NCBI GenBank assembly: GCA_900315485.1
Contig: OMZI01000011.1
Location: 38,334 to 102,333, forward strand
Origin: an uncultured Eubacteriales bacterium
Lineage (GTDB): Bacteria; Bacillota; Clostridia; Peptostreptococcales; Anaerovoracaceae
Direction of reading: 5' to 3'
DNA: 64,000 nt
Each line of letters begins with the position of its first letter. Positions within the stretch are counted from its first letter, which is position 1. Below the pieces are notes generated by a model. It was not told where the DNA came from. It made no database searches and saw only the letters and a program-made list of their open reading frames with translations. The translations under genes were made by a program, and so were the position numbers. Positions 1 to 64,000 of the stretch are shown in pieces.

Positions 1-76
1 GGACGCATCAGAGGCATACAGACTGATGGCCTCGGGAAAGTGCGGCAAAGTAGCTGTAGTTTTCCCTGACGAATAA
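1..76 (+). CDS. C-terminal end of a zinc-type (MDR) alcohol/polyol dehydrogenase, partial
   Basis: An open frame runs in from the window edge (codons from base 2) and stops at 74-76. The 24 visible residues end in GKCGKVAVVF, the usual last strand of medium-chain sorbitol/threonine-type dehydrogenases. The stop lies 13 bases before the next gene, so it is probably the upstream member of the same sugar operon. The substrate cannot be told from this tail. Confidence 0.55.
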   Translation, partial: DASEAYRLMASGKCGKVAVVFPDE

Positions 77-89
77 TAGGAGAGGATCC

Positions 90-1064
90 ATGAGTACCGG
101 AAATATCCCGTCATATACGCTGTTTGATGGAGGAAAGATCCCCTGCATAGGCATGGGGACCTTCGGATCGGATCGCGTATGCGCCGAAGATGTAGCGCAC
201 GCAGTTGCCGGCGGCATCCGCTGCGGATTCCGCCTGATAGACTGTGCTTCCTGCTATGGAAATGAACAGGAGATAGGAGCCGAATTCGAAAAACTATTCG
301 AAGAAGGGGCCGTGAAGAGAGAGGAACTCTTCATAATGAGCAAGGTGTGGAATGACATGCACCGTGATGTCAGAGCATCCTGCAGAAAGAGCATCGAAGA
401 CCTGCGCTGCGGCTACCTTGACATGCTGTTCATACACTGGCCGTTCCCTAATTACCACGCTCCGGGATGTGACGGCGATGCGAGGAATCCCGATTCGAGA
501 CCTTTTTCGGCTGAAGAATTCCTGGACACGTACCGCCAGCTTGAAGCACTGGTCAGAGAGGGCCTTATCCGGTATATCGGGATTTCGAATATGACAATAA
601 AGAAGCTGGAGGCGGTTCTCGGGCAGCTGACCATACCGCCGGCTGCCTGTGAATCCGAGATACATCCGTGCTTCGGACAGGCTGAGCTGGTTGACTATCT
701 TAAGCAGAAGGGCATACTCCCTATCGGATACATGCCGCTCGGCTCTCCGAGGAGACCTGAACGGGATATAGCGCCGGAAGACGTTGTGGACATGCAACAG
801 CCGGCACTTCAGAAGATCGCTGAGGCACATGGATGCCATCCTGCTGAGATATGCATAAAGTGGTCACTGCAGAGGGGAATACTTCCTATACCGTTCTCAG
901 TAAATCACTACGAAAACAATCTGCGTGCCGTGGGCACAGATCCTCTGAGTGAGGATGAGATGGCCGCGATATCAGCTCTGGAATGCGGCAACCGCCTGGT
1001 GAAGGGCCAGGTGTTCCTGTGGGAAGGCGCAGAAGACTGGCATGACCTGTGGGACGAAGACTGA
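90..1064 (+). CDS. Aldo/keto reductase
   Basis: 324 residues, the full length of the NADPH-dependent (alpha/beta)8 aldo-keto reductase family, which reduces aldehydes and ketones in the cytoplasm. The catalytic tetrad is visible: Asp51 and Tyr56 in DCASCYGNE, Lys85 in FIMSKVW and His116 in FIHWP. An AGGAGAGG site just upstream supports the ATG at 90. It lies between a polyol-type dehydrogenase and a fructokinase, suggesting a role in sugar or sugar-alcohol conversion. The exact substrate is unknown. Confidence 0.9.
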   Translation: MSTGNIPSYTLFDGGKIPCIGMGTFGSDRVCAEDVAHAVAGGIRCGFRLIDCASCYGNEQEIGAEFEKLFEEGAVKREELFIMSKVWNDMHRDVRASCRKSIEDLRCGYLDMLFIHWPFPNYHAPGCDGDARNPDSRPFSAEEFLDTYRQLEALVREGLIRYIGISNMTIKKLEAVLGQLTIPPAACESEIHPCFGQAELVDYLKQKGILPIGYMPLGSPRRPERDIAPEDVVDMQQPALQKIAEAHGCHPAEICIKWSLQRGILPIPFSVNHYENNLRAVGTDPLSEDEMAAISALECGNRLVKGQVFLWEGAEDWHDLWDED

Positions 1065-1112
1065 TACTGATGATCATAAGACAACGATCTGAGACAAGAA
1101 AGGCTTGATGAA

Positions 1113-2066
1113 ATGGCAGATATAATAACTCTGGGCGAACTGCTCATAGATATGACTCAGGATGGAACAGACGAACAGGGTAACGGCAGGTTTACCGCAT
1201 ACCCGGGTGGAGCTCCTGCCAATGTTTCAGTGGCTGCTGCAAGGCTGGGAGCGGATACAGGATTCATCGGAAAGGTCGGAGATGACTCTTTCGGACGCAG
1301 CCTGGCTGAGACCCTCAGAAAGGAAGGCGTCAACACGGACGGACTTTTCGTATCTGACAGCGTTCCGACCACAATGGCTATAGTTTCGGTCGACGCTTCG
1401 GGAGAAAGGGAGTTTTCTTTCTACAGAAATCCCGGCGCGGATACACAGCTGACGACAGAGGAGGCTGTCTCTGTTATTGAGAACGATCTGCCGCTGATCC
1501 TTCACGCCGGATCTCTTTCGATGACGACTTCTCCGTCAAGGGAGGCGTGCGAAGAGGCACTGCGTTTTGCAAAAGAAAGAGGAGTGATCATAAGCTATGA
1601 TCCGAACTACCGTGCAGCTCTGTGGGATACGGAGGAAAATGCTGTTGCGATGATGAAGAAGCTGCTTCCTCTCGCTGACATCCTCAAGGTATCCGATGAA
1701 GAGATGCTGATGCTGACCGGTACTGAAGACTTTGAAGAGGGAAGCCTTGTACTGAGCGGGTATGGGCCGCGCCTCGTTCTCGTTACTCTCGGCTCGCAGG
1801 GAGTGTTCGTAAGATACGGAGAGTACGCAGAGGTAGTTCCGGGATTCAGAGTAAAGGTCGCAGATACGAACGGAGCAGGGGACACGTTCCTTGGCGCGAT
1901 GCTTGCACAGATAGCCGGCCGCAGTGAAAAGGGAGATCTTCTCGGCGGACTGGATGCTGAGACACTCAGAGATTATCTGACATACGCCAACAAAGCAGCT
2001 TCGCTCACATGCTCAAGGCACGGAGCGATACCTGCTATGCCGACAGCGGAAGAAATGGGTAAGTGA
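1113..2066 (+). CDS. PfkB-family carbohydrate kinase, probable fructokinase
   Basis: 317 residues with both ribokinase/PfkB signatures: GGAPANVSVAAARLG near residues 32-46 and TNGAGDTF near the C-terminus, where Asp257 is the catalytic base. The family phosphorylates sugars with ATP. Fructokinase is the best guess because the next gene, one base downstream, encodes an amylosucrase-like enzyme that releases fructose from sucrose. The two genes are clearly co-transcribed. Confidence 0.88.
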   Translation: MADIITLGELLIDMTQDGTDEQGNGRFTAYPGGAPANVSVAAARLGADTGFIGKVGDDSFGRSLAETLRKEGVNTDGLFVSDSVPTTMAIVSVDASGEREFSFYRNPGADTQLTTEEAVSVIENDLPLILHAGSLSMTTSPSREACEEALRFAKERGVIISYDPNYRAALWDTEENAVAMMKKLLPLADILKVSDEEMLMLTGTEDFEEGSLVLSGYGPRLVLVTLGSQGVFVRYGEYAEVVPGFRVKVADTNGAGDTFLGAMLAQIAGRSEKGDLLGGLDAETLRDYLTYANKAASLTCSRHGAIPAMPTAEEMGK

Positions 2067-2067
2067 C

Positions 2068-3924
2068 ATGACTAAGAGAAGAAACATATTCAGGGAAAGA
2101 CTCGATGCAAATATGGAGGAGCTCAGGAGCCTCTATATGAGCATCTATAATGACGAAAAGGCATTCGACTTCTTCCTCGGCATGCTGAAAAAGGCTTACA
2201 GTGAGCGCAAAGCGACACTCAGAAACCTTGATGAGCGCCGCCTGGAGAATCCTGAAGCCCATCATTCCAACAAAATGGTCGGAATGATGATGTATACGGA
2301 GAAGTTCGGAGGGACCCTGAAAGGGGTGGAGGAAAAACTCCCTTATCTGAAAGAATGCGGGGTGAAGTATCTGCATCTGATGCCTCTTCTTGATTCACCG
2401 GATGATGAAAGAAGTGACGGCGGATATGCTGTTTCGGATTTCCGCAAGGTAAGACCTGACCTCGGCACGATGGACGACCTTGAGGACCTAGCGGCATCCT
2501 GCCACAGAAGAGGAATAAGGCTTTGCCTTGATTTTGTAATGAATCACACAAGTGAGGACCATGAATGGGCGAAGGCTGCCCGCAAGGGAGACAAGGGAGC
2601 GCAGGAAAAGTACTTCTTCTATGACAACTGGGATATCCCGAATGAATTCGAGAAGACGATGCCTCAGGTATTCCCGGAGACTGCGCCGGGGAGCTTTACG
2701 TACCTCGAGGACATCTTCAAGGTAGTAATGACATCGTTCTACCCGTTCCAGTGGGATCTGAACTATGCCAACCCGATGGTATTCAACGACATGACTGAGA
2801 ACATGCTGTATCTGGCCAACCGGGGAGTGGATATAATCAGGCTCGATGCCGTTCCGTATATATGGAAGGAGCTCGGCACCAACTGCCGCAATCTGCCTCA
2901 GGTCCACACACTTGTACGCATGATGAATCTTGCCTGCAGCATCGTGTGCCCGAGCGTACTGCTGCTTGGCGAAGTCGTAATGGAACCTAAGGAAGTCGTG
3001 CCGTATTTCGGAACGCCTGAAAAGCCGGAATGCGACATGCTCTATAACGTCACAACGATGTGCACTATCTGGCACACACTGGCGACCCGCGACGTCAGAC
3101 TGCTGAGACACCAGCTTGAGATACTGGAGATACTGCCTGACAACTGCATGTTCCAGAATTATCTGAGATGCCATGATGACATAGGCTGGGGCCTCGACTA
3201 CGGATATCTGGGCTGGTTCGGAACTCAGCAGGCTCCTCACAAGAAATACCTCAATGACTGGTTCACAGGAAAGTGGCCCGGCAGCCCTTCAAGGGGCGAG
3301 CTGTATAATGACTCAGAGGCGCTTGCGGATGCAAGGCTCTGCGGCACGACAGCATCACTCTGCGGAGTGGAGTCGGCTATTGAATCGGGAGACACGAATG
3401 CTCTTGATACAGCTGTTGCGGCTGACTTCATGCTCCATGCATGGATGCTGATGCTCAGGGGAATTCCGGTACTGTACAGCGGTGATGAGATCGGAATGCT
3501 GAATGACAACAAGTATCATCTGGATCCGGACAAGGCCGCGGACAGCAGAAATCTCCATAGGGGAGACTTCCGCTGGGATCTTGCCGAACACCGGAATGAT
3601 CCGGAGACACTTACCGGAAGGATTTTCGGAGGAATCACCAGGCTGATCAACATAAGAAGAGAGAATCAGATATTCCATTCAGATGCAAATATGTATCCTG
3701 TGAATCTGGGCGATGACAGGGTGCTGGGCGTCGTAAGGGAATACAAAGGACAGAAAATGCTCGGAATCTACAACTTCTCTGAGCACAGTTGCAGGACCGA
3801 GATCGAGACTGCTGACTGGAAGGACATGATCGAGCCGGAGAGAGAATATATCCCGGGCGAAGGTCCTAAGTCGGAGTACTGGATCGAGCCTTACGGCTTC
3901 AGATGGTTCATCAGAGACCTGTAG
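2068..3924 (+). CDS. GH13 enzyme, amylosucrase-like
   Basis: 618 residues, about the size of amylosucrases (GH13 subfamily 4), which transfer glucose from sucrose to an alpha-glucan and release fructose. Catalytic residues are visible: nucleophile Asp260 in IIRLDA, acid/base Glu302 in LLLGE and the stabiliser in RCHDD (Asp370/371). Region I reads DFVMNH, and an insert with a QWDLNYANP motif is typical of this subfamily. The ATG follows the kinase stop by one base. Trehalose synthase or another sucrose hydrolase is possible, but the neighbouring fructokinase favours sucrose. Confidence 0.85.
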   Translation: MTKRRNIFRERLDANMEELRSLYMSIYNDEKAFDFFLGMLKKAYSERKATLRNLDERRLENPEAHHSNKMVGMMMYTEKFGGTLKGVEEKLPYLKECGVKYLHLMPLLDSPDDERSDGGYAVSDFRKVRPDLGTMDDLEDLAASCHRRGIRLCLDFVMNHTSEDHEWAKAARKGDKGAQEKYFFYDNWDIPNEFEKTMPQVFPETAPGSFTYLEDIFKVVMTSFYPFQWDLNYANPMVFNDMTENMLYLANRGVDIIRLDAVPYIWKELGTNCRNLPQVHTLVRMMNLACSIVCPSVLLLGEVVMEPKEVVPYFGTPEKPECDMLYNVTTMCTIWHTLATRDVRLLRHQLEILEILPDNCMFQNYLRCHDDIGWGLDYGYLGWFGTQQAPHKKYLNDWFTGKWPGSPSRGELYNDSEALADARLCGTTASLCGVESAIESGDTNALDTAVAADFMLHAWMLMLRGIPVLYSGDEIGMLNDNKYHLDPDKAADSRNLHRGDFRWDLAEHRNDPETLTGRIFGGITRLINIRRENQIFHSDANMYPVNLGDDRVLGVVREYKGQKMLGIYNFSEHSCRTEIETADWKDMIEPEREYIPGEGPKSEYWIEPYGFRWFIRDL

Positions 3925-3950
3925 AGGCGTGCTGTAATTGTGAAACGACA

Positions 3951-3982
3951 GGGGTGGCAGAACGATCTGCCATCCCTTTTCT
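3951..3982 (+). terminator. Rho-independent terminator of the sugar operon
   Basis: Ten-base arms GGGGTGGCAG and CTGCCATCCC (one G.T pair) enclose a six-base loop and are followed by TTTT. They lie 27 bases after the GH13 stop codon. Confidence 0.85.
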
Positions 3983-4047
3983 ATGAGCAGAAATCAGCTG
4001 AAAAAGCAGGCTGTAAACTTTACAACTGGTAATTTCTTCACAAGGTG

Positions 4048-4076
4048 TGGTCAATTACATGTACGAATGGTAAAAT
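4048..4076 (+). promoter_or_regulatory. Possible promoter and long leader of the acyl-CoA synthetase gene
   Basis: TGGTCA (4048-4053) and TAAAAT (4071-4076) are separated by 17 bases. The predicted leader is about 180 bases long and contains a small inverted repeat, GTGTCC (4156-4161) and GGACAC (4183-4188). I recognise no known riboswitch in it. Confidence 0.4.
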
Positions 4077-4261
4077 ATAGGCAATATTCACGGCGGTATG
4101 TTCCATACATGCTGCTCTCATAGAGGGGAATGCAATTATCGGCGTAAGCAATATTGTGTCCGTGGCAATGAGTACAGACACAGGACACTGATGTTGTCGC
4201 TGGTTTTGTTGCGTACTGAATGGATCTATTGTGAATATTGGAGAGGAAAAGGAAGAAACTT

Positions 4262-5938
4262 ATGAGAAAGTATAAATGTAAGTATGATATCGAATTTCAG
4301 GACATCAAGGAGATCCTGGATTTCATGGATGACCATTATGCTGACAAGACTGCTTTCATCTACAAGAGCAAGGACAGAAAATCCCAGACGGAGATCAGCT
4401 TCCACAAGTTCAGACAGGATGTCGACAGTGTCGGAGCATATCTCCTGAGCAAGGGACTCAAAGGCAAGAGGATCGTGGTCATCGGACCTAACTCTTATCC
4501 GTGGATGATCGCATACTACGGAATCGTAGTGAATGTCGGTGTTGTCGTTCCGCTGGACAAGGGTCTGCCGGAGGATGAGATCATCAACTCGCTCAAAAAA
4601 TGCAAGGCAGATGCCATCGTATATGATGAAAGCCTGAAAATGGACTTTGAGAAGATCATAGCGATGGACGGAATCGTTGCTGAAACACTCATCCCGATGT
4701 CGGATCTTGCTCAGGACAGACTTCCTGAATACGCACCGCTTGTTGAGAAGTACAGAAGTGAATTCAAAGTGATCGACAAGCATGCGGTAGACATCATCCT
4801 GTTTACTTCGGGAACAAGTGCTGATGCCAAGGCAGCTCAGCTGACTCAGCGCAACATCGCATCCTGCATCGCAGCAATGCGTAAGGTAGAGCCTATCTAT
4901 GAAGATGATGTTGTAATGATCTTCCTGCCGCTTCACCATGCATTCGGATGCACAGGCACACTGATGTTCCTCAGCAATGGCTGCACCAATGTATTCTGCA
5001 GCGGACTCAAGTATGTACAGAAGGAACTGGTTGAATATCACATCAGCGCATTCTTCTGCGTACCGCTGATTATTGAAGCTATTATCGGCAAGGTTCTGAA
5101 GACTGCTGAAAAGGAAGGCAAGCTGCAGAAGCTCGAAACCGGAAGAAAGATATCCAAGGCTCTCATGAAGATGGGTATCGATGTAAGGCGCAAGATATTC
5201 AAGGATGTCATAGACGGACTCGGCGGCAAGCTGAGATTCCTCATCAGCGGAGCTGCTCCGCTCGATCTCAAGACACTTGAGTATGCGACAGACTTCGGTC
5301 TCCTCACAGTTCAGGGCTACGGACTTACAGAAACAGCTCCGACCATCGCATCTGAGAGCTATTTCTACAGAAGACCGGGCTCAGTCGGACATGCAATGCC
5401 TGGCGTTGAGGTCAAGATCAACGACCCTGATGAGGACGGCATCGGAGAACTCTATGCAAGAGGTCCTAACATCATGAAGGGATACCTTGATGACGATGAA
5501 GCCAATGCCAAGGTATTTGTAAACGGCTGGTTCAACACCGGAGACCTTGCAAGGATCGATGAGGATGACTACATATTCATTACCGGACGTAAGAAGAACG
5601 TCATAGTTCTCAAGAACGGCAAGAACATCTATCCTGAGGAGATAGAGGCTCTGATCGACGAGATCCCTTATGTCACAGAGTGTGTCGTCAGCGGCCAGGA
5701 AGTAGGCGAGGACTACAGACTGGTAGTGACCATCGTGTACGATCCTGAAGAAGAGAGCATCAAGACTCTGAGCAGGGAAGAAGTACAGGAGCTCGCAAAC
5801 TACGACATAGAGAAGATCAACCAGGATATGCCGACTTTCAAGAGAATCAAGCAGGTATATCTCAGAACTGAACCGTTTGAGAAGACAACTACGCAGAAGA
5901 TCAAGAGAAGAACGGTCAAGGTCGGGGAAGAAAACTAA
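4262..5938 (+). CDS. AMP-forming acyl-CoA synthetase/ligase
   Basis: 558 residues of the ANL superfamily, which activates carboxylic acids with ATP and joins them to CoA. Visible motifs are the P-loop LFTSGTSADAK near residue 180, YGLTETAP near 353, the hinge region GRKKNVIVLKNGKNIYPEE, and the C-terminal TTTQKIKRR with the likely catalytic Lys. An in-frame TTG lies at 4238, but a GGAGAGG/AAGGAAG site sits just upstream of the ATG at 4262, so that start is preferred. The next gene is a dehydratase-type protein, suggesting organic acid metabolism through CoA esters. Chain-length preference is unknown. Confidence 0.88.
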   Translation: MRKYKCKYDIEFQDIKEILDFMDDHYADKTAFIYKSKDRKSQTEISFHKFRQDVDSVGAYLLSKGLKGKRIVVIGPNSYPWMIAYYGIVVNVGVVVPLDKGLPEDEIINSLKKCKADAIVYDESLKMDFEKIIAMDGIVAETLIPMSDLAQDRLPEYAPLVEKYRSEFKVIDKHAVDIILFTSGTSADAKAAQLTQRNIASCIAAMRKVEPIYEDDVVMIFLPLHHAFGCTGTLMFLSNGCTNVFCSGLKYVQKELVEYHISAFFCVPLIIEAIIGKVLKTAEKEGKLQKLETGRKISKALMKMGIDVRRKIFKDVIDGLGGKLRFLISGAAPLDLKTLEYATDFGLLTVQGYGLTETAPTIASESYFYRRPGSVGHAMPGVEVKINDPDEDGIGELYARGPNIMKGYLDDDEANAKVFVNGWFNTGDLARIDEDDYIFITGRKKNVIVLKNGKNIYPEEIEALIDEIPYVTECVVSGQEVGEDYRLVVTIVYDPEEESIKTLSREEVQELANYDIEKINQDMPTFKRIKQVYLRTEPFEKTTTQKIKRRTVKVGEEN

Positions 5939-5962
5939 AACTGCACATTAATTGCGCGCATC

Positions 5963-5991
5963 AGGCAGGTGGCTTGTACACCTGCCTTTTT
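5963..5991 (+). terminator. Rho-independent terminator after the acyl-CoA synthetase
   Basis: Perfect nine-base arms AGGCAGGTG and CACCTGCCT enclose a seven-base loop and are followed by a T run. Confidence 0.9.
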
Positions 5992-6090
5992 GCGTACGGA
6001 AAAACGGGACATATTGGATGAATCGATATGAACGCAGTTAACTATTGGCGAAATGCATAGCGCTCATAATACCGATAGAATCTATCAATT

Positions 6091-6118
6091 TTGCCTTGTA
6101 TATGACGGATAGTAAAAT
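6091..6118 (+). promoter_or_regulatory. Promoter of the double-cubane/dehydratase gene
   Basis: TTGCCT (6091-6096) and TAAAAT (6113-6118) are 16 bases apart. The -10 context, AGTAAAATTTAGG, resembles that of the preceding gene, GGTAAAATATAGG. The leader would be about 60 bases and ends in an AGGGAGAAAGG ribosome site. Confidence 0.5.
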
Positions 6119-6185
6119 TTAGGAGTAAGGGGCGCCTTATGGCGTAATTTTATGTTGAAATTATTATTAAAGGGAGAAAGGAATT

Positions 6186-7454
6186 ATGGCAGACAATCAG
6201 AAAATGTGGGGCGAACTCGGAATGAACCTCGAGATGCACGACCAGCTGTGCGCAGTACTTCCGGGAGCAATCGGAGACGTATTTATGTCCCAGGAGAACA
6301 GACCGGAGTGCATGGACTATTTTGACATGGTCCTCGCTGATGTTCACGGTCTCAGACCTGCTGAGCTCGTAGAGTTCAGAAAGAACGGCGGCAAGGTATT
6401 CGGCACATTCTGTGCTTATGTACCTGATGAAGTTATCGTAGCTGCTGATGCTATCGCTACAGGCCTCTGCGCAGGATCTCAGTTCTGGGTACCTGGCGGT
6501 GAGAGATATCTTCCTGCCAACACATGCCCGCTGATCAAGGCTATGCTCGGAGCAAGATTCGACAGAACATGCCCGTTCTACAGACTCGCTGACGTATATA
6601 TCGGAGAGAACACCTGTGACGGAAAGAAGAAGGCTTATGAGATCCTCGGCACAGACGTTCCTATGCATATCATGGATCTTCCACAGATGAAGAGACCTAA
6701 GGACTATCTCAAGTGGGCTGATGAGATCAAGGATCTCAAGGACCTCGTTGAGAAGGAAACAGGAAACGAAGTAACAGCTGAAAAGCTCGCTGAGGGTATC
6801 AAGACCATCAACGCTAAGAGAGCTGCACTGCAGAGACTGTATGATGAGAGAAAGAACCTCAACGTTCCTATCTCCGGAACAGATACACTGCTGATCAGCC
6901 AGATCGCTTACTATGATGATCCTAAGAGATTCGCAGCAATGGTCAACAAGCTGTGCGACGAGCTCGACAAGAGAGTTGCAGAGGGCGTAAACGTTGCTGA
7001 AGGAAAGAAGAGGATCCTCATCACAGGAACACCTATGGCTATTCCTAACTGGAAGATGCACAACCTCGTCGAGACAAGCGGCGGCGTAGTTGTATGCGAA
7101 GAGACCTGCACAGGTACAAGATACTTCGAGAACCAGGTAGACGAGAGCGGCAAGACAGTTGACGAGATGATCCAGCACATCGCTGACAGATACATGGGAA
7201 TCAACTGCGCATGCTTCACTCCTAACACAGGAAGATTTGACGATGTTATCAGACTCGCTAAGGAATACAAGGCTGACGGAGTTATCGATGTCAACCTCAT
7301 GTTCTGCCAGACATACGATATCGAGGGAAGAAGCCTCGAAGAGAGATGCAAGGCAGAGGGAATTCCATTCCTCGGTCTCGAGACAGACTACACTGACAAT
7401 GATGCTCAGCAGCTCAAGACAAGAATCGGTGCATTCATCGAGATGCTTGGATAA
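6186..7454 (+). CDS. 2-hydroxyacyl-CoA dehydratase / double-cubane cluster protein family
   Basis: 422 residues related to the HgdB/FldB/BcrB iron-sulfur subunits. Many Cys residues are visible, including C76, C95, C114, C129 and C144, with more near residues 301-305 and in GINCACF. True dehydratases have two different subunits. Here there is one, followed by a DUF3343 gene and a single ATPase, matching the YjiM/YjiL-type double-cubane protein and reductase pairing. In that family the ATPase drives electrons to a low-potential [8Fe-9S] cluster able to reduce small molecules. A 2-hydroxyacyl-CoA dehydratase whose partner lies elsewhere is the alternative, and the upstream acyl-CoA synthetase keeps it open. 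Confidence 0.8.
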   Translation: MADNQKMWGELGMNLEMHDQLCAVLPGAIGDVFMSQENRPECMDYFDMVLADVHGLRPAELVEFRKNGGKVFGTFCAYVPDEVIVAADAIATGLCAGSQFWVPGGERYLPANTCPLIKAMLGARFDRTCPFYRLADVYIGENTCDGKKKAYEILGTDVPMHIMDLPQMKRPKDYLKWADEIKDLKDLVEKETGNEVTAEKLAEGIKTINAKRAALQRLYDERKNLNVPISGTDTLLISQIAYYDDPKRFAAMVNKLCDELDKRVAEGVNVAEGKKRILITGTPMAIPNWKMHNLVETSGGVVVCEETCTGTRYFENQVDESGKTVDEMIQHIADRYMGINCACFTPNTGRFDDVIRLAKEYKADGVIDVNLMFCQTYDIEGRSLEERCKAEGIPFLGLETDYTDNDAQQLKTRIGAFIEMLG

Positions 7455-7504
7455 TTTTCGAGCCGTAAGATGACTTGTCCTGAAATGGATAACAAACAGG
7501 TAAT

Positions 7505-7535
7505 AAAGGGCGGAATATTCTTCCGCCCTTTGTTT
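7505..7535 (+). terminator. Rho-independent terminator
   Basis: Perfect eleven-base arms AAAGGGCGGAA and TTCCGCCCTTT with a five-base loop, followed by GTTT. It separates the iron-sulfur protein gene from DUF3343, which seems to have its own promoter. Confidence 0.9.
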
Positions 7536-7557
7536 CGCAAAATCATAAAGGTATGAT
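7530..7557 (+). promoter_or_regulatory. Promoter of the DUF3343-activator pair
   Basis: TTGTTT (7530-7535) and TATGAT (7552-7557) are 16 bases apart. Transcription would start about 8 bases before the ATG at 7572, where no ribosome binding site is visible. Confidence 0.5.
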
Positions 7558-7571
7558 ACAATAACTGCGCT

Positions 7572-7835
7572 ATGTCAGATTTTTTACATTATTACGTTTT
7601 ATTCCAGAATCATACGGACGCAACTGCCATGTACCGCACGCTCAAGAAGCGCTCGATATATGCGCAGATAAGCCCGACCCCGAGAGAACTCAGCGTGTGC
7701 TGCGGAGTCTCTCTTCTGATACACGGAGAAGACGTAGAACAGATCAAAGAGATAGCTGAGACAGATCATCTCAACTATCTTTCGATCGACGGACTGAACA
7801 ATACATTTGATAACACGAGGCACAAATATGGCTAA
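7572..7835 (+). CDS. DUF3343 (putative Se/S carrier-like) protein
   Basis: 87 residues that match the small DUF3343 fold, including a Cys-Cys pair in SVCCGVSLLI. The family is often found next to dehydratase activators and sulfur or selenium genes and has been proposed to carry sulfur or selenium; this is a family annotation, not shown here. The gene overlaps the activator by 8 bases, so the two are translationally linked. The start has no Shine-Dalgarno sequence, but the fold begins at HYYVLFQNH, so a later start is unlikely. Confidence 0.75.
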   Translation: MSDFLHYYVLFQNHTDATAMYRTLKKRSIYAQISPTPRELSVCCGVSLLIHGEDVEQIKEIAETDHLNYLSIDGLNNTFDNTRHKYG

Positions 7836-8595
7836 GAAATACATCGGAATCGACATCGGATCAACTGCATCTAAGGTATGCGTTCTTGAAGAGGGCAAGG
7901 AGCCTGTATATGAGGTGCTCCCTACAGGATGGAACAGCAAGATAACCGCCGGGATCATCAAGGAGGACCTTGAGAAGAGATACGGCGCGATAGACGACTC
8001 CGCTATCGTTGCAACAGGATACGGAAGGATCAGCGTCGACTATGCAGATCATGTGATCACTGAGATCAGCTGCCACGGAAGAGGCGGATATGAAATGATC
8101 GGACGCGACTGCACTATCATAGACATCGGCGGACAGGATACCAAGTATATCAATGTAGTCGGAGGCAAGCCGGTCGACTTTCTGATGAACGACAAGTGCG
8201 CTGCAGGTACGGGCAAATTCATCGAGGTCATGGCCAACAGGCTGGGGCTCACGATCGAGGAGCTGTTCGAGCTTGCAGAGATTGGTGATCCTATATCCAT
8301 CAGTTCACTCTGTACAGTATTTGCAGAATCCGAAGTCATAAACTACATGGGTGAAGGCAGAAGCCGTGAAGACCTTGCTGCCGGCGTCATCGACTCGGTC
8401 GCACTCAAGGTCGCTACTCTTGTACAGAGGAAAGAGATACAGGATACTGTCATCATCACCGGCGGATTCAGCAATAACGAATTCTTCGCATCCCTTCTCA
8501 GCAAGAAGCTCGGAAAGACCGTTACTGCTATGCCTCTCGGAAGATATGCCGGAGCATACGGAGCAGCACTTCTGGCAAAATCCAAGGACAAATAG
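7828..8595 (+). CDS. Activator ATPase of the BadF/BcrA/HgdC family
   Basis: 255 residues of the ASKHA-fold ATPase family that couples ATP hydrolysis to electron transfer into dehydratases or double-cubane proteins. The N-terminal phosphate loop GIDIGSTASK is clear. The two Cys that bind the subunit-bridging [4Fe-4S] cluster are present: C124 in NDKCAAGTG and C162 in SSLCTVFAESEV. An in-frame ATG at 7807 exists, but homology begins at 7828, which follows a GAGG site and overlaps the DUF3343 stop. Its natural partner is the 6186 protein. Confidence 0.88.
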   Translation: MAKKYIGIDIGSTASKVCVLEEGKEPVYEVLPTGWNSKITAGIIKEDLEKRYGAIDDSAIVATGYGRISVDYADHVITEISCHGRGGYEMIGRDCTIIDIGGQDTKYINVVGGKPVDFLMNDKCAAGTGKFIEVMANRLGLTIEELFELAEIGDPISISSLCTVFAESEVINYMGEGRSREDLAAGVIDSVALKVATLVQRKEIQDTVIITGGFSNNEFFASLLSKKLGKTVTAMPLGRYAGAYGAALLAKSKDK

Positions 8596-8625
8596 AGCGA
8601 CGGATATTTCAGAAATGACATACAG

Positions 8626-8655
8626 GCGCAAATCTTCACGGGTTTGTGCTTTTTT
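8626..8655 (+). terminator. Rho-independent terminator after the activator gene
   Basis: Nine-base arms GCGCAAATC and GGTTTGTGC (with G.T pairs) and a six-base loop, followed by six T. Confidence 0.75.
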
Positions 8656-8743
8656 ATTGAAAAACAGCAACGTTTCCCCGGGAAGGGAGAGTGCTTTTGA
8701 CAAGATAATGCTGTGTGCGCGGTGGTAAACCCCCACCTCGGTG

Positions 8744-8752
8744 TGGTATGAT
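8744..8752 (+). promoter_or_regulatory. Possible extended -10 promoter for the permease-murB-rapZ-whiA run
   Basis: TGGTATGAT is a good extended -10 element about 60 bases before the permease start. A perfect TTGACA also occurs at 8697-8702, but no matching -10 lies at normal spacing from it. Confidence 0.35.
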
Positions 8753-8812
8753 TCAGATAGGTATATATGGCAGTACAGAGACTGCCGTCAGGATAACGGA
8801 GGTTAAAGTCGG

Positions 8813-10276
8813 ATGTTCAGGAAGTTCAGAGAAAGTCCGTATTTCAGAGCGGGAATCACAGTGCTGATCTGCGGCGCAATTCTGATAATGTTCCACAACT
8901 GGGTCACGAACACACACTTCTCGGTCGGATTCGAGACGCTTGGCAAGACTATGGCGCCGGTGCTGATAGGAGGCATTTTCGCATTCATACTCTGCCCGGT
9001 CTACAACGCATGCGTCAAGCGAAGCTACAGGAGAATGCTCAAAGGAGCAAAACGCAAGGGATTCTCCATCGGAGCTATGATAGTCAGCGATGATTCCGAA
9101 AGGGAAGTGGATAAAGCCGAAAAGCGCAGGATCCTTATCGCTGCGAGAGCTTTTGCTTCCTTCGTATGTGTCGTCATAGTAGTCGGTCTCGTCGGCCTGT
9201 TCGTATATTTTGTAGTACCGCAGGTCGTTGAGAGTGCGATCAACCTCATCAATACCATGCCGCAGAGGCTTGAGGTCCTGTCAGACTGGTGTGCAGTCCA
9301 TCTGGCGCACTTCCCGCTTATTGCCACATGGGTGGATAACATCGCCAATGCAGGAAACAGTGAGATCCTTACATGGGTGCAGAAGCATATCCTCTCAGGT
9401 GATGCGGTAAGCATAGCTACAATGATCTCCAACGGCGTAATGACCGCGGTCAGTTATGTTGCAAATGCCTTCGTCGGCCTCCTGATCATGGTATACCTCC
9501 TCAACTACAAGGAGAGACTGTTTGCGATCATGCGTAAGATCGTCAATGCAACATGCGGACAGAAGCGAAAGGCGGCACTGTATGAGTTCGCAAGCATTGT
9601 AAATGAAACTTTCATCGGATTCATCGTCGGCCGCATTATCGACTCCTTCATCATAGGCGTGCTCACTTTCATAGTGATGACTATATGCAATATACCTTTT
9701 GCCCTTATGATAAGCGTGATCGTAGGCATCACCAATGTGATACCTTTCTTCGGACCATTCATAGGAGCGATCCCGTCGGTATTCATCCTGATGCTGGAGC
9801 GTCCGATATATGCGTTTTATTTCATAATCATCATCCTCATAATCCAGCAGATCGACGGCAATATCATAGGGCCTAAGATCGTGGGCAATGCCATCGGCAT
9901 AAGCAGCTTCTGGGTACTGATGTCCGTTCTCATAGGCGGCGGTCTGTTCGGATTTGCGGGCATGGCACTCGGGGTCCCGGTCTTCGCCGTGATTTACAGA
10001 TACATAGACAAGATAACGACTGCAAGACTCAAGCACAAAGAGAAAGATACGACGACGGCTTATTACTTCAGCCTTGAACCATACGGACTTGAGGACGATG
10101 AAGTAGAACTTGATCATGACAAGAAAAAACAGAAATCACTGTTTGACGCTTTCAGGAAGACCATCAAAGACCCTGAACGCAAGAAAAAATTCATATACGA
10201 TAATGAGCGGTCTTCCGGCACTGACAGACAAGATCAGCCGGCAAGGTCCTCAGATAAGGAGAACAACAGACAATGA
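8813..10276 (+). CDS. AI-2E family (PerM/UPF0118) membrane transporter
   Basis: 487 residues with about eight hydrophobic segments and the family's conserved stretches YLLNYKERL, NVIPFFGPFIGAIPSV and GPKIVGNAIGIS. Family members export small molecules or ions, including Na+/H+ antiport and AI-2; the substrate here is unknown. The C-terminal 85 or so residues are a charged cytoplasmic tail rich in Lys, Asp and Arg. A GGAGG site precedes the ATG. The stop overlaps murB by four bases (ATGA), so the genes share a transcript. Confidence 0.88.
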   Translation: MFRKFRESPYFRAGITVLICGAILIMFHNWVTNTHFSVGFETLGKTMAPVLIGGIFAFILCPVYNACVKRSYRRMLKGAKRKGFSIGAMIVSDDSEREVDKAEKRRILIAARAFASFVCVVIVVGLVGLFVYFVVPQVVESAINLINTMPQRLEVLSDWCAVHLAHFPLIATWVDNIANAGNSEILTWVQKHILSGDAVSIATMISNGVMTAVSYVANAFVGLLIMVYLLNYKERLFAIMRKIVNATCGQKRKAALYEFASIVNETFIGFIVGRIIDSFIIGVLTFIVMTICNIPFALMISVIVGITNVIPFFGPFIGAIPSVFILMLERPIYAFYFIIIILIIQQIDGNIIGPKIVGNAIGISSFWVLMSVLIGGGLFGFAGMALGVPVFAVIYRYIDKITTARLKHKEKDTTTAYYFSLEPYGLEDDEVELDHDKKKQKSLFDAFRKTIKDPERKKKFIYDNERSSGTDRQDQPARSSDKENNRQ

Positions 10277-11250
10277 CAGATGTCATGGATAAGAATACAG
10301 CACTGAAATCAGCACTTGAAAAGATAAGACAGGTGGTTCCGGAAGAACTGATCCATGAGAACGAACCTATGTCCTCGCACACTTCATTCCGCATAGGCGG
10401 GCCGGCAGGAGCGCTGGTCACACCGGAAAATGAAGAGGAGCTTGCAGCGGTGCTGCGCATATGCGCGGCAGAGCCGGGTCTCGAGTACATGCTCATAGGA
10501 AACGGCTCGAACTTCCTCGTTGCAGACGAGGGATATCCCGGGATCTTCATTAAGCTCGGCGGGGATTTCTCTTCAGTATCAGTCGAGCAGGAAAATGCCG
10601 GAGAAAATGGTGAGTATACCCTGGTAAGAGCAGGCGCGGCAAAACTGCTGTCGTCCGTCAGCACATTTCTTACAGAGCGCGGCCTTGCGGGATTTGAATT
10701 CGCAAGCGGGATACCCGGCAGCATAGGCGGCGCAGTGTTCATGAACGCCGGAGCTTACGGCGGAGAGATGAAGGACCTTGTCGTATCTGTAAGACTCATG
10801 AGGCCTGACGGCTCTGAGATCATCGAACTCAGCGGTGAGGAGATGCAGTTCGGCTACAGGCACAGCATGGTCGAGGAAAGCGGCATGATCGTACTCTCGG
10901 CGCTTCTCTGTCTCGGACATGATGACAGAGAGGAAATAGCAGCCAGGGTAAAGGAGCTGCAGGAGAAGAGGAATGCAAAGCAGCCTGTCAATTATCCGAG
11001 CGCAGGCAGCACTTTCAAGAGACCTGTCGGCGGCTATGCGGCAGCACTTATAGATGAAGCGGGCCTCAAAGGATACAGAATAGGCGGAGCTATGGTCTCT
11101 GAAAAGCATGCCGGCTTCGTCATCAATGCAGGAGGTGCGACAGCTGAGGATGTGCTCGCTGTGATGAGACATGTACGCAAAACTGTATATGAAAACAGCG
11201 GCATAACACTTGAGCCGGAGGTAAGGCTCATAGGCTGCAGCCTTCAGTAG
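10273..11250 (+). CDS. murB: UDP-N-acetylenolpyruvoylglucosamine reductase MurB
   Basis: 325 residues. MurB uses FAD and NADPH to make UDP-N-acetylmuramate for peptidoglycan. FAD-binding motifs are visible: SHTSFRIGGPA near residue 36, GNGSNFLVAD and ASGIPGSIGGAVFMNAGAYG. YRHS, the catalytic Ser in PSAGSTFKRP and the C-terminal LEPEVRLIG Glu are also present. This is the typical Gram-positive form. It lies in the conserved murB-PHP-rapZ-whiA order. Confidence 0.95.
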   Translation: MTDVMDKNTALKSALEKIRQVVPEELIHENEPMSSHTSFRIGGPAGALVTPENEEELAAVLRICAAEPGLEYMLIGNGSNFLVADEGYPGIFIKLGGDFSSVSVEQENAGENGEYTLVRAGAAKLLSSVSTFLTERGLAGFEFASGIPGSIGGAVFMNAGAYGGEMKDLVVSVRLMRPDGSEIIELSGEEMQFGYRHSMVEESGMIVLSALLCLGHDDREEIAARVKELQEKRNAKQPVNYPSAGSTFKRPVGGYAAALIDEAGLKGYRIGGAMVSEKHAGFVINAGGATAEDVLAVMRHVRKTVYENSGITLEPEVRLIGCSLQ

Positions 11251-11280
11251 CAGCATAAGGACATCCTGTCTGATGGCAGG

Positions 11281-12057
11281 ATGCATGGTGAGATTATGGA
11301 TATAGAAACAATCAGGAAGAGCTTCAGACTGACAGCGGACTATCATACGCATACAGTCTATTCGAAGGTCGGACCTTATCTGCACGGCAAGGGCACTGTG
11401 CTCCAGAATGCCGCTGCAGCATCACTTAGGGGCATGCGCGAACTCGCGATCACCGACCACGGCCCGACGGACTTCTACGGGCTTGACCTTAAGAAGATAC
11501 CTCAGATCAGGGACGATATCGTCAAGGCCATGAAGCGTTTTCCGAGCGTCAAGATCTACCTCGGAGTTGAGGCAGACATCGTCGACACACCGAACGGGCT
11601 CGATGTATCGGAAGAAGATTTTGAGCTGTTTGATTTTGTCAACGCGGGATATCACTATGTGCCTAACTGCCACATGATACAGAACTGGCTGGCATTCAGA
11701 TTCCCGTGCCCGGAGAGTGTAAAGGAGAAGCTGAGAAAGCAGAATACTGACAGAATAATCAGAGCTCTCAGGAGCAACAACATCCGCATCCTGACACATC
11801 CGGGAGACAAGGCGTATATTGATACGCATGCTGTAGCGAAGGCGTGTGAGGAGACGGGTACGCTTGTTGAGATCAACGCAAGGCACAGGCATCCTGACTG
11901 CGAAGAGCTGAAGGTGTTTGCCGGATACGATGTAAAGTTCGTCATCAGCAGTGATGCTCACAAGCCTGAAAAAGTCGGAAGATATGTCAGGAGCATGGCT
12001 CTTGCTCTGTCCGCAGGGATAACACCGGACAGGATCGTAAATATTGAGAACAAATAG
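11281..12057 (+). CDS. PHP-domain phosphoesterase (YcdX/histidinol-phosphatase-like)
   Basis: 258 residues of the PHP metallo-phosphoesterase fold. Metal-binding motifs are in the family order: DYHTHTVYS, ITDHGP, GVEADIVD, HPGDKAYID and SSDAHKPEKVG. Members hydrolyse phosphate esters, and several act as histidinol phosphatases, but this murB-linked group has no assigned substrate. The start is uncertain: the ATG at 11281 lies in a small hairpin (CATCCTG/CAGGATG, 11262-11283), and an ATG at 11296 preceded by GGTGAG is equally likely. Confidence 0.88.
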   Translation: MHGEIMDIETIRKSFRLTADYHTHTVYSKVGPYLHGKGTVLQNAAAASLRGMRELAITDHGPTDFYGLDLKKIPQIRDDIVKAMKRFPSVKIYLGVEADIVDTPNGLDVSEEDFELFDFVNAGYHYVPNCHMIQNWLAFRFPCPESVKEKLRKQNTDRIIRALRSNNIRILTHPGDKAYIDTHAVAKACEETGTLVEINARHRHPDCEELKVFAGYDVKFVISSDAHKPEKVGRYVRSMALALSAGITPDRIVNIENK

Positions 12058-12087
12058 AGATAATACGAGGGGCAGACAGAAATAATC

Positions 12088-12960
12088 ATGAAGGTAGTAA
12101 TCATTACAGGAATGTCAGGGGCCGGCAGAAGCCGGGCGGCGAACTGGTTCGAGGATCAGGGATATTACTGTGTGGATAACATGCCGCCTGCACTGATCGA
12201 CAACTTCCTTGAGATGGCATCCGTCGACACCAACAGGATCGACAAGGTCGCATTCGTAGCCGACCTGAGAAGCGGTAGCTTTTTCAGAAAGCTGGCAACG
12301 ACGATAGATGATCTTCGCAAAAGACCGGGGATCGATCTGACGGTGCTGTACATAGAGGCTGCACCTAAGGAGATCGTCAGAAGATACAACGAGGTTCGGC
12401 GCAACCATCCTCTGACCGGAGCTGCGGCAAGCCTCGACGTCATAGAGGAAGAAAGACAGAAGCTTGAAGAGATAAGAAAGAAGGCCGACCTGGTACTCGA
12501 TACGACCAATCTCAAGGTCGCGGAGATGAACTCGGAGCTCGACAAGATGTTCTTCGGCGGCAGAGGCGCATCGAATTTTGCCATCAACATCAGTTCATTC
12601 GGTTTCAAATACGGAATCCCGAGCGAGTCGGATGTCATGTTCGATGTCAGGTTCCTGCCTAATCCTTACTGGGTACCGAGTCTCAAGAAGCTGACGGGCA
12701 ATAACAAGAAAGTTGTCAGTTATATATTCAGAAACGGAATGGCGGATCAGTTCGTCGATTCCGTGCATATCCTTCTCAGGGCCATGGTCCCGGGATATAT
12801 AAATGAGGGTAAATACCATCTCAATATCGCATTCGGCTGCACCGGCGGGCATCACAGATCTGTTGCCATCGCCAACGCAGTTGCGGAGAAATTCAAGGCA
12901 GACGGTATGAGGGTCAGAGTCAATCACAGGGATCTCGATCTGCAGAACAAGAGGAAGTAG
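12088..12960 (+). CDS. rapZ: RNase adapter protein RapZ / nucleotide-binding YvcJ
   Basis: 290 residues. The N-terminal Walker A GMSGAGRS is a variant of GxSGAGKS, with Arg in place of the usual Lys. Next comes YYCVDNMPPALI, and the conserved C-terminal sequence GCTGGHHRSVAIAN is present. Family members bind nucleotides; in E. coli RapZ controls GlmZ small-RNA decay, while the Firmicutes role (YvcJ) is less clear. The stop codon is immediately followed by the whiA ATG. The yvcK/glmR gene that often lies between them is absent. Confidence 0.93.
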   Translation: MKVVIITGMSGAGRSRAANWFEDQGYYCVDNMPPALIDNFLEMASVDTNRIDKVAFVADLRSGSFFRKLATTIDDLRKRPGIDLTVLYIEAAPKEIVRRYNEVRRNHPLTGAAASLDVIEEERQKLEEIRKKADLVLDTTNLKVAEMNSELDKMFFGGRGASNFAINISSFGFKYGIPSESDVMFDVRFLPNPYWVPSLKKLTGNNKKVVSYIFRNGMADQFVDSVHILLRAMVPGYINEGKYHLNIAFGCTGGHHRSVAIANAVAEKFKADGMRVRVNHRDLDLQNKRK

Positions 12961-13968
12961 ATGTCGTTTTCATCAGAGGTCAAAGGCGAACTCGCTAGAC
13001 TTGAGAATAAGAAGAAATGCTGCATGCTGGCGGAGATCGCCGGCTTTCTTAGGGTCTCGAGTTCTATAAGGCTCGCCGGCGGGGGCAAGCTGGGGATAGT
13101 TGCGACCACTGAGAATGCGGCTATCGCGAGACACTATAAGAAGCTGATCCGCGGATACTTCAAGAGCAATGCCGGCCTTGCTGTAGGCGACTCACAGATG
13201 CCGGGTGCCCGGAGCAGAAAGAACCGGTACTATCTGAACATAAGTCCGGACGAGAAGTCGATGCATATCCTCAGAGAGACAGGAATGATGCTGATCCGCG
13301 AGGGTGATGACTACTTCAGCGACGGGATATATCAGCCGATAGTTAAGTCAAAATGCTGCCGCAAGTCTTACCTGCGCGGCATGTTCCTGAGCTGCGGAAC
13401 GATATCCGATCCGAAGAAGAGTTACCATCTCGAGTTCGTTCTCGACAAGGAGCAGAGCGCGAACGACCTGAAGAAGCTGATCGGGACATTTGTCGACCTG
13501 TCTGCCAACATCTCAAGGCGAGGAGACAACTACATCGTGTACATCAAGAAGGCGCAGTATATAAGTGATCTGCTCGGCATAATGGGAGCGGACAATGCTG
13601 TGCTGGAGTTTGAGAATATAAGGATAAGCAAGAGCCTGCACGGCGATGTGCAGAGGATGCTCAACTGCGACAATGCCAATGTGGACAGGACGCTGTCCGC
13701 AGCGGAAGAGCAGAGAGGCTGGATAAGAAAGATCGCTGAGGACGAGCTCGGCAGGGAGCCGCTTGCCAGCGAGCTGGCAGACCCAGGTTCAGTATTCTGG
13801 ACCGACGGATTAAGACACCTGCCTTCGCAGCTCAAGGAAGTAGCGTTCATCAGACTCTACAAGCCTGAGGCAAGCCTCGCGGAAATAGGGGAGACACTCA
13901 ATCCGCCAATCGGAAAACCGGCAGTGAGCAAGCGTTTTGCCCGGCTCAAGGCTCTCGCGGAAGCGTGA
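12961..13968 (+). CDS. whiA: DNA-binding protein WhiA
   Basis: 335 residues with the N-terminal pair of LAGLIDADG-like homing-endonuclease-fold domains (FSSEVKGELARLE; CCRKSYLRGMFLSCGTI; YHLEFVL) and the C-terminal helix-turn-helix ending RLYKPEASLAEIGETL and GKPAVSKRFARLKALA. WhiA affects cell division and chromosome segregation in Firmicutes and sporulation in Streptomyces. The gene starts directly on the rapZ stop, indicating translational coupling. Confidence 0.95.
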   Translation: MSFSSEVKGELARLENKKKCCMLAEIAGFLRVSSSIRLAGGGKLGIVATTENAAIARHYKKLIRGYFKSNAGLAVGDSQMPGARSRKNRYYLNISPDEKSMHILRETGMMLIREGDDYFSDGIYQPIVKSKCCRKSYLRGMFLSCGTISDPKKSYHLEFVLDKEQSANDLKKLIGTFVDLSANISRRGDNYIVYIKKAQYISDLLGIMGADNAVLEFENIRISKSLHGDVQRMLNCDNANVDRTLSAAEEQRGWIRKIAEDELGREPLASELADPGSVFWTDGLRHLPSQLKEVAFIRLYKPEASLAEIGETLNPPIGKPAVSKRFARLKALAEA

Positions 13969-13989
13969 TACAGCAAGTGAAAGGAAACA

Positions 13990-15450
13990 ATGGAAAAAGG
14001 ACAGATCATAGATATAAAAATTGAAGATATGCTCGATGACGGCAGAGCCTTCGGAAGATACGACGGCTGTGCTGTTTTCATCAGCGGAAGTGCTGTGCCG
14101 GGGGACAGAGTCTCGGCTAAAGTGACCAAGGCAAAGAAGACATCTGCCGAGGCATCTGTAACAGATATACTTGAACCATCGGAAAACAGGATCAAGGCGG
14201 AGTGCCCGTACTTCAGGGAATGCGGCGGATGCTCCCTGCAGGAGCTGTCTTATGATGCTCAGAAGAAGCTCAAGAAAGAACAAGTGCGTGCCAAGCTGAA
14301 AAGGCTCGGCGGCCTTGATGATCCGAAGGTCAACGACATGATCGGGGCAGACACGCTGAAGTACTACCGCAACAAGGCGGTATTTGCTGTAGGCCCTCAC
14401 GGCGAGGTCGGCTTCAACAAGGGCAAAAGCCACTATGTGGTGGATATAGAGGACTGCATGCTGCAGACTGATGCGGCAATGGTGTGCGCGGATGCGCTGA
14501 GGGTATTCCTCAGGAGAACCGGTGTATCCTGCATAAAGCAGATGACTGTCAAAACTGCTTTCGGGACCGGCGAGGTTATGGTAGTCCTTGAAAGCGAGAA
14601 CAAGGAGATAAGGGATATCGACGAGCTGGTCGGCATGTTCGACGCTGCTGTGTACAGTCTGAGTCCTGCTGCGTTGGAAGAAGGCGTTGCCTATGAAACG
14701 GGAGAAGAGACGCTTGGAGCTGATGACTTTGAGCCTGCCGTTCTTTACAGTCTCGAATCGGTTGCTGTGATCCATAAGGGAAAGTGCCGTATTATCGCCG
14801 GCAAGCCTACTATCACCGAAAAGGTGACGCGTTCTGACGGGAAAGAGCTGAGCTACGAGATCAGTCCGCAGTCATTCTATCAGGTGAATCCTGAGCAGAT
14901 GCCGAAGCTGTATGACAAGGCAATGGAGTACGCTGCCCTGACCGGAAAAGAGACACTGCTTGACCTGTACTGCGGAGTCGGAACAATAGGAATCTGGATG
15001 GCAGACAAGGCAGAAAAGGTGATCGGAATCGAATCAGTAAAACCTGCGGTCATCGATGCCAACAGGAACTCAGTCATCAACAATATAATCAACACGAGAT
15101 ACATATGTGGCAAGGCAGAGGAAGAGCTGCCGGGCATGATGGGCCTTGCAAAGCTGTGGAAGTGGAATGAGGTCAATGAAAGAGTTGAGCGCAAGCCTGA
15201 GATCACGATAGAACACGCTGATGTCGCAGTCCTTGATCCGCCCCGCGCCGGATGCGAAGAGGTTTTGCTCGAAGCAGTAGTCAAGGCTGCACCGGACCGC
15301 ATTGTATACGTCTCATGCGATCCTGGCACGCTTGCCCGTGATATCAAATATCTTAGCGCTAACGGCTACGAATTTATAGAGTGCACACCGGTCGACCAGT
15401 TCCCGTGGACGTCACACATCGAGGTAGTCGCGAAAATACAACGCAGGTAA
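13990..15450 (+). CDS. rlmD: 23S rRNA (uracil-5-)-methyltransferase, RumA/RlmD family
   Basis: 486 residues. An N-terminal TRAM domain is followed by an iron-sulfur motif (CPYFRECGGCSLQEL, about residues 72-86), the QSFYQVNPEQM segment, the SAM motif LLDLYCGVGTIGIWMA, DPPRAGC near 415 and the catalytic-Cys motif VSCDPGTLARD near 442. The enzyme methylates C5 of a uridine in 23S rRNA; Firmicutes homologues can modify two sites (RlmCD), so the position is not certain. An unusual insert of about 30 residues (ELPGMMGLAKLWKWNEVNER) sits between the SAM motif and DPPRAGC. Confidence 0.92.
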   Translation: MEKGQIIDIKIEDMLDDGRAFGRYDGCAVFISGSAVPGDRVSAKVTKAKKTSAEASVTDILEPSENRIKAECPYFRECGGCSLQELSYDAQKKLKKEQVRAKLKRLGGLDDPKVNDMIGADTLKYYRNKAVFAVGPHGEVGFNKGKSHYVVDIEDCMLQTDAAMVCADALRVFLRRTGVSCIKQMTVKTAFGTGEVMVVLESENKEIRDIDELVGMFDAAVYSLSPAALEEGVAYETGEETLGADDFEPAVLYSLESVAVIHKGKCRIIAGKPTITEKVTRSDGKELSYEISPQSFYQVNPEQMPKLYDKAMEYAALTGKETLLDLYCGVGTIGIWMADKAEKVIGIESVKPAVIDANRNSVINNIINTRYICGKAEEELPGMMGLAKLWKWNEVNERVERKPEITIEHADVAVLDPPRAGCEEVLLEAVVKAAPDRIVYVSCDPGTLARDIKYLSANGYEFIECTPVDQFPWTSHIEVVAKIQRR

Positions 15451-15455
15451 CGCTC

Positions 15456-15763
15456 AAAACCCTTGAAAATCAAGGCTTTCAGGATTTGGCGGTTTTTGCA
15501 GATTTTAGCAAAAATCGCCATTTTTTAGTGTCCGGACCGAAATCAAAAAGGGCATCTGGTCAAAGGAAATACATCAACAGGCGTAGTTCCGAAAAAATGG
15601 CAGATTTCTAAAACCCTTGCAATTACTGCATTATACAGCCTTATTCATTCAATATTCATGTATTCTCACGCGAGGTAGTTCATACAATGGAAAAAATACA
15701 CGCCTCTGTGTATACTCTTTATTCATTTTATGCATTTTTATGCATAACCGCTGTAAACCCTTG
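15456..15763 (+). repeat. Three spaced copies of (A/T)AAACCCTTG after the rRNA methyltransferase gene
   Basis: Copies lie at 15456-15465, 15610-15619 and 15754-15763. The first is part of an inverted repeat, CCTTG-aaaat-CAAGG. Such sites just past a conserved gene resemble core sites of tyrosine recombinases. No integrase gene is present in the window. Confidence 0.4.
15487..15526 (+). terminator. Strong Rho-independent terminator of the murB-rlmD run
   Basis: Thirteen-base arms (15487-15499 and 15508-15520, one G.T pair) enclose an eight-base loop and are followed by six T. Confidence 0.88.
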
Positions 15764-16015
15764 GAATTAAGCGGTTTGCCGGATCGGACAGCTTCGCACA
15801 TTTGCGGCTGAGCATAAAGCGAATTATATTAAGCATAGGTGAACACCGGTGTAATCAATACCATCAGAAGGGAGGGTTCGCCTATTGAAAAGAAATAAGA
15901 TAACTGCAAAAGAATAATACAGACAGTGAACTTTAGTAGTGCGGTTCATCTGGTTTATAACTTCAGTTACAGTAAAGACATTGTGATTAAGGCTAGCGGA
16001 AAGGGGGTCGAGAAT
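15527..16015. other. Non-coding stretch of about 490 bases
   Basis: No convincing gene is seen. It contains two of the AAACCCTTG repeats, a TATGCATTTTTATGCATA partial palindrome near 15729-15746, and a GGGAGGG ribosome site near 15870 in front of a ten-codon TTG-started frame (15885-15917, LKRNKITAKE) that may be the remains of a mobile-element gene. Confidence 0.4.
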
Positions 16016-16156
16016 ATGTTCAGACCAAAATATAAATTCACTTATGAAGAAGTCAGGATCATAGTTCTGGCGCTGATAGAACTCAAGAATCAGCTGATAG
16101 AAGAAGGCAGATACACTGACAGCGTTGATGACCTTCTTATCAGGCTGGTCGATTAA
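16016..16156 (+). CDS. Small mobile-element-associated protein, 46 residues
   Basis: The ATG at 16016 follows an AAAGGGGG site. A longer frame from 15926 lacks such a signal. The protein is a predicted two-helix peptide with core YEEVRIIVLALIELKNQLI and ending DSVDDLLIRLVD. From memory, short proteins of this kind are common in integrative elements of gut Clostridia; none has a known function. It is followed by a terminator-like hairpin at 16194-16220. Confidence 0.6.
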   Translation: MFRPKYKFTYEEVRIIVLALIELKNQLIEEGRYTDSVDDLLIRLVD

Positions 16157-16193
16157 TTCAGAAGATAAATAATATTCAGCCAGTTCAATACAT

Positions 16194-16222
16194 GCCTGCT
16201 CTCAAAAGGGGCAGGCTGTTTT
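16194..16222 (+). terminator. Terminator-like hairpin
   Basis: GCCTGC (16194-16199) pairs with GCAGGC (16211-16216) and is followed by TGTTTTA. Confidence 0.55.
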
Positions 16223-16298
16223 ATTGCCACAAAACGAATGAAAGGAAAGGAGATCATAATGCTGAAATAAAGAAGGGTGAATATTGGGAGGTAGCACT

Positions 16299-16514
16299 AT
16301 GAAGTCAATTCTTATCAAGGATACAACACGCGAAGAAAGAGAACAGATCGTCCGTCAATCACTTTGGGGAGACTGCGGCATCGAATGTGAATTCTGCTCG
16401 GGATGTGACAATCGGGGAGGGGGAACATTATCTTCTCTTTATCAGCCATATATCGATGGCGAGAAGGAGATACACGAGATCAATGCGGAATACCGCGCGC
16501 CATTTGTACGCTGA
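16299..16514 (+). CDS. Small Cys-rich conserved protein, 71 residues
   Basis: The ATG at 16299 follows a GGGAGG site; an in-frame TTG at 16284 is upstream of it. Four Cys cluster in CGIECEFCSGC, then comes GGGTLSSLYQPYIDGEKEI. From memory, this pattern (CxxxCxxCSGC plus YxPYIDGxxEIxEIN) recurs as an uncharacterised small protein in Lachnospiraceae and relatives. The Cys spacing would suit a metal or iron-sulfur site, but that is inference. It is monocistronic and lies among mobile-element remains. Confidence 0.6.
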   Translation: MKSILIKDTTREEREQIVRQSLWGDCGIECEFCSGCDNRGGGTLSSLYQPYIDGEKEIHEINAEYRAPFVR

Positions 16515-16690
16515 TAATAGGCGTGCTGGCCTCCTTTCATTTCAACGTGTTGAGGATTAGCGTGTAAATTCGAGCCTCGTACGCTCCGCCATAGACGCTG
16601 TTGAAATATGCAGTCGTTTTTCATTGTTTTGAACTTGTTCCAAATTGGAAATAGTTCACTTTTAGAAGTGATTCGATAATTTAACAGGGA
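16515..16690. other. Gap between convergent genes
   Basis: No gene is seen. A short hairpin, TCACTT/AAGTGA (about 16656-16671), lies just past the stop of the minus-strand TetR gene and may end its transcript, although it has no T run. Confidence 0.3.
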
Positions 16691-17278
16691 CTAAGATTCT
16701 CGCAGTTTTGGAAAGATTTCTGTTTTGACTGCTTCAACCGACTTGTCGCATATTTCCGAGATGAGTGCGACAGAGTCTTCGCATCCGTTTATGAACCATT
16801 CCATAATAATACTTCTGAGTGAGCCTATTGCAGCGATAATCATATAATATGCTTTCTTGTCCAGTGCAGGATAAGAATCCTTGATATAATCACGAAACTG
16901 GAAAAAAGCTGTTTTCTCAATGTTGGCCTTCATCAGGAGAGAATACAGATCATAGTTGTCTTTCATTTTCTGAATTATAGGCGGGAAGAAATCTTCTTCT
17001 CTGTTGATCGCTTCCCAGATAGAATTGTTTACTTCTTTCAGTTCCTGATCTATCAGTTCAGTCAGCACATCATCCACTGTCTGATAATTTGAGTAAAAAG
17101 CTGTCCTCGATACTCCTGCTCTGCGTGCCAGTTCTGACACAGAAATATCGCTGAGCTCTTTTTTATCCAGCAGCTGTATCAACGCAGTCTGAAGACAGCT
17201 TTTCGTGACCATCTTGGCCTGCTTGTTGGACAGTCTTATTATGTTCCTTTTTTCCAGTTCTGTTTTATGATCTGTCAT
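16691..17278 (-). CDS. TetR/AcrR-family transcriptional regulator
   Basis: 195 residues. The N-terminal helix-turn-helix is clear: LIQLLDKKELSDISVSELARRAGVSRTAFYSNY. The C-terminal ligand/dimer domain contains the segment GSLRSIIMEWFINGC seen in the Firmicutes TetR_C group. It is divergent from the radical SAM gene, with 148 bases between the two start codons, the usual layout for a repressor of its neighbour. Its ligand is unknown. Confidence 0.88.
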   Translation of the reverse strand: MTDHKTELEKRNIIRLSNKQAKMVTKSCLQTALIQLLDKKELSDISVSELARRAGVSRTAFYSNYQTVDDVLTELIDQELKEVNNSIWEAINREEDFFPPIIQKMKDNYDLYSLLMKANIEKTAFFQFRDYIKDSYPALDKKAYYMIIAAIGSLRSIIMEWFINGCEDSVALISEICDKSVEAVKTEIFPKLRES

Positions 17279-17364
17279 TACAAAATCCTTTCCAGATGTA
17301 AAGGCTCCGCAAATGTCAACTGAAATGCACTTGCCAATTGGATACAGCTAATTCATAATTCCTT

Positions 17365-17394
17365 TTAACATTACAACAGTAACCCCATTATAAG
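17365..17394 (+). promoter_or_regulatory. Promoter of the radical SAM-acyltransferase pair
   Basis: TTAACA (17365-17370) and TATAAG (17389-17394) are 18 bases apart. Two AATTGG-containing segments (about 17333-17341 and 17405-17411) flank it and could be parts of TetR operators. Confidence 0.45.
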
Positions 17395-17426
17395 TGTTAA
17401 CAATGAATTGGTCAATGGGAGGAAAT

Positions 17427-18776
17427 ATGAGTATCAAAACGACAATAGCGAAATACGGACTTGGGAAAATGATCGATCAGCTATATGAAGATCCGCAGAA
17501 GGGCATGCAGACTATCATGGGCTGGGCAGATAAGTTTTCCAAAGGAGATTTTGTACAGCAGAGAGAAGTATTCAGAAAAATCTTTGAGAACGAGGATGAT
17601 CCTTACAACAAGATGATCCGGAAGATGCTGACAGATATTGACAGAAGTGTTTTTGAAAAGATCCTTGTCAATTTCTTCGTCAATGCCAATCTGGCCGGGT
17701 GGCCTGTGCTTGAAGAGAACAGGAAAAAATATAACTGCAACATCCCATGGGCGATCCTTCTTGATCCGACAAGTGCCTGCAATCTGCACTGCACTGGCTG
17801 CTGGGCGGCAGAGTATGGCAACAAACTGAATCTGTCTTACGATGAGATCGACGATATCATCACTCAGGGCAAAGAGCTTGGCGTTTACTTCTACATTTAC
17901 ACCGGCGGAGAACCTCTTGTCAGGAAGAAAGATCTCATAAAAATCTGCGAAAAGCATGATGACTGCGTCTTCCTGTCATTTACAAACGGGACCCTGATAG
18001 ATGAGGAATTCGCTGACGATATGCTTAGAGTCGGGAACTTTGTCCCAGCAATATCTCTTGAAGGTTTTGAGGGAGCCACTGACAGCAGAAGAGGTGCGGG
18101 AGTTTACGACCATGTCATAAAAGCGATGAGACTGCTTAAGGAGAAGAGACTGCCGTTCGGTATCTCAGCCTGCTATACATCCCAGAATTATGAGTCGATC
18201 TCATCAGAGAAATTCTATGACCTGATGATCGATGAAGGGGCATATTTCGTATGGTTCTTCCATTATATGCCGGTCGGAAATGATGCAAGCGTTGAACTGC
18301 TTCCTACACCTGAGCAAAGAACCGGCATGTACAAAAAGATCCGTGAATACCGTGCGACCAAGCCGCTGTTTGCCATGGATTTCCAGAATGACGCTGAATA
18401 TGTCGGCGGATGCATTGCAGGCGGCAAAAGATATCTTCATATCAATGCCAACGGCGATGTGGATCCATGTGTATTCGTTCATTACTCAGATTCCAACATA
18501 CGTGAGAAGACTCTTCTTGAAGCTCTGCAGTCGCCGATGTTCATGCAGTACCACGACAATATGCCGTTCAATGACAATATGCTGATGCCATGCCCGATGC
18601 TTGAGAATTCGGGAAAACTGACAGAAATGGTCAATGCGGCAGGAGCTCATTCCACTGACCTGCAGTCGCCGGAAAGTGCTGAGCATCTCTGCGGCAAAAC
18701 GAAAACATATGCAGATACCTGGGCTCCTGTAGCCGACAGGCTGTGGCAGGAAAGCCAGGGAAGGAAGGCGGAATAA
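17427..18776 (+). CDS. Radical SAM protein
   Basis: 449 residues. The [4Fe-4S]/SAM motif is CNLHCTGC (C118, C122, C125), followed by the GGEPL motif and a C-terminal region with further Cys (DPCVFVHY; MPCPMLENSG) like auxiliary-cluster domains. An N-terminal helical segment of about 100 residues precedes the barrel. The GGGAGG site selects the ATG at 17427 over an earlier in-frame start. Homologues are often paired with TetR regulators in Clostridia. The reaction is unknown; it is one base from, and surely co-transcribed with, the acyltransferase-like gene. Confidence 0.87.
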   Translation: MSIKTTIAKYGLGKMIDQLYEDPQKGMQTIMGWADKFSKGDFVQQREVFRKIFENEDDPYNKMIRKMLTDIDRSVFEKILVNFFVNANLAGWPVLEENRKKYNCNIPWAILLDPTSACNLHCTGCWAAEYGNKLNLSYDEIDDIITQGKELGVYFYIYTGGEPLVRKKDLIKICEKHDDCVFLSFTNGTLIDEEFADDMLRVGNFVPAISLEGFEGATDSRRGAGVYDHVIKAMRLLKEKRLPFGISACYTSQNYESISSEKFYDLMIDEGAYFVWFFHYMPVGNDASVELLPTPEQRTGMYKKIREYRATKPLFAMDFQNDAEYVGGCIAGGKRYLHINANGDVDPCVFVHYSDSNIREKTLLEALQSPMFMQYHDNMPFNDNMLMPCPMLENSGKLTEMVNAAGAHSTDLQSPESAEHLCGKTKTYADTWAPVADRLWQESQGRKAE

Positions 18777-18777
18777 T

Positions 18778-19644
18778 ATGAAGCTAAAATGGGGTGAACG
18801 CAGAGACGGAAAGCTTCTGAGAGACATAGACTCGATGCATTTTATAATGCCTCTTATGTATCCGAACAGATGTGATAACGAGGCATTCATATCAGAACGT
18901 ATCGATCTGACCAATGTGATGAAGTATCTCGAGAAGAAGAATGCTGATGGTCCTGCATACAAATACAACTTCTTCCAGGTCATGGTCACGGCAGTCCTGA
19001 AAACGATTATGCTGAGACCCCAGCTCAACCGGTTCATAGCTAATGGGAACCTGTATGAAAGATATGCTGTAACTGCTGCTTTCACTGTCAAAAAAATATT
19101 CTCGGATGAAGGCGAGGAGGCACTGGCGGTGATACACGCCTGTGAAACAGATAATATCGACAGCATCCATGATGAAATATACAAACAGGTTTCGTATGTC
19201 AGAAACGAGGGCAAGGACAAGTCTACAGAGAGTATGGACATACTGCAGAGGACACCGCTTCCTCTCAAGAAGGTCCTTGGGGCCGGAGCGAGATTCCTTG
19301 ATAGAAGAGGCTGGATGCCGCAGGCGGTTATTGAGACAGATCCGTTCCAATCTTCGGTGGTGCTTGCTAATCTGGGATCGATCAAACTTAAATCCGGATA
19401 TCATCATCTGACCAACTGGGGGACTACATCGCTTTTCATAGTCATTGGTGAAATCAAAGAGCGTCCGTTTACAGATGCTGATGGAAATACAGAGATGAGG
19501 ATAAGTGTGGATATAGGGCTCACTGTAGATGAAAGAATATCTGACGGGTATTACTGCTCTAAATCGGTTCAGCTCCTGAAAAAATTTCTTGAAGAGCCTG
19601 AACTTCTGGAACTTCCTCTGGAAGAACAGGCTAAAGACCATTAG
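18778..19644 (+). CDS. Chloramphenicol acetyltransferase/E2-acyltransferase-like protein
   Basis: 288 residues resembling the CAT-type catalytic domain of 2-oxoacid dehydrogenase E2 subunits, with no lipoyl domain. The segment that carries the catalytic His (HxxxDG) reads DERISDG at residues 251-257, so the His is replaced by Glu while the Asp and Gly are kept. It may therefore bind a CoA ester without classical catalysis, or use another mechanism. The start is one base after the radical SAM stop, with a GGAAGGAAGG site inside that gene. Confidence 0.7.
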   Translation: MKLKWGERRDGKLLRDIDSMHFIMPLMYPNRCDNEAFISERIDLTNVMKYLEKKNADGPAYKYNFFQVMVTAVLKTIMLRPQLNRFIANGNLYERYAVTAAFTVKKIFSDEGEEALAVIHACETDNIDSIHDEIYKQVSYVRNEGKDKSTESMDILQRTPLPLKKVLGAGARFLDRRGWMPQAVIETDPFQSSVVLANLGSIKLKSGYHHLTNWGTTSLFIVIGEIKERPFTDADGNTEMRISVDIGLTVDERISDGYYCSKSVQLLKKFLEEPELLELPLEEQAKDH

Positions 19645-19710
19645 TATCATAAAAACAATTCCATGTGACGGCAGACAGACTTCCCCTCTCCAGGTCTGCT
19701 ACTAATTTAG

Positions 19711-19748
19711 AATCAGGCATAGTATCCGGGATGGTACTATGCCTGATT
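19711..19748. terminator. Long symmetric hairpin
   Basis: Fourteen-base perfect arms AATCAGGCATAGTA and TACTATGCCTGATT enclose a ten-base loop. It could end the radical SAM operon and also lies at the stop codon of a minus-strand remnant. T runs are weak on both sides. Confidence 0.6.
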
Positions 19749-19911
19749 AGTTGTCTGGACTATATATCCCGTGAAGTGCCAGCCTGGTGCCGAATTCTGC
19801 CATTTCCTCCGCAGACATCTTCATTCCTGACTCATACCATATGCAGAATATGTTACGTATAGCCCCCATGCTTTTAACGCCGCATGCACCGGCAGATACT
19901 TCATTCACAAC
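19747..19911 (-). pseudogene. Possible C-terminal remnant of a TetR-type regulator
   Basis: The minus-strand frame encodes a stretch containing SMGAIRNIFCIWYESG. This aligns by eye with GSLRSIIMEWFING in the C-terminal domain of the intact TetR protein at 16691-17278. No helix-turn-helix part is found upstream on this strand. It may be a decayed paralogue. Confidence 0.35.
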
Positions 19912-19991
19912 CTTAAATACACAGCGGCAGCTTTTACGGCGTGCAGAGGAACTGTCTCTTGATATTGAGAAGGTCGACGAGAACATAATAA

Positions 19992-20047
19992 ACGACAGCA
20001 GCTCTGCCGAGAACTAGTCTCACTCTGACAGAGCTGCTGTTGTCTTT
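19992..20047 (+). terminator. Long hairpin
   Basis: Fifteen-base arms (19992-20006 and 20029-20043, one G.T pair) enclose a 22-base loop, followed by CTTT. A short plus-strand frame ends inside it (stop 20015-20017), perhaps the tail of a lost gene. Confidence 0.55.
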
Positions 20048-20179
20048 GGTATTTAAGGTATCTATATGGAAGGTTTTTATGAAGAAGTTTGTCGTATTTC
20101 GTTTGACAAGTATAGAGTAACTCTTCTGCCTTAAACGAAACTAAAGGCAGAAAAATAATTCAGAATCTTTATTAAATGC

Positions 20180-20209
20180 GGCTTGATCGTAATGATCGAG
20201 TCGTTTTTT
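20180..20209 (+). terminator. Terminator-like hairpin before the IS110 element
   Basis: Nine-base arms GGCTTGATC and GATCGAGTC (G.T pairs allowed) with loop GTAAT and a run of six T. There is no open gene before it, so it may end a small RNA or mark the edge of the element. Confidence 0.5.
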
Positions 20210-20276
20210 CTTTATAACCAATCGCGAAAGCATTCCTGTAACATCTAAATAGAGGCACCGATTGAATCAAAAGAAA

Positions 20277-20334
20277 CCTCTCGGTAAGATTAAGAAGCAT
20301 CTTGGCGGATGTGACAACTTAATCAAACCGGAGG
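20277..20334 (+). ncRNA. Structured leader upstream of the IS110 transposase, possible part of a bridge RNA
   Basis: Left arm 20277-20294 (CCTC, CGGT, GATTAAG blocks) pairs with right arm 20318-20334 (CTTAATC, ACCG, GAGG blocks) with one bulge and one small internal loop. An inner CATC/GATG hairpin sits in the loop. The right arm includes the CCGGAGG ribosome site of the transposase. IS110 elements are known to make a structured guide (bridge) RNA from the non-coding end beside the transposase; assignment here is by position and folding only. Confidence 0.4.
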
Positions 20335-20340
20335 TCTCAA

Positions 20341-21099
20341 ATGGATTATACAACACAGAACAAGAAAATCGAACTAATAACAGAAGATACCATTGTTATC
20401 GGTGTAGACATAGGAAGTGAAATGAATTTTGCCAGAGCCTTTGACTGGCGAGGCAGAGAAATCTCGAAGAAAGTATTTAAATTCAGTAATACCCTCGTAG
20501 GATTCAACTTCTTCGATGGATGGATGACAGATATGCTGCAGAGAGCCGCCAAGATGCAGATCATAGTCGGATGTGAGCCGACAGGGCATTATTGGTTCCC
20601 TCTTGCAGGACATCTGAAAGACAGAGGCATATTGCTGGTGACCGTCAATCCTTACCACGTAAAACAGACTAAGGAGCTTGACGACAACAGCCCTACAAAA
20701 ACGGATCTGAAAGATCCGAAGACGATCGCAAAACTGGTAATAGGTGGGAATTATGGTATCCCATATATCCCTGAAGGAATCTATGCAGATTTGCGTGAAG
20801 CGATATCGAGCCGGGACAGGATTAATAAGGAACTGAACGCATCAGCCAACCGGATCCAGCGATGGCTAAAGATATATTTTCCTGAATACCTTGACGTATA
20901 TGATGACTGGCAGAAGGATGGCGTGCAGGTGCTGAAAGGCGAGACCGGTATCAGGACACTTGGCTCGTACAGATATCAGAAGGAAGACGGTAGCATGGGC
21001 ATGGGTTCCAAGGTATGGAGCATACTGCACAGGCATAACTCAGAACGTCAGCGATCTGCTGCAGTCATACACAGCAAGGACCATGCTCAGCAACTCTGA
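20341..21099 (+). pseudogene. IS110-family transposase, C-terminally truncated
   Basis: The N-terminal RuvC-like DEDD domain is complete, with Asp23 in GVDIGSE, Glu79 in GCEPTG, and Asp122/Asp125 in SPTKTDLKDPKTIAKL. The coiled linker runs to about residue 185. After that, similarity to IS110 stops, and the C-terminal Transposase_20 domain with its catalytic Ser is missing. The frame instead runs in the wrong phase through a VirB4 gene fragment. A normal protein would have about 400 residues. It is probably inactive. Confidence 0.85.
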
Positions 21100-21457
21100 G
21101 TTCATAGTAATGCTCAATCAGGCGGCATCGGACAGGATAGAGCTGGCAAAGCTCCTGAATATCTCTGAGGATCAGCTGAACTATATAACCAACGTAGAGG
21201 CCGGCCATGGACTGATGAAGATAGGCTCAAATCTGGTTCCATTCGAGAATGACTTTCCTAAGAACACTGAACTGTACAAACTCATGACAACAAAAATCGA
21301 TGAGAGTGCAGCCTTCCGCAAGCAGGAGCAGACATCCGGAAAGAGGAGTGTGACTCCGGAAGAGGAAGCAGAATTCAAAAGGAGGATCATGGAAGTGGCC
21401 AGGAACAACGAGGGGTTCAGTGATCTCGTAGACAGATATCTCCGGAAGGAGGATTGA
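20960..21457 (+). pseudogene. 3' fragment of a conjugation ATPase gene (VirB4/TraE type)
   Basis: The frame from roughly 21010 encodes TGITQNVSDLLQS, TARTMLSNSEFIVMLNQA and LNYITNVEAGHGLMKIGS, the well-known last 100 residues of Firmicutes VirB4-like ATPases of integrative conjugative elements. The Walker motifs and the rest of the protein are missing because the IS110 sequence replaces them. The codons before the conserved part are not VirB4-like, so the fusion point lies near 20900-21010. Confidence 0.8.
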
Positions 21458-21461
21458 TCCA

Positions 21462-21516
21462 ATGAAGCGGCAAATGCCGCTTCGGTACATCGGGCGCACC
21501 TGAAAGGGTGCTTTAT
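21462..21516 (+). other. Two small hairpins between the VirB4 fragment and the CHAP gene
   Basis: GAAGCGG/CCGCTTC (about 21463-21482) is followed by GCACC/GGGTGC (about 21496-21512) with a short T-rich tail. They may modulate read-through in the former conjugation operon. Confidence 0.35.
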
Positions 21517-21550
21517 TAATGTCCGGATTCTGAGGAGAGGAGGGAACTAA

Positions 21551-22861
21551 GTGAAGGTAAATATAAAAGAGAATTCTGCGGATATAGTCAGAACTGTTGA
21601 TCGCGCGGGACTCATGGCAGACAGATTCAAGGATATCTCGATGAGGACAAGAGATGACCTTGTGGAGATATTCAATCAGGATGACGGTCAATATGAGTAT
21701 GCACCTGATGTGATGGAGACGGCAATGACTGATTCCGGCAGTTATGCCATGAGGACCGGCGTTGAAATGATTCAGCATTCCAGGGGAACATATCAGTCGG
21801 GACAAGCTTCAAGCGATGAATATTTTCATCAAAATGCGACTGAATTAGGCAATTTGGCTACCGGAGGCACCGAAAGTGATGAATATTTTCAACACCGGGC
21901 GAAAGAATACGTCAGGAACAGAGCAGAGAAAGCGATTAATGACCGCAGGATGGCAGATCGTGAATTGATACAGGATGCCGAAGGGCAAAGGAATAATGTG
22001 CTTGCAGATAATAGGCTGCTAATAAGGCGCGGACAAAAGAATACTGCCGGGAATACAGATTTGCCTGATGGCGTTAGCAGCAAGGAACGGCTTATACAGC
22101 AGCGGAAGAAAGAATATGCAATAAACAAGCTGAAAAAGCAGAGTAATAGTACTCGCATAAGTGTATTCAGCAGGCGAGAAAGCAGGACTGGCAACCGTGC
22201 GACCGACGGAGCAAAACGCGTATTTAGGAGAATCGCAGAAGATGCAAAGGCAATGCTCACAACATACTTAGCGATAGGAGCGGTCCTGCTGATGGTTGTA
22301 GTGATCACGATCCTATTCAGTGCGACTTTTATGACAGTTGGTGATGAAGAGGGCAATAACTTTGCGTATGACTTCTATGAGATAGGCCCCGGAGATACGG
22401 CAATAGTGAAAGTTGCTCAGGCACAGCTTGGTAATGTAGGCGGCAACAAATTCTGGAAGTGGTATGGCTTCAATAGTCATGTGCACTGGTGCGCCTGTTT
22501 CGTCAGCTGGTGCGGAGACCAGTGCGGATATATAAAGGCAGGGATCATACCGAAATATGCAGTTGTGGGCAATGGAGCAAGCTGGTTCAAGGTAAGGCAC
22601 CGATGGGCAAGTAGGGGGTATTCACCGAAACCCGGAGATATAATCTTCTTTGACTTTGAGCGCGATGGAGTGTTGGATCATACAGGTATAGTTGAATCAT
22701 GTGATGGCAAGACAGTTACAACAATCGAGGGCAATAGCGGGAATGCCTGCAAGCGACAATCGTATGTTAGAGGCTCATCGCAAATAGCCGGATATGGGGT
22801 ACCAGCTTTCAATACTGTCCCAAAGGAAGGTTCTAGTGAGAAGAATAAGAAAACGGAGTAA
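21551..22861 (+). CDS. Conjugation protein with CHAP-type cell-wall hydrolase domain
   Basis: 436 residues. A long charged N-terminus, rich in Arg, Asp and Gln and with a repeated DEYF(H/Q) motif, leads to a single membrane segment (about 236-258), then a secreted CHAP domain with the catalytic Cys in HWCACFVSWCG and His in LDHTGIVES. Such proteins open peptidoglycan for the mating channel of Firmicutes conjugative elements. It lies directly after the VirB4 tail, as in intact elements. The start is GTG at 21551 after a GGAGGG site. The gene looks intact although the rest of the transfer region is gone. Confidence 0.8.
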   Translation: MKVNIKENSADIVRTVDRAGLMADRFKDISMRTRDDLVEIFNQDDGQYEYAPDVMETAMTDSGSYAMRTGVEMIQHSRGTYQSGQASSDEYFHQNATELGNLATGGTESDEYFQHRAKEYVRNRAEKAINDRRMADRELIQDAEGQRNNVLADNRLLIRRGQKNTAGNTDLPDGVSSKERLIQQRKKEYAINKLKKQSNSTRISVFSRRESRTGNRATDGAKRVFRRIAEDAKAMLTTYLAIGAVLLMVVVITILFSATFMTVGDEEGNNFAYDFYEIGPGDTAIVKVAQAQLGNVGGNKFWKWYGFNSHVHWCACFVSWCGDQCGYIKAGIIPKYAVVGNGASWFKVRHRWASRGYSPKPGDIIFFDFERDGVLDHTGIVESCDGKTVTTIEGNSGNACKRQSYVRGSSQIAGYGVPAFNTVPKEGSSEKNKKTE

Positions 22862-23087
22862 TGCAAGTGTTTTCAATGCGTTAAGTAAAACTACAATAAT
22901 TGTTCAAGCTGACAAATGACCCGAAAAATGGCCTTTGAGAAACAATATTTCATTTAATTCTTTATGTTGAATAATGGCTCTTGTATAATAACTATGTATA
23001 ACTATTGGTCGATAATAAGAGCGGATTAATAAAGAAGTAATTTAAGAGAAAAGCTTAAGTCAAGGCGTAGAACAGAGAAACCATAAT
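22862..23087 (+). promoter_or_regulatory. Promoter region of the defence operon
   Basis: A perfect TATAAT lies at 22984-22989, about 100 bases before the helicase ATG. A weak TTATGT (22962-22967) sits 16 bases upstream of it. The region is AT-rich and the helicase start has no clear ribosome site. Confidence 0.45.
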
Positions 23088-26000
23088 ATGGAGATTTTCA
23101 ATAATACTACGAAGGTTGTCAAGGACGACTTAGAAAAGAAAATACAGAAAGGTAACAAAATCTCAATTGCAGCTGCCTGCTTTTCGATATATGCATATCA
23201 AGAACTCAAAGAGCAGCTAGAATCCTGCGACGAATTGAGATTCATTTTTACATCGCCAACATTTGTTGCAGAAAAAACAAAGAAAGAGCGGAAGGAGTTC
23301 TATATTCCAAGATTAAAGAGGGAGAAGAGCTTGTATGGAACAGAGTTTGAGGTTCGCCTTCGCAATGAGCTTAAACAAAGAGCGGTTGCAAGAGAATGTG
23401 CGGAGTGGATGCGAGAGAAGGTAAAATTCAGAACTAATGTAACTCAGGAGGGTATGAATAATTTCCTCCTTGTTGATGGAGACGAAGAGACATATGTATA
23501 TTCTCCGCTAAACTCTTTTACCACGGTTGATCTAGGCTGTGAGAGAGGGAACAATCTTACTAACATGGTGACTAGGCTTGAAAACCCGGCAAGCTCTGAG
23601 TTCCTCCGCATGTTTGATTCTGTGTGGGCAGATCAGGATAAACTTGCTGATGTAACAGAAGATGTCATCGAAATGATTTCAACTGTATATCAGGAAAATG
23701 CACCGGAACTGATATACTTCATGACTCTATACAACATATTCAACGAGTTCCTAGAAGATATTTCCGAAGATGTACTTCCGAATGAAGCGACTGGCTTCAA
23801 AGATAGTGTTATTTGGAACAAATTATTCAATTTCCAGAAAGACGCTGCGCTGGCAATTATTAATAAGCTTGAGCAATACAATGGTTGTATTCTTGCTGAC
23901 AGCGTTGGGCTTGGTAAAACATTCACCGCGCTTTCGGTTATTAAGTACTATGAAGGCAGAAATAAGAATGTCTTGGTACTCTGTCCTAAAAAGTTGTCAG
24001 AGAACTGGATGACATTCAGGGGGAATCTGATTAACAACCCACTTGCGGCGGATCGTCTGCGGTATGACATACTCTATCATACAGACCTTTCAAGAGATCG
24101 CGGTAATACTGTTATAGGTCTGCCGATAGATCGCATTAACTGGGGAAATTATGACTTGGTCGTAATAGACGAGAGCCATAATTTCCGCAACGGCAATGGC
24201 ACTGATAGTCGCGGTGGAGAAAAAGAAAATAGATATATGCGTCTTCTCAATAGAGTTATTAAGCCAGGAGTCAAGACAAAAGTTCTGATGCTTTCTGCCA
24301 CCCCGGTCAATAATAGATTTTATGACCTCAGAAACCAGCTTGCTTTGGCATATGGAGATGAGCCTTCTGAATTCAATGAGAAGCTTAATACAAAATCGGA
24401 TATCGATGTCATTTTCAAGCAGGCACAAAAAGTATATAACGCCTGGTGCAAGCTACCGGAATCTGAGCGCACAACGAACAACTTGCTCTCAAGACTTGAT
24501 TATGATTTCTTTGAGGTTCTCGATAGCGTTACTATTGCAAGATCACGCAAGCATATCCAGACATACTATGACACTGCAGATATAGGTACTTTTCCAGACA
24601 GGAATAAACCTATTTCTCTTCGCCCTAAGCTTACTACCCGTAAGGATGCAATTAACTACAAGGAAGTCTTTGAACTGCTATCACAGTTGCAGTTGACAAT
24701 ATATACTCCTACGACATACATTCTTCCGAGCAAGCTTAGTAAGTACCTGGATGAGTCGGAGACAGAAAATTTCCGTAAAGGACGTGAATTTGGTATTCAA
24801 CGTCTTATGAACATTAATCTTCTAAAGCGAATGGAGAGCTCTGTACATTCATTCCTTCTTACCGTTCGTCGCATATATAAATATCTGGAAGAAACATCAA
24901 ATGCTATCCAGTCGTTCATGGATGGTGATTTTTCATTTGAGCTTGATGAGGTGAGAGATCTGTCAGGGATCTCGGCAGATTTTGATGATGACGATCAGAA
25001 TACTGACTTCTTCAGCGTTGGCAAGAAGGTCAGGATAGATCTCCGTGATATGGACTATATCTCTTGGAAGAGGGACATTGATGCGGATAAAGATGCTTTG
25101 CAGCTGCTTATTCTAATGGTGGAGGACATCACGCCAGAGTACGACTACAAGCTGAACGAGCTGTTAAGGGTTATAAAAGAAAAAGTCAGCTCACCAATCA
25201 ATGAAGGAAATAAAAAAATCCTAATATTCACTGCATTTGCAGATACAGCAGACTATCTATATGAGAATGTAAGTGCAATAGTAAAACGAGAGCTGGGCCT
25301 CAATACTGCAATAGTTACAGGTTCAACTGAGGGAAAGACGACCATTCCGAAGTATCGCACTGAGATGAATCATGTTTTGGCAGGCTTCTCGCCAGTATCT
25401 AAAGACAGAGCTATCTTATATCCTGATGACAAAGACGAGATTGATATTCTCATTGCTACTGACTGCATATCTGAGGGACAAAATCTTCAAGATTGCGATT
25501 ACTGCATCAATTATGATATCCATTGGAATCCTGTACGGATAATACAGCGGTTTGGTCGTATCGATCGCATAGGCAGTAGAAATGCTGTTATACAGCTTGT
25601 CAATTTCTGGCCTGATCTTGACCTTGATGAGTATATAAACCTGAAGGCCAGGGTTGAGACCAGAATGAGAATATCTGTAATGACATCTACTGGAGATGAT
25701 GACTTGATCAACCAGGAAGAAAAGGGTGATCTTGAATACAGACGAAGCCAGCTTAGGCGTCTGCAAGAAGAAGTCGTTGATCTTGAAGATATGACAAGTG
25801 GAGTATCGATCATGGATCTAGGATTGAACGAGTTCAGAATGGATCTCTTGGCTTATATGAAGATTCATGGAGACATAGATCATATGCCGTTTGGTATACA
25901 TGCGGTCGTAGAGGGCGATAAGCCTGGCGTAATCTTTGTACTCAAGAATGTTAATAAAAGCGTCAATATTGAGAACCAGAACAGACTGCATCCATTCTAT

Positions 26001-26321
26001 ATGGTTTATATCGGGAATGATGGTGAAGTAATTGCTAATCACCTACAACCCAAAGATACACTTGACATAATGCGGCATCTCGCTCGGGGCAAGAATACAC
26101 CTGATAAGAAACTATGTGATGCTTTCAACAAAGCAACCAATAATGGCAAGAAAATGGACAAGATATCTAAGCTATTGGAGGAATCGATAATGTCTATCAT
26201 CAGTGTAAAGGATGAGAGCGATATCGATAGCTTCTTTGGAGGAGGGCAGACCACGTTTTTATCGGGAGGTTTTTCAGGGCTGGATGATTTCGAACTAATA
26301 TGTTTCATGGTGATTAAATGA
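23088..26321 (+). CDS. SNF2-type helicase with PLD-like N-terminal domain (defence)
   Basis: 1077 residues. The N-terminal 240 or so residues look like the phospholipase-D-like module often fused to such helicases, but no HxK motif is found where expected (GMNNFLLVDGDEETYVYSPLNS), so it is probably non-catalytic. The helicase motifs are clear: Walker A in DSVGLGKTFTALSVI near 270, DESHNFRNG near 362, LSATPVNN, then DCISEGQNLQDCDY and QRFGRIDRIGS near 790-825. It starts a five-gene run with two 1-4 base overlaps and a 14-base one. I infer ATP-driven DNA translocation or remodelling in restriction-type phage defence. Confidence 0.85.
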   Translation: MEIFNNTTKVVKDDLEKKIQKGNKISIAAACFSIYAYQELKEQLESCDELRFIFTSPTFVAEKTKKERKEFYIPRLKREKSLYGTEFEVRLRNELKQRAVARECAEWMREKVKFRTNVTQEGMNNFLLVDGDEETYVYSPLNSFTTVDLGCERGNNLTNMVTRLENPASSEFLRMFDSVWADQDKLADVTEDVIEMISTVYQENAPELIYFMTLYNIFNEFLEDISEDVLPNEATGFKDSVIWNKLFNFQKDAALAIINKLEQYNGCILADSVGLGKTFTALSVIKYYEGRNKNVLVLCPKKLSENWMTFRGNLINNPLAADRLRYDILYHTDLSRDRGNTVIGLPIDRINWGNYDLVVIDESHNFRNGNGTDSRGGEKENRYMRLLNRVIKPGVKTKVLMLSATPVNNRFYDLRNQLALAYGDEPSEFNEKLNTKSDIDVIFKQAQKVYNAWCKLPESERTTNNLLSRLDYDFFEVLDSVTIARSRKHIQTYYDTADIGTFPDRNKPISLRPKLTTRKDAINYKEVFELLSQLQLTIYTPTTYILPSKLSKYLDESETENFRKGREFGIQRLMNINLLKRMESSVHSFLLTVRRIYKYLEETSNAIQSFMDGDFSFELDEVRDLSGISADFDDDDQNTDFFSVGKKVRIDLRDMDYISWKRDIDADKDALQLLILMVEDITPEYDYKLNELLRVIKEKVSSPINEGNKKILIFTAFADTADYLYENVSAIVKRELGLNTAIVTGSTEGKTTIPKYRTEMNHVLAGFSPVSKDRAILYPDDKDEIDILIATDCISEGQNLQDCDYCINYDIHWNPVRIIQRFGRIDRIGSRNAVIQLVNFWPDLDLDEYINLKARVETRMRISVMTSTGDDDLINQEEKGDLEYRRSQLRRLQEEVVDLEDMTSGVSIMDLGLNEFRMDLLAYMKIHGDIDHMPFGIHAVVEGDKPGVIFVLKNVNKSVNIENQNRLHPFYMVYIGNDGEVIANHLQPKDTLDIMRHLARGKNTPDKKLCDAFNKATNNGKKMDKISKLLEESIMSIISVKDESDIDSFFGGGQTTFLSGGFSGLDDFELICFMVIK

Positions 26322-26953
26322 GAATAGAATTTCCGGAAGCTACAAAAGTACATAGACGAATTCCCAAAGAAGCTTTTTATAAGCGATTGCAACTTTCAGC
26401 TGCACTCAAAGACAAGTTTATATCAGATGTAGATCGCATATTTGTAGAAAACAGCTTTACTGTTGATAGTCTCAACTTTACTACTGAGGCAGATGTAAAA
26501 GAAATACTGCTTCTATCAGTAACTCTGAAAAGAAAGGATTTTGACAAGAAAATCATAGAGGCAATAGCTAGACAGAATCCACACCAACTTGTGTTCTTGC
26601 TTATGTATGGTAATGAATGTCAGTTGGCGTTATACCATAAGAAGCTATACAAGACAGAATGGATACCGGAGAATGAATTGTCTTTGAAACTTAGAGGCCA
26701 GACCCTTGATGATATATGGGATGGTCTGATAGAGCAGATAGCGTTACATGATGAACTAGCAGAAACATCAACAAGTGAGGCAATAGAAAAACGCCTTGAG
26801 ACACAAGAAAAGATCCTGAAACTGGAAAATCAGATACAAAAAACTGAAGCAGCGGCATGGAAGGAACAGCAGCCCAAAAAACGATTTGAGCTATATTCAA
26901 AACTACAGGACTATAAAACAAAACTGGAGGAATTAAAGCATGGACAATCTTAA
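26318..26953 (+). CDS. DUF4391 protein
   Basis: 211 residues matching DUF4391, a family found between helicase and methyltransferase genes in restriction-type islands. The N-terminal two-thirds are alpha/beta (FVEN, LLLSVTLKRKDFD, QLVFLLMYGNECQLALY). The C-terminal 60 residues form a charged coiled coil rich in Glu, Lys and Gln. It overlaps the helicase by four bases (ATGA) and Mod by 14 bases. Function is unknown; I infer an adaptor between helicase and modification enzyme. Confidence 0.75.
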   Translation: MRIEFPEATKVHRRIPKEAFYKRLQLSAALKDKFISDVDRIFVENSFTVDSLNFTTEADVKEILLLSVTLKRKDFDKKIIEAIARQNPHQLVFLLMYGNECQLALYHKKLYKTEWIPENELSLKLRGQTLDDIWDGLIEQIALHDELAETSTSEAIEKRLETQEKILKLENQIQKTEAAAWKEQQPKKRFELYSKLQDYKTKLEELKHGQS

Positions 26954-28976
26954 AATGCATACACCTGATTTGGCAGAAGAAAAATTCAGAATATTGGCAG
27001 AACTGTTCCCTAATGTAGTGACTGAGACCATCAATGAGAATGGTGAGGTTGTTCGTGCTATTGATGCTGATGTGTTGCGCCAGGAGATATCCACGGCGGT
27101 TGTCGAGGGTCCCCAAGAAAGATACCAGTTTACTTGGCCAGATAAAAAGAAAGCAGTAGTACTTGCAAATGCACCTATATCCAAGACCCTACGCCTTGAT
27201 AGAGAAAAGTCAGTTGGTAGAGACGGAACCGCAGGGAGTATTGATACAGAAAACATTTATATTGAGGGAGACAACCTTGATGCGCTTAAACTGCTTCAAG
27301 AAACATATCTTGGAAAAATTAAAGTGATATACATAGATCCTCCATACAACACGGGAAATGATTTCATATATGAGGATGACTATTCAATTGAAACCGGTGA
27401 GTACCTTGATAACAGTGGGCAGTTTGATGGTGAAGGAAACCGACTTGTTCAGAATACCGAGAGTAATGGCCGTTTCCATACTGATTGGTTGAATATGATG
27501 TACCCAAGGATTCGCTTAGCAAAAGACCTGCTTTCAAGCGATGGTACCATATTCATATCCATTGATGATCATGAGTATAGTAATCTACAGAAAATTTGTG
27601 ACGAAGTATTTGGTACGGGGTGCTTCGTGGCAGATATTGCATGGCAAAGGACTTACTCACCTCGAAATGATTCACATGGAATAAGTGATGAGAAAGAACA
27701 TCTATTGGTATTTAGTAAGCAGCCTGGTTGGTCACCTCGGCGGCTACCAAGAACTGAAAAAATGAACTCAGTATATAAGAATCCTGATAATGATGACTCG
27801 GATTGGCGAACAAGTGATGCTTTCGCACCAAGCGCAGCTACACATCAAGGAATGGTGTATGCAATTCAAAATCCTTTCAACGGAAATTTGATATACCCAT
27901 ATAAAGGAGCCTGTTGGCCACTTCGGCAGAGTGATATGCTCGAAATGATGCGTAAATGGGGAGATTATGATTTAAAAGATATCAACGATGAGGAAAGAAG
28001 AGCTGAGGTATGTGGTATATCAGCTGCTGAAGTGCGTAAGGGAGTGAAAGCTATCATGTTAACATCTTCTCTAGAAGATGCTAGGAAAAGAGCAAAAGAA
28101 ATACAAGCGGCAGGGAAATGGCCACGTTTTTTCTTTACAAAAAATGGAGAAGGCGGAATAGCAAGGAAAACCTACTTGAAGGATGCCGAGGGCCGAGTTG
28201 TAACAAATTATTGGCCATGTACAGAGGTTGGGCACACTGATGAAGCAAAAAAAGAGATAAAGGCTTTGTTTGAGGGTAACGCACCATTTGACACCCCAAA
28301 ACCAACAAGATTATTAGATAGAATTCTTTCAATTGCAAGCGATTCAGATTCAATTATTTTAGATTTTTTTTCAGGATCAGCAACAACTGCTCATGCAGTA
28401 ATGCGAAAAAACTATGAGGATAATGGAAAAAGAAAAACTGTTTTGGTCCAGCTTCCTGAAGAAAGTAAATCTCCGAGTTATAACACACTCTGTGATATCG
28501 GTGAAGAACGCATACGTCGTGCCGGGAAAAAGATCAAAGAAGAAGCTGGCCTGGCTGCAGATAATCTTGATATAGGATTCCGCGTTTTCAAGGTTGATAG
28601 TAGCAATATGAAAGACGTCTACTATAGTCCAGCAGATACACAGCAGAGCATTTTGGATATGTTGGCAGATAATATCAAGCCTGACAGAACACCTGAAGAT
28701 CTTTTGTTTCAAGTGATGCTTGATTTAGGAATTCTTTTATCATCAAAGATCGAAGAAACTGAAATCGCAGGCAAAAAAGTGTTCTCGGTAGCAGATGGGT
28801 ATTTGATCGCATGTTTTGATAATGATGTGACTGAAACGACTGTTACAGAAATAGCTAGGAAGCAGCCGTTCTATGCAGTATTCCGCGACAGTGGGATGGC
28901 AACAGATAGCGTAGCAACCAACTTCGATCAGATATTTGAAACTTATAGTCCGAAGACTCAGAGGAAGGTGCTGTAA
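26940..28976 (+). CDS. Type III-like adenine-N6 DNA methyltransferase (Mod)
   Basis: 678 residues. Motif IV IDPPYNTGND (about 131-139) comes before the SAM motif ILDFFSGSATTAHAVM (near 476), the beta-class order of type III Mod enzymes. The region between them is the variable target-recognition part. It would methylate one adenine of an asymmetric site and guide the Res subunit. Motifs are intact. Its start overlaps DUF4391 and its TAA overlaps the ATG of res by one base (TAATG). Confidence 0.9.
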   Translation: MDNLKMHTPDLAEEKFRILAELFPNVVTETINENGEVVRAIDADVLRQEISTAVVEGPQERYQFTWPDKKKAVVLANAPISKTLRLDREKSVGRDGTAGSIDTENIYIEGDNLDALKLLQETYLGKIKVIYIDPPYNTGNDFIYEDDYSIETGEYLDNSGQFDGEGNRLVQNTESNGRFHTDWLNMMYPRIRLAKDLLSSDGTIFISIDDHEYSNLQKICDEVFGTGCFVADIAWQRTYSPRNDSHGISDEKEHLLVFSKQPGWSPRRLPRTEKMNSVYKNPDNDDSDWRTSDAFAPSAATHQGMVYAIQNPFNGNLIYPYKGACWPLRQSDMLEMMRKWGDYDLKDINDEERRAEVCGISAAEVRKGVKAIMLTSSLEDARKRAKEIQAAGKWPRFFFTKNGEGGIARKTYLKDAEGRVVTNYWPCTEVGHTDEAKKEIKALFEGNAPFDTPKPTRLLDRILSIASDSDSIILDFFSGSATTAHAVMRKNYEDNGKRKTVLVQLPEESKSPSYNTLCDIGEERIRRAGKKIKEEAGLAADNLDIGFRVFKVDSSNMKDVYYSPADTQQSILDMLADNIKPDRTPEDLLFQVMLDLGILLSSKIEETEIAGKKVFSVADGYLIACFDNDVTETTVTEIARKQPFYAVFRDSGMATDSVATNFDQIFETYSPKTQRKVL

Positions 28977-31900
28977 TGGCTGATATGAAATTCAAGTTTA
29001 CAATACAGCCGTTTCAGACGGATGCGGTAGATAGTGTAGTTGGTGTATTTGGCGGACAACCATATAATGACAGATTTAAATACAGAAGAGATGTATATCA
29101 GGCAACAGACATTATATCTCCTGATGATGAGGCATTAATGGGCTTTGCAAATGCCAAGATCCAATTGGATAAGGGCCAACTATTCGATAATGTCTGGAGA
29201 ATTCAGCGGCGAAATAACATTAATCTTGACAGTGAACTTAATAGCAATGGACTTGGAGCAGTATCCCTTGACGTTGAAATGGAAACCGGAACAGGGAAGA
29301 CATATGTATATATCAAGACTATGTTTGAGCTCAACAAACAATATGGCTGGAGCAAGTTCATCGTGGTTGTTCCTAGTATTGCTATTCGTGAAGGCGTTCG
29401 GAAGAGCTTCGAGACGATGCAAAATCACTTCATGGAGTATTACGGTAAGAAAGCCAGATACTTTGTTTATGATTCCAAGAATCTGTCAGAAATCGACAAT
29501 TTCAGTCAAAGCTCAGATATTAACGTAATGATTATCAATATCCAGGCTTTCAACACTACCTTTGATGAAAAGAAGAAAAATAGTGTATCGAAGATCATAA
29601 ACTCCGTAAGAGATGACTTTGGAAGCAGAAGACCTATTGATGTCATTGCTGCAAATAGACCAATCGTGATAATGGATGAACCGCAGAAAATGGGTGGTTC
29701 GGCAACACAGGCTGGCATCAAGCGATTTAATCCATTGTTTACATTGAATTATTCTGCTACTCACAAGCAGCACCATACTCTGGTATATGTGTTGGATGCA
29801 CTTGATGCTTACAATAAAAGGCTTGTAAAACGGATTGAGGTCAAGGGCTTCGATATCAAGAACTTCAGGGGAACTGATAAGTATCTATTCCTTGAAAGTA
29901 TTGTAATATCACCAAACAAGCCACCGATGGCTAGAATTGAGCTTGAAATTGGATATAACAAGTCGATAAACAGATATCGTGGGTATCATGTCAATGACAT
30001 TGATCCTATAAAGGGAACAGTTTCTTTCACTAATGGGGAGGTCATTAGAGCCGGTGAAGTGGTTGGTGATATTTCTGAGAAGGACCTTCGCCGTATTCAG
30101 ATAAGAGAGACCATACGATCTCACTTTGAAAAAGAAAAACAGTTATATGAAAAGGGCATAAAGACATTATCCCTTTTCTTCATAGATGAGGTTGCCAAGT
30201 ACAGGAAGTATGATGATGATGGTAACGAGCTCAACTCTGAATACGGGGAAATCTTTGAGCAGGAGTATACAGATATTTTGAATGAATATCTTACAATCTT
30301 CGATACGCCGTATGAGCAATATCTTCGCGGAATAGAAGTTGAAAAAACTCATGCTGGCTATTTTAGTATAGATAAAAAGGGGAGAAAGATAGATAGCACA
30401 TTGAAACGCGGGAGTGACGAGAGCGACGATATTTCAGCATATGATCTGATACTCAAGGACAAGGAGAGGCTGCTCTCATTTGACAATCCAGTGCGTTTTA
30501 TTTTTTCTCATTCTGCACTACGTGAGGGTTGGGATAATCCTAATGTTTTCCAGATCTGCACGCTGAAGCATGGTGGCAGTTCGCCTACACAGAAAAGGCA
30601 GGAAGTTGGAAGAGGGCTAAGATTGTGCGTTAATCAGTACGGAGACCGTATGGATTCAGATATGCTCGGAACACAGGTTCAGCAGATCAACCAACTTACA
30701 GTAATAGCCTCTGATGGATATAAGGATTTTGTAGCAGATCTTCAAAAAGGTATTAGAGACGACCTGTATGAGAGGCCAACAAAAGCTACATTTGAGTATT
30801 TCTATGGCAAGACACTCATCTTAGATGGGAAAGATGTCAAAATCGATGATAAGCAGGCAAGAGACATTTATCGTTATCTCGTCAGAAATGATTATATCGA
30901 TGATGAGGATCAGGTAACTGATCAGTATAGAACTGACCTTGCTAATGATAATCTCGCTGTGCTGCCTGAAAGCTGCACAGCGATCACAGAGGGCGTGCAT
31001 GCACTTATACAAAGTGTCTTTGACAAGCATGCATTGGATAACATGATCACAGATGGGCACGATACAAAGATTCAAGAAAATGCTCTTAATGACAACTTCT
31101 ATAAGAAGGAGTTCCAGACATTATGGAATTACATTAACCATAAGTATGCATACACAGTTGAATTCGACAGCGAAGAACTAATTGGCAAGTCAATTAAGCA
31201 TATAAACGATAATCTGTTTGTATCCAGATTACAGTACACAATAACCACGGGAACTCAGGAAAAAGATTTGTCTGCCGATCAGGTAAATAACAAGACTTCT
31301 TTTGTTGCGGAAAAGAGTAGGACCGAGGTTCTAAACAGAGCCGTAAGCAGTCAGGTGCCGTACGATCTGATTGGCAAGATTGCAGAAGGAACTAAGCTGA
31401 CAAGAAAAACAGCTGCAAGGATACTTGCTGGACTGATGCCGCATGTGTTCAAGATGTTCCGTGACAATCCGGAGGAGTTCATAACAAAAGTTATCAGGCT
31501 TATTAACGAGCAGAAGGCAACAGCAATTGTAGAGCAGATCAGCTATAACCGTACTGACGGAGTTTATGACAGCGCAATATTTACGGCAGAACGCAATACA
31601 GATTTCGCAAAAGCCTATAAGGCCAAGAAGAACGTCCAAGACTATGTGTTTACGGATGGATATGCTAGAGATGGGCAGAGCGTTGAACGCAAATTTGCAC
31701 AGGATATGGATCTTGCAGAGGAAGTATGCGTGTACGCAAAGTTACCAAAGGGCTTCGCTATCCCGACACCAGTTGGAAATTACTCACCAGACTGGGCAAT
31801 AGCCTTCAATAAGGGAGCTGTAAAACATATTTTCTTCATTGCTGAAACAAAAGGCTCTATGGATTCCATGAATCTCAAGCCGATTGAGCAGGCAAAGATC

Positions 31901-32002
31901 AGCTGCGCCAAGAAACTGTTCAATAAGCTATCCACTGAAGATGTGGTCTATCATGAAGTGAAGGATTATCAAACATTATTAAGTATTATTGATAGCATGT
32001 AG
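28976..32002 (+). CDS. Type III restriction enzyme Res subunit (helicase-nuclease)
   Basis: 1008 residues. Superfamily 2 motifs: EMETGTGKTYVYIKT near 105, MDEPQKMGG near 233, SATHK, ALREGWDNPNVFQ near 518, and QKRQEVGRGLRL near 541. The C-terminal PD-(D/E)xK nuclease shows SPDWAIAF (near 938) and FIAETKG (near 954). It cuts unmodified DNA after ATP-driven communication between two sites, together with Mod. All key residues are present, so the system looks active. Confidence 0.9.
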   Translation: MADMKFKFTIQPFQTDAVDSVVGVFGGQPYNDRFKYRRDVYQATDIISPDDEALMGFANAKIQLDKGQLFDNVWRIQRRNNINLDSELNSNGLGAVSLDVEMETGTGKTYVYIKTMFELNKQYGWSKFIVVVPSIAIREGVRKSFETMQNHFMEYYGKKARYFVYDSKNLSEIDNFSQSSDINVMIINIQAFNTTFDEKKKNSVSKIINSVRDDFGSRRPIDVIAANRPIVIMDEPQKMGGSATQAGIKRFNPLFTLNYSATHKQHHTLVYVLDALDAYNKRLVKRIEVKGFDIKNFRGTDKYLFLESIVISPNKPPMARIELEIGYNKSINRYRGYHVNDIDPIKGTVSFTNGEVIRAGEVVGDISEKDLRRIQIRETIRSHFEKEKQLYEKGIKTLSLFFIDEVAKYRKYDDDGNELNSEYGEIFEQEYTDILNEYLTIFDTPYEQYLRGIEVEKTHAGYFSIDKKGRKIDSTLKRGSDESDDISAYDLILKDKERLLSFDNPVRFIFSHSALREGWDNPNVFQICTLKHGGSSPTQKRQEVGRGLRLCVNQYGDRMDSDMLGTQVQQINQLTVIASDGYKDFVADLQKGIRDDLYERPTKATFEYFYGKTLILDGKDVKIDDKQARDIYRYLVRNDYIDDEDQVTDQYRTDLANDNLAVLPESCTAITEGVHALIQSVFDKHALDNMITDGHDTKIQENALNDNFYKKEFQTLWNYINHKYAYTVEFDSEELIGKSIKHINDNLFVSRLQYTITTGTQEKDLSADQVNNKTSFVAEKSRTEVLNRAVSSQVPYDLIGKIAEGTKLTRKTAARILAGLMPHVFKMFRDNPEEFITKVIRLINEQKATAIVEQISYNRTDGVYDSAIFTAERNTDFAKAYKAKKNVQDYVFTDGYARDGQSVERKFAQDMDLAEEVCVYAKLPKGFAIPTPVGNYSPDWAIAFNKGAVKHIFFIAETKGSMDSMNLKPIEQAKISCAKKLFNKLSTEDVVYHEVKDYQTLLSIIDSM

Positions 32003-32032
32003 CAAAGCATCAATTTGACATAGGTTTTATAT

Positions 32033-35000
32033 ATGAGTGTTCAAAATGAATTCTTCCGGGAACAACATCCAGAGCAGTTCTCAGATAGTAAAATTGTAAA
32101 AAGAGGCTACTTAGACCGACCATTCTTGGAATACCATCTTTCTACCATTTCTAGCAGGAGCATGGAGAAGCCTTTTGAGATTTTTTGTAAAAGGATATTG
32201 GAAGCCGAAGTATGCCCAAATCTGATTACACAAACCGGGCCAACAGGGGGAGGAGACAGTAAAGTAGATACAGAAACATTTCCCGTTTCCGAGAAGTTAG
32301 CTCAAACTTGGTATTATGGATTTAGTAATAAAGCTTCAAGTGAGAGATGGGCGTTCGCTATAAGTTCCAAAAAAGAGTGGAAGAGCAAGTGCAAATCAGA
32401 CATTGCTAAAATTGTAGAAACTCAAAAAAACGGTCGAGGCTACACTAAAATATTCTTTATCTCAAACCAGTTTATTGCAGATAAAAAGCGTGCTGAGACC
32501 GAAGACGAACTGAGAACCCAATATGGTATAGATATAAGAATTTTTGATAGAAATTGGTTATTAGATCAGGCTTTAAAAAGCATTGATAATAAGCGAATTA
32601 CATGTGAAAGCTTGGAGCTGTCAGAAAATCTTATCGATGAGCAACTGACAGGAAGTAATGATTACAAGAGGAAACAAACTCTTGCTGGTATAGAGAATAA
32701 GCTTAGTAAGATATCGCAATATAAGCCATCAGAGATCGTATCAGCTGCGCACGAAAGCATAGTCATAGCACGAGAATTAGAGGTGAGCAAGGATACGATG
32801 CTTGGACTAATAGACCGATATATACGTTTAACTAAGGAATATGGAACCCGCAAGGATAAGGCAGATGCGTTATATGAGAGCGCTTGGACTATTCATTGGT
32901 GGTATACGGATCTTCAAAAGTACTACGATTACTATGTTGAGTTTGAAAAATACGCAATGGAAGAGAACTCGTTATACTTGTTCGAAAAACTAATTACCTT
33001 ATGGATCAATTTATATGCTCTAGTCTTGCAAGAAAACGCTGATGTTGATACGAATAAACATGTGGATAATATTAAAAGTCTTTATCATCATTTAACATGC
33101 GATCCGAACCGCCCCAATACTATATTAGCTGCAAAAACTGCATTCCAAATGGTACGCCCTTTCATCGGGGATCAAATTGACGATATTGTCACATCGTATA
33201 TAGAAATAGTCAGGGAGAGTGAGAACAGTTTAGAAGTAGATATATCAAATATCTATAGAGTTGTAACTGAATTGCCTATTTACCAAGAAGCAAGGAATTA
33301 TGATGAACTGTTTGACTGCCTGCTAGAAAGACTATCAAATGAGAAAAAACGGGCTCAAGCTTCTGAAATGCTGATTATGAGAGGGAGACAATTAATCGAT
33401 GATTCCCCATATCAAGCGTTAGAGTATTACAGCAGAGCTGTATATGGCCTTTTTAATGAAGAAAACAAAGACTTGTTAATGCAGGCAGTGTACGAGATGG
33501 CCTTTTCTTTTGAAAAAATCGGAATGATATGGGCTGCAAGAAGCTACTATATTTTTGCTTTAGCTTATTCAATCAACCGATATATTAATAGGGGTGAGAT
33601 AACAACAGATTTTTATTATTCATCTAATAGATTGAAATGGCTGGAACTTAAACTTGGACGCGTGGTTTATTCAATCGAAATGCACGTGCTAGAAGGCGTT
33701 GCAGAGTCACTATATCCAGATGCTGTTGGTGAAGATGATCAATTTGATGTTCTGGTATCGTTATTCATATTTAAGAGCTCGTTTGAAAAGATTCATGAGT
33801 TAGTAAGACTCCCTCGTTATTTAGAGGATAGGGGGCTACCTTTATCCGCGATAGCATGTAGATATGAACTTGGCTACTATGATGAAGAATTATTAAATTC
33901 TTGTAATGGCGATAAAGATCAGTATGACCAATATGTAAGAGAATGGGTTGACCAGCCATCAATGGACAAAATTAACGAGAATCCATGGTACGGTTTTGAA
34001 TCTTTGAGCACTTTAAAAACAAGAATAATGGGGTGCAGCATTTCTGTTAAATCACCAAGAGAACCATATTATGTTGAATTTGCTTCATCAGTCTTGGCTT
34101 CAATAGAGTGTTTTTTGGGCACAGGATTCTCAAAAGGACTTATTTCGATAGCAAGTACATTTGATATTACAATTGAAGCAGGAGAAAAAGAAAACTTTTT
34201 TATAGATATAGATTATTCACATAGAGAACCTGATAAGATGACAGTTATCTTATCCCGCATTAGTGAGAAAGAAGATTACGGGAAAGCACAGAAAATATAT
34301 GCAGAGAAAATAACGCAAATAATATCGATCGTTACAGCGGTAATGCTCAGATACAACGAAGACTTTGAAAAGCTGAAGCAATTGATAGAGGATGAACAAG
34401 TTTTCACAAGGACTCTTTTATTTGCGGGCAGTTTATTTAACTGGTTTTCAACAATAGGAGAAGAAACATGTAGTTTTGATTATTTAATGCAAGAATATGA
34501 ACCAGAGCCATTAGTTGCTATAACAAAAAGAACAACTCATATTAATAAACAGACGGTAGATGCAGATGTGCCTGGCAACAAAAGAATAGAATTTGATAGA
34601 AACGAAGAGTGGCCAGATTTTAGCAATACAGGTAACGACAAAATAATAACAGATGGAGTAATAAATAATGCTTTATGGGATGTGAGTAATTGGAAAGGGG
34701 TAGCTTATTACACAATGCCTGCATTGCCGCCAATACTAGCTTTAGTATTTGAGAATGAATCAGGTTTGCAGATTTTTGATAGATGGATAGCTCAAATTGG
34801 AGATGAAGATAAAGAGGACATAATCGGTATTCGAATCATTAAAGATGTGAATGGTTCGAATCCTTACTGGTACAGAATTGGAATAGGGAGAAACATGCTT
34901 CAAAACGATGAGTTGAAAGAAGAGGGGGTATTTGTTTCTTTGACTAGATTGCATACCGTGGAGGCGAAGAATGATTCCAATGTAAAAATGTTCGAGGAGG

Positions 35001-35263
35001 TACTAAAGCATCATAATTGCTATTATATTTGCCCTGCAATAGCAATCAATGGAAAACTAGCCAATCTCAAAACTTATTTTGATAAAAAAATCAAGAAAGA
35101 TGTATCCTCAATTAAGGTAATACACGCTTACGAAGTCGATGAACAAGATTTCCTAGCGGAGTCATCAATTACTATGGGGGATACCCCTATCCTACCAGAA
35201 CATACAGACCTTTATGACATAGAGAGGATAATCATGAGGAAGAATAAAGAATCAAATAGATAG
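32033..35263 (+). CDS. Large protein with predicted nuclease N-terminus and helical-repeat body
   Basis: 1076 residues starting 30 bases after res. Residues about 65-115 hold TGPTGGGDSKVDTETF and WAFAISSKKEWKSK, a pattern like a restriction-endonuclease fold (acidic residues then a Lys-rich strand), followed by YTKIFFISNQF and IDIRIFDRNWLLD. The middle, about 230-830, is mostly helical with TPR-like stretches (YQALEYYSRAVYGLFNEENKD). The last 200 residues form an alpha/beta region (ALPPILALVFENESG). No Walker A motif is seen, so it is not a STAND NTPase of the Avs type. Nuclease activity is a prediction. Confidence 0.55.
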   Translation: MSVQNEFFREQHPEQFSDSKIVKRGYLDRPFLEYHLSTISSRSMEKPFEIFCKRILEAEVCPNLITQTGPTGGGDSKVDTETFPVSEKLAQTWYYGFSNKASSERWAFAISSKKEWKSKCKSDIAKIVETQKNGRGYTKIFFISNQFIADKKRAETEDELRTQYGIDIRIFDRNWLLDQALKSIDNKRITCESLELSENLIDEQLTGSNDYKRKQTLAGIENKLSKISQYKPSEIVSAAHESIVIARELEVSKDTMLGLIDRYIRLTKEYGTRKDKADALYESAWTIHWWYTDLQKYYDYYVEFEKYAMEENSLYLFEKLITLWINLYALVLQENADVDTNKHVDNIKSLYHHLTCDPNRPNTILAAKTAFQMVRPFIGDQIDDIVTSYIEIVRESENSLEVDISNIYRVVTELPIYQEARNYDELFDCLLERLSNEKKRAQASEMLIMRGRQLIDDSPYQALEYYSRAVYGLFNEENKDLLMQAVYEMAFSFEKIGMIWAARSYYIFALAYSINRYINRGEITTDFYYSSNRLKWLELKLGRVVYSIEMHVLEGVAESLYPDAVGEDDQFDVLVSLFIFKSSFEKIHELVRLPRYLEDRGLPLSAIACRYELGYYDEELLNSCNGDKDQYDQYVREWVDQPSMDKINENPWYGFESLSTLKTRIMGCSISVKSPREPYYVEFASSVLASIECFLGTGFSKGLISIASTFDITIEAGEKENFFIDIDYSHREPDKMTVILSRISEKEDYGKAQKIYAEKITQIISIVTAVMLRYNEDFEKLKQLIEDEQVFTRTLLFAGSLFNWFSTIGEETCSFDYLMQEYEPEPLVAITKRTTHINKQTVDADVPGNKRIEFDRNEEWPDFSNTGNDKIITDGVINNALWDVSNWKGVAYYTMPALPPILALVFENESGLQIFDRWIAQIGDEDKEDIIGIRIIKDVNGSNPYWYRIGIGRNMLQNDELKEEGVFVSLTRLHTVEAKNDSNVKMFEEVLKHHNCYYICPAIAINGKLANLKTYFDKKIKKDVSSIKVIHAYEVDEQDFLAESSITMGDTPILPEHTDLYDIERIIMRKNKESNR

Positions 35264-35264
35264 A

Positions 35265-35298
35265 AGCCTATGAAAGCCGAGTTCGGCGTCCATAGGCT
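35265..35298 (+). terminator. Two-step hairpin after the defence operon
   Basis: AGCCTATG/CATAGGCT encloses GCCGA/TCGGC with three-base internal loops. No T run follows, so it may be a processing or attenuation site rather than a full terminator. Confidence 0.5.
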
Positions 35299-35521
35299 GC
35301 ATAAAGAATACGATTCAGATGGTTTAAATAAAATGAGAAAAAGGGTCATCCAGTGTATCCTTGTAAATCAAGAGTCCGCGTCAGAATTCGCAAAGATATG
35401 CGAAAGCGAAGGGTTTGCTTAAGCTAATCATAAGAATATGACCCATATGATGAAGGACATATAACCATGATTGATAATCATTAATGATTGATGCACAAGC
35501 TTTGTTTTGGAGGCTGAAGTC

Positions 35522-36553
35522 ATGACAGAAAACAAAGTTGATAATAAAGCGATCGAATCTCAAAAGGAGCCGGTCGAGCCTAATACCATGAAGCGCCGTA
35601 TGGTTCTCCTATGGAAGCTTTTGTATGACCAGACTGATGAGAATCATCCAGTTTCTACATACGATATCGTTGACTACATGGCTGAGCACGGGATCAAGGT
35701 CAGCAGGAAGACTATCAAACCAGATATCGATCTGATGTGTGAGTGCGGCTTTGATATCGTCAAGGTCTCGAGCAAGCCTAATAAGTACTTCTGGGGTAGC
35801 CGGGAATTTCAGGTGCCTGAGCTTAAGCTGCTTCTGGATGCAGTATCATCATCAAGATTCATTACTAGAAAGAAAAGCGCTGATCTCAAGCGCAAGATCA
35901 CTGGTCTTGCCAGTGTCCATCAGAGAAAGCAACTCAGCAGGCATATATACACTACAAGTGTGATCAAGCCGCGGAATGAGAACATCTATTACATTGTCGA
36001 TGCAATAAATGATGCAATTGAGACAAAGCAGAAGATCAGCTTCAACATAATAGAGTTTGACGGTAATAAGAATAAGATTATGCGGCATAACGGAGAGCTT
36101 TACTTCATGAGTCCGTATGCTCTCTACTGGAATGACGACTTCTACTATGCTATCGGTTGGAGTGATAAACACGAGGATATCGTGGCTCTCAGGGTAGACC
36201 GAATGGAGAATCTGCAAGTCCTTGATGAGAAGGCTGTAAAGAGACCTAAAGACTTCAAAGTATCAGACTATTCTCACAAGGTCTTCGAGATGTTCAATGG
36301 TGAAGAGACCAGAGTCAAGCTCCAGTGCAAGAATGAACTGATGAAGTATGTCATTGACAGGTTCGGAGACAAGGTAGAGACAGAGCCGACTCATGAGGAT
36401 AAATTCATCTGCTATGTCAATGTCAGGCTCAGCCCTACATTTTATGGCTGGGTATTTGGATTCGGCGGGGATATACGCATTCTGGCGCCATCTGAGGCTG
36501 TAGAAGAGATAATCGACATGTCACGGAAGATGATAACAGCAGAATCAATGTGA
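35522..36553 (+). CDS. WYL-domain transcriptional regulator
   Basis: 343 residues. An N-terminal winged helix (DIVDYMAEHGIKVSRKTIKPDIDLM) is followed by a WYL domain (FNIIEFDGNK, YFMSPYALYWNDDFYYAIGW, VALRVDRMENL) and a C-terminal WCX region. WYL regulators sense ligands, often nucleic acid or nucleotides, and control many defence islands. The GGAGG at 35509-35513 selects the ATG at 35522 over an in-frame TTG at 35507. It is followed by the exonuclease gene 15 bases downstream, probably as a pair. Confidence 0.85.
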   Translation: MTENKVDNKAIESQKEPVEPNTMKRRMVLLWKLLYDQTDENHPVSTYDIVDYMAEHGIKVSRKTIKPDIDLMCECGFDIVKVSSKPNKYFWGSREFQVPELKLLLDAVSSSRFITRKKSADLKRKITGLASVHQRKQLSRHIYTTSVIKPRNENIYYIVDAINDAIETKQKISFNIIEFDGNKNKIMRHNGELYFMSPYALYWNDDFYYAIGWSDKHEDIVALRVDRMENLQVLDEKAVKRPKDFKVSDYSHKVFEMFNGEETRVKLQCKNELMKYVIDRFGDKVETEPTHEDKFICYVNVRLSPTFYGWVFGFGGDIRILAPSEAVEEIIDMSRKMITAESM

Positions 36554-36568
36554 TCAAGTTGGAACATA

Positions 36569-37414
36569 ATGGATAGGATAGTTGATACATCAAGCATAAA
36601 AGACGCAGAGAATTGCAGGTCGTTCGTTGTCTTCGATACTGAGACTACTGGTCTGTATCCTTGGCGTGACAAGATAATAGAGATAGGCGCTGTTAGATTC
36701 CGTGATGGAGAGCCGGTCGAGACTTTTCATTCGATGATTGATCCGAAGATACATATACCGGAGATGGTAACGCAGATCAATCACATCACTGACGATATGG
36801 TTGCCGGAGCTCCGACCGCAGGCGAGGCCATGGCAGCATTTGACGAATTCGCCGGAACTGATGACATTGTCGGCCACAATATCGACTTTGACCTCAGATT
36901 CATAAAGAGTGCCGGCAGCGCTTTGCCTGATAATAGCCGCAAGTATTTCGATACTGCGGAACTGGCACGACAGATAGTCAAAGGCCCGGACAAGGTCTTT
37001 GATAAAGAGACCGGCAAATGGAAGAATGATTATAACTCGCAATATGAGGTGAAGGGACACAATCTCGGACTTATGTGCGAGTTCTACGGGATAGAGCATG
37101 GCGAACTTCACAGAGCGGATGTAGATGCTCTCGCAACAGGCAGACTGCTGGTCGCAATGATGCAGGATACTGAGCGGGTAAGAAAGGCTAAGAGGAACTC
37201 AAGGATGGCTAAGGATTTTGAATTCGACATAGTAGAGCACATTGGTGTACTGGCCGAGAAGACCAAGGGCTGGAAGAGAGAGATCAACCTCATTTCCTGG
37301 GGTGGAGCAGAACCTAAGATAGATATCAGGGACTGGTCACCTGACCATAGTAAGATGGGTAAAGGCATCAGCCTGACGGCGGATGAAATAGAGAAGCTGA
37401 AAGAATTGCTTTAA
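36569..37414 (+). CDS. DnaQ-like 3'-5' exonuclease
   Basis: 281 residues. The DEDDh active site is complete: Asp23 and Glu25 in VVFDTETTGL, the Asp in GHNIDFDLRF near 113, and His181/Asp186 in HRADVDA. The C-terminal 70 residues are an extra region not needed for catalysis (RNSRMAKDFEFDIVEHIGVL). It resembles the epsilon/PolC exonuclease domain as a free-standing protein. Next to a WYL gene and a restriction operon it may serve defence or DNA repair. Confidence 0.85.
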   Translation: MDRIVDTSSIKDAENCRSFVVFDTETTGLYPWRDKIIEIGAVRFRDGEPVETFHSMIDPKIHIPEMVTQINHITDDMVAGAPTAGEAMAAFDEFAGTDDIVGHNIDFDLRFIKSAGSALPDNSRKYFDTAELARQIVKGPDKVFDKETGKWKNDYNSQYEVKGHNLGLMCEFYGIEHGELHRADVDALATGRLLVAMMQDTERVRKAKRNSRMAKDFEFDIVEHIGVLAEKTKGWKREINLISWGGAEPKIDIRDWSPDHSKMGKGISLTADEIEKLKELL

Positions 37415-37427
37415 ATGAGAAACTTAT

Positions 37428-37496
37428 ATGGATCAGGAAAGGTTTAGCCAAGAGCTGATTGACAGGGTCATCGAACTGTCAAGGGCATTCATGTAA
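37428..37496 (+). pseudogene. 22-codon fragment
   Basis: A short ATG-started frame with coding-like composition (QELIDRVIELSRAFM) between the exonuclease and fic genes. No good ribosome site is visible. It may be the remnant of a longer gene. Confidence 0.25.
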
Positions 37497-37517
37497 AAGA
37501 GACGTCAAGGAGGACTT

Positions 37518-38633
37518 ATGCAAGATATTATAAAAGATCCTTTTGAAGAATACATAAGACAATCAGACCCTGATAAAAGAGCACTTGGGTATGCGTGGTA
37601 TACAGCTATTGGCCTGCAGGATGTTGATGGGCTCAAAACATCTGACTACCTGAGGAAAACGGCCGAGGACAATATCAATGGGCATATCACTTTGGCTGAT
37701 GCAAGCAGACTGATTGAGAGCTATTATGAAGAAACTTCCAATGATGAGCCTGATGACAATAAGGAAGCAGATATAGTATCTACGCGGATAGCAAGAATGC
37801 TTGCGGAAGATGCATTCACTTTTTCAGTTCCTCAATATATAAGCATTCACAAAAGATTATTTGAGGGCATTTACTCACACGCTGGTAAAATACGTGACTA
37901 CAACATTTCCAAAAAAGAATGGGTACTAGATGGAGATACTGTGCGTTACGGAAACTATTCTGAATTAGAGCAGTTGCTTGAATACGATATCCGGACAGAA
38001 AAGGAATATACGTACAAGTATGATAATATTTCGAACCTGATCAAACATCTTGCAAGATTCATTTCAAGATTATGGCAAATACATGCATTCGGAGAAGGAA
38101 ATACCAGAACTACAGCTGTTTTCTTCATCAAGTATCTGAGATCTGTTGGCTTCGATGTAACTAATGACATATTTGCGAGACATTCATGGTATTTCAGGAA
38201 TGCTCTTGTGAGAGCAAATTATAACAATTATCCTGCAGGTGTAAGTGAGACTACTGAATATCTGGAATTATTCCTGAGAAATCTACTTCTTAATGAGGAT
38301 AACGAACTTAAGAACAGATATCTCCATATTAGATGGAACGATGTAAAACAGGACATTGAGGAGACAAAACAGGACATTGAACCGCAAAAACAGGACATTG
38401 AGCCATTGAAACAGGACATCTTTATTCCGGATGAAATAGGAAATAAGACAAAACAGCATATTTTGACTATTTTCTATGAATATGGGTATGAGAAGTTCTT
38501 TGGACGTTCCGAAGTAATGCATCTATTAGGCATCACAGCATCGCCGGCATCAGCCCTGATCAAAAAGATGGTAAATGCAGGAATTATTTATCCAATCAAA
38601 GGTAAAGGGAAAGGCAAGTATTTGTTCAGATAA
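37518..38633 (+). CDS. Fic-family protein (probable AMP-transferase)
   Basis: 371 residues. The Fic motif reads HAFGEGNTRT (near 190-199), keeping the catalytic His, the metal-binding acidic residue and the Arg, with Thr in place of the usual Gly in GNGR. An N-terminal helical part (DNINGHITLADASRLIESYY) precedes it. The C-terminal 60 residues look like a winged helix (HLLGITASPASALIKKMV). No clear inhibitory (S/T)xxxE(G/N) helix is found. Between Fic core and winged helix lies a repeated KQDIE linker. An AAGGAGG site precedes the ATG. Fic proteins attach AMP to target proteins and often act as toxins. Confidence 0.85.
   Translation: MQDIIKDPFEEYIRQSDPDKRALGYAWYTAIGLQDVDGLKTSDYLRKTAEDNINGHITLADASRLIESYYEETSNDEPDDNKEADIVSTRIARMLAEDAFTFSVPQYISIHKRLFEGIYSHAGKIRDYNISKKEWVLDGDTVRYGNYSELEQLLEYDIRTEKEYTYKYDNISNLIKHLARFISRLWQIHAFGEGNTRTTAVFFIKYLRSVGFDVTNDIFARHSWYFRNALVRANYNNYPAGVSETTEYLELFLRNLLLNEDNELKNRYLHIRWNDVKQDIEETKQDIEPQKQDIEPLKQDIFIPDEIGNKTKQHILTIFYEYGYEKFFGRSEVMHLLGITASPASALIKKMVNAGIIYPIKGKGKGKYLFR
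38346..38420 (+). repeat. Four 21-base tandem repeats inside the fic gene
   Basis: AAACAGGACAT recurs at 38346, 38367, 38388 and 38409, each encoding a KQDIE-type unit of seven residues. The array is in frame and forms a charged, likely helical linker. Confidence 0.85.
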
Positions 38634-38677
38634 CCTTAGTTTTCTGAAGGACTGGAAGGGTACGAGGTATAAGCCAT

Positions 38678-39121
38678 ATGAAAACAGCGATAGTATATTA
38701 CTCTCAGCATCACGGCAATACTAAGAAGCTGCTGGATGCTATAGCAGAAAAGCACGATGTAACACTTATTGATGTAGTCAGAGACAAGGATGTTGATATA
38801 TCTGAATATGACAGGATCGGACTTGCATCCGGTATATATTTCAGCGCATTCGCAAAGCAGATCATTGCTTTTGCCGAAGAGAAGCTGCCGGAAAACAAGG
38901 AAGTGTTCTTCATCGCTACATGCGGCGCCGCGCCGACAGACTCGTTCTTCAATGGTATCCGCAAGATCACGGACAGCAAACACTGCCGTTTTGCCGGACA
39001 GTATATTTGCACCGGTTACGACACTTTCGGACCTTTCAAATTGGTGGGAGGCCTCAAGAAGGGACACCCGGATGCAGACGAGATCCGCAAGGCAGTAGAG
39101 TTCTATGAGGGAATGAAGTGA
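38678..39121 (+). CDS. Flavodoxin-family protein
   Basis: 147 residues. The N-terminal FMN phosphate loop SQHHGNTKK follows strand TAIVYY, and the second FMN segment is ATCGAAPTDSF. It is of the long-standing 'flavodoxin-like' type common in Clostridia and should carry electrons or reduce small substrates through FMN. A separate, more acidic flavodoxin is encoded at 43808. Its last bases overlap the GTG of the broken acetyltransferase frame. Confidence 0.85.
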   Translation: MKTAIVYYSQHHGNTKKLLDAIAEKHDVTLIDVVRDKDVDISEYDRIGLASGIYFSAFAKQIIAFAEEKLPENKEVFFIATCGAAPTDSFFNGIRKITDSKHCRFAGQYICTGYDTFGPFKLVGGLKKGHPDADEIRKAVEFYEGMK

Positions 39122-39330
39122 TTATCAGAGCATATAAGGACGATGACCTTCCAGAGACATTGGCAGGAAGTTGCTCTGTAGCTCTCGGATATGCAGACTG
39201 TGAACAGCCGGCAGCAAAGCCGCGCAGAGAAGGTTACACAGTAAGAGTGCATGTCCCTGCCTCAACCGGCAGGGATTTTTGCTGTATGTACAGAAAAATG
39301 ATATGTATTGTCCTGATAAATGGCCGTTGA
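39118..39330 (+). pseudogene. Remnant of a GNAT acetyltransferase gene
   Basis: The frame starts at GTG 39118 with IIRAYKDDDLPE, a common GNAT N-terminus, and then loses similarity. The acetyl-CoA site is absent, and a terminator hairpin lies within the frame. I treat it as a 5' fragment. Confidence 0.45.
39254..39280 (+). terminator. Rho-independent terminator of the flavodoxin transcript
   Basis: Eight-base arms TCCCTGCC and GGCAGGGA with loop TCAACC, followed by five T. Confidence 0.85.
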
Positions 39331-39393
39331 GGAACAAATCGCAAGTAGTTGATGAAAGCACCCTTTGAGACGGTTAAAATATGATTATAGGCA

Positions 39394-39409
39394 GTCCCAA
39401 ATTTGGGAC
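39394..39409. promoter_or_regulatory. Perfect 16-base palindrome, possible operator
   Basis: GTCCCAAATTTGGGAC lies just downstream of a weak promoter-like pair (TTGAGA 39365-39370 and TATAGG 39386-39391, 15-base spacing) and 185-200 bases before the membrane-protein gene at 39588. No matching repressor is identified. Confidence 0.4.
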
Positions 39410-39493
39410 GCATGAGCGAGTATCCTAATCTCAGGTAAGTATATTGCAAAAGTAAAACCTCAGTGGATTTAAACACAGAAAGAAGGTGGGATT

Positions 39494-39565
39494 ATGGACT
39501 ATCATCAGATTATGACAGAAATCACCTCGCAGCTCACCGGCAATACAGAAGAAGATATCAGATAA
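39494..39565 (+). pseudogene. N-terminal fragment of a TPR-type protein
   Basis: 23 codons from an ATG preceded by AAGAAGGTGGG, ending at TAA. The peptide (IMTEITSQLTGNTEEDI) matches, from memory, the start of a family of about 300-residue TPR proteins of Clostridia whose C-terminal part appears, also broken, at 62379-62834. Confidence 0.4.
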
Positions 39566-39587
39566 CTATTATTAAGGAGACTGACTG

Positions 39588-40079
39588 ATGCTTGCGATAA
39601 AACTGATCCTGGAAGGCCTTGGCCTGGGCTTCCTGCTATATCTCATCTGCGCCATCGGGATCCGTAACGGAGCGATTGGAATGGTACATCTGTACGACAA
39701 AAAGGTCCGGGAACGGGTCGTCCAGCTCGGTATGACAACCCATGAAGAGACCAGAAAAAGGAGCGCACTGTTCAAAGGACTATGTGTTCCCGGATATTTC
39801 GTATATGTGCTCGTTTGCGTGTACATGATCAATGGTGCGCGTGGGTTTCTGTCTGGCTTTTGGCAGATGTTTGTTATTCTGTCGATCATGAACCTGATAG
39901 ATCGCTTCCTGATCGACGATTACTGGGTAGGACACACTGATGCATGGATCATTCCCGGTACTGAAGATCTGAGACCGTATATAACTAGGAAAGATAAACA
40001 GCAGAAATGGATCATGGGAACTATGGGCATGGCGGTCGTTTCAGCTGCGCTGGCAGGAATCATGGCAGTGATTCTGTAA
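39588..40079 (+). CDS. Predicted four-helix membrane protein
   Basis: 163 residues with hydrophobic segments near 5-25, 65-85, 88-105 and 140-162, and a conserved-looking stretch NLIDRFLIDDYWVGHTDAWIIPGTE. An AAGGAG site precedes the ATG. Layout and the (I)D-rich loop resemble the membrane protein at 58942-59439, suggesting one family. It leads a three-gene operon with 40080 and the ATC-hydrolase-like gene. Function is unknown. Confidence 0.65.
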   Translation: MLAIKLILEGLGLGFLLYLICAIGIRNGAIGMVHLYDKKVRERVVQLGMTTHEETRKRSALFKGLCVPGYFVYVLVCVYMINGARGFLSGFWQMFVILSIMNLIDRFLIDDYWVGHTDAWIIPGTEDLRPYITRKDKQQKWIMGTMGMAVVSAALAGIMAVIL

Positions 40080-40568
40080 ATGGAAAGAGAGCATATTATG
40101 AGACTTGAGAAATCGTTGATCTATAAGAACTTCTATAAAGACCTGGCTGAAAGATACGGCGCAGGCGCAACATATACAACCGATATATCTGACGCCAGAT
40201 GGATGGCATATGACATACCGGGAAATATAGGGTGGATGACCTACCTTGCAATGCTGGCGAAAATGATCAGGGGCGGAGAGTATGGGAGCGCTGCACTCTC
40301 AGCAGCTCCGGCGGCGCTTATGATCACAGGCGTTGCAGAGCTGATCAGCGAGAGAATAGAAGGACTTGACCGTGAGCTTCCCGAGAATCGCCTGTTCAGA
40401 GGATTTGGCGCGCTAACTCTCGGAGGCATTACAGGCATCTCCGCATCAGTCATAACAAAATCAGGCAAAAGGACAAAGTGCACAATGGGCGGCGGTGCAG
40501 CTCTGTGCGCAGTGTTTGCCGGACTGCTGCTCAGAGGATATAAGATCAAGGCGAAAAATGAACGATAA
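40080..40568 (+). CDS. Small membrane protein of unknown function
   Basis: 162 residues. A soluble N-terminus is followed by hydrophobic segments (GSAALSAAPAALMITGVAEL, ALTLGGITGISASVI, GGGAALCAVFAGLLL) and a basic tail. The ATG at 40080 directly follows the previous stop; the ATG at 40098 (MRLEKSL), with GGAAAGAGAG before it, is an equally likely start. It overlaps the next gene by 11 bases. No family is recognised. Confidence 0.6.
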   Translation: MEREHIMRLEKSLIYKNFYKDLAERYGAGATYTTDISDARWMAYDIPGNIGWMTYLAMLAKMIRGGEYGSAALSAAPAALMITGVAELISERIEGLDRELPENRLFRGFGALTLGGITGISASVITKSGKRTKCTMGGGAALCAVFAGLLLRGYKIKAKNER

Positions 40569-41175
40569 AGAAATAGCGAAAAACCTTAGATCATATTCTA
40601 AGTATTACAGAAACGTTCTGTTCAACGAAGGATTCAGGGATGTTGATCAAAGAATGATGTCATATGATGCGAGACTCACGGAGATGTACAGATCCGGGGA
40701 GTTTGAAGCTCACAATATATATCCATCTACAAACGTTTCATTCGTTTATGCCGTCATAGCCATGTGCCTTGAGCTGAAGGAAGCCGGATATACAGATGAC
40801 AGGATCATTCCGGCGATTGAAAAAGGCATGGCAGACCGGTGGAGTGCCTTCGTTAAGATCCTGAATTTCATAGACCGATTTCCGTTCTGCTTTTCAGCTG
40901 TAAGAATATGGAATAAATCTGATCATGAGGACAGGGTAAAAGATGGCAGCATTACTTATGACCATTTCAGCCTTGAAAAAGAAAAGATCGAATACAGAAT
41001 AAGCAAATGTATGTATGTTGAGATGTTTGAGCATTATGGGATCAGACCGCTTTGCAAGATATTCTGCAATACTGATCGGATAGCCTATTCCGGCCTGACC
41101 GGACATGTTGATTTCATCCGTCATTCGGACTTGTCTGATGGGGATATATGTTTTGATGAGATAATTAAGAAATAG
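40558..41175 (+). CDS. L-2-amino-thiazoline-4-carboxylic acid hydrolase-like protein
   Basis: 205 residues resembling the ATC hydrolase family, mostly in the C-terminal half (CMYVEMFEHYGIRPLCKIFCNTDRIAYSGL and SDGDICFDE). The founding enzyme opens a thiazoline ring on the way to cysteine, but most family members have no tested substrate. The start overlaps the preceding gene by 11 bases. Thiazoline rings occur in some metal chelators, so its place next to the metal-linked genes is noteworthy but unproven. Confidence 0.65.
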   Translation: MNDKEIAKNLRSYSKYYRNVLFNEGFRDVDQRMMSYDARLTEMYRSGEFEAHNIYPSTNVSFVYAVIAMCLELKEAGYTDDRIIPAIEKGMADRWSAFVKILNFIDRFPFCFSAVRIWNKSDHEDRVKDGSITYDHFSLEKEKIEYRISKCMYVEMFEHYGIRPLCKIFCNTDRIAYSGLTGHVDFIRHSDLSDGDICFDEIIKK

Positions 41176-41187
41176 TAGCAAAATGAG

Positions 41188-41210
41188 CTCTCCGAAAAAG
41201 GAGAGTTTTT
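41188..41210 (+). terminator. Rho-independent terminator
   Basis: CTCTCC/GGAGAG arms with loop GAAAAA, then five T that run directly into the next promoter's TTGACA. Confidence 0.8.
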
Positions 41211-41212
41211 CT

Positions 41213-41259
41213 TTGACATGTGAGTTAGATATGGCTAATATAAGTATGATACATCTAAC
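41213..41259 (+). promoter_or_regulatory. Promoter with DtxR-like operator (site A)
   Basis: TTGACA (41213-41218), 17-base spacer, TAATAT (41236-41241). The spacer and -10 contain GTTAGATATGGCTAAT (41224-41239), 14 of 19 positions matching the DtxR consensus as I recall it (TTAGGTTAGSCTAACCTAA). A further half-site ATCTAAC lies at 41253-41259. It drives DUF6110 and the P-type ATPase. Confidence 0.65.
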
Positions 41260-41317
41260 TGAGCTCTGTGCAGTGTATTTGTGTCGATTTGAATGAATAA
41301 TTGAAGGAGGCAATAAA

Positions 41318-41632
41318 ATGGGAATCTGGAAATGGAGTCACGCCGGTATTTTCGTTGGAGGAATGGTGTTCGCAACTAAAGGCATCGAAGCTCTGAAGAG
41401 CAAAGCTGCTCACAAGGCGTACGTTAATGCCACGGCATTTGGACTTAGATGCAGAGATGAGGTAATGGAAAGCGTCACTTCGGTAAGAGAAGGCTGCGAG
41501 GACATCTACGCCGAGGCAGTAGAACTCAACGAAGAAAGAGCAAATGCTCCTGAAGCTGAAGCCGTAGTGATCGAAGATAAGAGCAAAGCTGCCGGGCCTG
41601 CGAAGAAAACAGCGAAAAAGGGAGACAAATAA
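41318..41632 (+). CDS. DUF6110-family protein
   Basis: 104 residues. The N-terminus (WKWSHAGIFVGGMVFATKGIEAL) carries one membrane segment. A helical part with charged residues follows, and the tail is Ala/Lys-rich. DUF6110 genes are commonly found next to HMA2-type metal P-type ATPases, as here, 15 bases upstream. An AAGGAGG site selects the ATG. I infer a metal-handling partner of the pump. Confidence 0.7.
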   Translation: MGIWKWSHAGIFVGGMVFATKGIEALKSKAAHKAYVNATAFGLRCRDEVMESVTSVREGCEDIYAEAVELNEERANAPEAEAVVIEDKSKAAGPAKKTAKKGDK

Positions 41633-41647
41633 AGGACGGAGGCGCTT

Positions 41648-43720
41648 ATGAGATTTATAGTCCGCGCAGAGTCGCGCGGCAGGATCAGGGTACATGCTGA
41701 CATTGACAGAATGCATCTGTCAGAGGCAGATACTCTGGAATACTATCTGAAAGCTCTTCCGGGAGTCGGTCATGTCAAGGTATATGACCGTACACGAGAT
41801 GTTGTAATCAACTACACATGCTGCAGAGAAGACCTGGTAGAAGCTCTGGCGGTATTCTCGTTTAATGATGAGAGAGCTAAGGCTCTTGTGCCTGAGCACA
41901 CGAGCAGGGCCTCGGACAGAGAGTTTGAAGAGCGGCTTGTGAACCGTATCATCGTGAGATATGCGCGCAAACTGTTGCTGCCGCATCCGCTGAGAGTTAT
42001 GTGGTGTGCGTATAAGGCAGCGGGATTCTTGCTTGATGGGGTCAAAGCGCTCAGCAGAGGTGATGTGAATGTTGCAGTACTTGATGCAGCGGCGATTACT
42101 GTGTCTTTAGCACGGGGAGACCATGATACATCGTCATCGGTAATGTTCCTGCTGGGAATCGGCGACCTGCTGGAGGAGTGGGCGCGCAAAAAGTCTATAG
42201 AGGACCTGGCAGGCCTGATGTCACTCAATGTCGATAAGGCCTGGGCGGTGCGAAACGGAACTGAAGTCCTGGTACCTGTATCTGAAATCCAGGCGGGTGA
42301 GCAAGTTATAGTCAGGATGGGAAATATGATACCGCTCGATGGCAAAGTCATATCCGGAACAGCAATGGTCAACCAGCAGACGATGTCAGGAGAATCGATG
42401 CCTGTTAAGAAGGCTGCGGGCAGCTATGTGTATGGCGGCACAGTAGTCGAAGAAGGCGAGTGCCTGCTAAAAGTAGACAAGGAGGCCGGCAGCGGCAGGT
42501 ATGACCGCATAGTCAGGATGATCGAGGAGTCTGAGAAACTCAAGTCAACAAGCGAATCAAAGGCTGCAGGCCTTGCAGACCGCCTTGTGCCGTACAGTCT
42601 GGCCGGAACCGTCATAGCTTATGCGCTGACACGCAATGTTCAGACTGCAATGTCCTTCCTGATGGTCGACTATTCCTGTGCTCTCAAACTGTCAATGCCT
42701 CTGGCTGTCCTCTCTGCGATGAGAGAAAGCGGCAGGCACAGGATCACAGTGAAGGGCGGAAAGTTCCTGGAGATTGTCTCAGAAGCTGATACCATAGTAT
42801 TTGATAAGACGGGAACTCTCACGAAAGCGACCCCGTCAGTAGCAGACGTAATACCTTTTGGCGGAAACAACAGTGATGAAATGCTGAGGATAGCGGCATG
42901 CCTGGAGGAACACTACCCTCACTCTATAGCTAATGCAGTTGTAGAAGCTGCCAGGAAAAAGGGCCTTGATCATGATGAAATGCATTCTGAGGTAGGGTAT
43001 GTAGTCGCGCATGGCATCACAAGCTCGATAGAGGGCAACAAGGCATCGATTGGCAGCTATCATTTCATCTTTGAAGATGAGGGCTGCAAGGTGCCTGAAG
43101 GTGAAGAGGAGAAGTTCAACAATCTTCCTGATGAGTACTCGCTGCTCTATCTTTCAGTGGCGGACAGGCTTGCTGCGGTTATATGCATTGACGATCCTGT
43201 GCGCGAGGGCGTGAAAGAGGTCATTGAAAAGCTCAGAGAGAATGGCTTCAGACGGATAGTGATGATGACAGGCGACAGCAGAAAAACCGCTGCATATGTA
43301 GCTTCACAGACAGGCGTTGATGAATACATCCCGGAAGTCCTTCCGGAGGATAAGGCTGAATTTATCAGAAATGCCAGAGAAAACGGCCATAAGGTAATCA
43401 TGATAGGTGACGGGGTAAATGATTCGCCGGCGCTGTCTGAGGCTGATGCAGGTATCGCAGTTAACACAGGAGCGGCTATTGCAAGAGAGATCGCAGATAT
43501 AACGATCGAGGCAGAGGACCTTCGGGAACTGATCGTGCTCAGAAATATCTCGGATGCATTGATGCACAGGATAGACAGAGATTACAGGGTGATCATCTCA
43601 TTCAATTCTCTCCTGATACTGTTGGGAGCTTTCGGGATCATTGCACCGGCAACTTCGGCAATGCTCCATAATTTATCAACAATAGGCATCAGCTTGTATA
43701 ACATGACAGACCTGATATAG
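41648..43720 (+). CDS. P1B-type metal-transporting ATPase
   Basis: 690 residues. The actuator motif is MSGES (near 246), the phosphorylated Asp386 lies in FDKTGTLT and the hinge motif is MIGDGVND (near 587). The N-terminal domain (FIVRAESRGRIRVHADI) is HMA-like but lacks CxxC. The transmembrane ion-binding motif reads SCA (near 342-344) instead of the CPC of copper pumps, so the metal is not predictable and may be iron, manganese or cobalt. The DtxR-like promoter upstream points to iron or manganese. Confidence 0.85.
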   Translation: MRFIVRAESRGRIRVHADIDRMHLSEADTLEYYLKALPGVGHVKVYDRTRDVVINYTCCREDLVEALAVFSFNDERAKALVPEHTSRASDREFEERLVNRIIVRYARKLLLPHPLRVMWCAYKAAGFLLDGVKALSRGDVNVAVLDAAAITVSLARGDHDTSSSVMFLLGIGDLLEEWARKKSIEDLAGLMSLNVDKAWAVRNGTEVLVPVSEIQAGEQVIVRMGNMIPLDGKVISGTAMVNQQTMSGESMPVKKAAGSYVYGGTVVEEGECLLKVDKEAGSGRYDRIVRMIEESEKLKSTSESKAAGLADRLVPYSLAGTVIAYALTRNVQTAMSFLMVDYSCALKLSMPLAVLSAMRESGRHRITVKGGKFLEIVSEADTIVFDKTGTLTKATPSVADVIPFGGNNSDEMLRIAACLEEHYPHSIANAVVEAARKKGLDHDEMHSEVGYVVAHGITSSIEGNKASIGSYHFIFEDEGCKVPEGEEEKFNNLPDEYSLLYLSVADRLAAVICIDDPVREGVKEVIEKLRENGFRRIVMMTGDSRKTAAYVASQTGVDEYIPEVLPEDKAEFIRNARENGHKVIMIGDGVNDSPALSEADAGIAVNTGAAIAREIADITIEAEDLRELIVLRNISDALMHRIDRDYRVIISFNSLLILLGAFGIIAPATSAMLHNLSTIGISLYNMTDLI

Positions 43721-43755
43721 GATGCCCGAGCGATCTGACAGCGAGTAATAATAAA

Positions 43756-43784
43756 GAGACCGGCTTTTGCAGCCGGTCTCTGTT
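43756..43784. terminator. Bidirectional terminator between convergent genes
   Basis: Perfect ten-base arms GAGACCGGCT and AGCCGGTCTC with a five-base loop, A-rich before and TGTT after. It serves the ATPase (+) and the flavodoxin (-). Confidence 0.85.
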
Positions 43785-43807
43785 AAATGTGAGAAAATTG
43801 CTTTTGA

Positions 43808-44230
43808 TTACGCAATCGCTGCTCCGAGAGCCTCGCATGCCGCAACTGCATCATCGTCCGGAGCTTCATTGGCAATGACAGGATCAGCGGCCAGAGATAT
43901 TCCTGACATCCTGGCATCATCTGCCCAGCTGTTCATCCATTCTCCGCCGCCCCATCCGTACGAACCGAACAGGCCGACCTTCTTGCCGCCGAGCTTGCGT
44001 TTCACATCGTCCCACATTGGCTGGAATTCATCCTCTTCGAGGACCTCGGCGCCCATTGCCGGGCAGCCGAATGCGATGCCGTCGAATCCTGCGACATCTG
44101 CAGGACCAAACTCTGCTGATGTGAGCTTGCTTACCTCAGCGCCTGCCTTCTCAGCACCTGCTGCTACAGCGTCAGCCATTGCTTCTGTGTTTCCGGTTGC
44201 AGACCAGAATACTACTGCTACTTTACTCAT
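43808..44230 (-). CDS. Flavodoxin
   Basis: 140 residues, a short-chain flavodoxin. The FMN phosphate loop WSATGNTEAM follows strand VAVVF; GCPAMGAEVLEE and FGSYGWGGGEW complete the cofactor site. The protein is very acidic. Flavodoxin commonly replaces ferredoxin when iron is short. It is the second gene after DUF3793, 80 bases downstream, and is probably under the same DtxR-like operator. Confidence 0.92.
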   Translation of the reverse strand: MSKVAVVFWSATGNTEAMADAVAAGAEKAGAEVSKLTSAEFGPADVAGFDGIAFGCPAMGAEVLEEDEFQPMWDDVKRKLGGKKVGLFGSYGWGGGEWMNSWADDARMSGISLAADPVIANEAPDDDAVAACEALGAAIA

Positions 44231-44310
44231 TTCACTTGTTCCTTTCTATATGCTTATATATGGTTACAAAACCGGGTATCCCCGAGGATCGTCTCAATTA
44301 TCTGCGTATG

Positions 44311-44910
44311 CTAACTTGCTACCGTGAGCTGGTAGATGCTGCGTTTGCCGCTTCTCCAGAGAGCGCTGTACACGCTGAAGCACTTCCTGTATTTTTCAAA
44401 CTGCTCTATCGCTGCATCCTTATCTCCATAAACTTTCCAGATGCCTGTATACTTGGAATTCTTGCCGTTGTTATCTATGAAACCCTTCACATCCTGAAGG
44501 GGATAGCCAAGAAAGATCCCTATTTCATGAGGAAATCTCATCTCATCCGGCTCCTTACCGGACAGGCGGCTCATGAGGTGATCAAGACAGCTCCTGATAC
44601 TGCACTCGGCTGAGCTGCATCCTTCGCAGCACAAACAGCTTTCATATCCAAAGGAACTCAGAAATCCCTGCACTTCCGGGTCGGTCAGAGTGCGGGCGAG
44701 AGATGTGTAACGATATACATATATGAGTGCACTTGTGGCCGTTCTGCGAAGTATGCACATGCTTAGTCCGTATTCAGCGAAGCCATCATTCCATTCTGCA
44801 ACGGCTTCTTCGACAGACGAATCAGAAGGGCATTTACAGCAGAACAGGCTGCCGGATTTGAGCGATGCAAGTGTCGGTGCACAGCAGTCTATGAGATAGT
44901 TTTCGAACAT
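44311..44910 (-). CDS. DUF3793 family protein
   Basis: 199 residues with many Cys (DCCAPTL, FCCKCP, SCLCCEGCSSAEC) and the segment MRFPHEIGIFLGYPLQDVKGFI, which match DUF3793. Genes of this family frequently lie beside flavodoxin or iron-transport genes in Clostridia. The Cys clusters suggest metal binding. The promoter on the minus strand carries a DtxR-like site (44931-44946). Function is unknown. Confidence 0.75.
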   Translation of the reverse strand: MFENYLIDCCAPTLASLKSGSLFCCKCPSDSSVEEAVAEWNDGFAEYGLSMCILRRTATSALIYVYRYTSLARTLTDPEVQGFLSSFGYESCLCCEGCSSAECSIRSCLDHLMSRLSGKEPDEMRFPHEIGIFLGYPLQDVKGFIDNNGKNSKYTGIWKVYGDKDAAIEQFEKYRKCFSVYSALWRSGKRSIYQLTVAS

Positions 44911-44930
44911 TGAAGATCCTTTCCTGTGCG

Positions 44931-44957
44931 GTTAGTTATCTCTAACCAAGGTCACAA
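44931..44957 (-). promoter_or_regulatory. Promoter with DtxR-like operator (site B) for DUF3793-flavodoxin
   Basis: The palindrome GTTAGTTATCTCTAAC (44931-44946) has five-base arms GTTAG/CTAAC six bases apart. On the minus strand TTGTGA, then 17 bases, then TAACCG places the -10 inside the right half-site, as at the other three sites. Confidence 0.6.
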
Positions 44958-44988
44958 TACATCCTTCTCAAAGGAAAGTCAATACAGT

Positions 44989-45017
44989 TTGACAAAAAAG
45001 TTAGTTAAGACTAACAT
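44989..45017 (+). promoter_or_regulatory. Promoter with DtxR-like operator (site C) of the large operon
   Basis: TTGACA (44989-44994), 17 bases, TAACAT (45012-45017). GTTAGTTAAGACTAAC (45000-45015) overlaps spacer and -10. Sites B and C sit back to back between divergent transcripts. Confidence 0.7.
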
Positions 45018-45076
45018 ATATTAAAAGAGAAAGGGACATTGGATCTCCTACAAGAGAAAGATCAGGTAAATAAGTA

Positions 45077-45859
45077 ATGACTATACATGAATTTGGCAAA
45101 GACAATAAACAGATAGTGGTCCTGATACACCCGTCAGCTGTGATGTGGGACTACTTCGAATATGTGATCCCGCTTATGGAGGACAGGTACCATCTCATAG
45201 TGCCGGCTCTTCCGGGATATGACGAGGACCGCATAGGAGATTTCACCAGTGTAGAAGAAATCGCAGCTGAACTTGCATACTGGCTGATCGACCACGGATA
45301 CAAAGAGATAGCGTGCATATATGGCTGCTCTATGGGAGGCTCTATAGTTACCCGCTTCCTGGCGGATGACCGCGTCAAGGTAAGAAATGCGGTGATCGAC
45401 GGAGGCATCACGCCGTATCAGCTTCCGTGGATCGCGACAAGATTCATTGCCGTTCGGGATTTTCTGATGATATACATGGGCAAGCTCGGGGGCCTCAAAC
45501 TGCTTGAGAAGGCGTTTTCCACGGATGAGTACTCTGATGAAGATCTTAAGTATGTAGATAAAGTTCTTAAATTCATGAGCCCGAGGACGATATGGCGGAC
45601 TTTCGAATCGTGCAACAACTATAAGATGCCTGACAGGATCCATACCGGCTGCGGGCATATTGAATACTGGTATGCTGATGCTGAAGAGAAAGACAGAAAG
45701 TGGGATATAGACTATATCCGCAAGAACTTCACGCAGACAGAGTTCCGTAAGTTTGAGGATGTTGGTCATGGTGGACTTGCAGCATTGAAGCCTGAATTGC
45801 TGGCTGCTGAAATTGAGGGACTGATAAGAGGTGAAAAGAGAAAATGGATAAATACGTAA
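45077..45859 (+). CDS. Alpha/beta hydrolase
   Basis: 260 residues of the alpha/beta-hydrolase fold. The nucleophile elbow is YGCSMGGS (Ser near 86), an oxyanion-type LIHPSAVMWDY follows strand 1, and a His lies in DVGHGGL near 230. First gene of the DtxR-box operon. It overlaps the methyltransferase gene by 16 bases, which suggests the two act on the same compound. Substrate is unknown; esterase, thioesterase or lactonase are all possible. Confidence 0.8.
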   Translation: MTIHEFGKDNKQIVVLIHPSAVMWDYFEYVIPLMEDRYHLIVPALPGYDEDRIGDFTSVEEIAAELAYWLIDHGYKEIACIYGCSMGGSIVTRFLADDRVKVRNAVIDGGITPYQLPWIATRFIAVRDFLMIYMGKLGGLKLLEKAFSTDEYSDEDLKYVDKVLKFMSPRTIWRTFESCNNYKMPDRIHTGCGHIEYWYADAEEKDRKWDIDYIRKNFTQTEFRKFEDVGHGGLAALKPELLAAEIEGLIRGEKRKWINT

Positions 45860-46677
45860 TAGAAAAGGACTCTGTGCAGGAGACTTTGATGATTCCGCTG
45901 ATAGGCCGCAAGGTATGTTCGGACCATTTTCCTGAACTGTTCTCTGACCCGGAGGCGGACAGGATACTAAGCATGCTTGATTACGATCTTGGAGGCAAGC
46001 TCCGCAAGATGGAGACTGCTCCGGGACTTTTCGGAGCGCTTGAGGTAGCTCAGAGACAATACGATCTCGGATGTGAGGTCAGGGAGTACCTGAGAGACCA
46101 CCCGGAAGCGGCAGTAGTGAACATGGGCTGCGGACTTGATGATACATTCCGTAAATGTGATAACGGCACCTGCAAGGGATACAACATTGACATGCCGGAT
46201 GTGATCGAAGTCAGGAATGCTCTGCTTCCTGCGGGTGAACGCGAGCAGAATATAGCGCATGATCTCAATGACTTTGCATGGATGGATATGATCGACGCAA
46301 GCAGCGGAGCCGTGTTCTATGCATCCGGAGTGTTCTATTACTTCAGGAGAGCAGATATTCAGAAGTTGTTTGCGACTATGTCAGAGAGGTTTCCGGGCGG
46401 AGTGCTGGTATTTGACTGCTGCAACATGCGCGGTGCCAGGATGATGACCAAGACCTGGATCAGGGAGGCAGGCATCAAGGATGTCAAAGCATTCTTCTCA
46501 CTTGAGGATGCTTCAGAGATACTGTCATGGGGTGGTCGCTTCAAGGATGTCACCTCAAGAAGTTATATGCGAGGCTACCGGGATATCTACAACGATGTCA
46601 GCCGGTTTCATAAGATCATGATCAGATTCTGCGACAAACTGGTAAAGATGGTTATCGTAAAAATCACTTTCAAATAA
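45844..46677 (+). CDS. SAM-dependent O-methyltransferase-like protein (LCMT/TcmP type)
   Basis: 277 residues of the leucine-carboxyl-methyltransferase/TcmP group: an N-terminal cap (ETLMIPLIGRKVCSDHFPEL), the SAM motif VVNMGCGLDDTF, then YNIDMPDVIEVR and FYASGVFYYF. This group methylates carboxyl or hydroxyl groups of small molecules. The first ATG lies inside the hydrolase gene. Similar genes accompany iron-type ABC transporter pairs in other Firmicutes, as I recall. Confidence 0.78.
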   Translation: MDKYVIEKDSVQETLMIPLIGRKVCSDHFPELFSDPEADRILSMLDYDLGGKLRKMETAPGLFGALEVAQRQYDLGCEVREYLRDHPEAAVVNMGCGLDDTFRKCDNGTCKGYNIDMPDVIEVRNALLPAGEREQNIAHDLNDFAWMDMIDASSGAVFYASGVFYYFRRADIQKLFATMSERFPGGVLVFDCCNMRGARMMTKTWIREAGIKDVKAFFSLEDASEILSWGGRFKDVTSRSYMRGYRDIYNDVSRFHKIMIRFCDKLVKMVIVKITFK

Positions 46678-46773
46678 TGACGATTTGAAAAGAGGGAGCA
46701 CATGGCAGAGGAAGACGGTTATCGATAAACCAGGTCTGACGGTCAACTAGGCGACAGAAGGAAGGGTGATTAT

Positions 46774-48603
46774 ATGAAAGAAAAGAAAAAAAGTGATCTG
46801 AGCATACTGCTTGGATATACAGGCAGCTATAAAGGTCTGACATTTCTGGGTCTTGGACTGTCTGCGATCGCTATGATATTAGGCATGCTGCCATACATCT
46901 GCATCTGGCTGGTGGCACGTGACCTGATTACGGTAGCACCAAACTGGACAGAAGCGTCAGGGATCGCCGGATACGGGTGGCTGGCTTTTGGCTTTGCCGT
47001 TGCCGGGATCGTTGTATATTTTGCGGCTTTGATGTGTACGCATCTGGCTGCTTTCCGCACAGCTTCCAATATCCGTAAAGCCGGGATGGAGCATCTGATG
47101 AAGACGCCGCTTGGATTCTTTGATTCCAATGCTTCGGGTCTGCTGCGCAACCGTCTTGACGGAGCAGCGTCAGAGACTGAAACTCTGCTGGCGCACAATC
47201 TGGCGGATATAGTGGGTACTGTGGCTATGTTTATAACAATGCTGGTACTGATGTTCGTCTTTGACTGGCGTATGGGAGCGGCCTGCCTGCTGGCAGCTGT
47301 GATATCAGTTGCTGCCATGGCTGCAATGATGACCGGAAAGAATGCCGGTCTTATGGCAGAATACCAGGCCGCGCAGGATGTCATGAGCAAAGCCGGAACT
47401 GAATATGTACGCGGCATACCTGTTGTCAAGGTGTTCCAGCAAACTGTGTATTCTTTCAGAGCTTTCAAGCAAGCCATAGAAGATTACAGCGCCAAGGCCG
47501 AACACTATCAGGCGGACGTCTGCAGAATACCCCAGGCAATCAACCTTACCTTTACGGAAGGAGCATTTATATTCCTTGTTCCGGTGGCGCTCCTGCTGGC
47601 GCCTGAAGCACTGGCTTCCGGAAACTTTGCAGGTTTTGTTGCTGATTTTGCCTTCTATGCAGTGTTCTCTGCCATCATATCAACAGCTCTGGCAAAGATC
47701 ATGTTTGCAGCCAGCGGCATGATGCTGGCAAGCACGGCGATGGGAAGGATCAATGAGGTCATGAGCGCGCCTGTGCTGCAGGTCACTGATCATCCGCAGG
47801 TGCCGAAAGATAACAGTGTGGAATTCAAAGATGTGAGCTTCACTTATGAAGGCGCTGATTTTCCGGCGCTTGATCATGTGTCGTTCAAAGTGGAGCCCGG
47901 TCAGACTGCAGCATTGGTCGGTCCTTCCGGTGGAGGAAAAACGACAGCAGCCAGCCTGATCCCGCGTTTCTGGGATGTCAGTTCAGGTAGTGTCGAAGTC
48001 GGAGGGGTCGATGTAAGAGATACCGATCCTCATATGCTTATGGACCATATAGCATTTGTTTTCCAGAATAACCGTCTGTTCAAGGCCAGTATTCTGGAAA
48101 ATGTCAGATCCGCACGACCTGAAGCGACACGTGAAGAAGTTAAGGCAGCGCTCTCAGCGGCGCAGTGTGACGATATTCTGGATAAGCTGCCTGACGGTAT
48201 GGATACAGTCATCGGAACGGAAGGAACTTACCTTTCGGGTGGTGAGCAGCAGCGCGTAGCGCTTGCGAGAGCGATCCTGAAGAACGCACCGATCGTTGTA
48301 CTGGACGAGGCCACGGCATTTGCAGACCCTGAAAATGAAGCTTTGATCCAGAAGGCATTTGCGGCGCTGACTAAGGACCGCAGCGTGATCATGATCGCGC
48401 ACCGTCTGTCTACAGTTACAGGCGCGGATAAGATAATAGTACTGGACAATGGAAAAGTATCAGAAGAAGGGACACATGAGCAGCTTCTTCAGAAAAACGG
48501 ACTGTACGCCGGAATGTGGGCTGAATACAATCAGTCAGTCAAATGGCGTATCACGCAGGGAGAAAAAGCGGGGCCCGGATCAGCGGAAAAGGAGGTGCGG
48601 TAA
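46774..48603 (+). CDS. ABC transporter, fused membrane and ATP-binding domains (subunit 1)
   Basis: 609 residues. A six-helix membrane domain is followed by an ATPase domain with Walker A GPSGGGKTT, signature LSGGEQQRVALARAI, Walker B IVVLDEATAFADPENE and the H-loop IAHRLST. The ADPENE sequence after Walker B is typical, from memory, of the siderophore-importing YbtPQ/IrtAB group, which are exporter-shaped importers. It forms a pair with the next gene, sharing one base (TAATG). No solute-binding protein is near, which fits that group. Confidence 0.88.
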   Translation: MKEKKKSDLSILLGYTGSYKGLTFLGLGLSAIAMILGMLPYICIWLVARDLITVAPNWTEASGIAGYGWLAFGFAVAGIVVYFAALMCTHLAAFRTASNIRKAGMEHLMKTPLGFFDSNASGLLRNRLDGAASETETLLAHNLADIVGTVAMFITMLVLMFVFDWRMGAACLLAAVISVAAMAAMMTGKNAGLMAEYQAAQDVMSKAGTEYVRGIPVVKVFQQTVYSFRAFKQAIEDYSAKAEHYQADVCRIPQAINLTFTEGAFIFLVPVALLLAPEALASGNFAGFVADFAFYAVFSAIISTALAKIMFAASGMMLASTAMGRINEVMSAPVLQVTDHPQVPKDNSVEFKDVSFTYEGADFPALDHVSFKVEPGQTAALVGPSGGGKTTAASLIPRFWDVSSGSVEVGGVDVRDTDPHMLMDHIAFVFQNNRLFKASILENVRSARPEATREEVKAALSAAQCDDILDKLPDGMDTVIGTEGTYLSGGEQQRVALARAILKNAPIVVLDEATAFADPENEALIQKAFAALTKDRSVIMIAHRLSTVTGADKIIVLDNGKVSEEGTHEQLLQKNGLYAGMWAEYNQSVKWRITQGEKAGPGSAEKEVR

Positions 48604-50345
48604 TGTTCGGAAAAGAATTCCAGCGTAAATACGCGCTTACAGATCAGGGAATAAAGAACACCAAAAAAGGAACATTCTGGACGGTCGTTGTGAACCTGGT
48701 CGTTATGGGCGGCATGGGTATCCTATATTTCATGATGATGAAATTCATGGATACACTGACATCTGACGCGCCGCTTCCTAAAGCATTTGTCTTTATAATA
48801 CTTGTGCTCGCTTTTATAGCACTTTCCCTGATAACACATCTCCAGCAATACCGAGCCACCTACGGCCTGGTCTATGGAGAAGTAAAAGCAGTTCGCCTGA
48901 GCATTGCGGAAAGATTAAGAAAGCTGCCTCTTGGATACTTCGGAAAGCGCGATCTAGCGGATCTGACAGAGACCATTATGGGCGATGTGAACCGCCTTGA
49001 GCATGTCTGGTCTCATTGTCTGGGGTATTTATATGGCTCATATATCTCCACGGCGATCATTGCCATCATGCTTCTCTGCTATAACTGGAAGCTTGCACTC
49101 GCGTGCCTGTGGGGAGTTCCGGTAGCTTTCGCTCTTCTCTTTGGAAGCAGAAAGCTGGCTAAGAAGAACTCAGAGGTCACAAAGGAAGCAGGTCTCAGGG
49201 TGTCTGATGGCATACAGGAGATGCTCGAAAACATTCGTGAGATAAGGGCCACGAACCAGGAGGGCCGCTTCCTGGATGACCTTAACGGTAAGATCGATCA
49301 TCATGAGAAGACCATGATCAAAGGTGAATTGTCTACCGGAATCTTTGTCAATGCAGCCAGTGTCATCATGCGTCTTGGTGTAGCGACAACTATACTGACG
49401 GGCACAAGTCTTATACTTTCCGGAAAGATAGATTTCATGATGCTGTTTATGTTCCTTCTGGTGATAACACGCATATACGCGCCGTTCGACCAGGCTCTGG
49501 CACTGATCGCTGAGATGTTCATGTCGCAGATCGCTGCCAGCCGTCTGATGGAAATCTATGACGCGAAGACTGCTGAGGGTGAAGACAACTTTGCTCCGGA
49601 CGGGCACGATATAGTCTTTGAAAATGTCGGATTTGCCTACGATAATGAACAGGTGCTGAGAGGGGTGAGCTTTACCGCAAAAGAAGGTGAAGTGACAGCG
49701 CTAGTCGGACCATCCGGTTCGGGTAAGAGTACATGCGCGAGACTTGCAGCGCGCTTGTGGGATATAGATGAGGGCGAGATACGTGTCGGTGGAGTGGACA
49801 TATCTTCAGTCGATCCCGAAGTATTGCTCACCGATTATTCAATGGTTTTCCAGGACGTGGTTCTGTTTGACGATACGGTAATGGAGAATATCCGTCTGGG
49901 CAAACACGGGGCATCAGATGAAGAAGTGCTTGCGGCTGCGAAAGCGGCGAATTGCGATGAATTTGTCAGCAAACTGCCGGATGGATACTCAACACCTATA
50001 GGAGAAAACGGAGCGAAACTTTCCGGCGGTGAACGCCAGCGGATATCAATCGCCAGGGCTCTTCTGAAGAATGCTCCGATAGTACTTCTTGATGAAGCCA
50101 CTGCATCGCTTGATGTAGAGAATGAGACTAAGGTGCAGAGAGCTCTTTCACGTTTGCTTTCAGGCAGGACTGTGCTGGTAATAGCTCACAGGATGCGCAC
50201 AGTAGAGGCAGCAGATCACATAGTTGTACTCGCAGACGGGAAGGTCGCAGAGGAAGGCAGGCCTGAAGAACTCCTGCAGAAGGACGGAAGCATATTCAGA
50301 CACATGACTGAACTGCAGACAGCCAGCGCGGGCTGGAGCATCTGA
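48603..50345 (+). CDS. ABC transporter, fused membrane and ATP-binding domains (subunit 2)
   Basis: 580 residues with the same layout: Walker A GPSGSGKST, signature LSGGERQRISIARAL, Walker B IVLLDEATASLDVENE and H-loop IAHRMRT. The GGAGGTG site before 48603 selects that ATG over an upstream in-frame start at 48543. With the preceding subunit it forms a heterodimer. Both ATP sites look complete. The metal-type promoter suggests metal-chelate transport; drug or lipid export cannot be excluded. Confidence 0.88.
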   Translation: MFGKEFQRKYALTDQGIKNTKKGTFWTVVVNLVVMGGMGILYFMMMKFMDTLTSDAPLPKAFVFIILVLAFIALSLITHLQQYRATYGLVYGEVKAVRLSIAERLRKLPLGYFGKRDLADLTETIMGDVNRLEHVWSHCLGYLYGSYISTAIIAIMLLCYNWKLALACLWGVPVAFALLFGSRKLAKKNSEVTKEAGLRVSDGIQEMLENIREIRATNQEGRFLDDLNGKIDHHEKTMIKGELSTGIFVNAASVIMRLGVATTILTGTSLILSGKIDFMMLFMFLLVITRIYAPFDQALALIAEMFMSQIAASRLMEIYDAKTAEGEDNFAPDGHDIVFENVGFAYDNEQVLRGVSFTAKEGEVTALVGPSGSGKSTCARLAARLWDIDEGEIRVGGVDISSVDPEVLLTDYSMVFQDVVLFDDTVMENIRLGKHGASDEEVLAAAKAANCDEFVSKLPDGYSTPIGENGAKLSGGERQRISIARALLKNAPIVLLDEATASLDVENETKVQRALSRLLSGRTVLVIAHRMRTVEAADHIVVLADGKVAEEGRPEELLQKDGSIFRHMTELQTASAGWSI

Positions 50346-50364
50346 TCTGACGAGGAGGGAAACT

Positions 50365-52206
50365 ATGTCAAAGAAAGCATCACAGTTTCAAAAAAGGGTA
50401 ATGAGCCTGGGATACCGCGGCAAGGAGATATTCAAGCCGCTTAATACCGGGTGGATAGACGAGCATACGGCATGTATCCGTGAATGGATCGCCAATATAT
50501 TCTTTTACACCAAAAACGGGACCACGATCATGATCGATGCCGGATACAACTATGACAGACTTGCGGAAAAGATGCGGTGGCTGGATATCGATCCATCGTC
50601 CATTCAGGATATCCTTATTACGCATCAGGATACAGACCATGTAGGAGCGGTAGAACGCGACTCAGACGGACTCTTCAGGCATGCAACACTTTATCTGAGT
50701 GAAGTCGAGAACAGATATATGACAGGAGAAGTCCGCCGGAAAGTCATCTTCGGAACCTACAAACTTCCGATGGTGGATACGGATAATAAGAAGGTGCTTC
50801 TGAAGGACGGAGACGTCTTTCAGATAGGAGACATCCGCGTCGAGGCTATAATGGTTCCCGGCCACACCTGGGGCCATATGGTCTATCTGATCGATGATGC
50901 TTATCTGTTTACCGGCGACACGATATGGTTTGGCCCTGATGGGGGATACAGTTTCATCAATTCTCTTGCGGAGGATAATGACCTTGCAAAACAGTCTCTG
51001 GCGAAACTTGAAAAACTGCTGAGAGTGCGCGGCCTGTCACCTAAGATCATCACGGGACATACAGGGTGGTCGCAGGATCTGGACTTTGCTTTTGCTCATC
51101 GCGATCAGGTCTGCAATAGCCTAAAGCGGCAGAAGCCGCATGATCCGTCAGCGCCGTACGACGGATATGATGAGAGCGATGATACGGAAGAAGGAGCAAG
51201 AAATGTTCCGCTGGTTTCTGTAAATGATGTAGAAAAGCACAAGGTTCTGCTGTTTGGGGCAGGAGTGATCGGAGCATATCTGGCACATGTGCTTATCCAG
51301 GCGGGAAATGAGGTTACGATCCTGGCAAGGGAAGAAAGAGCTAAGTCGCTAAATCAAAACGGACTTGTCATAAAGCATCATCTGCAGAGAACGACAACAA
51401 AAGATCCTGTAGAGGCTGTCACGGATGTAGGGGGCCGTTCATTTGATGCAGCTTTTGTGGTGATGCCATACCATAAGATCCGGCAGGCTCTTCCGCAGAT
51501 CAGGCAGCTTAATACAAAACTGCTTGTGCTGGTAGGAAACGATCTTGCACCGGCAGAGGTGGAGGAGGACCTGAGAAAAGCTCCCGGAATCGAAAAGATC
51601 CTGTTCGGATTCCAGGTATCGGGAGGCAAAAAAGAAGCAGATCATTATGTATGCGAACGCTTCGGCGGAAGCTTCATGGACATTGGCAGGCTCCACGGCA
51701 GGACAGACACGGAACTGAGGGAGTGGACGGAGAAGCTGTTTGAAGGCACTTCATATAAGTTGAACTGGCAGGATGATATGGAAGCATACCTGATATGCCA
51801 TCCGGCTGCCATACTGCCGATAGGATACCTTTCATACATATGTGACGGAAATCTTCGCAGCTCCACAAAAGAACAGCGCAGGATGATGGTGGATGCGTCT
51901 CATGAAGCATTCGAAGCGCTGAAAGCAAAAGGTATCAGCATCTATCCTGAAGGGGATGATAAGTTCTACGAAAACGGGGCCAGAGGGAAGCTGATGAAGC
52001 TGCTTTATCTCATCATGTCCAAGTCCAGGATAGGAGACCTTATTGCCTGTGAGCATTGCCGGAATGCAGTCTCTGAGATGGAGCAGATAGATGCATTTTA
52101 TGAGGAGCTTCTGAAGGATTATCCTGAGGAAAAGCTTGAGACGTGGAACAGATTGCGGGGCATGATGCCGTCATGGGACGAACTGCATAGAAAATACGGG
52201 AACTAG
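50365..52206 (+). CDS. Fusion of metallo-beta-lactamase fold and ketopantoate-reductase-like domains
   Basis: 613 residues. Residues 1-270 are an MBL-fold hydrolase: LITHQDTDHVG (HxDxDH variant), VPGHTWGHM, FTGDT and IITGHTGW give a complete two-metal site. Residues from about 293 are an NAD(P)H-dependent PanE/ApbA-like domain with LFGAGVIGAYLA at the nucleotide site. Both halves look active. I know no standard enzyme with this pairing; a thioester or lactone hydrolysis followed by keto reduction is plausible. It also shares GKEIFKPLN with the next protein. Confidence 0.8.
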   Translation: MSKKASQFQKRVMSLGYRGKEIFKPLNTGWIDEHTACIREWIANIFFYTKNGTTIMIDAGYNYDRLAEKMRWLDIDPSSIQDILITHQDTDHVGAVERDSDGLFRHATLYLSEVENRYMTGEVRRKVIFGTYKLPMVDTDNKKVLLKDGDVFQIGDIRVEAIMVPGHTWGHMVYLIDDAYLFTGDTIWFGPDGGYSFINSLAEDNDLAKQSLAKLEKLLRVRGLSPKIITGHTGWSQDLDFAFAHRDQVCNSLKRQKPHDPSAPYDGYDESDDTEEGARNVPLVSVNDVEKHKVLLFGAGVIGAYLAHVLIQAGNEVTILAREERAKSLNQNGLVIKHHLQRTTTKDPVEAVTDVGGRSFDAAFVVMPYHKIRQALPQIRQLNTKLLVLVGNDLAPAEVEEDLRKAPGIEKILFGFQVSGGKKEADHYVCERFGGSFMDIGRLHGRTDTELREWTEKLFEGTSYKLNWQDDMEAYLICHPAAILPIGYLSYICDGNLRSSTKEQRRMMVDASHEAFEALKAKGISIYPEGDDKFYENGARGKLMKLLYLIMSKSRIGDLIACEHCRNAVSEMEQIDAFYEELLKDYPEEKLETWNRLRGMMPSWDELHRKYGN

Positions 52207-52247
52207 ATGCTGTTCAGTAGATATAAGACAATCTATGGAGAAAAGCA

Positions 52248-53816
52248 ATGTACAGAGTGACAAATCTTACAGATACAGAGATAAGAAAGATAGGCGATGC
52301 GTATGCTGACTACACATACTCTGAAGGTGAAGTCGGAATGACGCTGGTCTATAAGGACAGGCAGGCCGTAAGCGATTATATCTGCGGCTTTGTCAGCGCG
52401 ATGATCAAAAATGGCTCTCTATATACGACTGGCCCTGAGCACGAAGGGTATATAGCGTATTATCCGTCATGGAAAATGATGAGGCCGGCTGCGGTCACGG
52501 AGCTGCTCAGAACTTTCGGGAGCACTATGGGAATCAAGGGCGTGCGCGATTTAATAAGCAAGTTGTCAGCCGCCGGAGAATCTTTTGAAGACAGCCTGAA
52601 AAAGGCAAGGAAAAAGTATATATTTGTTGCTCTCGTGGCAGTCCCTGAAGAGCACCAGGGCAAGGGGCATATGCGCAAGCTTCTGGAGTTCGCCTTTGAG
52701 AAGGGGCGGGAAAACAATTGCCCTGTTATTCTTGACACCGATGATTCTCTTAAAAAGACCAAGTACGAACACCTCGGAATGAAAACTGTAAGGACCAGAA
52801 AGATCGCGGATGATTCATTCATGTATGATCTGGTCTGGGAACCGGATGAGAGCAAAGTAATGAGCTCGAAAGACAGTGGAAAGGAGATATTCAAACCGCT
52901 GAATAAGCAGATCGCTATTCCGGAAACCGAAGGATTCTATGGCGCATATTACCCGAATAGTAAGTCTTCAGATAAGGCGATGATACTTATGCTGGGAGAC
53001 AGTTCTGACGACAGGCTTGCCGTCAGCGGCGCAAAATGGATCCATGAACTTGGCTGCCATGCTCTTGCCATGTCCCCGGACAAAAAAGACTACGGCCATC
53101 ATAATTACCCGATCGAAAGATTTGGATCAGCGATAGCATTTCTGAAGGCCCGCGGCATCAAAAAAATCGGTATTGCCGGTGCATCTACTACCGGCATGCT
53201 GGCTCTGGTGGCTGCATCTTACTATCCTGATATAACTCTGACCATAGCGATGTCGCCAAGCGATTTTATCATGGAAGGGTTCTACCAGGATGGAAAAGAC
53301 GGTATGAGAGAACGTCCGGGAGACAATGAATCAACAGTAACGTGGAAGGGTGAGCCGCTGCCTTATCTGCCGTATGCATACAGACACCCTGAATACTGGC
53401 AGAAAATACAGGAAGAAACCAAAGAAGGCAGGGATATGGTGGCTTCGAGGAAGATGTTTGATGAGTCAGAGCGAAGACACCCGGTTCAGGAAGATGAAAA
53501 AATCAAAGTCGAGAATATCAAAGGGCAGATAGTATTTGTAGGAGCCGAAGATGATGTCCTGTGGGATACATGCAAGTACATACGCAGGATGGAGGAGAGG
53601 CTTACGGAGAAACAGCACGATTGCACTTATCTGTCGCTTATATACGAGCATGGAACGCATTTTGTTTTCCCGGAGTCGCTTCTCAGAAAGATGCTCCCGG
53701 TAGGAGCGGACCTGATGACACTTCTCTTCAAAGCAGGAAGAGAACATCCCGCAGAATGCAAAGCCGTTAGAGAAGATATAGATATCAAACTGAGAGAAGT
53801 AATATCTGAGTGGTAG
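52248..53816 (+). CDS. Fusion of GNAT acetyltransferase and alpha/beta-hydrolase (BAAT-like) domains
   Basis: 522 residues. Residues 1-205 are a GNAT domain with LVAVPEEHQGKGHMRKLLEFA, the acetyl-CoA loop. After GKEIFKPLN (211-219), an alpha/beta hydrolase begins; its nucleophile region is GIAGASTTGM (Ser near 316), with an acid candidate in FVGAEDDVLW and a His in YEHGTHFVF. The hydrolase half resembles bile acid-CoA:amino acid acyltransferase/thioesterase C-terminal domains and the free-standing protein at 60078. Both halves could use acyl-CoA. Substrate is unknown. Confidence 0.75.
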   Translation: MYRVTNLTDTEIRKIGDAYADYTYSEGEVGMTLVYKDRQAVSDYICGFVSAMIKNGSLYTTGPEHEGYIAYYPSWKMMRPAAVTELLRTFGSTMGIKGVRDLISKLSAAGESFEDSLKKARKKYIFVALVAVPEEHQGKGHMRKLLEFAFEKGRENNCPVILDTDDSLKKTKYEHLGMKTVRTRKIADDSFMYDLVWEPDESKVMSSKDSGKEIFKPLNKQIAIPETEGFYGAYYPNSKSSDKAMILMLGDSSDDRLAVSGAKWIHELGCHALAMSPDKKDYGHHNYPIERFGSAIAFLKARGIKKIGIAGASTTGMLALVAASYYPDITLTIAMSPSDFIMEGFYQDGKDGMRERPGDNESTVTWKGEPLPYLPYAYRHPEYWQKIQEETKEGRDMVASRKMFDESERRHPVQEDEKIKVENIKGQIVFVGAEDDVLWDTCKYIRRMEERLTEKQHDCTYLSLIYEHGTHFVFPESLLRKMLPVGADLMTLLFKAGREHPAECKAVREDIDIKLREVISEW

Positions 53817-53867
53817 AAAACTTTGAGATGAGTGTTACAGATTCATTTAGTAAAAAATGGAGAACAT

Positions 53868-55556
53868 ATGAACAAAGCAACAAGTCTTAGATACAGAGCT
53901 TTGAGCGGCATGTTCAGAGCAATCAAAGTGAATAAAATGCTGGATAAGCAAGGGGATGAATTTGACACATTGCTGAATGAGTACAGAAAGAAGCAGAAGA
54001 AGCCTCTGAAGATCCCTTACAAAAAGATGTGCGATAAGTTCGACGTCGACATAAGAAGTATAGACGGGGTCACATGCTATGTCGTCAGACAGAAGAACAC
54101 CGCACCGGACAAAGGAGTCCTCTATCTGTTCGGAGGCGGATATATCCTGCCTCCTGATCCGGGAGATATCGTCCTGTGCGGACAGATAGCTGAGAACTGT
54201 AACGCTGAAGTGTGGTTCCCTCTGTATCCTATGGCACCGGACAACGACCTGGTTCAAACACTTCAGGGAACGCTCGGCGTATACAGGGACATACTGGACC
54301 ATTATGATGCTGACAGGATCAGATTCTTCGGTACATCATCCGGCGGCGGGCAGGCGTTGTCGCTTTGCATGTACATTCGCCACGAGGGCCTGGATGTGCC
54401 TCTCCCGGGACGGCTTGTGCTGCAGTCTCCGGGACTTCAGGTGCCGCCGAGCGACAAGCAGAGAGCTGAAATGGACAGGCTCAGCCATCTTGATGTGATG
54501 ATACCGCCCGGATTCTTCGACAACATTGCGCCTGTTCTGGCAAAGGGAGACGATGCATATCTCCTCAGCCCGATACTTTTCGATCTCACCGGATTCCCTC
54601 CGATAGATATATTCTACGGGACCAATGAGGTGATGTTCGCATATCTTGACGACTTCAGAGCAAAGTGCAGCGAGTGTGGAGTGGAACTTAATGTACATAT
54701 CGGAGAAGGCATGATGCATTGCTGGGGAGCTATGGATTTCGTGCCCGAAGCAAAAGCTGTCAGGCAGGAGTATTTCAAAGCTATCGGCAATGAGACAAGA
54801 GAGATCTGCGTGCATGAGTACGGAGATCCGGCAGACCCTTTAATCGTACTGCTGGCCCCGATGCTTCTTTCCGGTGAGGACATGTACAATATAGTGTCAC
54901 CGCACCTGGAAGGAAAGTATTTCATAGTAGCGCCTGATCAGGGAGGACATGGCGATGCCGGAAGATATGTAAGCGCTGAAAGCGAGTACCGAGAGCTGAA
55001 GGAATACCTCGTTTCAAAAGGCTATACGGATATAAAGCTGCTGTATGGAGCATCACTGGGTGTCGCGATCGCGTACAGGTTGTTTGAGGACAAGGACTTC
55101 AACATAGAGAAGGCGTGGTTCGATGGTGTTGCTCTCAACAGGAATGCTGCTTTTGCCGAATCATTCATGAAGAACCTGTTCAGAAGAAGGAAAAAGATGC
55201 TGGCGAAGACTCACGCTGAAGCATCACCGAACCTGGTGGAGATGTACGGATACGAATTCGCTAAGAGAATGACTGCGAATTTTGCCCGCATAACGCTGTA
55301 CGACATCGACAATATATGCTATGCCTGCTGCCACTATGATCTGAAAACTTTCACGACAGATCAGCAGAAACGGCTGCACCTTGAGTACGGCAGCAAGGAT
55401 TTTGACCTGAAACTGTCTAAGAAGGCGATCCGCAAATATCTGCCTGAAGCCGTAACCGTCATAAGAGACGGCTATCCGCATTGCGGATACATGGCAGCTC
55501 ATACAGCTGAATATGTCAAGGAAATGGAGCGATGGATCGGAACAAGGAGCAGGTGA
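53868..55556 (+). CDS. Double alpha/beta-hydrolase protein
   Basis: 562 residues with two hydrolase domains. The first (about 40-300) is of the hormone-sensitive-lipase type: LYLFGGGYILP for the oxyanion hole, GTSSGGGQ with Ser near 157, and MMHCW for the His. The second (about 305-562) has LLYGASLGVAIA (Ser near 396) and YPHCGYMA. The GGAG site supports ATG 53868; an in-frame TTG lies at 53832. Two active sites in one chain suggest sequential hydrolysis. The gene overlaps the next by 25 bases. Confidence 0.78.
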   Translation: MNKATSLRYRALSGMFRAIKVNKMLDKQGDEFDTLLNEYRKKQKKPLKIPYKKMCDKFDVDIRSIDGVTCYVVRQKNTAPDKGVLYLFGGGYILPPDPGDIVLCGQIAENCNAEVWFPLYPMAPDNDLVQTLQGTLGVYRDILDHYDADRIRFFGTSSGGGQALSLCMYIRHEGLDVPLPGRLVLQSPGLQVPPSDKQRAEMDRLSHLDVMIPPGFFDNIAPVLAKGDDAYLLSPILFDLTGFPPIDIFYGTNEVMFAYLDDFRAKCSECGVELNVHIGEGMMHCWGAMDFVPEAKAVRQEYFKAIGNETREICVHEYGDPADPLIVLLAPMLLSGEDMYNIVSPHLEGKYFIVAPDQGGHGDAGRYVSAESEYRELKEYLVSKGYTDIKLLYGASLGVAIAYRLFEDKDFNIEKAWFDGVALNRNAAFAESFMKNLFRRRKKMLAKTHAEASPNLVEMYGYEFAKRMTANFARITLYDIDNICYACCHYDLKTFTTDQQKRLHLEYGSKDFDLKLSKKAIRKYLPEAVTVIRDGYPHCGYMAAHTAEYVKEMERWIGTRSR

Positions 55557-55849
55557 AGACCTGCCTGAACATGCTCTGCGATTCATTTAATCATGGCTAC
55601 CTGCTTGCCGAGCTGCATGCGCCTTTCGTTGCAAAGAACTCAAAACATCATGATGCGGTCAAGCATACGAATGCAACATTCGGATGGGGCACAAAATCCG
55701 GGGAAGAATATCTTGAACTTGAGCCGCGAATGAGCCTGATCTCAGAAACAAGCTATAATGAGGAAATGAAAAAGCATACAATCCGCGGCAAACTGTTTGC
55801 GATCATAGGCAAGAACCTCAATAACAGGCTCGCGATCTATAAGTGGTGA
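55532..55849 (+). CDS. Hypothetical protein, 105 residues
   Basis: No family is recognised. The protein is rich in His, Asn and Lys (HAPFVAKNSKHHDAVKH) and has a Trp-Gly pair in FGWGTKSGEEYLELEP. The start lies 25 bases inside the preceding gene, preceded by AAATGGAGC, so expression is coupled to the operon. It is a soluble protein with no membrane segment or signal peptide. Confidence 0.55.
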   Translation: MDRNKEQVKTCLNMLCDSFNHGYLLAELHAPFVAKNSKHHDAVKHTNATFGWGTKSGEEYLELEPRMSLISETSYNEEMKKHTIRGKLFAIIGKNLNNRLAIYKW

Positions 55850-55903
55850 AAGAGGCAACCAAATGAGTCTGCTGCATATATAGCTGTTACAAAGGAGGCT
55901 GAC

Positions 55904-56419
55904 TTGGGAATATTTGCAAGAAGGAAACGTGAAAAGCATTCTACTACGATGAGCATTGAAGAGCTCCGGATGCTGGATAACGATGAACTGCGTGACGCTG
56001 TATCTGCACGCATGATGAAGGAAGCAGGAAGACGTGAAGTGGCACAATGCCTGAATTTGTTCACAGGTGCCAGAAGAGTTTTTTATATCGTATCACTGTA
56101 CGAGGCTGAAGTCAGTACTGACGGACTGTGCAGATTTCTGGTTGGACCGGGACGGTCAGCAGCAGGATACATAATGGATACACTCAGAGAAATCCATGCA
56201 ACCAGACATGCGGAGCTGCTCAGGAAGTTTACATCGGAGAACAGCATCAATCTGGACGATCTTGGAGATTTAAGAATCGAGAATTCGTGGGAGTATGAGG
56301 ACGTGAAAGGCAGATACCCTTTTGACATATTTAATGAGAAATTCCAGAAACTGTATGACAAAGAATCTATAGATTCCAGATTGATGCAATATGTTAGAAA
56401 TCATATAGAAGAGTTCTAA
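55904..56419 (+). CDS. DMP19/DUF4375-like protein
   Basis: 171 residues. The central part (QCLNLFTGARRVFYIVSLYEAEVSTDGLCRFL) resembles DUF4375, a helical family that includes the DNA mimic DMP19, though the acidic surface of DMP19 cannot be judged from this. The start is TTG at 55904 after a perfect AAAGGAGG site; no better ATG is present. Its role in this operon is not obvious. Confidence 0.55.
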   Translation: MGIFARRKREKHSTTMSIEELRMLDNDELRDAVSARMMKEAGRREVAQCLNLFTGARRVFYIVSLYEAEVSTDGLCRFLVGPGRSAAGYIMDTLREIHATRHAELLRKFTSENSINLDDLGDLRIENSWEYEDVKGRYPFDIFNEKFQKLYDKESIDSRLMQYVRNHIEEF

Positions 56420-56557
56420 AGAGGAAATCACCAGAACGAATGCGGTATTCTTGATGCTCCTGCTGTTATCGCAGATTCTGAGAATATGAATAATGGAGGG
56501 TAAACGCCTCTGAACATGTGTGCAGGGTTGAAAGGGATTTTTCGGAGGACAAATATA

Positions 56558-57364
56558 ATGCAATTTGATGAAATGGGAAGTAAATATGGCAAAACGCTGA
56601 TGCTGCTGCCGGGAACGGCCTGTGACTACCAGACGAATTTCGGCTCTGTGATAGACAGGCTTGCTAAGAAATATCACCTGATATGCGTTAACTATGACGG
56701 ATTTGACGGAAGCAGTCTGGTGTTTCCGGACATCATTACTGTGACAGAGAAGATCGAGCGTTACATCAAGGTAAACCATGATGGCAGTATAGACGGAGCC
56801 ATTGGCTCTTCACTTGGCAGTACATTCGTCGGTCAGCTGATACAACGGCAGAATATACATATGGATCATGGTATATTCGGCAGCCCGGATCTCGACCAAA
56901 GCGGCAGATTCAGCGCGTGGCTCCAGTCAAAGCTGGTAGTTCCGCTTTTAACAAGTTTTACCCGCGGTGAAAAGCAGAAAGCGAAAACAAAAGAAAAACT
57001 CAAGATCTTTTTTGAGATGAGTGATGAGACGGCAGATAAGTTCATGGCTTGTTTTGAGAAATTCAAGCCCGAATCTATCAGAAATGAATACTACACAGAT
57101 CTTCTGACCTGGCTTGAGGACGATATCCATGTGGAGAACACAAGGGTACACTTCATATATGCAAATAAGATGGGAGAGAAGTATCTCAAACGCTATAAGA
57201 AATACTTCAGAGATCCGGAAATCAGGGAGTTTGATATGCAGCATGAACAGTGGCTTTTCGGGGGAGAGGAATATGCTGTTCCTGTACTGAATGCGATCGA
57301 TGAATTTATGGGGATCGAAGGAGTCAGGCTGCTGAAGGAGAAACAAAATCAAATGAACATATAG
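56558..57364 (+). CDS. Alpha/beta hydrolase
   Basis: 268 residues. The nucleophile elbow is AIGSSLGSTF (Ser near 85), strand 1 is LMLLPGTACDYQ, and a late His in DMQHEQWLFGG may complete the triad. TCGGAGGACAA upstream of 56558 selects that ATG over 56516. It resembles the first hydrolase of the operon (45077) and the second domain of 53868 in length and layout. Last gene before the terminator at 57379. Confidence 0.75.
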   Translation: MQFDEMGSKYGKTLMLLPGTACDYQTNFGSVIDRLAKKYHLICVNYDGFDGSSLVFPDIITVTEKIERYIKVNHDGSIDGAIGSSLGSTFVGQLIQRQNIHMDHGIFGSPDLDQSGRFSAWLQSKLVVPLLTSFTRGEKQKAKTKEKLKIFFEMSDETADKFMACFEKFKPESIRNEYYTDLLTWLEDDIHVENTRVHFIYANKMGEKYLKRYKKYFRDPEIREFDMQHEQWLFGGEEYAVPVLNAIDEFMGIEGVRLLKEKQNQMNI

Positions 57365-57378
57365 AGCATTATAGGATC

Positions 57379-57405
57379 GCTCCCCAAAAACGGGAGCAAT
57401 TCTTT
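57379..57405 (+). terminator. Rho-independent terminator of the large operon
   Basis: GCTCCC/GGGAGC arms with a seven-base loop, then AATTCTTTT, whose last T belongs to the next promoter's TTGACA. The same terminator-promoter join occurs at site A. Confidence 0.8.
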
Positions 57406-57433
57406 TGACACTCGAGTTAGATTAGACTAACAT
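57405..57433 (+). promoter_or_regulatory. Promoter with DtxR-like operator (site D)
   Basis: TTGACA (57405-57410), 17 bases, TAACAT (57428-57433). GTTAGATTAGACTAAC (57416-57431) is the best of the four operators: 15 of 19 positions match the DtxR consensus as I recall it. The -35/-10 arrangement is identical to site C. Confidence 0.75.
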
Positions 57434-57491
57434 ATATAGAAAGAGGGATGAGCATCACAGATCCAATGAAATGAGTATAATGGAGGATCAT

Positions 57492-58937
57492 ATGGGAATC
57501 ATAAAGAAATACATGAACCAGACAAGAAAGCCTGAGGGTGTCCTCGGCAATCTGATGATAACCGGTATGAATACCGGACATGCAGCAATGGCGAAATGGG
57601 GATCAGACTACCTGAGAGTCAGCGATCCTGCCAATGTCATCGATCTGGGCTGCGGCGGAGGAAGCAATGTAAAGGCTCTCGCCGAAAGATATGCAGGAGC
57701 CAAGGTGACAGGCCTTGATTATTCTGACCTCTCGGTAGAGCGAGCCAAGGCGTTCAACAGCAACCTGATTGGCAGCGGCAGATGCAAGATAGTGCGGGGG
57801 GATGTCTCTGCAATAGACCTTCCTGATGGCAGTTATGATCTAGCTACAGCATTCGAGACGATCTATTTTTGGCCGGGCCTCGAGAAGTGCTTCAGTGAGG
57901 TCTCGAGGATACTCGGACCTGACGGCACCTTCGTGATAGTCAATGAGTCTGATGGTGCAGACGGTATTTCAAAGAAATACGAGAAGATCATAGAGGGCAT
58001 GAAGATCTACACCCCGGATGAGATCGAGAGTGCTCTTAAGACAGCAGGCTTTGACCGTGTAACGACATATCACCATGACAGCAAGCCATGGATCACAGTG
58101 ATAGCTGAAAAAGGAGAAGCGGCTAAGACAGAGACAGCTAATGTTCTGAAACCTGACTACAAGAACTGGGTCCCGCAGGGAATGATCATAGGAATGTGCG
58201 CAGGCACAGCAGTGCTCGTTGCGGCAAATGTCGGCGCGGCATTACTGCTCAGATATGAGAGCGGCAAAGTGAAGACAGGGATACAGGCTGCGCTCGGCCT
58301 TGGTCTTATCGGATGCGCCAAAATGACAGAATGGTGCATAATGGCTAACCGCAATTTCTCATATGACGGGAAGCGCAAACTGTCAAAAGTGATAGTTGAA
58401 GGTACTGCAGAATACATCACCATTCCTGATGGCGGAGTCGGACTCGATGTCGGATGCGGCAGCGGAGCACTTACGATCGCCTGTGCCAAGAGAAATCCTC
58501 AGGCTACCATGGTTGGCATGGACCGCTGGGGTGCAGAATATGCGTCATTCAGCAAAGCTCTGTGTGAGCGCAATGCCGAGGCAGAAGGTGTTTCAAACGT
58601 TTCTTTCGAAAAAGGAGACGCAGTGCATCTCGATTATCCGGATGAGACATTTGATGCAGTTACAAGCAATTACGTATATCACAACATATCCGGAGTGGAT
58701 AAGCAGCAGCTCCTCAGGGAGACACTCAGGGTCCTTAAAAAAGGCGGCACTTTCGCGATACATGACTTGATGTCGAAAATGAGATATGGAGACATGGAAC
58801 GCTTTGCGCAGGAGCTTCGTGACGAGGGATATCAGGAAGTTGAACTGATCCATACAGATGATGGGATGTTCATGTCAAAGATGGAAGCGACAAAGCTTAT
58901 GCTCAGAGGATCAACAATATTGAAAGGAATCAAGTGA
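57492..58937 (+). CDS. Fusion of two SAM methyltransferase domains joined by membrane helices
   Basis: 481 residues. Domain 1 (about 20-215) has VIDLGCGGGSNVKAL and GDVSAIDLPDGSYDLATA. Two hydrophobic segments follow (near 226-248 and 258-275: MIIGMCAGTAVLVAANVGAA). Domain 2 (about 300-481) has GLDVGCGSGALTIAC and DEVSNV-type second motifs ending in DAVTSNYVYHN. Both SAM motifs are complete. The GGAGG at 57482-57486 selects the ATG at 57492. The membrane link suggests a lipid or membrane-bound substrate. The next gene encodes a membrane protein. Confidence 0.8.
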   Translation: MGIIKKYMNQTRKPEGVLGNLMITGMNTGHAAMAKWGSDYLRVSDPANVIDLGCGGGSNVKALAERYAGAKVTGLDYSDLSVERAKAFNSNLIGSGRCKIVRGDVSAIDLPDGSYDLATAFETIYFWPGLEKCFSEVSRILGPDGTFVIVNESDGADGISKKYEKIIEGMKIYTPDEIESALKTAGFDRVTTYHHDSKPWITVIAEKGEAAKTETANVLKPDYKNWVPQGMIIGMCAGTAVLVAANVGAALLLRYESGKVKTGIQAALGLGLIGCAKMTEWCIMANRNFSYDGKRKLSKVIVEGTAEYITIPDGGVGLDVGCGSGALTIACAKRNPQATMVGMDRWGAEYASFSKALCERNAEAEGVSNVSFEKGDAVHLDYPDETFDAVTSNYVYHNISGVDKQQLLRETLRVLKKGGTFAIHDLMSKMRYGDMERFAQELRDEGYQEVELIHTDDGMFMSKMEATKLMLRGSTILKGIK

Positions 58938-58941
58938 GATA

Positions 58942-59439
58942 ATGTTATTAACGATTTTTCTTGCAATTATCATATGTGCAGCGGTGACGCTCATGCTGAT
59001 AGCAGGTGTTGCGTTTGTTCAGGATGTAAGGATGTTCTCATCAGCACCTAAAGAAGCACGTGAGGTCCTGCAGCCAAGAAATGAAGAATTGTTCTATGGC
59101 GCGAGGACGATCGGATGGGTGATGATGATAATAAGTGCATTGGTAATACTTGGTGCAGTAGTGACAGCGATATGGGACGGCATCAGAAGCGGATATTCAT
59201 TTGCACAGTTCTTCGTGCGTTTCTTATCTATCTTTACTGCATTCAAAGTATATGACATGGTGTTCATTGATGGGTTCCTTCTCTGCAAGTCCCACTTCTT
59301 TCAGTATTACTACCCTGAAGTGGAGCCTGTTTTTAACGGAAGAAAGTATGGGTTCAATATTAAGAGCCAGCTTCTTAGACTGCTTGTCATATACCCTGCA
59401 GTATCTGCTCTTATTGCATGGGCCTGCACTCAGTTTTGA
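58942..59439 (+). CDS. Predicted four-helix membrane protein
   Basis: 165 residues. Hydrophobic segments are near 3-25, 55-78, 92-115 and 142-163. A loop after helix 3 reads KVYDMVFIDGFLLCK and is followed by YYPEVEPVF, similar in layout to the membrane protein at 39588 (LIDRFLIDDYW then IPGTEDLRPY). It begins four bases after the double methyltransferase stop, within the site D operon. Function is unknown. Confidence 0.65.
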   Translation: MLLTIFLAIIICAAVTLMLIAGVAFVQDVRMFSSAPKEAREVLQPRNEELFYGARTIGWVMMIISALVILGAVVTAIWDGIRSGYSFAQFFVRFLSIFTAFKVYDMVFIDGFLLCKSHFFQYYYPEVEPVFNGRKYGFNIKSQLLRLLVIYPAVSALIAWACTQF

Positions 59440-59463
59440 CAGGATAAAGAGGGAAAATAAGAA

Positions 59464-60075
59464 ATGAACAGAAAACTATGGGATTTATACGCGCCGATAT
59501 ATAAACGTGCGATGAAAGCGGATCAGCATATCTACGAATTCATGTACAAGCGGATCCCGGATGTGATCAGGGATAGTGAAGTCCTGGAATTGGCTACAGG
59601 ACCGGGACTGCTGGCAAAGCATATAGCACCTGCTGCAAAGAAGATCATTGCAACAGACTACTCTGAGGGAATGATCAGAGAGGCTGAGAAAGGATACAAT
59701 CCGCCTAACCTCACATTTGAGACGGCGGATGCCATGGCACTTCCTTACGGGGATAACTCGTTTGATGCGGTGATCATTGCAAATGCTCTTCATATAGTTC
59801 CGGATCCTGTGAAGGTTCTCGGCGAGATAGACCGTGTACTCAGACCGGACGGTATACTTATAGCGCCTAATTTTGTGGAACACAAGGGCACAGCACTCAG
59901 TCGTCTATGGTCAGGCATTCTTCAGATTGCCGGTGTCAGGTTCGAGCATCAGTGGACAGCTCCGGAGTATATTGAATTCCTGGAGCAGAGCGGGTGGAAT
60001 GTCACTTTCAGTAAGGAAATGTCGGCGCGCATCGCAATGGTATATGCGGAGTGCACCAGAGGTAAAAAAGACTGA
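59464..60075 (+). CDS. Class I SAM-dependent methyltransferase
   Basis: 203 residues. The SAM motif VLELATGPGLLAKHI, ATDYSEGMI, then FETADAMALPYGDNSFDAVII and RVLRPDGILIAPNF are in the UbiE/Menaquinone-methyltransferase style common in lipid and natural product methylation. Third gene of the site D operon. Two bases separate its stop from the next ATG. Substrate is unknown. Confidence 0.85.
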   Translation: MNRKLWDLYAPIYKRAMKADQHIYEFMYKRIPDVIRDSEVLELATGPGLLAKHIAPAAKKIIATDYSEGMIREAEKGYNPPNLTFETADAMALPYGDNSFDAVIIANALHIVPDPVKVLGEIDRVLRPDGILIAPNFVEHKGTALSRLWSGILQIAGVRFEHQWTAPEYIEFLEQSGWNVTFSKEMSARIAMVYAECTRGKKD

Positions 60076-60077
60076 AA

Positions 60078-60950
60078 ATGAAGAAGTTCTATAATGTACA
60101 GGATGATGGATTCCAGGCCTATTGGTTTGAGGGAACAACAAACAAGGACAAGGTAATCATCTGGATGCATGGCTCGAGTATGAATGAGAAGCATTGCATC
60201 ACTGATTCGGAATATCTCAGACAGAAGGGGTATTCAACACTGGTGCTGGGTTTCTATTGTTGGAAAGGTATGTCTAAGAAACTGCGGGCGGTCCCGGTAG
60301 ATTATGTCGAAAAGGCAGTTGAGGAGCTTAAAAGAAACGGATTCAGTAAAATAGGCATTCATGGCATATCTTCGGGCGCGGCTTATGCACTTCTCTGTGC
60401 TTCCCTGATTCCTGACATCAGTCTTGTGATCAGCATATGCCCATTCGACTATGTTATGGAAGAACCAAAGATATTCAGAAAACTTACAGGAAGAGCCTGG
60501 TTCAGTTATCACGGCAAGGACTGTCCGTGCTCGCTCTACACAGGCCAGAGGGAAAACGGCTTCTTCGGATCACTGCTAGCTTACAGAAAGCAGGACACAG
60601 AGCATCAAAATGAATTCCTGAGATCGCTATATGAGAACGCTACACTGACAGAAGAATCGCGTATCAAAGTGGAGAATATGAAAGCACATGTCCTGATGGT
60701 TGCGCCGGAAAGAGATAATGAATGGCCTTCACCAACGGCCGTAAGAAGGATGGAGAAAAAGCTTTCAGATGCAGGCTATCCTTACCGGGTAAAGGCAATC
60801 GTATACCCTTATGCCAGCCACTTGCTTGGTACATATCCGCCGGAATCATGGAAGAAAGCCTTTCCTGCAGAAAAGAAATGGCCAAGAGAATGCGATGAAG
60901 CCAGAAAAGACTGCTTTGAGCAGGAGTTTCAGTTCCTGCAGGAATGGTGA
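60078..60950 (+). CDS. Alpha/beta hydrolase, BAAT-C/acyl-CoA thioesterase-like
   Basis: 290 residues. Oxyanion-loop WMHGSSMNEK, nucleophile GIHGISSGAAYAL (Ser near 100), and MVAPERDNEWPS with YASHLLG for acid and His resemble the C-terminal domain of bile acid-CoA:amino acid N-acyltransferases and related thioesterases. It also resembles the hydrolase half of the GNAT fusion at 52248. Last gene of the site D operon, followed by a terminator at 61045. Confidence 0.78.
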   Translation: MKKFYNVQDDGFQAYWFEGTTNKDKVIIWMHGSSMNEKHCITDSEYLRQKGYSTLVLGFYCWKGMSKKLRAVPVDYVEKAVEELKRNGFSKIGIHGISSGAAYALLCASLIPDISLVISICPFDYVMEEPKIFRKLTGRAWFSYHGKDCPCSLYTGQRENGFFGSLLAYRKQDTEHQNEFLRSLYENATLTEESRIKVENMKAHVLMVAPERDNEWPSPTAVRRMEKKLSDAGYPYRVKAIVYPYASHLLGTYPPESWKKAFPAEKKWPRECDEARKDCFEQEFQFLQEW

Positions 60951-61044
60951 TCACGATAGAAACGTCATGATAGAAACAGACGATTTGCTTAAGTAAGAGT
61001 TTAATATGAGTCAGTAGCAGGTACTGAAAATATAAGTATTCACG

Positions 61045-61079
61045 AGCGAATTGTCCCGATAATCGGAAATTCGCTTTTA
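61045..61079 (+). terminator. Terminator of the site D operon
   Basis: AGCGAATT/AATTCGCT arms contain an inner CCGAT/ATCGG stem, followed by TTTTAT. Confidence 0.8.
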
Positions 61080-61105
61080 TCTTGTAAAATTATGAACATA
61101 CGTTC

Positions 61106-61134
61106 TTGAAATTGACATAGCCATCTCCTATAAT
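61106..61134 (+). promoter_or_regulatory. Sigma-A type promoter
   Basis: TTGAAA (61106-61111), 17 bases, TATAAT (61129-61134). It precedes the 145-residue protein gene. No DtxR-like palindrome overlaps it. Confidence 0.65.
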
Positions 61135-61201
61135 AAAGATGCTCGAGCACAAGAATAAAACATGTCTGTGATTGATCGATGTGCACTGGAGGAACCATGA
61201 A

Positions 61202-61639
61202 ATGGAAAACTTGATAGAAAAAGCTGAGAATGCAGATAAATATGAACTGATGTCAGATGGAATTGTCGCAGAGATCGAAGATAAACTTTTTATGATTTTC
61301 ACATATGGACCGGAACCAAGGTACTACCTTGCAGATATACATGCCGGGAAGATAGTTGCAGCGATCAGCATGTTTGAGGGCTGCAGATGTGTGCTTGCAA
61401 ATTATGAACAAGAGGGCTGGAGAATAGATGCCATAGATGAGAATGGAAGCGTTGACGGAAGTATAAAACTCTGCAGAACAGGTATCGATCTTAAGACAAT
61501 GAGTAAGACGAGCCGTAAAAGAGCTTCTATGAAAGGGGATGTACCAAGAGTTATTGCAAGCGACTTCAAGGAGGCTGGTGATCATGGTACAGTCCATAGA
61601 TGTCATCGTGATCTTCGACAAAATGATGAAAGAGCCTAA
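61202..61639 (+). CDS. Hypothetical protein, 145 residues
   Basis: No family is recognised. The N-terminal two-thirds look like a small beta-rich domain (VAEIEDKLFMIFTYGPEPRYYLADI). The C-terminal part past about residue 115 has odd composition (GDHGTVHRCHRDLRQNDERA) and overlaps the next gene by 56 bases in another frame, so the true protein may have been lengthened by a frameshift. The GGAGG at 61189-61193 selects the ATG at 61202. Confidence 0.5.
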   Translation: MENLIEKAENADKYELMSDGIVAEIEDKLFMIFTYGPEPRYYLADIHAGKIVAAISMFEGCRCVLANYEQEGWRIDAIDENGSVDGSIKLCRTGIDLKTMSKTSRKRASMKGDVPRVIASDFKEAGDHGTVHRCHRDLRQNDERA

Positions 61640-61874
61640 GCCCGTAAGGTTCAAGATCTATGACAGCGGGCGATGGAAATCCGTTAACGTGGATAGGATA
61701 TACAATACCGAATGGATGCGGCTTGATGGCAAAGTGCAGATCGTATACAGCTGTGCTTCCAGAAGCTGCAATGGGCAGATGATCAACTATAAGCTCAGGT
61801 ACATACAGCAGGAGATTCGATGGGAGATGGAAATGGATGGTCCTGTCAGGAAGTCCGGACGGAAAATATCCTGA
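61584..61874 (+). CDS. Hypothetical protein, 96 residues
   Basis: The ATG at 61584 follows AAGGAGG. The sequence (PVRFKIYDSGRWKSVNVDRI, IVYSCASRSCNGQMINYKLRYI) looks like a small beta-barrel. It vaguely resembles short proteins found near DNA-repair polymerase genes, but I cannot assign it. It overlaps the preceding frame, so the pair may be coupled. Confidence 0.55.
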   Translation: MVQSIDVIVIFDKMMKEPKPVRFKIYDSGRWKSVNVDRIYNTEWMRLDGKVQIVYSCASRSCNGQMINYKLRYIQQEIRWEMEMDGPVRKSGRKIS

Positions 61875-62037
61875 AAGAATTAATAAAACACACTATTTGA
61901 TAAAGAAGAATTGTCTGCGGCTTTTGCCACAGATCATTGGCTGGGATGATACGGGACCTTTTCCCTTGTTCCATACATCCTGGCTCATGAACATAAGGGA
62001 ATTGCTGCATACGATCATTCAGAAGGGAGTTCACAGA

Positions 62038-62385
62038 ATGAGAACGGAAGGAAGTTTGGAATCAAGAATCAATAACCTGTGCTCGATTGCGGGATACACG
62101 GAAGATGAGATGCAGAAGCTGGGAACAAAGCTACTCAGGATCTTCCGGGATGTATGCAGGAACAATAAGCTCGATGCAGACGATATCATAGAGGATCTTT
62201 GCAGTGATTCATTTGAAAGCGATGAATACAAGAGAATGAACGAGTCACTTGTCAGGCTGGAGTTCTTTGCATCAGAGAGCACACGCAGCAGATATGAGAG
62301 TGAGATCAACAAGACAATGAAGACAGCCTGGATGCTCAAAGTGATGGAAACACTCAAGATGAACGTTTACAGCTTTGACGGCTAG
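62038..62385 (+). CDS. Hypothetical protein, 115 residues
   Basis: The ATG at 62038 is preceded by AAGGGAG. The protein is helical and acidic (YTEDEMQKLGTKLLRIFRDVCR, DADDIIEDLCSDSFES). An in-frame extension to 61837 lacks a ribosome site at its start and is unlike protein. Its end overlaps the broken TPR frame by seven bases. No family is recognised. Confidence 0.5.
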   Translation: MRTEGSLESRINNLCSIAGYTEDEMQKLGTKLLRIFRDVCRNNKLDADDIIEDLCSDSFESDEYKRMNESLVRLEFFASESTRSRYESEINKTMKTAWMLKVMETLKMNVYSFDG

Positions 62386-62834
62386 AGATAACAAAAGAGG
62401 CTTATGCAGGATGTTTCAGAGAAAAGACTCTTGCAAGATATTACAGAAATCTTGCTTTTTACTACTCTGAAAAGAAGAGATTCAGAGAAGCAACGGCGTG
62501 CATCATGGTATCCGGTCATTACGACAATACCTCTGCCAATATTCAGTCTGAGCTGTATTACATACAGGAAATGAATGGTGAAGAGAGAGTAAATCTCACA
62601 GGAGATGACATAGATGAAATACTGGAAGCTGAGGGAATATCACCATTTGCTGACAGAGATGTTCTGGGATTGGCAGGAAGCCTTGCAAATAACTGCGTAG
62701 CAAACGAGCAGTGGCAGGCAGCAGAATACTTTCTGGAAATTTTCTATGATCTCACAGATGATGACGAAGCTGAGAAGGAACTTGCAAAGGTAAGACGTAA
62801 GATTGCTGGCGAAGAGGAACCACTTTACAGCTAA
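62379..62834 (+). pseudogene. TPR-type protein lacking its 5' end
   Basis: The frame opens at 62379, directly after a TGA, with no ATG, GTG or TTG before the TPR-like sequence LARYYRNLAFYYSEKKRFRE. It continues with SGHYDN, SELYYIQEMNGE and FLEIFYDLTDDDEAEKEL. The first ATG (62505) would remove a TPR helix. From memory, intact relatives have about 300 residues and start like the fragment at 39494. It is therefore probably a truncated gene. Confidence 0.6.
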
Positions 62835-62846
62835 TATCATAAACAG

Positions 62847-63128
62847 ATGAAGACGATACTGATTATTATTGGAATAATTCTGGCATTAGGCTTCTGCGCA
62901 TTCCTGCTGCCTGCGATCATAGGCATCGCAGCAGGAATCGCGTTGTTCAAGTCCGGCCATTTCATATGGGCAATAATCTGTATAGTTGGTGGCATCGGCA
63001 TCAATATAGGAATGATAGCAGGAGAGTTCTCCGGTAGCGGAGGAGGATACCATGATGAAGATTGCCCATACTGCGGCAGCGGAGATACCGATGGTAATCA
63101 TTGCTATACATGTGATGATGACTTTTGA
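62847..63128 (+). CDS. Small membrane protein with C-terminal zinc ribbon
   Basis: 93 residues. Two hydrophobic segments (3-35 and 40-62) are followed by a Gly/Ser linker and CPYCGSGDTDGNHCYTC, a CxxC-9-CxxC zinc-ribbon pattern. The start is 12 bases after the TPR fragment's stop. Function is unknown; the topology places the ribbon either outside or at the membrane face. Confidence 0.65.
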   Translation: MKTILIIIGIILALGFCAFLLPAIIGIAAGIALFKSGHFIWAIICIVGGIGINIGMIAGEFSGSGGGYHDEDCPYCGSGDTDGNHCYTCDDDF

Positions 63129-63174
63129 TATCCTAAATGTAGGCTAGGACTTCGCGCTAAGAGAGGTAATAACT

Positions 63175-63813
63175 ATGGATAACCAGTTTGAAAAGCAGAG
63201 TGAGCAGAAAGAAGAGTTCCGCAATTCATTTCTTGATGGCAATGAGTTGATTGAAGAGGCGATAGCAAACTTCTATAAAGAAAATAATCAGGAAACCTTT
63301 ATAAACATACTCGAAACAATACGCCAAAGAATGTATGCGGATGGACATTTCATATTCCCGGTTTTGACGGATGAAAATGATCCTGAAAGATTTGCTTTCT
63401 GCACTATCAAATCCAATGACGGAAAGATGTGGCAAGCGGCATTTACTTCGCAGGAAGAATTTGAAAAGGGAGAAAAGAGTGCAGTAATATCTTATTTTAT
63501 TGACAGTGGCCTGAAATCCTGCCTTGATACAGAGAATGCAGGAATAGCTATTAATCCATGGGGACAGGCATTTCTGTTGGAAAAGGATATGATAGAAGAC
63601 ATTTTCAGAGCAGATGGAGACACAGAATATTCAGTCCCGGATGATCAGATAACGGCAGAATTACTTGAGGATGGCTCTTTCCTGAAAAAAGCAACAGAGA
63701 TATGCAACAGGAACTCCACTCAACTTAATATGATCAAGCTGCTTAGGATCCTTCGTGACAGTTATGTGTGGGTCCCTTGTAATGCAATATTATCAAGACT
63801 TGGCAGAATCTAA
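63175..63813 (+). CDS. SseB-like protein, apparently C-terminally shortened
   Basis: 212 residues. GHFIFPVLTDENDPERFAFCTI, AFTSQEEFEKG and IAINPWGQAFLLEKDMIEDIF fit the SseB N-terminal domain. The C-terminal LLRILRDSYVWVPCNAILS looks like the beginning of a second SseB unit that ends after five more residues. A good ribosome site (AGAGAGGTAA) precedes the ATG. It may be a decayed two-unit gene. Confidence 0.6.
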   Translation: MDNQFEKQSEQKEEFRNSFLDGNELIEEAIANFYKENNQETFINILETIRQRMYADGHFIFPVLTDENDPERFAFCTIKSNDGKMWQAAFTSQEEFEKGEKSAVISYFIDSGLKSCLDTENAGIAINPWGQAFLLEKDMIEDIFRADGDTEYSVPDDQITAELLEDGSFLKKATEICNRNSTQLNMIKLLRILRDSYVWVPCNAILSRLGRI

Positions 63814-63831
63814 GTGTCAAGCGAAGTAATA

Positions 63832-63945
63832 ATGTATTCGATTGAAGATGTTGTGAGGATTACGAGGTGGAGCAAAAAAGTAGTACAGAATCTCTTTAAT
63901 GATAGTGTAGCCTCACATCTGCTGGAATCTTATTCCTGTCCATAA
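63832..63945 (+). pseudogene. Helix-turn-helix fragment
   Basis: A 37-codon frame beginning YSIEDVVRITRWSKKVVQNLFND resembles the MerR/excisionase-type HTH domain, then turns into unrelated sequence and stops. No ribosome site is seen. Confidence 0.4.
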
Positions 63946-63952
63946 GAAAACT

Positions 63953-64000
63953 CCCTTCGCGATTAACAGTGTTTTGTTTTTCACTGTCTCTCGTAAAGGG
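63953..64000. repeat. Imperfect inverted repeat at the window edge
   Basis: Nineteen-base arms 63953-63971 and 63982-64000 match at 14 positions (outer CCCTT/AAGGG, inner ACAGTG/CACTGT). The T-rich loop sits between them. It may continue past the window end. Confidence 0.4.

What the first reader, a model, noticed from the sequence alone, without database searches (positions are those of the whole stretch)
41213..57433. Four promoters share a DtxR/IdeR-like operator with identical geometry
GTTAG-N6-CTAAC palindromes lie at 41224-41239 (right half degenerate), 44931-44946, 45000-45015 and 57416-57431. In each case a -35 element is followed 17 bases later by a -10 that begins inside the right half-site. 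The best copy matches 15 of 19 positions of the DtxR consensus TTAGGTTAGSCTAACCTAA as I recall it. This ties the P1B ATPase, the flavodoxin/DUF3793 pair and both enzyme operons into one likely iron- or manganese-repressed regulon, which gene content alone would not reveal.
Basis: partly seen in the sequence, partly recalled or inferred. Interest (0 to 1): 0.88.

Follow-up and report, generated by a model that had tools for sequence, protein, structure and literature searches.

The report
Iron-repressor switch sites shared by promoters
Four promoters in this gut-bacterium genome carry the same DNA switch site, which also sits before iron-uptake genes and putative iron-storage-organelle genes in its relatives, so the genes they drive probably form one iron-starvation programme run by a DtxR-type repressor in place of the usual regulator Fur.

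Summary
The sites are real: GTTAG-N6-CTAAC, exact at 44931, 45000 and 57416, one mismatch at 41224. Three of four promoters share one geometry (TTGACA-17-TAACAT/TAATAT); at 44931 the site lies just downstream of a better -10. The regulon reading holds up. The genome has 7 exact sites against 1 for the reversed pattern; the genus has 141 against 39. The site precedes feoA in 30 of 30 fetched genus loci with at most one mismatch; 29 permuted palindromes reach at most 2 of 30. No Fur was found, and one DtxR-family gene (132 aa, MntR-like, no SH3). The P1B ATPase follows a DUF6110 gene, a FezA/FezB-like ferrosome pair; 27 of 79 such clostridial loci have the box within 300 bp. The ABC pair resembles YbtP/YbtQ. 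The box is the core of the palindrome proposed as operator of EqbA, a streptococcal DtxR-like repressor (PMC3672683, passages). Most likely: a metal-loaded repressor dimer blocks the promoter and low iron releases it. Iron over manganese is favoured by targets, not by the hybrid metal site. Binding is untested.

The parts
41224..41239 (+). operator copy 1, GTTAG-N6-CTAAT (1 mismatch); -35 TTGACA 41213-41218, -10 TAATAT 41236-41241
   Evidence: kept at the orthologous place in G035 (L063)
41318..41632 (+). DUF6110 protein (104 aa), FezA-like partner of the ATPase
   Evidence: PF19605 77 bits
41648..43720 (+). P1B-type ATPase (690 aa), FezB-like; putative ferrosome iron pump
   Evidence: TIGR01525 474 bits; relatives preceded by a DUF6110 gene in 79 of 80 clostridial loci, one Clostridioides difficile locus (56% identity) included; ferrosome role is inferred
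43808..44230 (-). flavodoxin (140 aa), iron-saving electron carrier, likely co-transcribed with DUF3793
   Evidence: PF00258 47 bits; a flavodoxin/DUF3793 gene pair lies behind an exact operator in L070 and L074
44311..44910 (-). DUF3793 protein (199 aa)
   Evidence: PF12672 177 bits
44931..44946 (-). operator copy 2, exact; best promoter TTGACT-17-TATTGT, 7 bases upstream of the site, so the site covers the expected transcription start
   Evidence: exact copies with other spacers before DUF3793 in L070 and L074
45000..45015 (+). operator copy 3, exact; -35 TTGACA 44989-44994, -10 TAACAT 45012-45017
   Evidence: exact with a changed spacer in G035
45077..46677 (+). start of enzyme operon 1: alpha/beta hydrolase (45077-45859) and LCM-type methyltransferase (45844-46677)
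   Evidence: PF12697, PF04072
46774..50345 (+). heterodimeric exporter-fold ABC pair (46774-48603, 48603-50345), YbtP/YbtQ-like; candidate iron-chelate importer
   Evidence: best bacterial half-transporter hits in the PDB: YbtP 300 bits for the first, YbtQ 282 bits for the second
50365..57364 (+). rest of enzyme operon 1: MBL+ApbA fusion (50365-52206), GNAT+BAAT_C (52248-53816), double alpha/beta hydrolase (53868-55556), 105 aa (55532-55849), DMP19 (55904-56419), 268 aa protein without a Pfam match (56558-57364)
   Evidence: same order in G035, 95-99% identity for the five genes of this stretch that matched; one operon is inferred from orientation and short gaps
57416..57431 (+). operator copy 4, exact; -35 TTGACA 57405-57410, -10 TAACAT 57428-57433; best match (15 of 19) to the DtxR consensus
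57492..60950 (+). enzyme operon 2: double methyltransferase (57492-58937), 165-aa protein without a Pfam match, membrane protein by eye (58942-59439), methyltransferase (59464-60075), BAAT_C hydrolase (60078-60950)

Best explanation
The four sites are operators of one metal-dependent DtxR-family repressor, most likely the only one found in this genome (C44:118-516, minus strand, 132 aa; outside the window). When cytoplasmic Fe(II) (possibly also Mn) is sufficient, the metal-loaded dimer binds TTAG-N6-CTAA, one dimer per site, and covers the -10 element (or, at 44931, the transcription start), shutting the promoter. When iron falls the dimer loses metal and lets go, and four units of the window are switched on together with feoAB elsewhere: a ferrosome-like DUF6110/P1B ATPase pair, DUF3793 with flavodoxin, an operon with a YbtPQ-like ABC pair and many hydrolase and methyltransferase genes, and a second methyltransferase operon. 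Shown: the sites, their promoter placement, their conservation before iron genes, no Fur match, one DtxR-family gene. Inferred: that this protein binds the sites, that the signal is iron, that binding represses, and the substrates of the operon proteins.
For: Exact sites 7 against 1 reversed in this genome and 141 against 39 in the genus (47 genomes). Composite TTGAC-N{5,9}-TTAG-N6-CTAA: 25 hits in the genus against 14 reversed, and all 25 have N7 although five spacings were allowed (some are orthologous loci, so not independent). feoA promoters: 30 of 30 fetched with at most 1 mismatch, 11 exact; reversed 0 of 30; 29 permuted-half palindromes at most 2 of 30. Spacing: over spacers 0-20, GTTAG-Nk-CTAAC occurs in 45 of 80 whole ATPase loci at k=6 and in at most 3 at any other k. 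Ferrosome-like operons: 27 of 79 with at most 1 mismatch within 300 bp, controls at most 4. YbtP-like promoters: 11 matches in 10 genomes; four are in the genus, in units that begin with a box; of the seven outside it, 3 have the box (G055, G074-C5, and G068 with 1 mismatch), all in genomes with a DtxR gene, and 4 do not: the three genomes without DtxR (G062, G072, G078) and a second G074 copy. Among 33 genomes outside the genus, the 18 with DtxR hold 58 sites against 37 control and the 15 without hold 11 against 33 (one-sided P = 0.005). The dtxR gene itself has the box upstream in G043, G070 and G055 (exact) and G036 (1 mismatch), 4 of the 10 more distant homologues checked, and lies next to feoA in G043, G066, G070, G074 and G075. 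No Fur here or in 31 of 47 genus genomes, 13 of these at least 90% complete. EqbA, an SH3-less DtxR-like repressor, binds a promoter whose palindrome has the core GTTAGATGTATCTAAC, with Fe, Zn and, less fully, Mn (PMC3672683, passages).
Against: No binding or expression data. At 1 mismatch the genome shows no overall excess (22 against 30 reversed), so a single degenerate site such as 41224 rests on conservation and promoter context. Two of the 7 exact sites (C35 near a larE-like gene, C42) have no -35 at the offset and may be chance. The metal site is hybrid: Asp at the MntR Asp8 position, Cys at the Glu99 position, the same set as PgMntR, which binds Mn and Fe (PMC4805248, passages). The regulator's own promoter, here and in all 24 close homologues checked, has no box within 400 bp (best 3 mismatches). 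In the genus the DUF6110 pair is rare (4 of 47 genomes) and the box stands directly before it only here and in one of two G035 copies; in G021 and the other G035 copy it lies further upstream, and none is in the short G012 flank. The draft is 85.6% complete, so a second regulator could be missing, although sister G035 (95%) also shows one DtxR and no Fur. 16 of 47 genus genomes do have a Fur-family match.
Confidence: 0.83

Rival explanations
1. The same repressor and sites, but the signal is manganese: an MntR-type regulon.
For: The regulator is nearest to MntR by profile (NCBIfam MntR 98 bits, under the cut-off of 153; DtxR 47.5) and by PDB hits and has Asp at the MntR Asp8 position. PgMntR with the same ligand set responds to Mn (PMC4805248, passages).
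Against: Targets are feoAB, flavodoxin, ferrosome-like and YbtPQ-like genes. No Nramp match in this genome, and the two clear genus Nramp genes (G029, G040) have no box in the fetched flanks of about 1.5 kb, although their operon promoters may lie further out. Cys at the Glu99 position is a DtxR trait. No Fur match is there to handle iron in this genome.
Confidence: 0.1
2. The sites are real operators of one regulon but are read by another regulator, not by this DtxR-family protein.
For: No direct link of protein to site in this genome; dtxR lies on another contig and has no box of its own.
Against: The box lies next to dtxR in four related genomes, tracks DtxR presence across the order, contains the DtxR-family half-site TTAG-N6-CTAA (compare PMC8464063, passages) and equals the core of the EqbA operator.
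Confidence: 0.06
3. Chance palindromes in promoters.
For: No excess at 1-2 mismatches; about 2.6 exact sites expected in the genome from base composition.
Against: 30 of 30 fetched feoA promoters, fixed spacing in 25 of 25 composite hits, spacer specificity of 6.
Confidence: 0.01

Closest known systems
EqbA and its proposed eqbB operator (Streptococcus equi equibactin locus, PMC3672683, passages seen)
   Same: SH3-less DtxR-like repressor with the DtxR-type Cys; palindrome core GTTAG-N6-CTAAC in front of an iron-acquisition operon; low-GC Gram-positive
   Different: EqbA is described for one locus on a mobile element and has Asn, not Asp, at the other ligand position; its palindrome extends to 36 bp. 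Here the core box recurs before feoAB, ferrosome-like and other genes across a genus in which 31 of 47 genomes show no Fur
DtxR/IdeR regulons of Actinobacteria (PMC10317159, PMC8464063, passages seen)
   Same: TTAG and CTAA half-sites overlapping the -10; DtxR-family repressor; iron-uptake targets
   Different: single-dimer sites with a 6-base spacer, not the 19-bp two-dimer box; two-domain regulator without SH3; Asp in place of Met10
MntR regulons
   Same: two-domain, about 130-140 aa; nearest profile match
   Different: iron-type targets; Cys at the Glu99 position; no Nramp target found
Clostridioides difficile ferrosome genes fezA/fezB (PMC12574912, a review, passages seen)
   Same: P1B ATPase with a small DUF6110 membrane-protein partner (identity with FezA/FezB recalled), iron-responsive control
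   Different: repressed by Fur in C. difficile; here preceded by a DtxR-type box in a genome without a Fur match

Membership tests
DtxR/MntR regulator family | N-terminal PF01325 and C-terminal PF02742 domains | tested here: met
   49.1 and 56.3 bits, both over the cut-off
DtxR/IdeR iron subfamily | Met10 and Cys102 sulfur ligands | tested here: not met
   Cys present, Asp in place of Met (DtxR and MntR reference sequences typed from recall, MntR alignment also)
DtxR/IdeR iron subfamily | C-terminal SH3-like domain | tested here: not met
   protein ends at 132 aa
DtxR/IdeR regulon | 19-bp TTAGGTTAGSCTAACCTAA box | tested here: not met
   12-15 of 19 positions; the conserved unit is GTTAG-N6-CTAAC
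DtxR/IdeR regulon | box overlapping the -10 of iron-uptake genes | tested here: met
   box before feoA in 30 of 30 fetched loci, overlap with the -10 read by eye; window promoters 3 of 4
EqbA-type subclass | no SH3, DtxR-type Cys, GTTAG-N6-CTAAC palindrome | tested here: met
   by comparison with the printed operator and text, no EqbA sequence was aligned
EqbA-type subclass | Fe/Zn/Mn-dependent binding to the palindrome | not testable with these tools
   needs a binding assay
MntR regulon | control of Mn uptake (mntH or mntABC) | tested here: inconclusive
   no Nramp match in this genome; 2 genus Nramp genes without a box in the fetched flanks; MntABC not searched
Ferrosome (fez) gene cluster | P1B ATPase next to a small FezA-like membrane protein | tested here: met
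   DUF6110 + ATPase; C. difficile locus L240 56% identical with a DUF6110 neighbour; that these are fezA/fezB is recalled
Ferrosome (fez) gene cluster | forms iron-storage organelles | not testable with these tools
   needs electron microscopy
YbtPQ/IrtAB siderophore importers | heterodimeric exporter-fold ABC that imports ferric siderophore | tested here: inconclusive
   best bacterial half-transporter hits are YbtP and YbtQ, but eukaryotic full transporters score higher and the margins over MsbA (262 against 300 bits) and TM_0288 (257 against 282) are small; import untested

The most novel reading that the evidence does not exclude
In a clade of gut Clostridia (Mogibacterium-like, Anaerovoracaceae) an MntR-like, SH3-less DtxR-family repressor has replaced Fur as the global iron regulator, acting through single-dimer GTTAG-N6-CTAAC boxes; the same box is a widespread clostridial iron box that puts ferrosome-type iron-storage genes under DtxR-type rather than Fur control in many gut species.
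Probability: 0.68. Interest if true: 0.7.

Novelty: new variant of a known kind. Interest (0 to 1): 0.62.

Why it matters
A recent review states that most low-GC Gram-positives use Fur for iron and limit DtxR-family regulators to manganese (PMC10317159, passage), and an IdeR study left open what single-dimer half-sites do (PMC8464063, passage). This window points to a clade in which the iron response would run on such half-sites without Fur. It assigns a likely signal to ferrosome-like operons of a good part of gut Clostridia, and it names genes (DUF3793, DMP19, the hydrolase and methyltransferase operons) as probable iron-starvation genes, which makes them testable.

Tried and rejected
Rejected or unhelpful: loose matching of the palindrome (no excess over chance at 1-2 mismatches); the composite pattern at up to 3 mismatches in this genome (36 against 39 reversed; the forward hits at 0-1 mismatch are 5, the control's split by mismatch is not given, and the variable-gap pattern at 0 mismatch is 5 against 0); a Fur-box scan upstream of ferrosome-like operons (2 of 79 at 1 mismatch and 6 at 2, against 0.4% and 2.9% in shuffles: a small excess, not followed up); autoregulation of the regulator in its own clade (none seen); a box upstream of 39588 as in G035 (best is 4 mismatches here). 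Paper searches for the operator written as a string returned 0 papers, though the EqbA paper prints a palindrome that contains it, which such a search could not find; searches joining DtxR with Clostridia, gut or feo terms listed no title that describes this regulon (capped lists of open-licence papers, titles and abstract starts only). In a search with ferrosome, DtxR, IdeR, MntR and Fur, the word ferrosome was in none of the 10 papers listed of 128. No structure prediction was run. The C35 and C42 sites were left as unexplained or chance.
Full report
What was checked. The window is G000:C25:38334-102333 of a 2.52 Mb draft in 59 contigs, 85.6% complete. A genus member, G021, has a contig of the same length (75,949) and with the same ATPase match (82%) as JAFWGQ010000071.1, titled 'Mogibacterium sp. 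isolate RGIG5722 Sheep_Ileum' (NCBI places Mogibacterium in Peptostreptococcales, Anaerovoracaceae). The genus assignment of the window itself is inferred from that.

The sites. GTTAG-N6-CTAAC is exact at 44931, 45000 and 57416 and has one mismatch at 41224. Three promoters have TTGACA, 17 bases, then a -10 that starts at position 13 of the site. The minus-strand site at 44931 does not: its best promoter is TTGACT-17-TATTGT, 7 bases upstream, so the operator there covers the expected start of transcription. The 15-of-19 match to the DtxR consensus is correct for 57416.

Is it chance? Loose matching shows nothing (10 against 15.9 expected; 22 against 30 reversed). Exact sites do: 7 against 1 reversed in this genome, 141 against 39 in the 47 genomes of the genus (sums and a paired test, P = 3e-5). 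Allowing five spacings between TTGAC and TTAG, the genus gives 25 hits against 14 reversed, and all 25 have the same spacing; some of the 25 are orthologous loci. The 33 genomes outside the genus give 16 hits against 29, with mixed spacings (sums and spacings counted by me from its table). Spacer 6 is specific: GTTAG-Nk-CTAAC for k = 0-20 occurs in 45 of 80 whole ATPase loci at k = 6, 3 at k = 10 and none at other k; in the 30 feoA loci 11 at k = 6, 9 at k = 10, 1 at k = 0.

Iron genes. This genome's feoA-feoB promoter (C55) has a one-mismatch site with TTGACT-17-TATAAC overlapping it, read by eye. Of 80 genomes 47 have a feoA match at the cut-off used, 41 of them in the genus; loci were handed out for 30, all in the genus. 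All 30 have the box with at most one mismatch within 350 bp (11 exact); mononucleotide shuffles give about 1%, the reversed pattern 0, and 29 palindromes made from permuted half-sites at most 2. Among 26 non-redundant feoA promoters it is 26 of 26. In G005 both feoA and feoB have exact boxes, and in G036 feoA has one.

The regulator. One DtxR-family gene was found (C44:118-516, minus strand) and no Fur-family gene, while 13 of 14 control genomes rang. In the genus 44 of 47 genomes have one DtxR-family match and 16 of 47 have a Fur-family match, one of them weak; of the 19 genus genomes that are at least 90% complete, 13 have none, whereas all 32 genomes outside the family have at least one. 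The protein has both DtxR domains and no SH3 domain, nearest to MntR by profile (98 bits, under the equivalog cut-off of 153) and in the PDB. Its predicted ligands are Asp9, Cys, Glu, His: Asp as in MntR, Cys as in DtxR. Feo-linked relatives in G036 and G043 have Met and Cys, the DtxR set. PgMntR has the Asp/Cys set and binds Mn and Fe (PMC4805248, passages), so the ligands do not settle the metal.

Linking regulator and box. The box lies in front of dtxR itself in G043 (two boxes between divergent feoA and dtxR), G070 and G055, and with one mismatch in G036: 4 of 10 more distant homologues checked, 0 of 24 close ones, and not in this genome. Among 33 genomes outside the genus, the 18 with DtxR hold 58 exact sites against 37 control and the 15 without hold 11 against 33 (one-sided P = 0.005 on sites, 0.011 on the difference). 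YbtP-like genes: of 11 matches in 10 of 80 genomes (only 16 candidates per genome were scored), four are in the genus and lie in units that begin with a box; of seven outside it, three have the box (G055, G074-C5, and G068 with one mismatch), all in DtxR-bearing genomes; four do not (G062, G072 and G078, without DtxR, and a second G074 copy). A weaker ABC pair in G059 (38-40% identity) also has an exact box about 0.3 kb upstream.

Ferrosome-like operons. The ATPase is preceded by a DUF6110 protein. In the genus the pair is rare: DUF6110 in 4 of 47 genomes, with the box directly before it here and in one G035 copy, further upstream in G021 and the other G035 copy, and none in the short G012 flank. 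Of the latter 27 have the box with at most 1 mismatch within 300 bp, 15 exact; 52 do not. Shuffles give 0.8%, the reversed pattern 2, permuted palindromes at most 4; after removal of similar upstream regions it is 27 of 73. The spacers differ between loci, so it is the palindrome that is kept. Cultured examples include Ruminococcus albus 8, Blautia schinkii and Faecalibacterium prausnitzii (one mismatch each). Neither C. difficile locus has one, in line with Fur repression of fezA/fezB there (PMC12574912, passages).

Other members. Exact boxes with the shared geometry precede a DMP19-like gene (C31:16495; the window's operon 1 also has a DMP19 gene) and a BAAT_C hydrolase behind a ZIP-like fragment (C31:43212). 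In the window the ABC pair's best bacterial half-transporter hits in the PDB are YbtP and YbtQ in matching order, though ABC exporters are all alike and eukaryotic full transporters score higher. Flavodoxin points to iron sparing (general knowledge). The hydrolases and methyltransferases fit processing of an imported iron chelate or making of a small metallophore; nothing here decides between these.

Literature. DtxR-family iron boxes are usually 19 bp and bind two dimers, and IdeR also binds a single-dimer half-site, TTAGGNNNNCCTAA (PMC10317159 and PMC8464063, passages). The closest tested precedent is EqbA of Streptococcus equi: an SH3-less DtxR-like repressor that shares DtxR's Cys; its proposed operator is a 36-bp palindrome whose core, as printed, is GTTAGATGTATCTAAC, and binding to the promoter needed the palindrome and responded to Fe, Zn and, less fully, Mn (PMC3672683, passages). 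Its authors called the operator unlike other iron boxes and EqbA a likely new subclass. The present data suggest that this subclass has a wide clostridial iron regulon.

Verdict. It is a new variant of a known kind. Not shown: binding, repression, the metal, and the chemistry of the enzyme operons.

Noticed in passing
G000:C25:20443-25273 (L024 443-5273), about 13 kb upstream of the window: NifH-like protein, two nitrogenase-component-1-type proteins and a Peripla_BP_2 binding protein in a row: a nitrogenase-like cluster of unknown role.
   Followed up: partly
L111 (G059:C94) 16093-20000: An exact operator 53 bp before a small nicotianamine-synthase-like gene (PF03059, 32 bits, over cut-off), followed by an LPG_synthase_TM protein, a FeoA-like and a FeoB-like gene (the last two by eye and a 25% match): a possible metallophore operon under the same box.
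   Followed up: partly
L018 (G000:C31) 9882-10049: The ORF right after an exact operator is a 55-aa fragment that resembles part of a 261-aa ZIP transporter present in G001 (L075); the copy here looks cut short.
   Followed up: no
G011, G016, G019, G027, G032, G045, G046: A Fur-family match lies about 0.3-0.5 kb from the DtxR match, on the opposite strand, in these genus members.
   Followed up: no
L128-L157 (feoA loci): GTTAG-N10-CTAAC, i.e. an extra TAAC repeat, in 9 of 30 feoA loci; may be a second overlapping dimer site.
   Followed up: no
L114 (G027:C37), L110 (G059:C44): Tandem exact operators 21 bp apart, about two helical turns.
   Followed up: no
L082 (G055:C65): DtxR-family protein whose C-terminal part looks FeoA-like (258-aa frame), with an exact operator upstream; the domain call is by eye.
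   Followed up: no
G000:C35:75164 and C42:139721: Exact palindromes without a -35 at the usual offset, one 186 bp before a LarE-like gene (name recalled); function or chance undecided.
   Followed up: no
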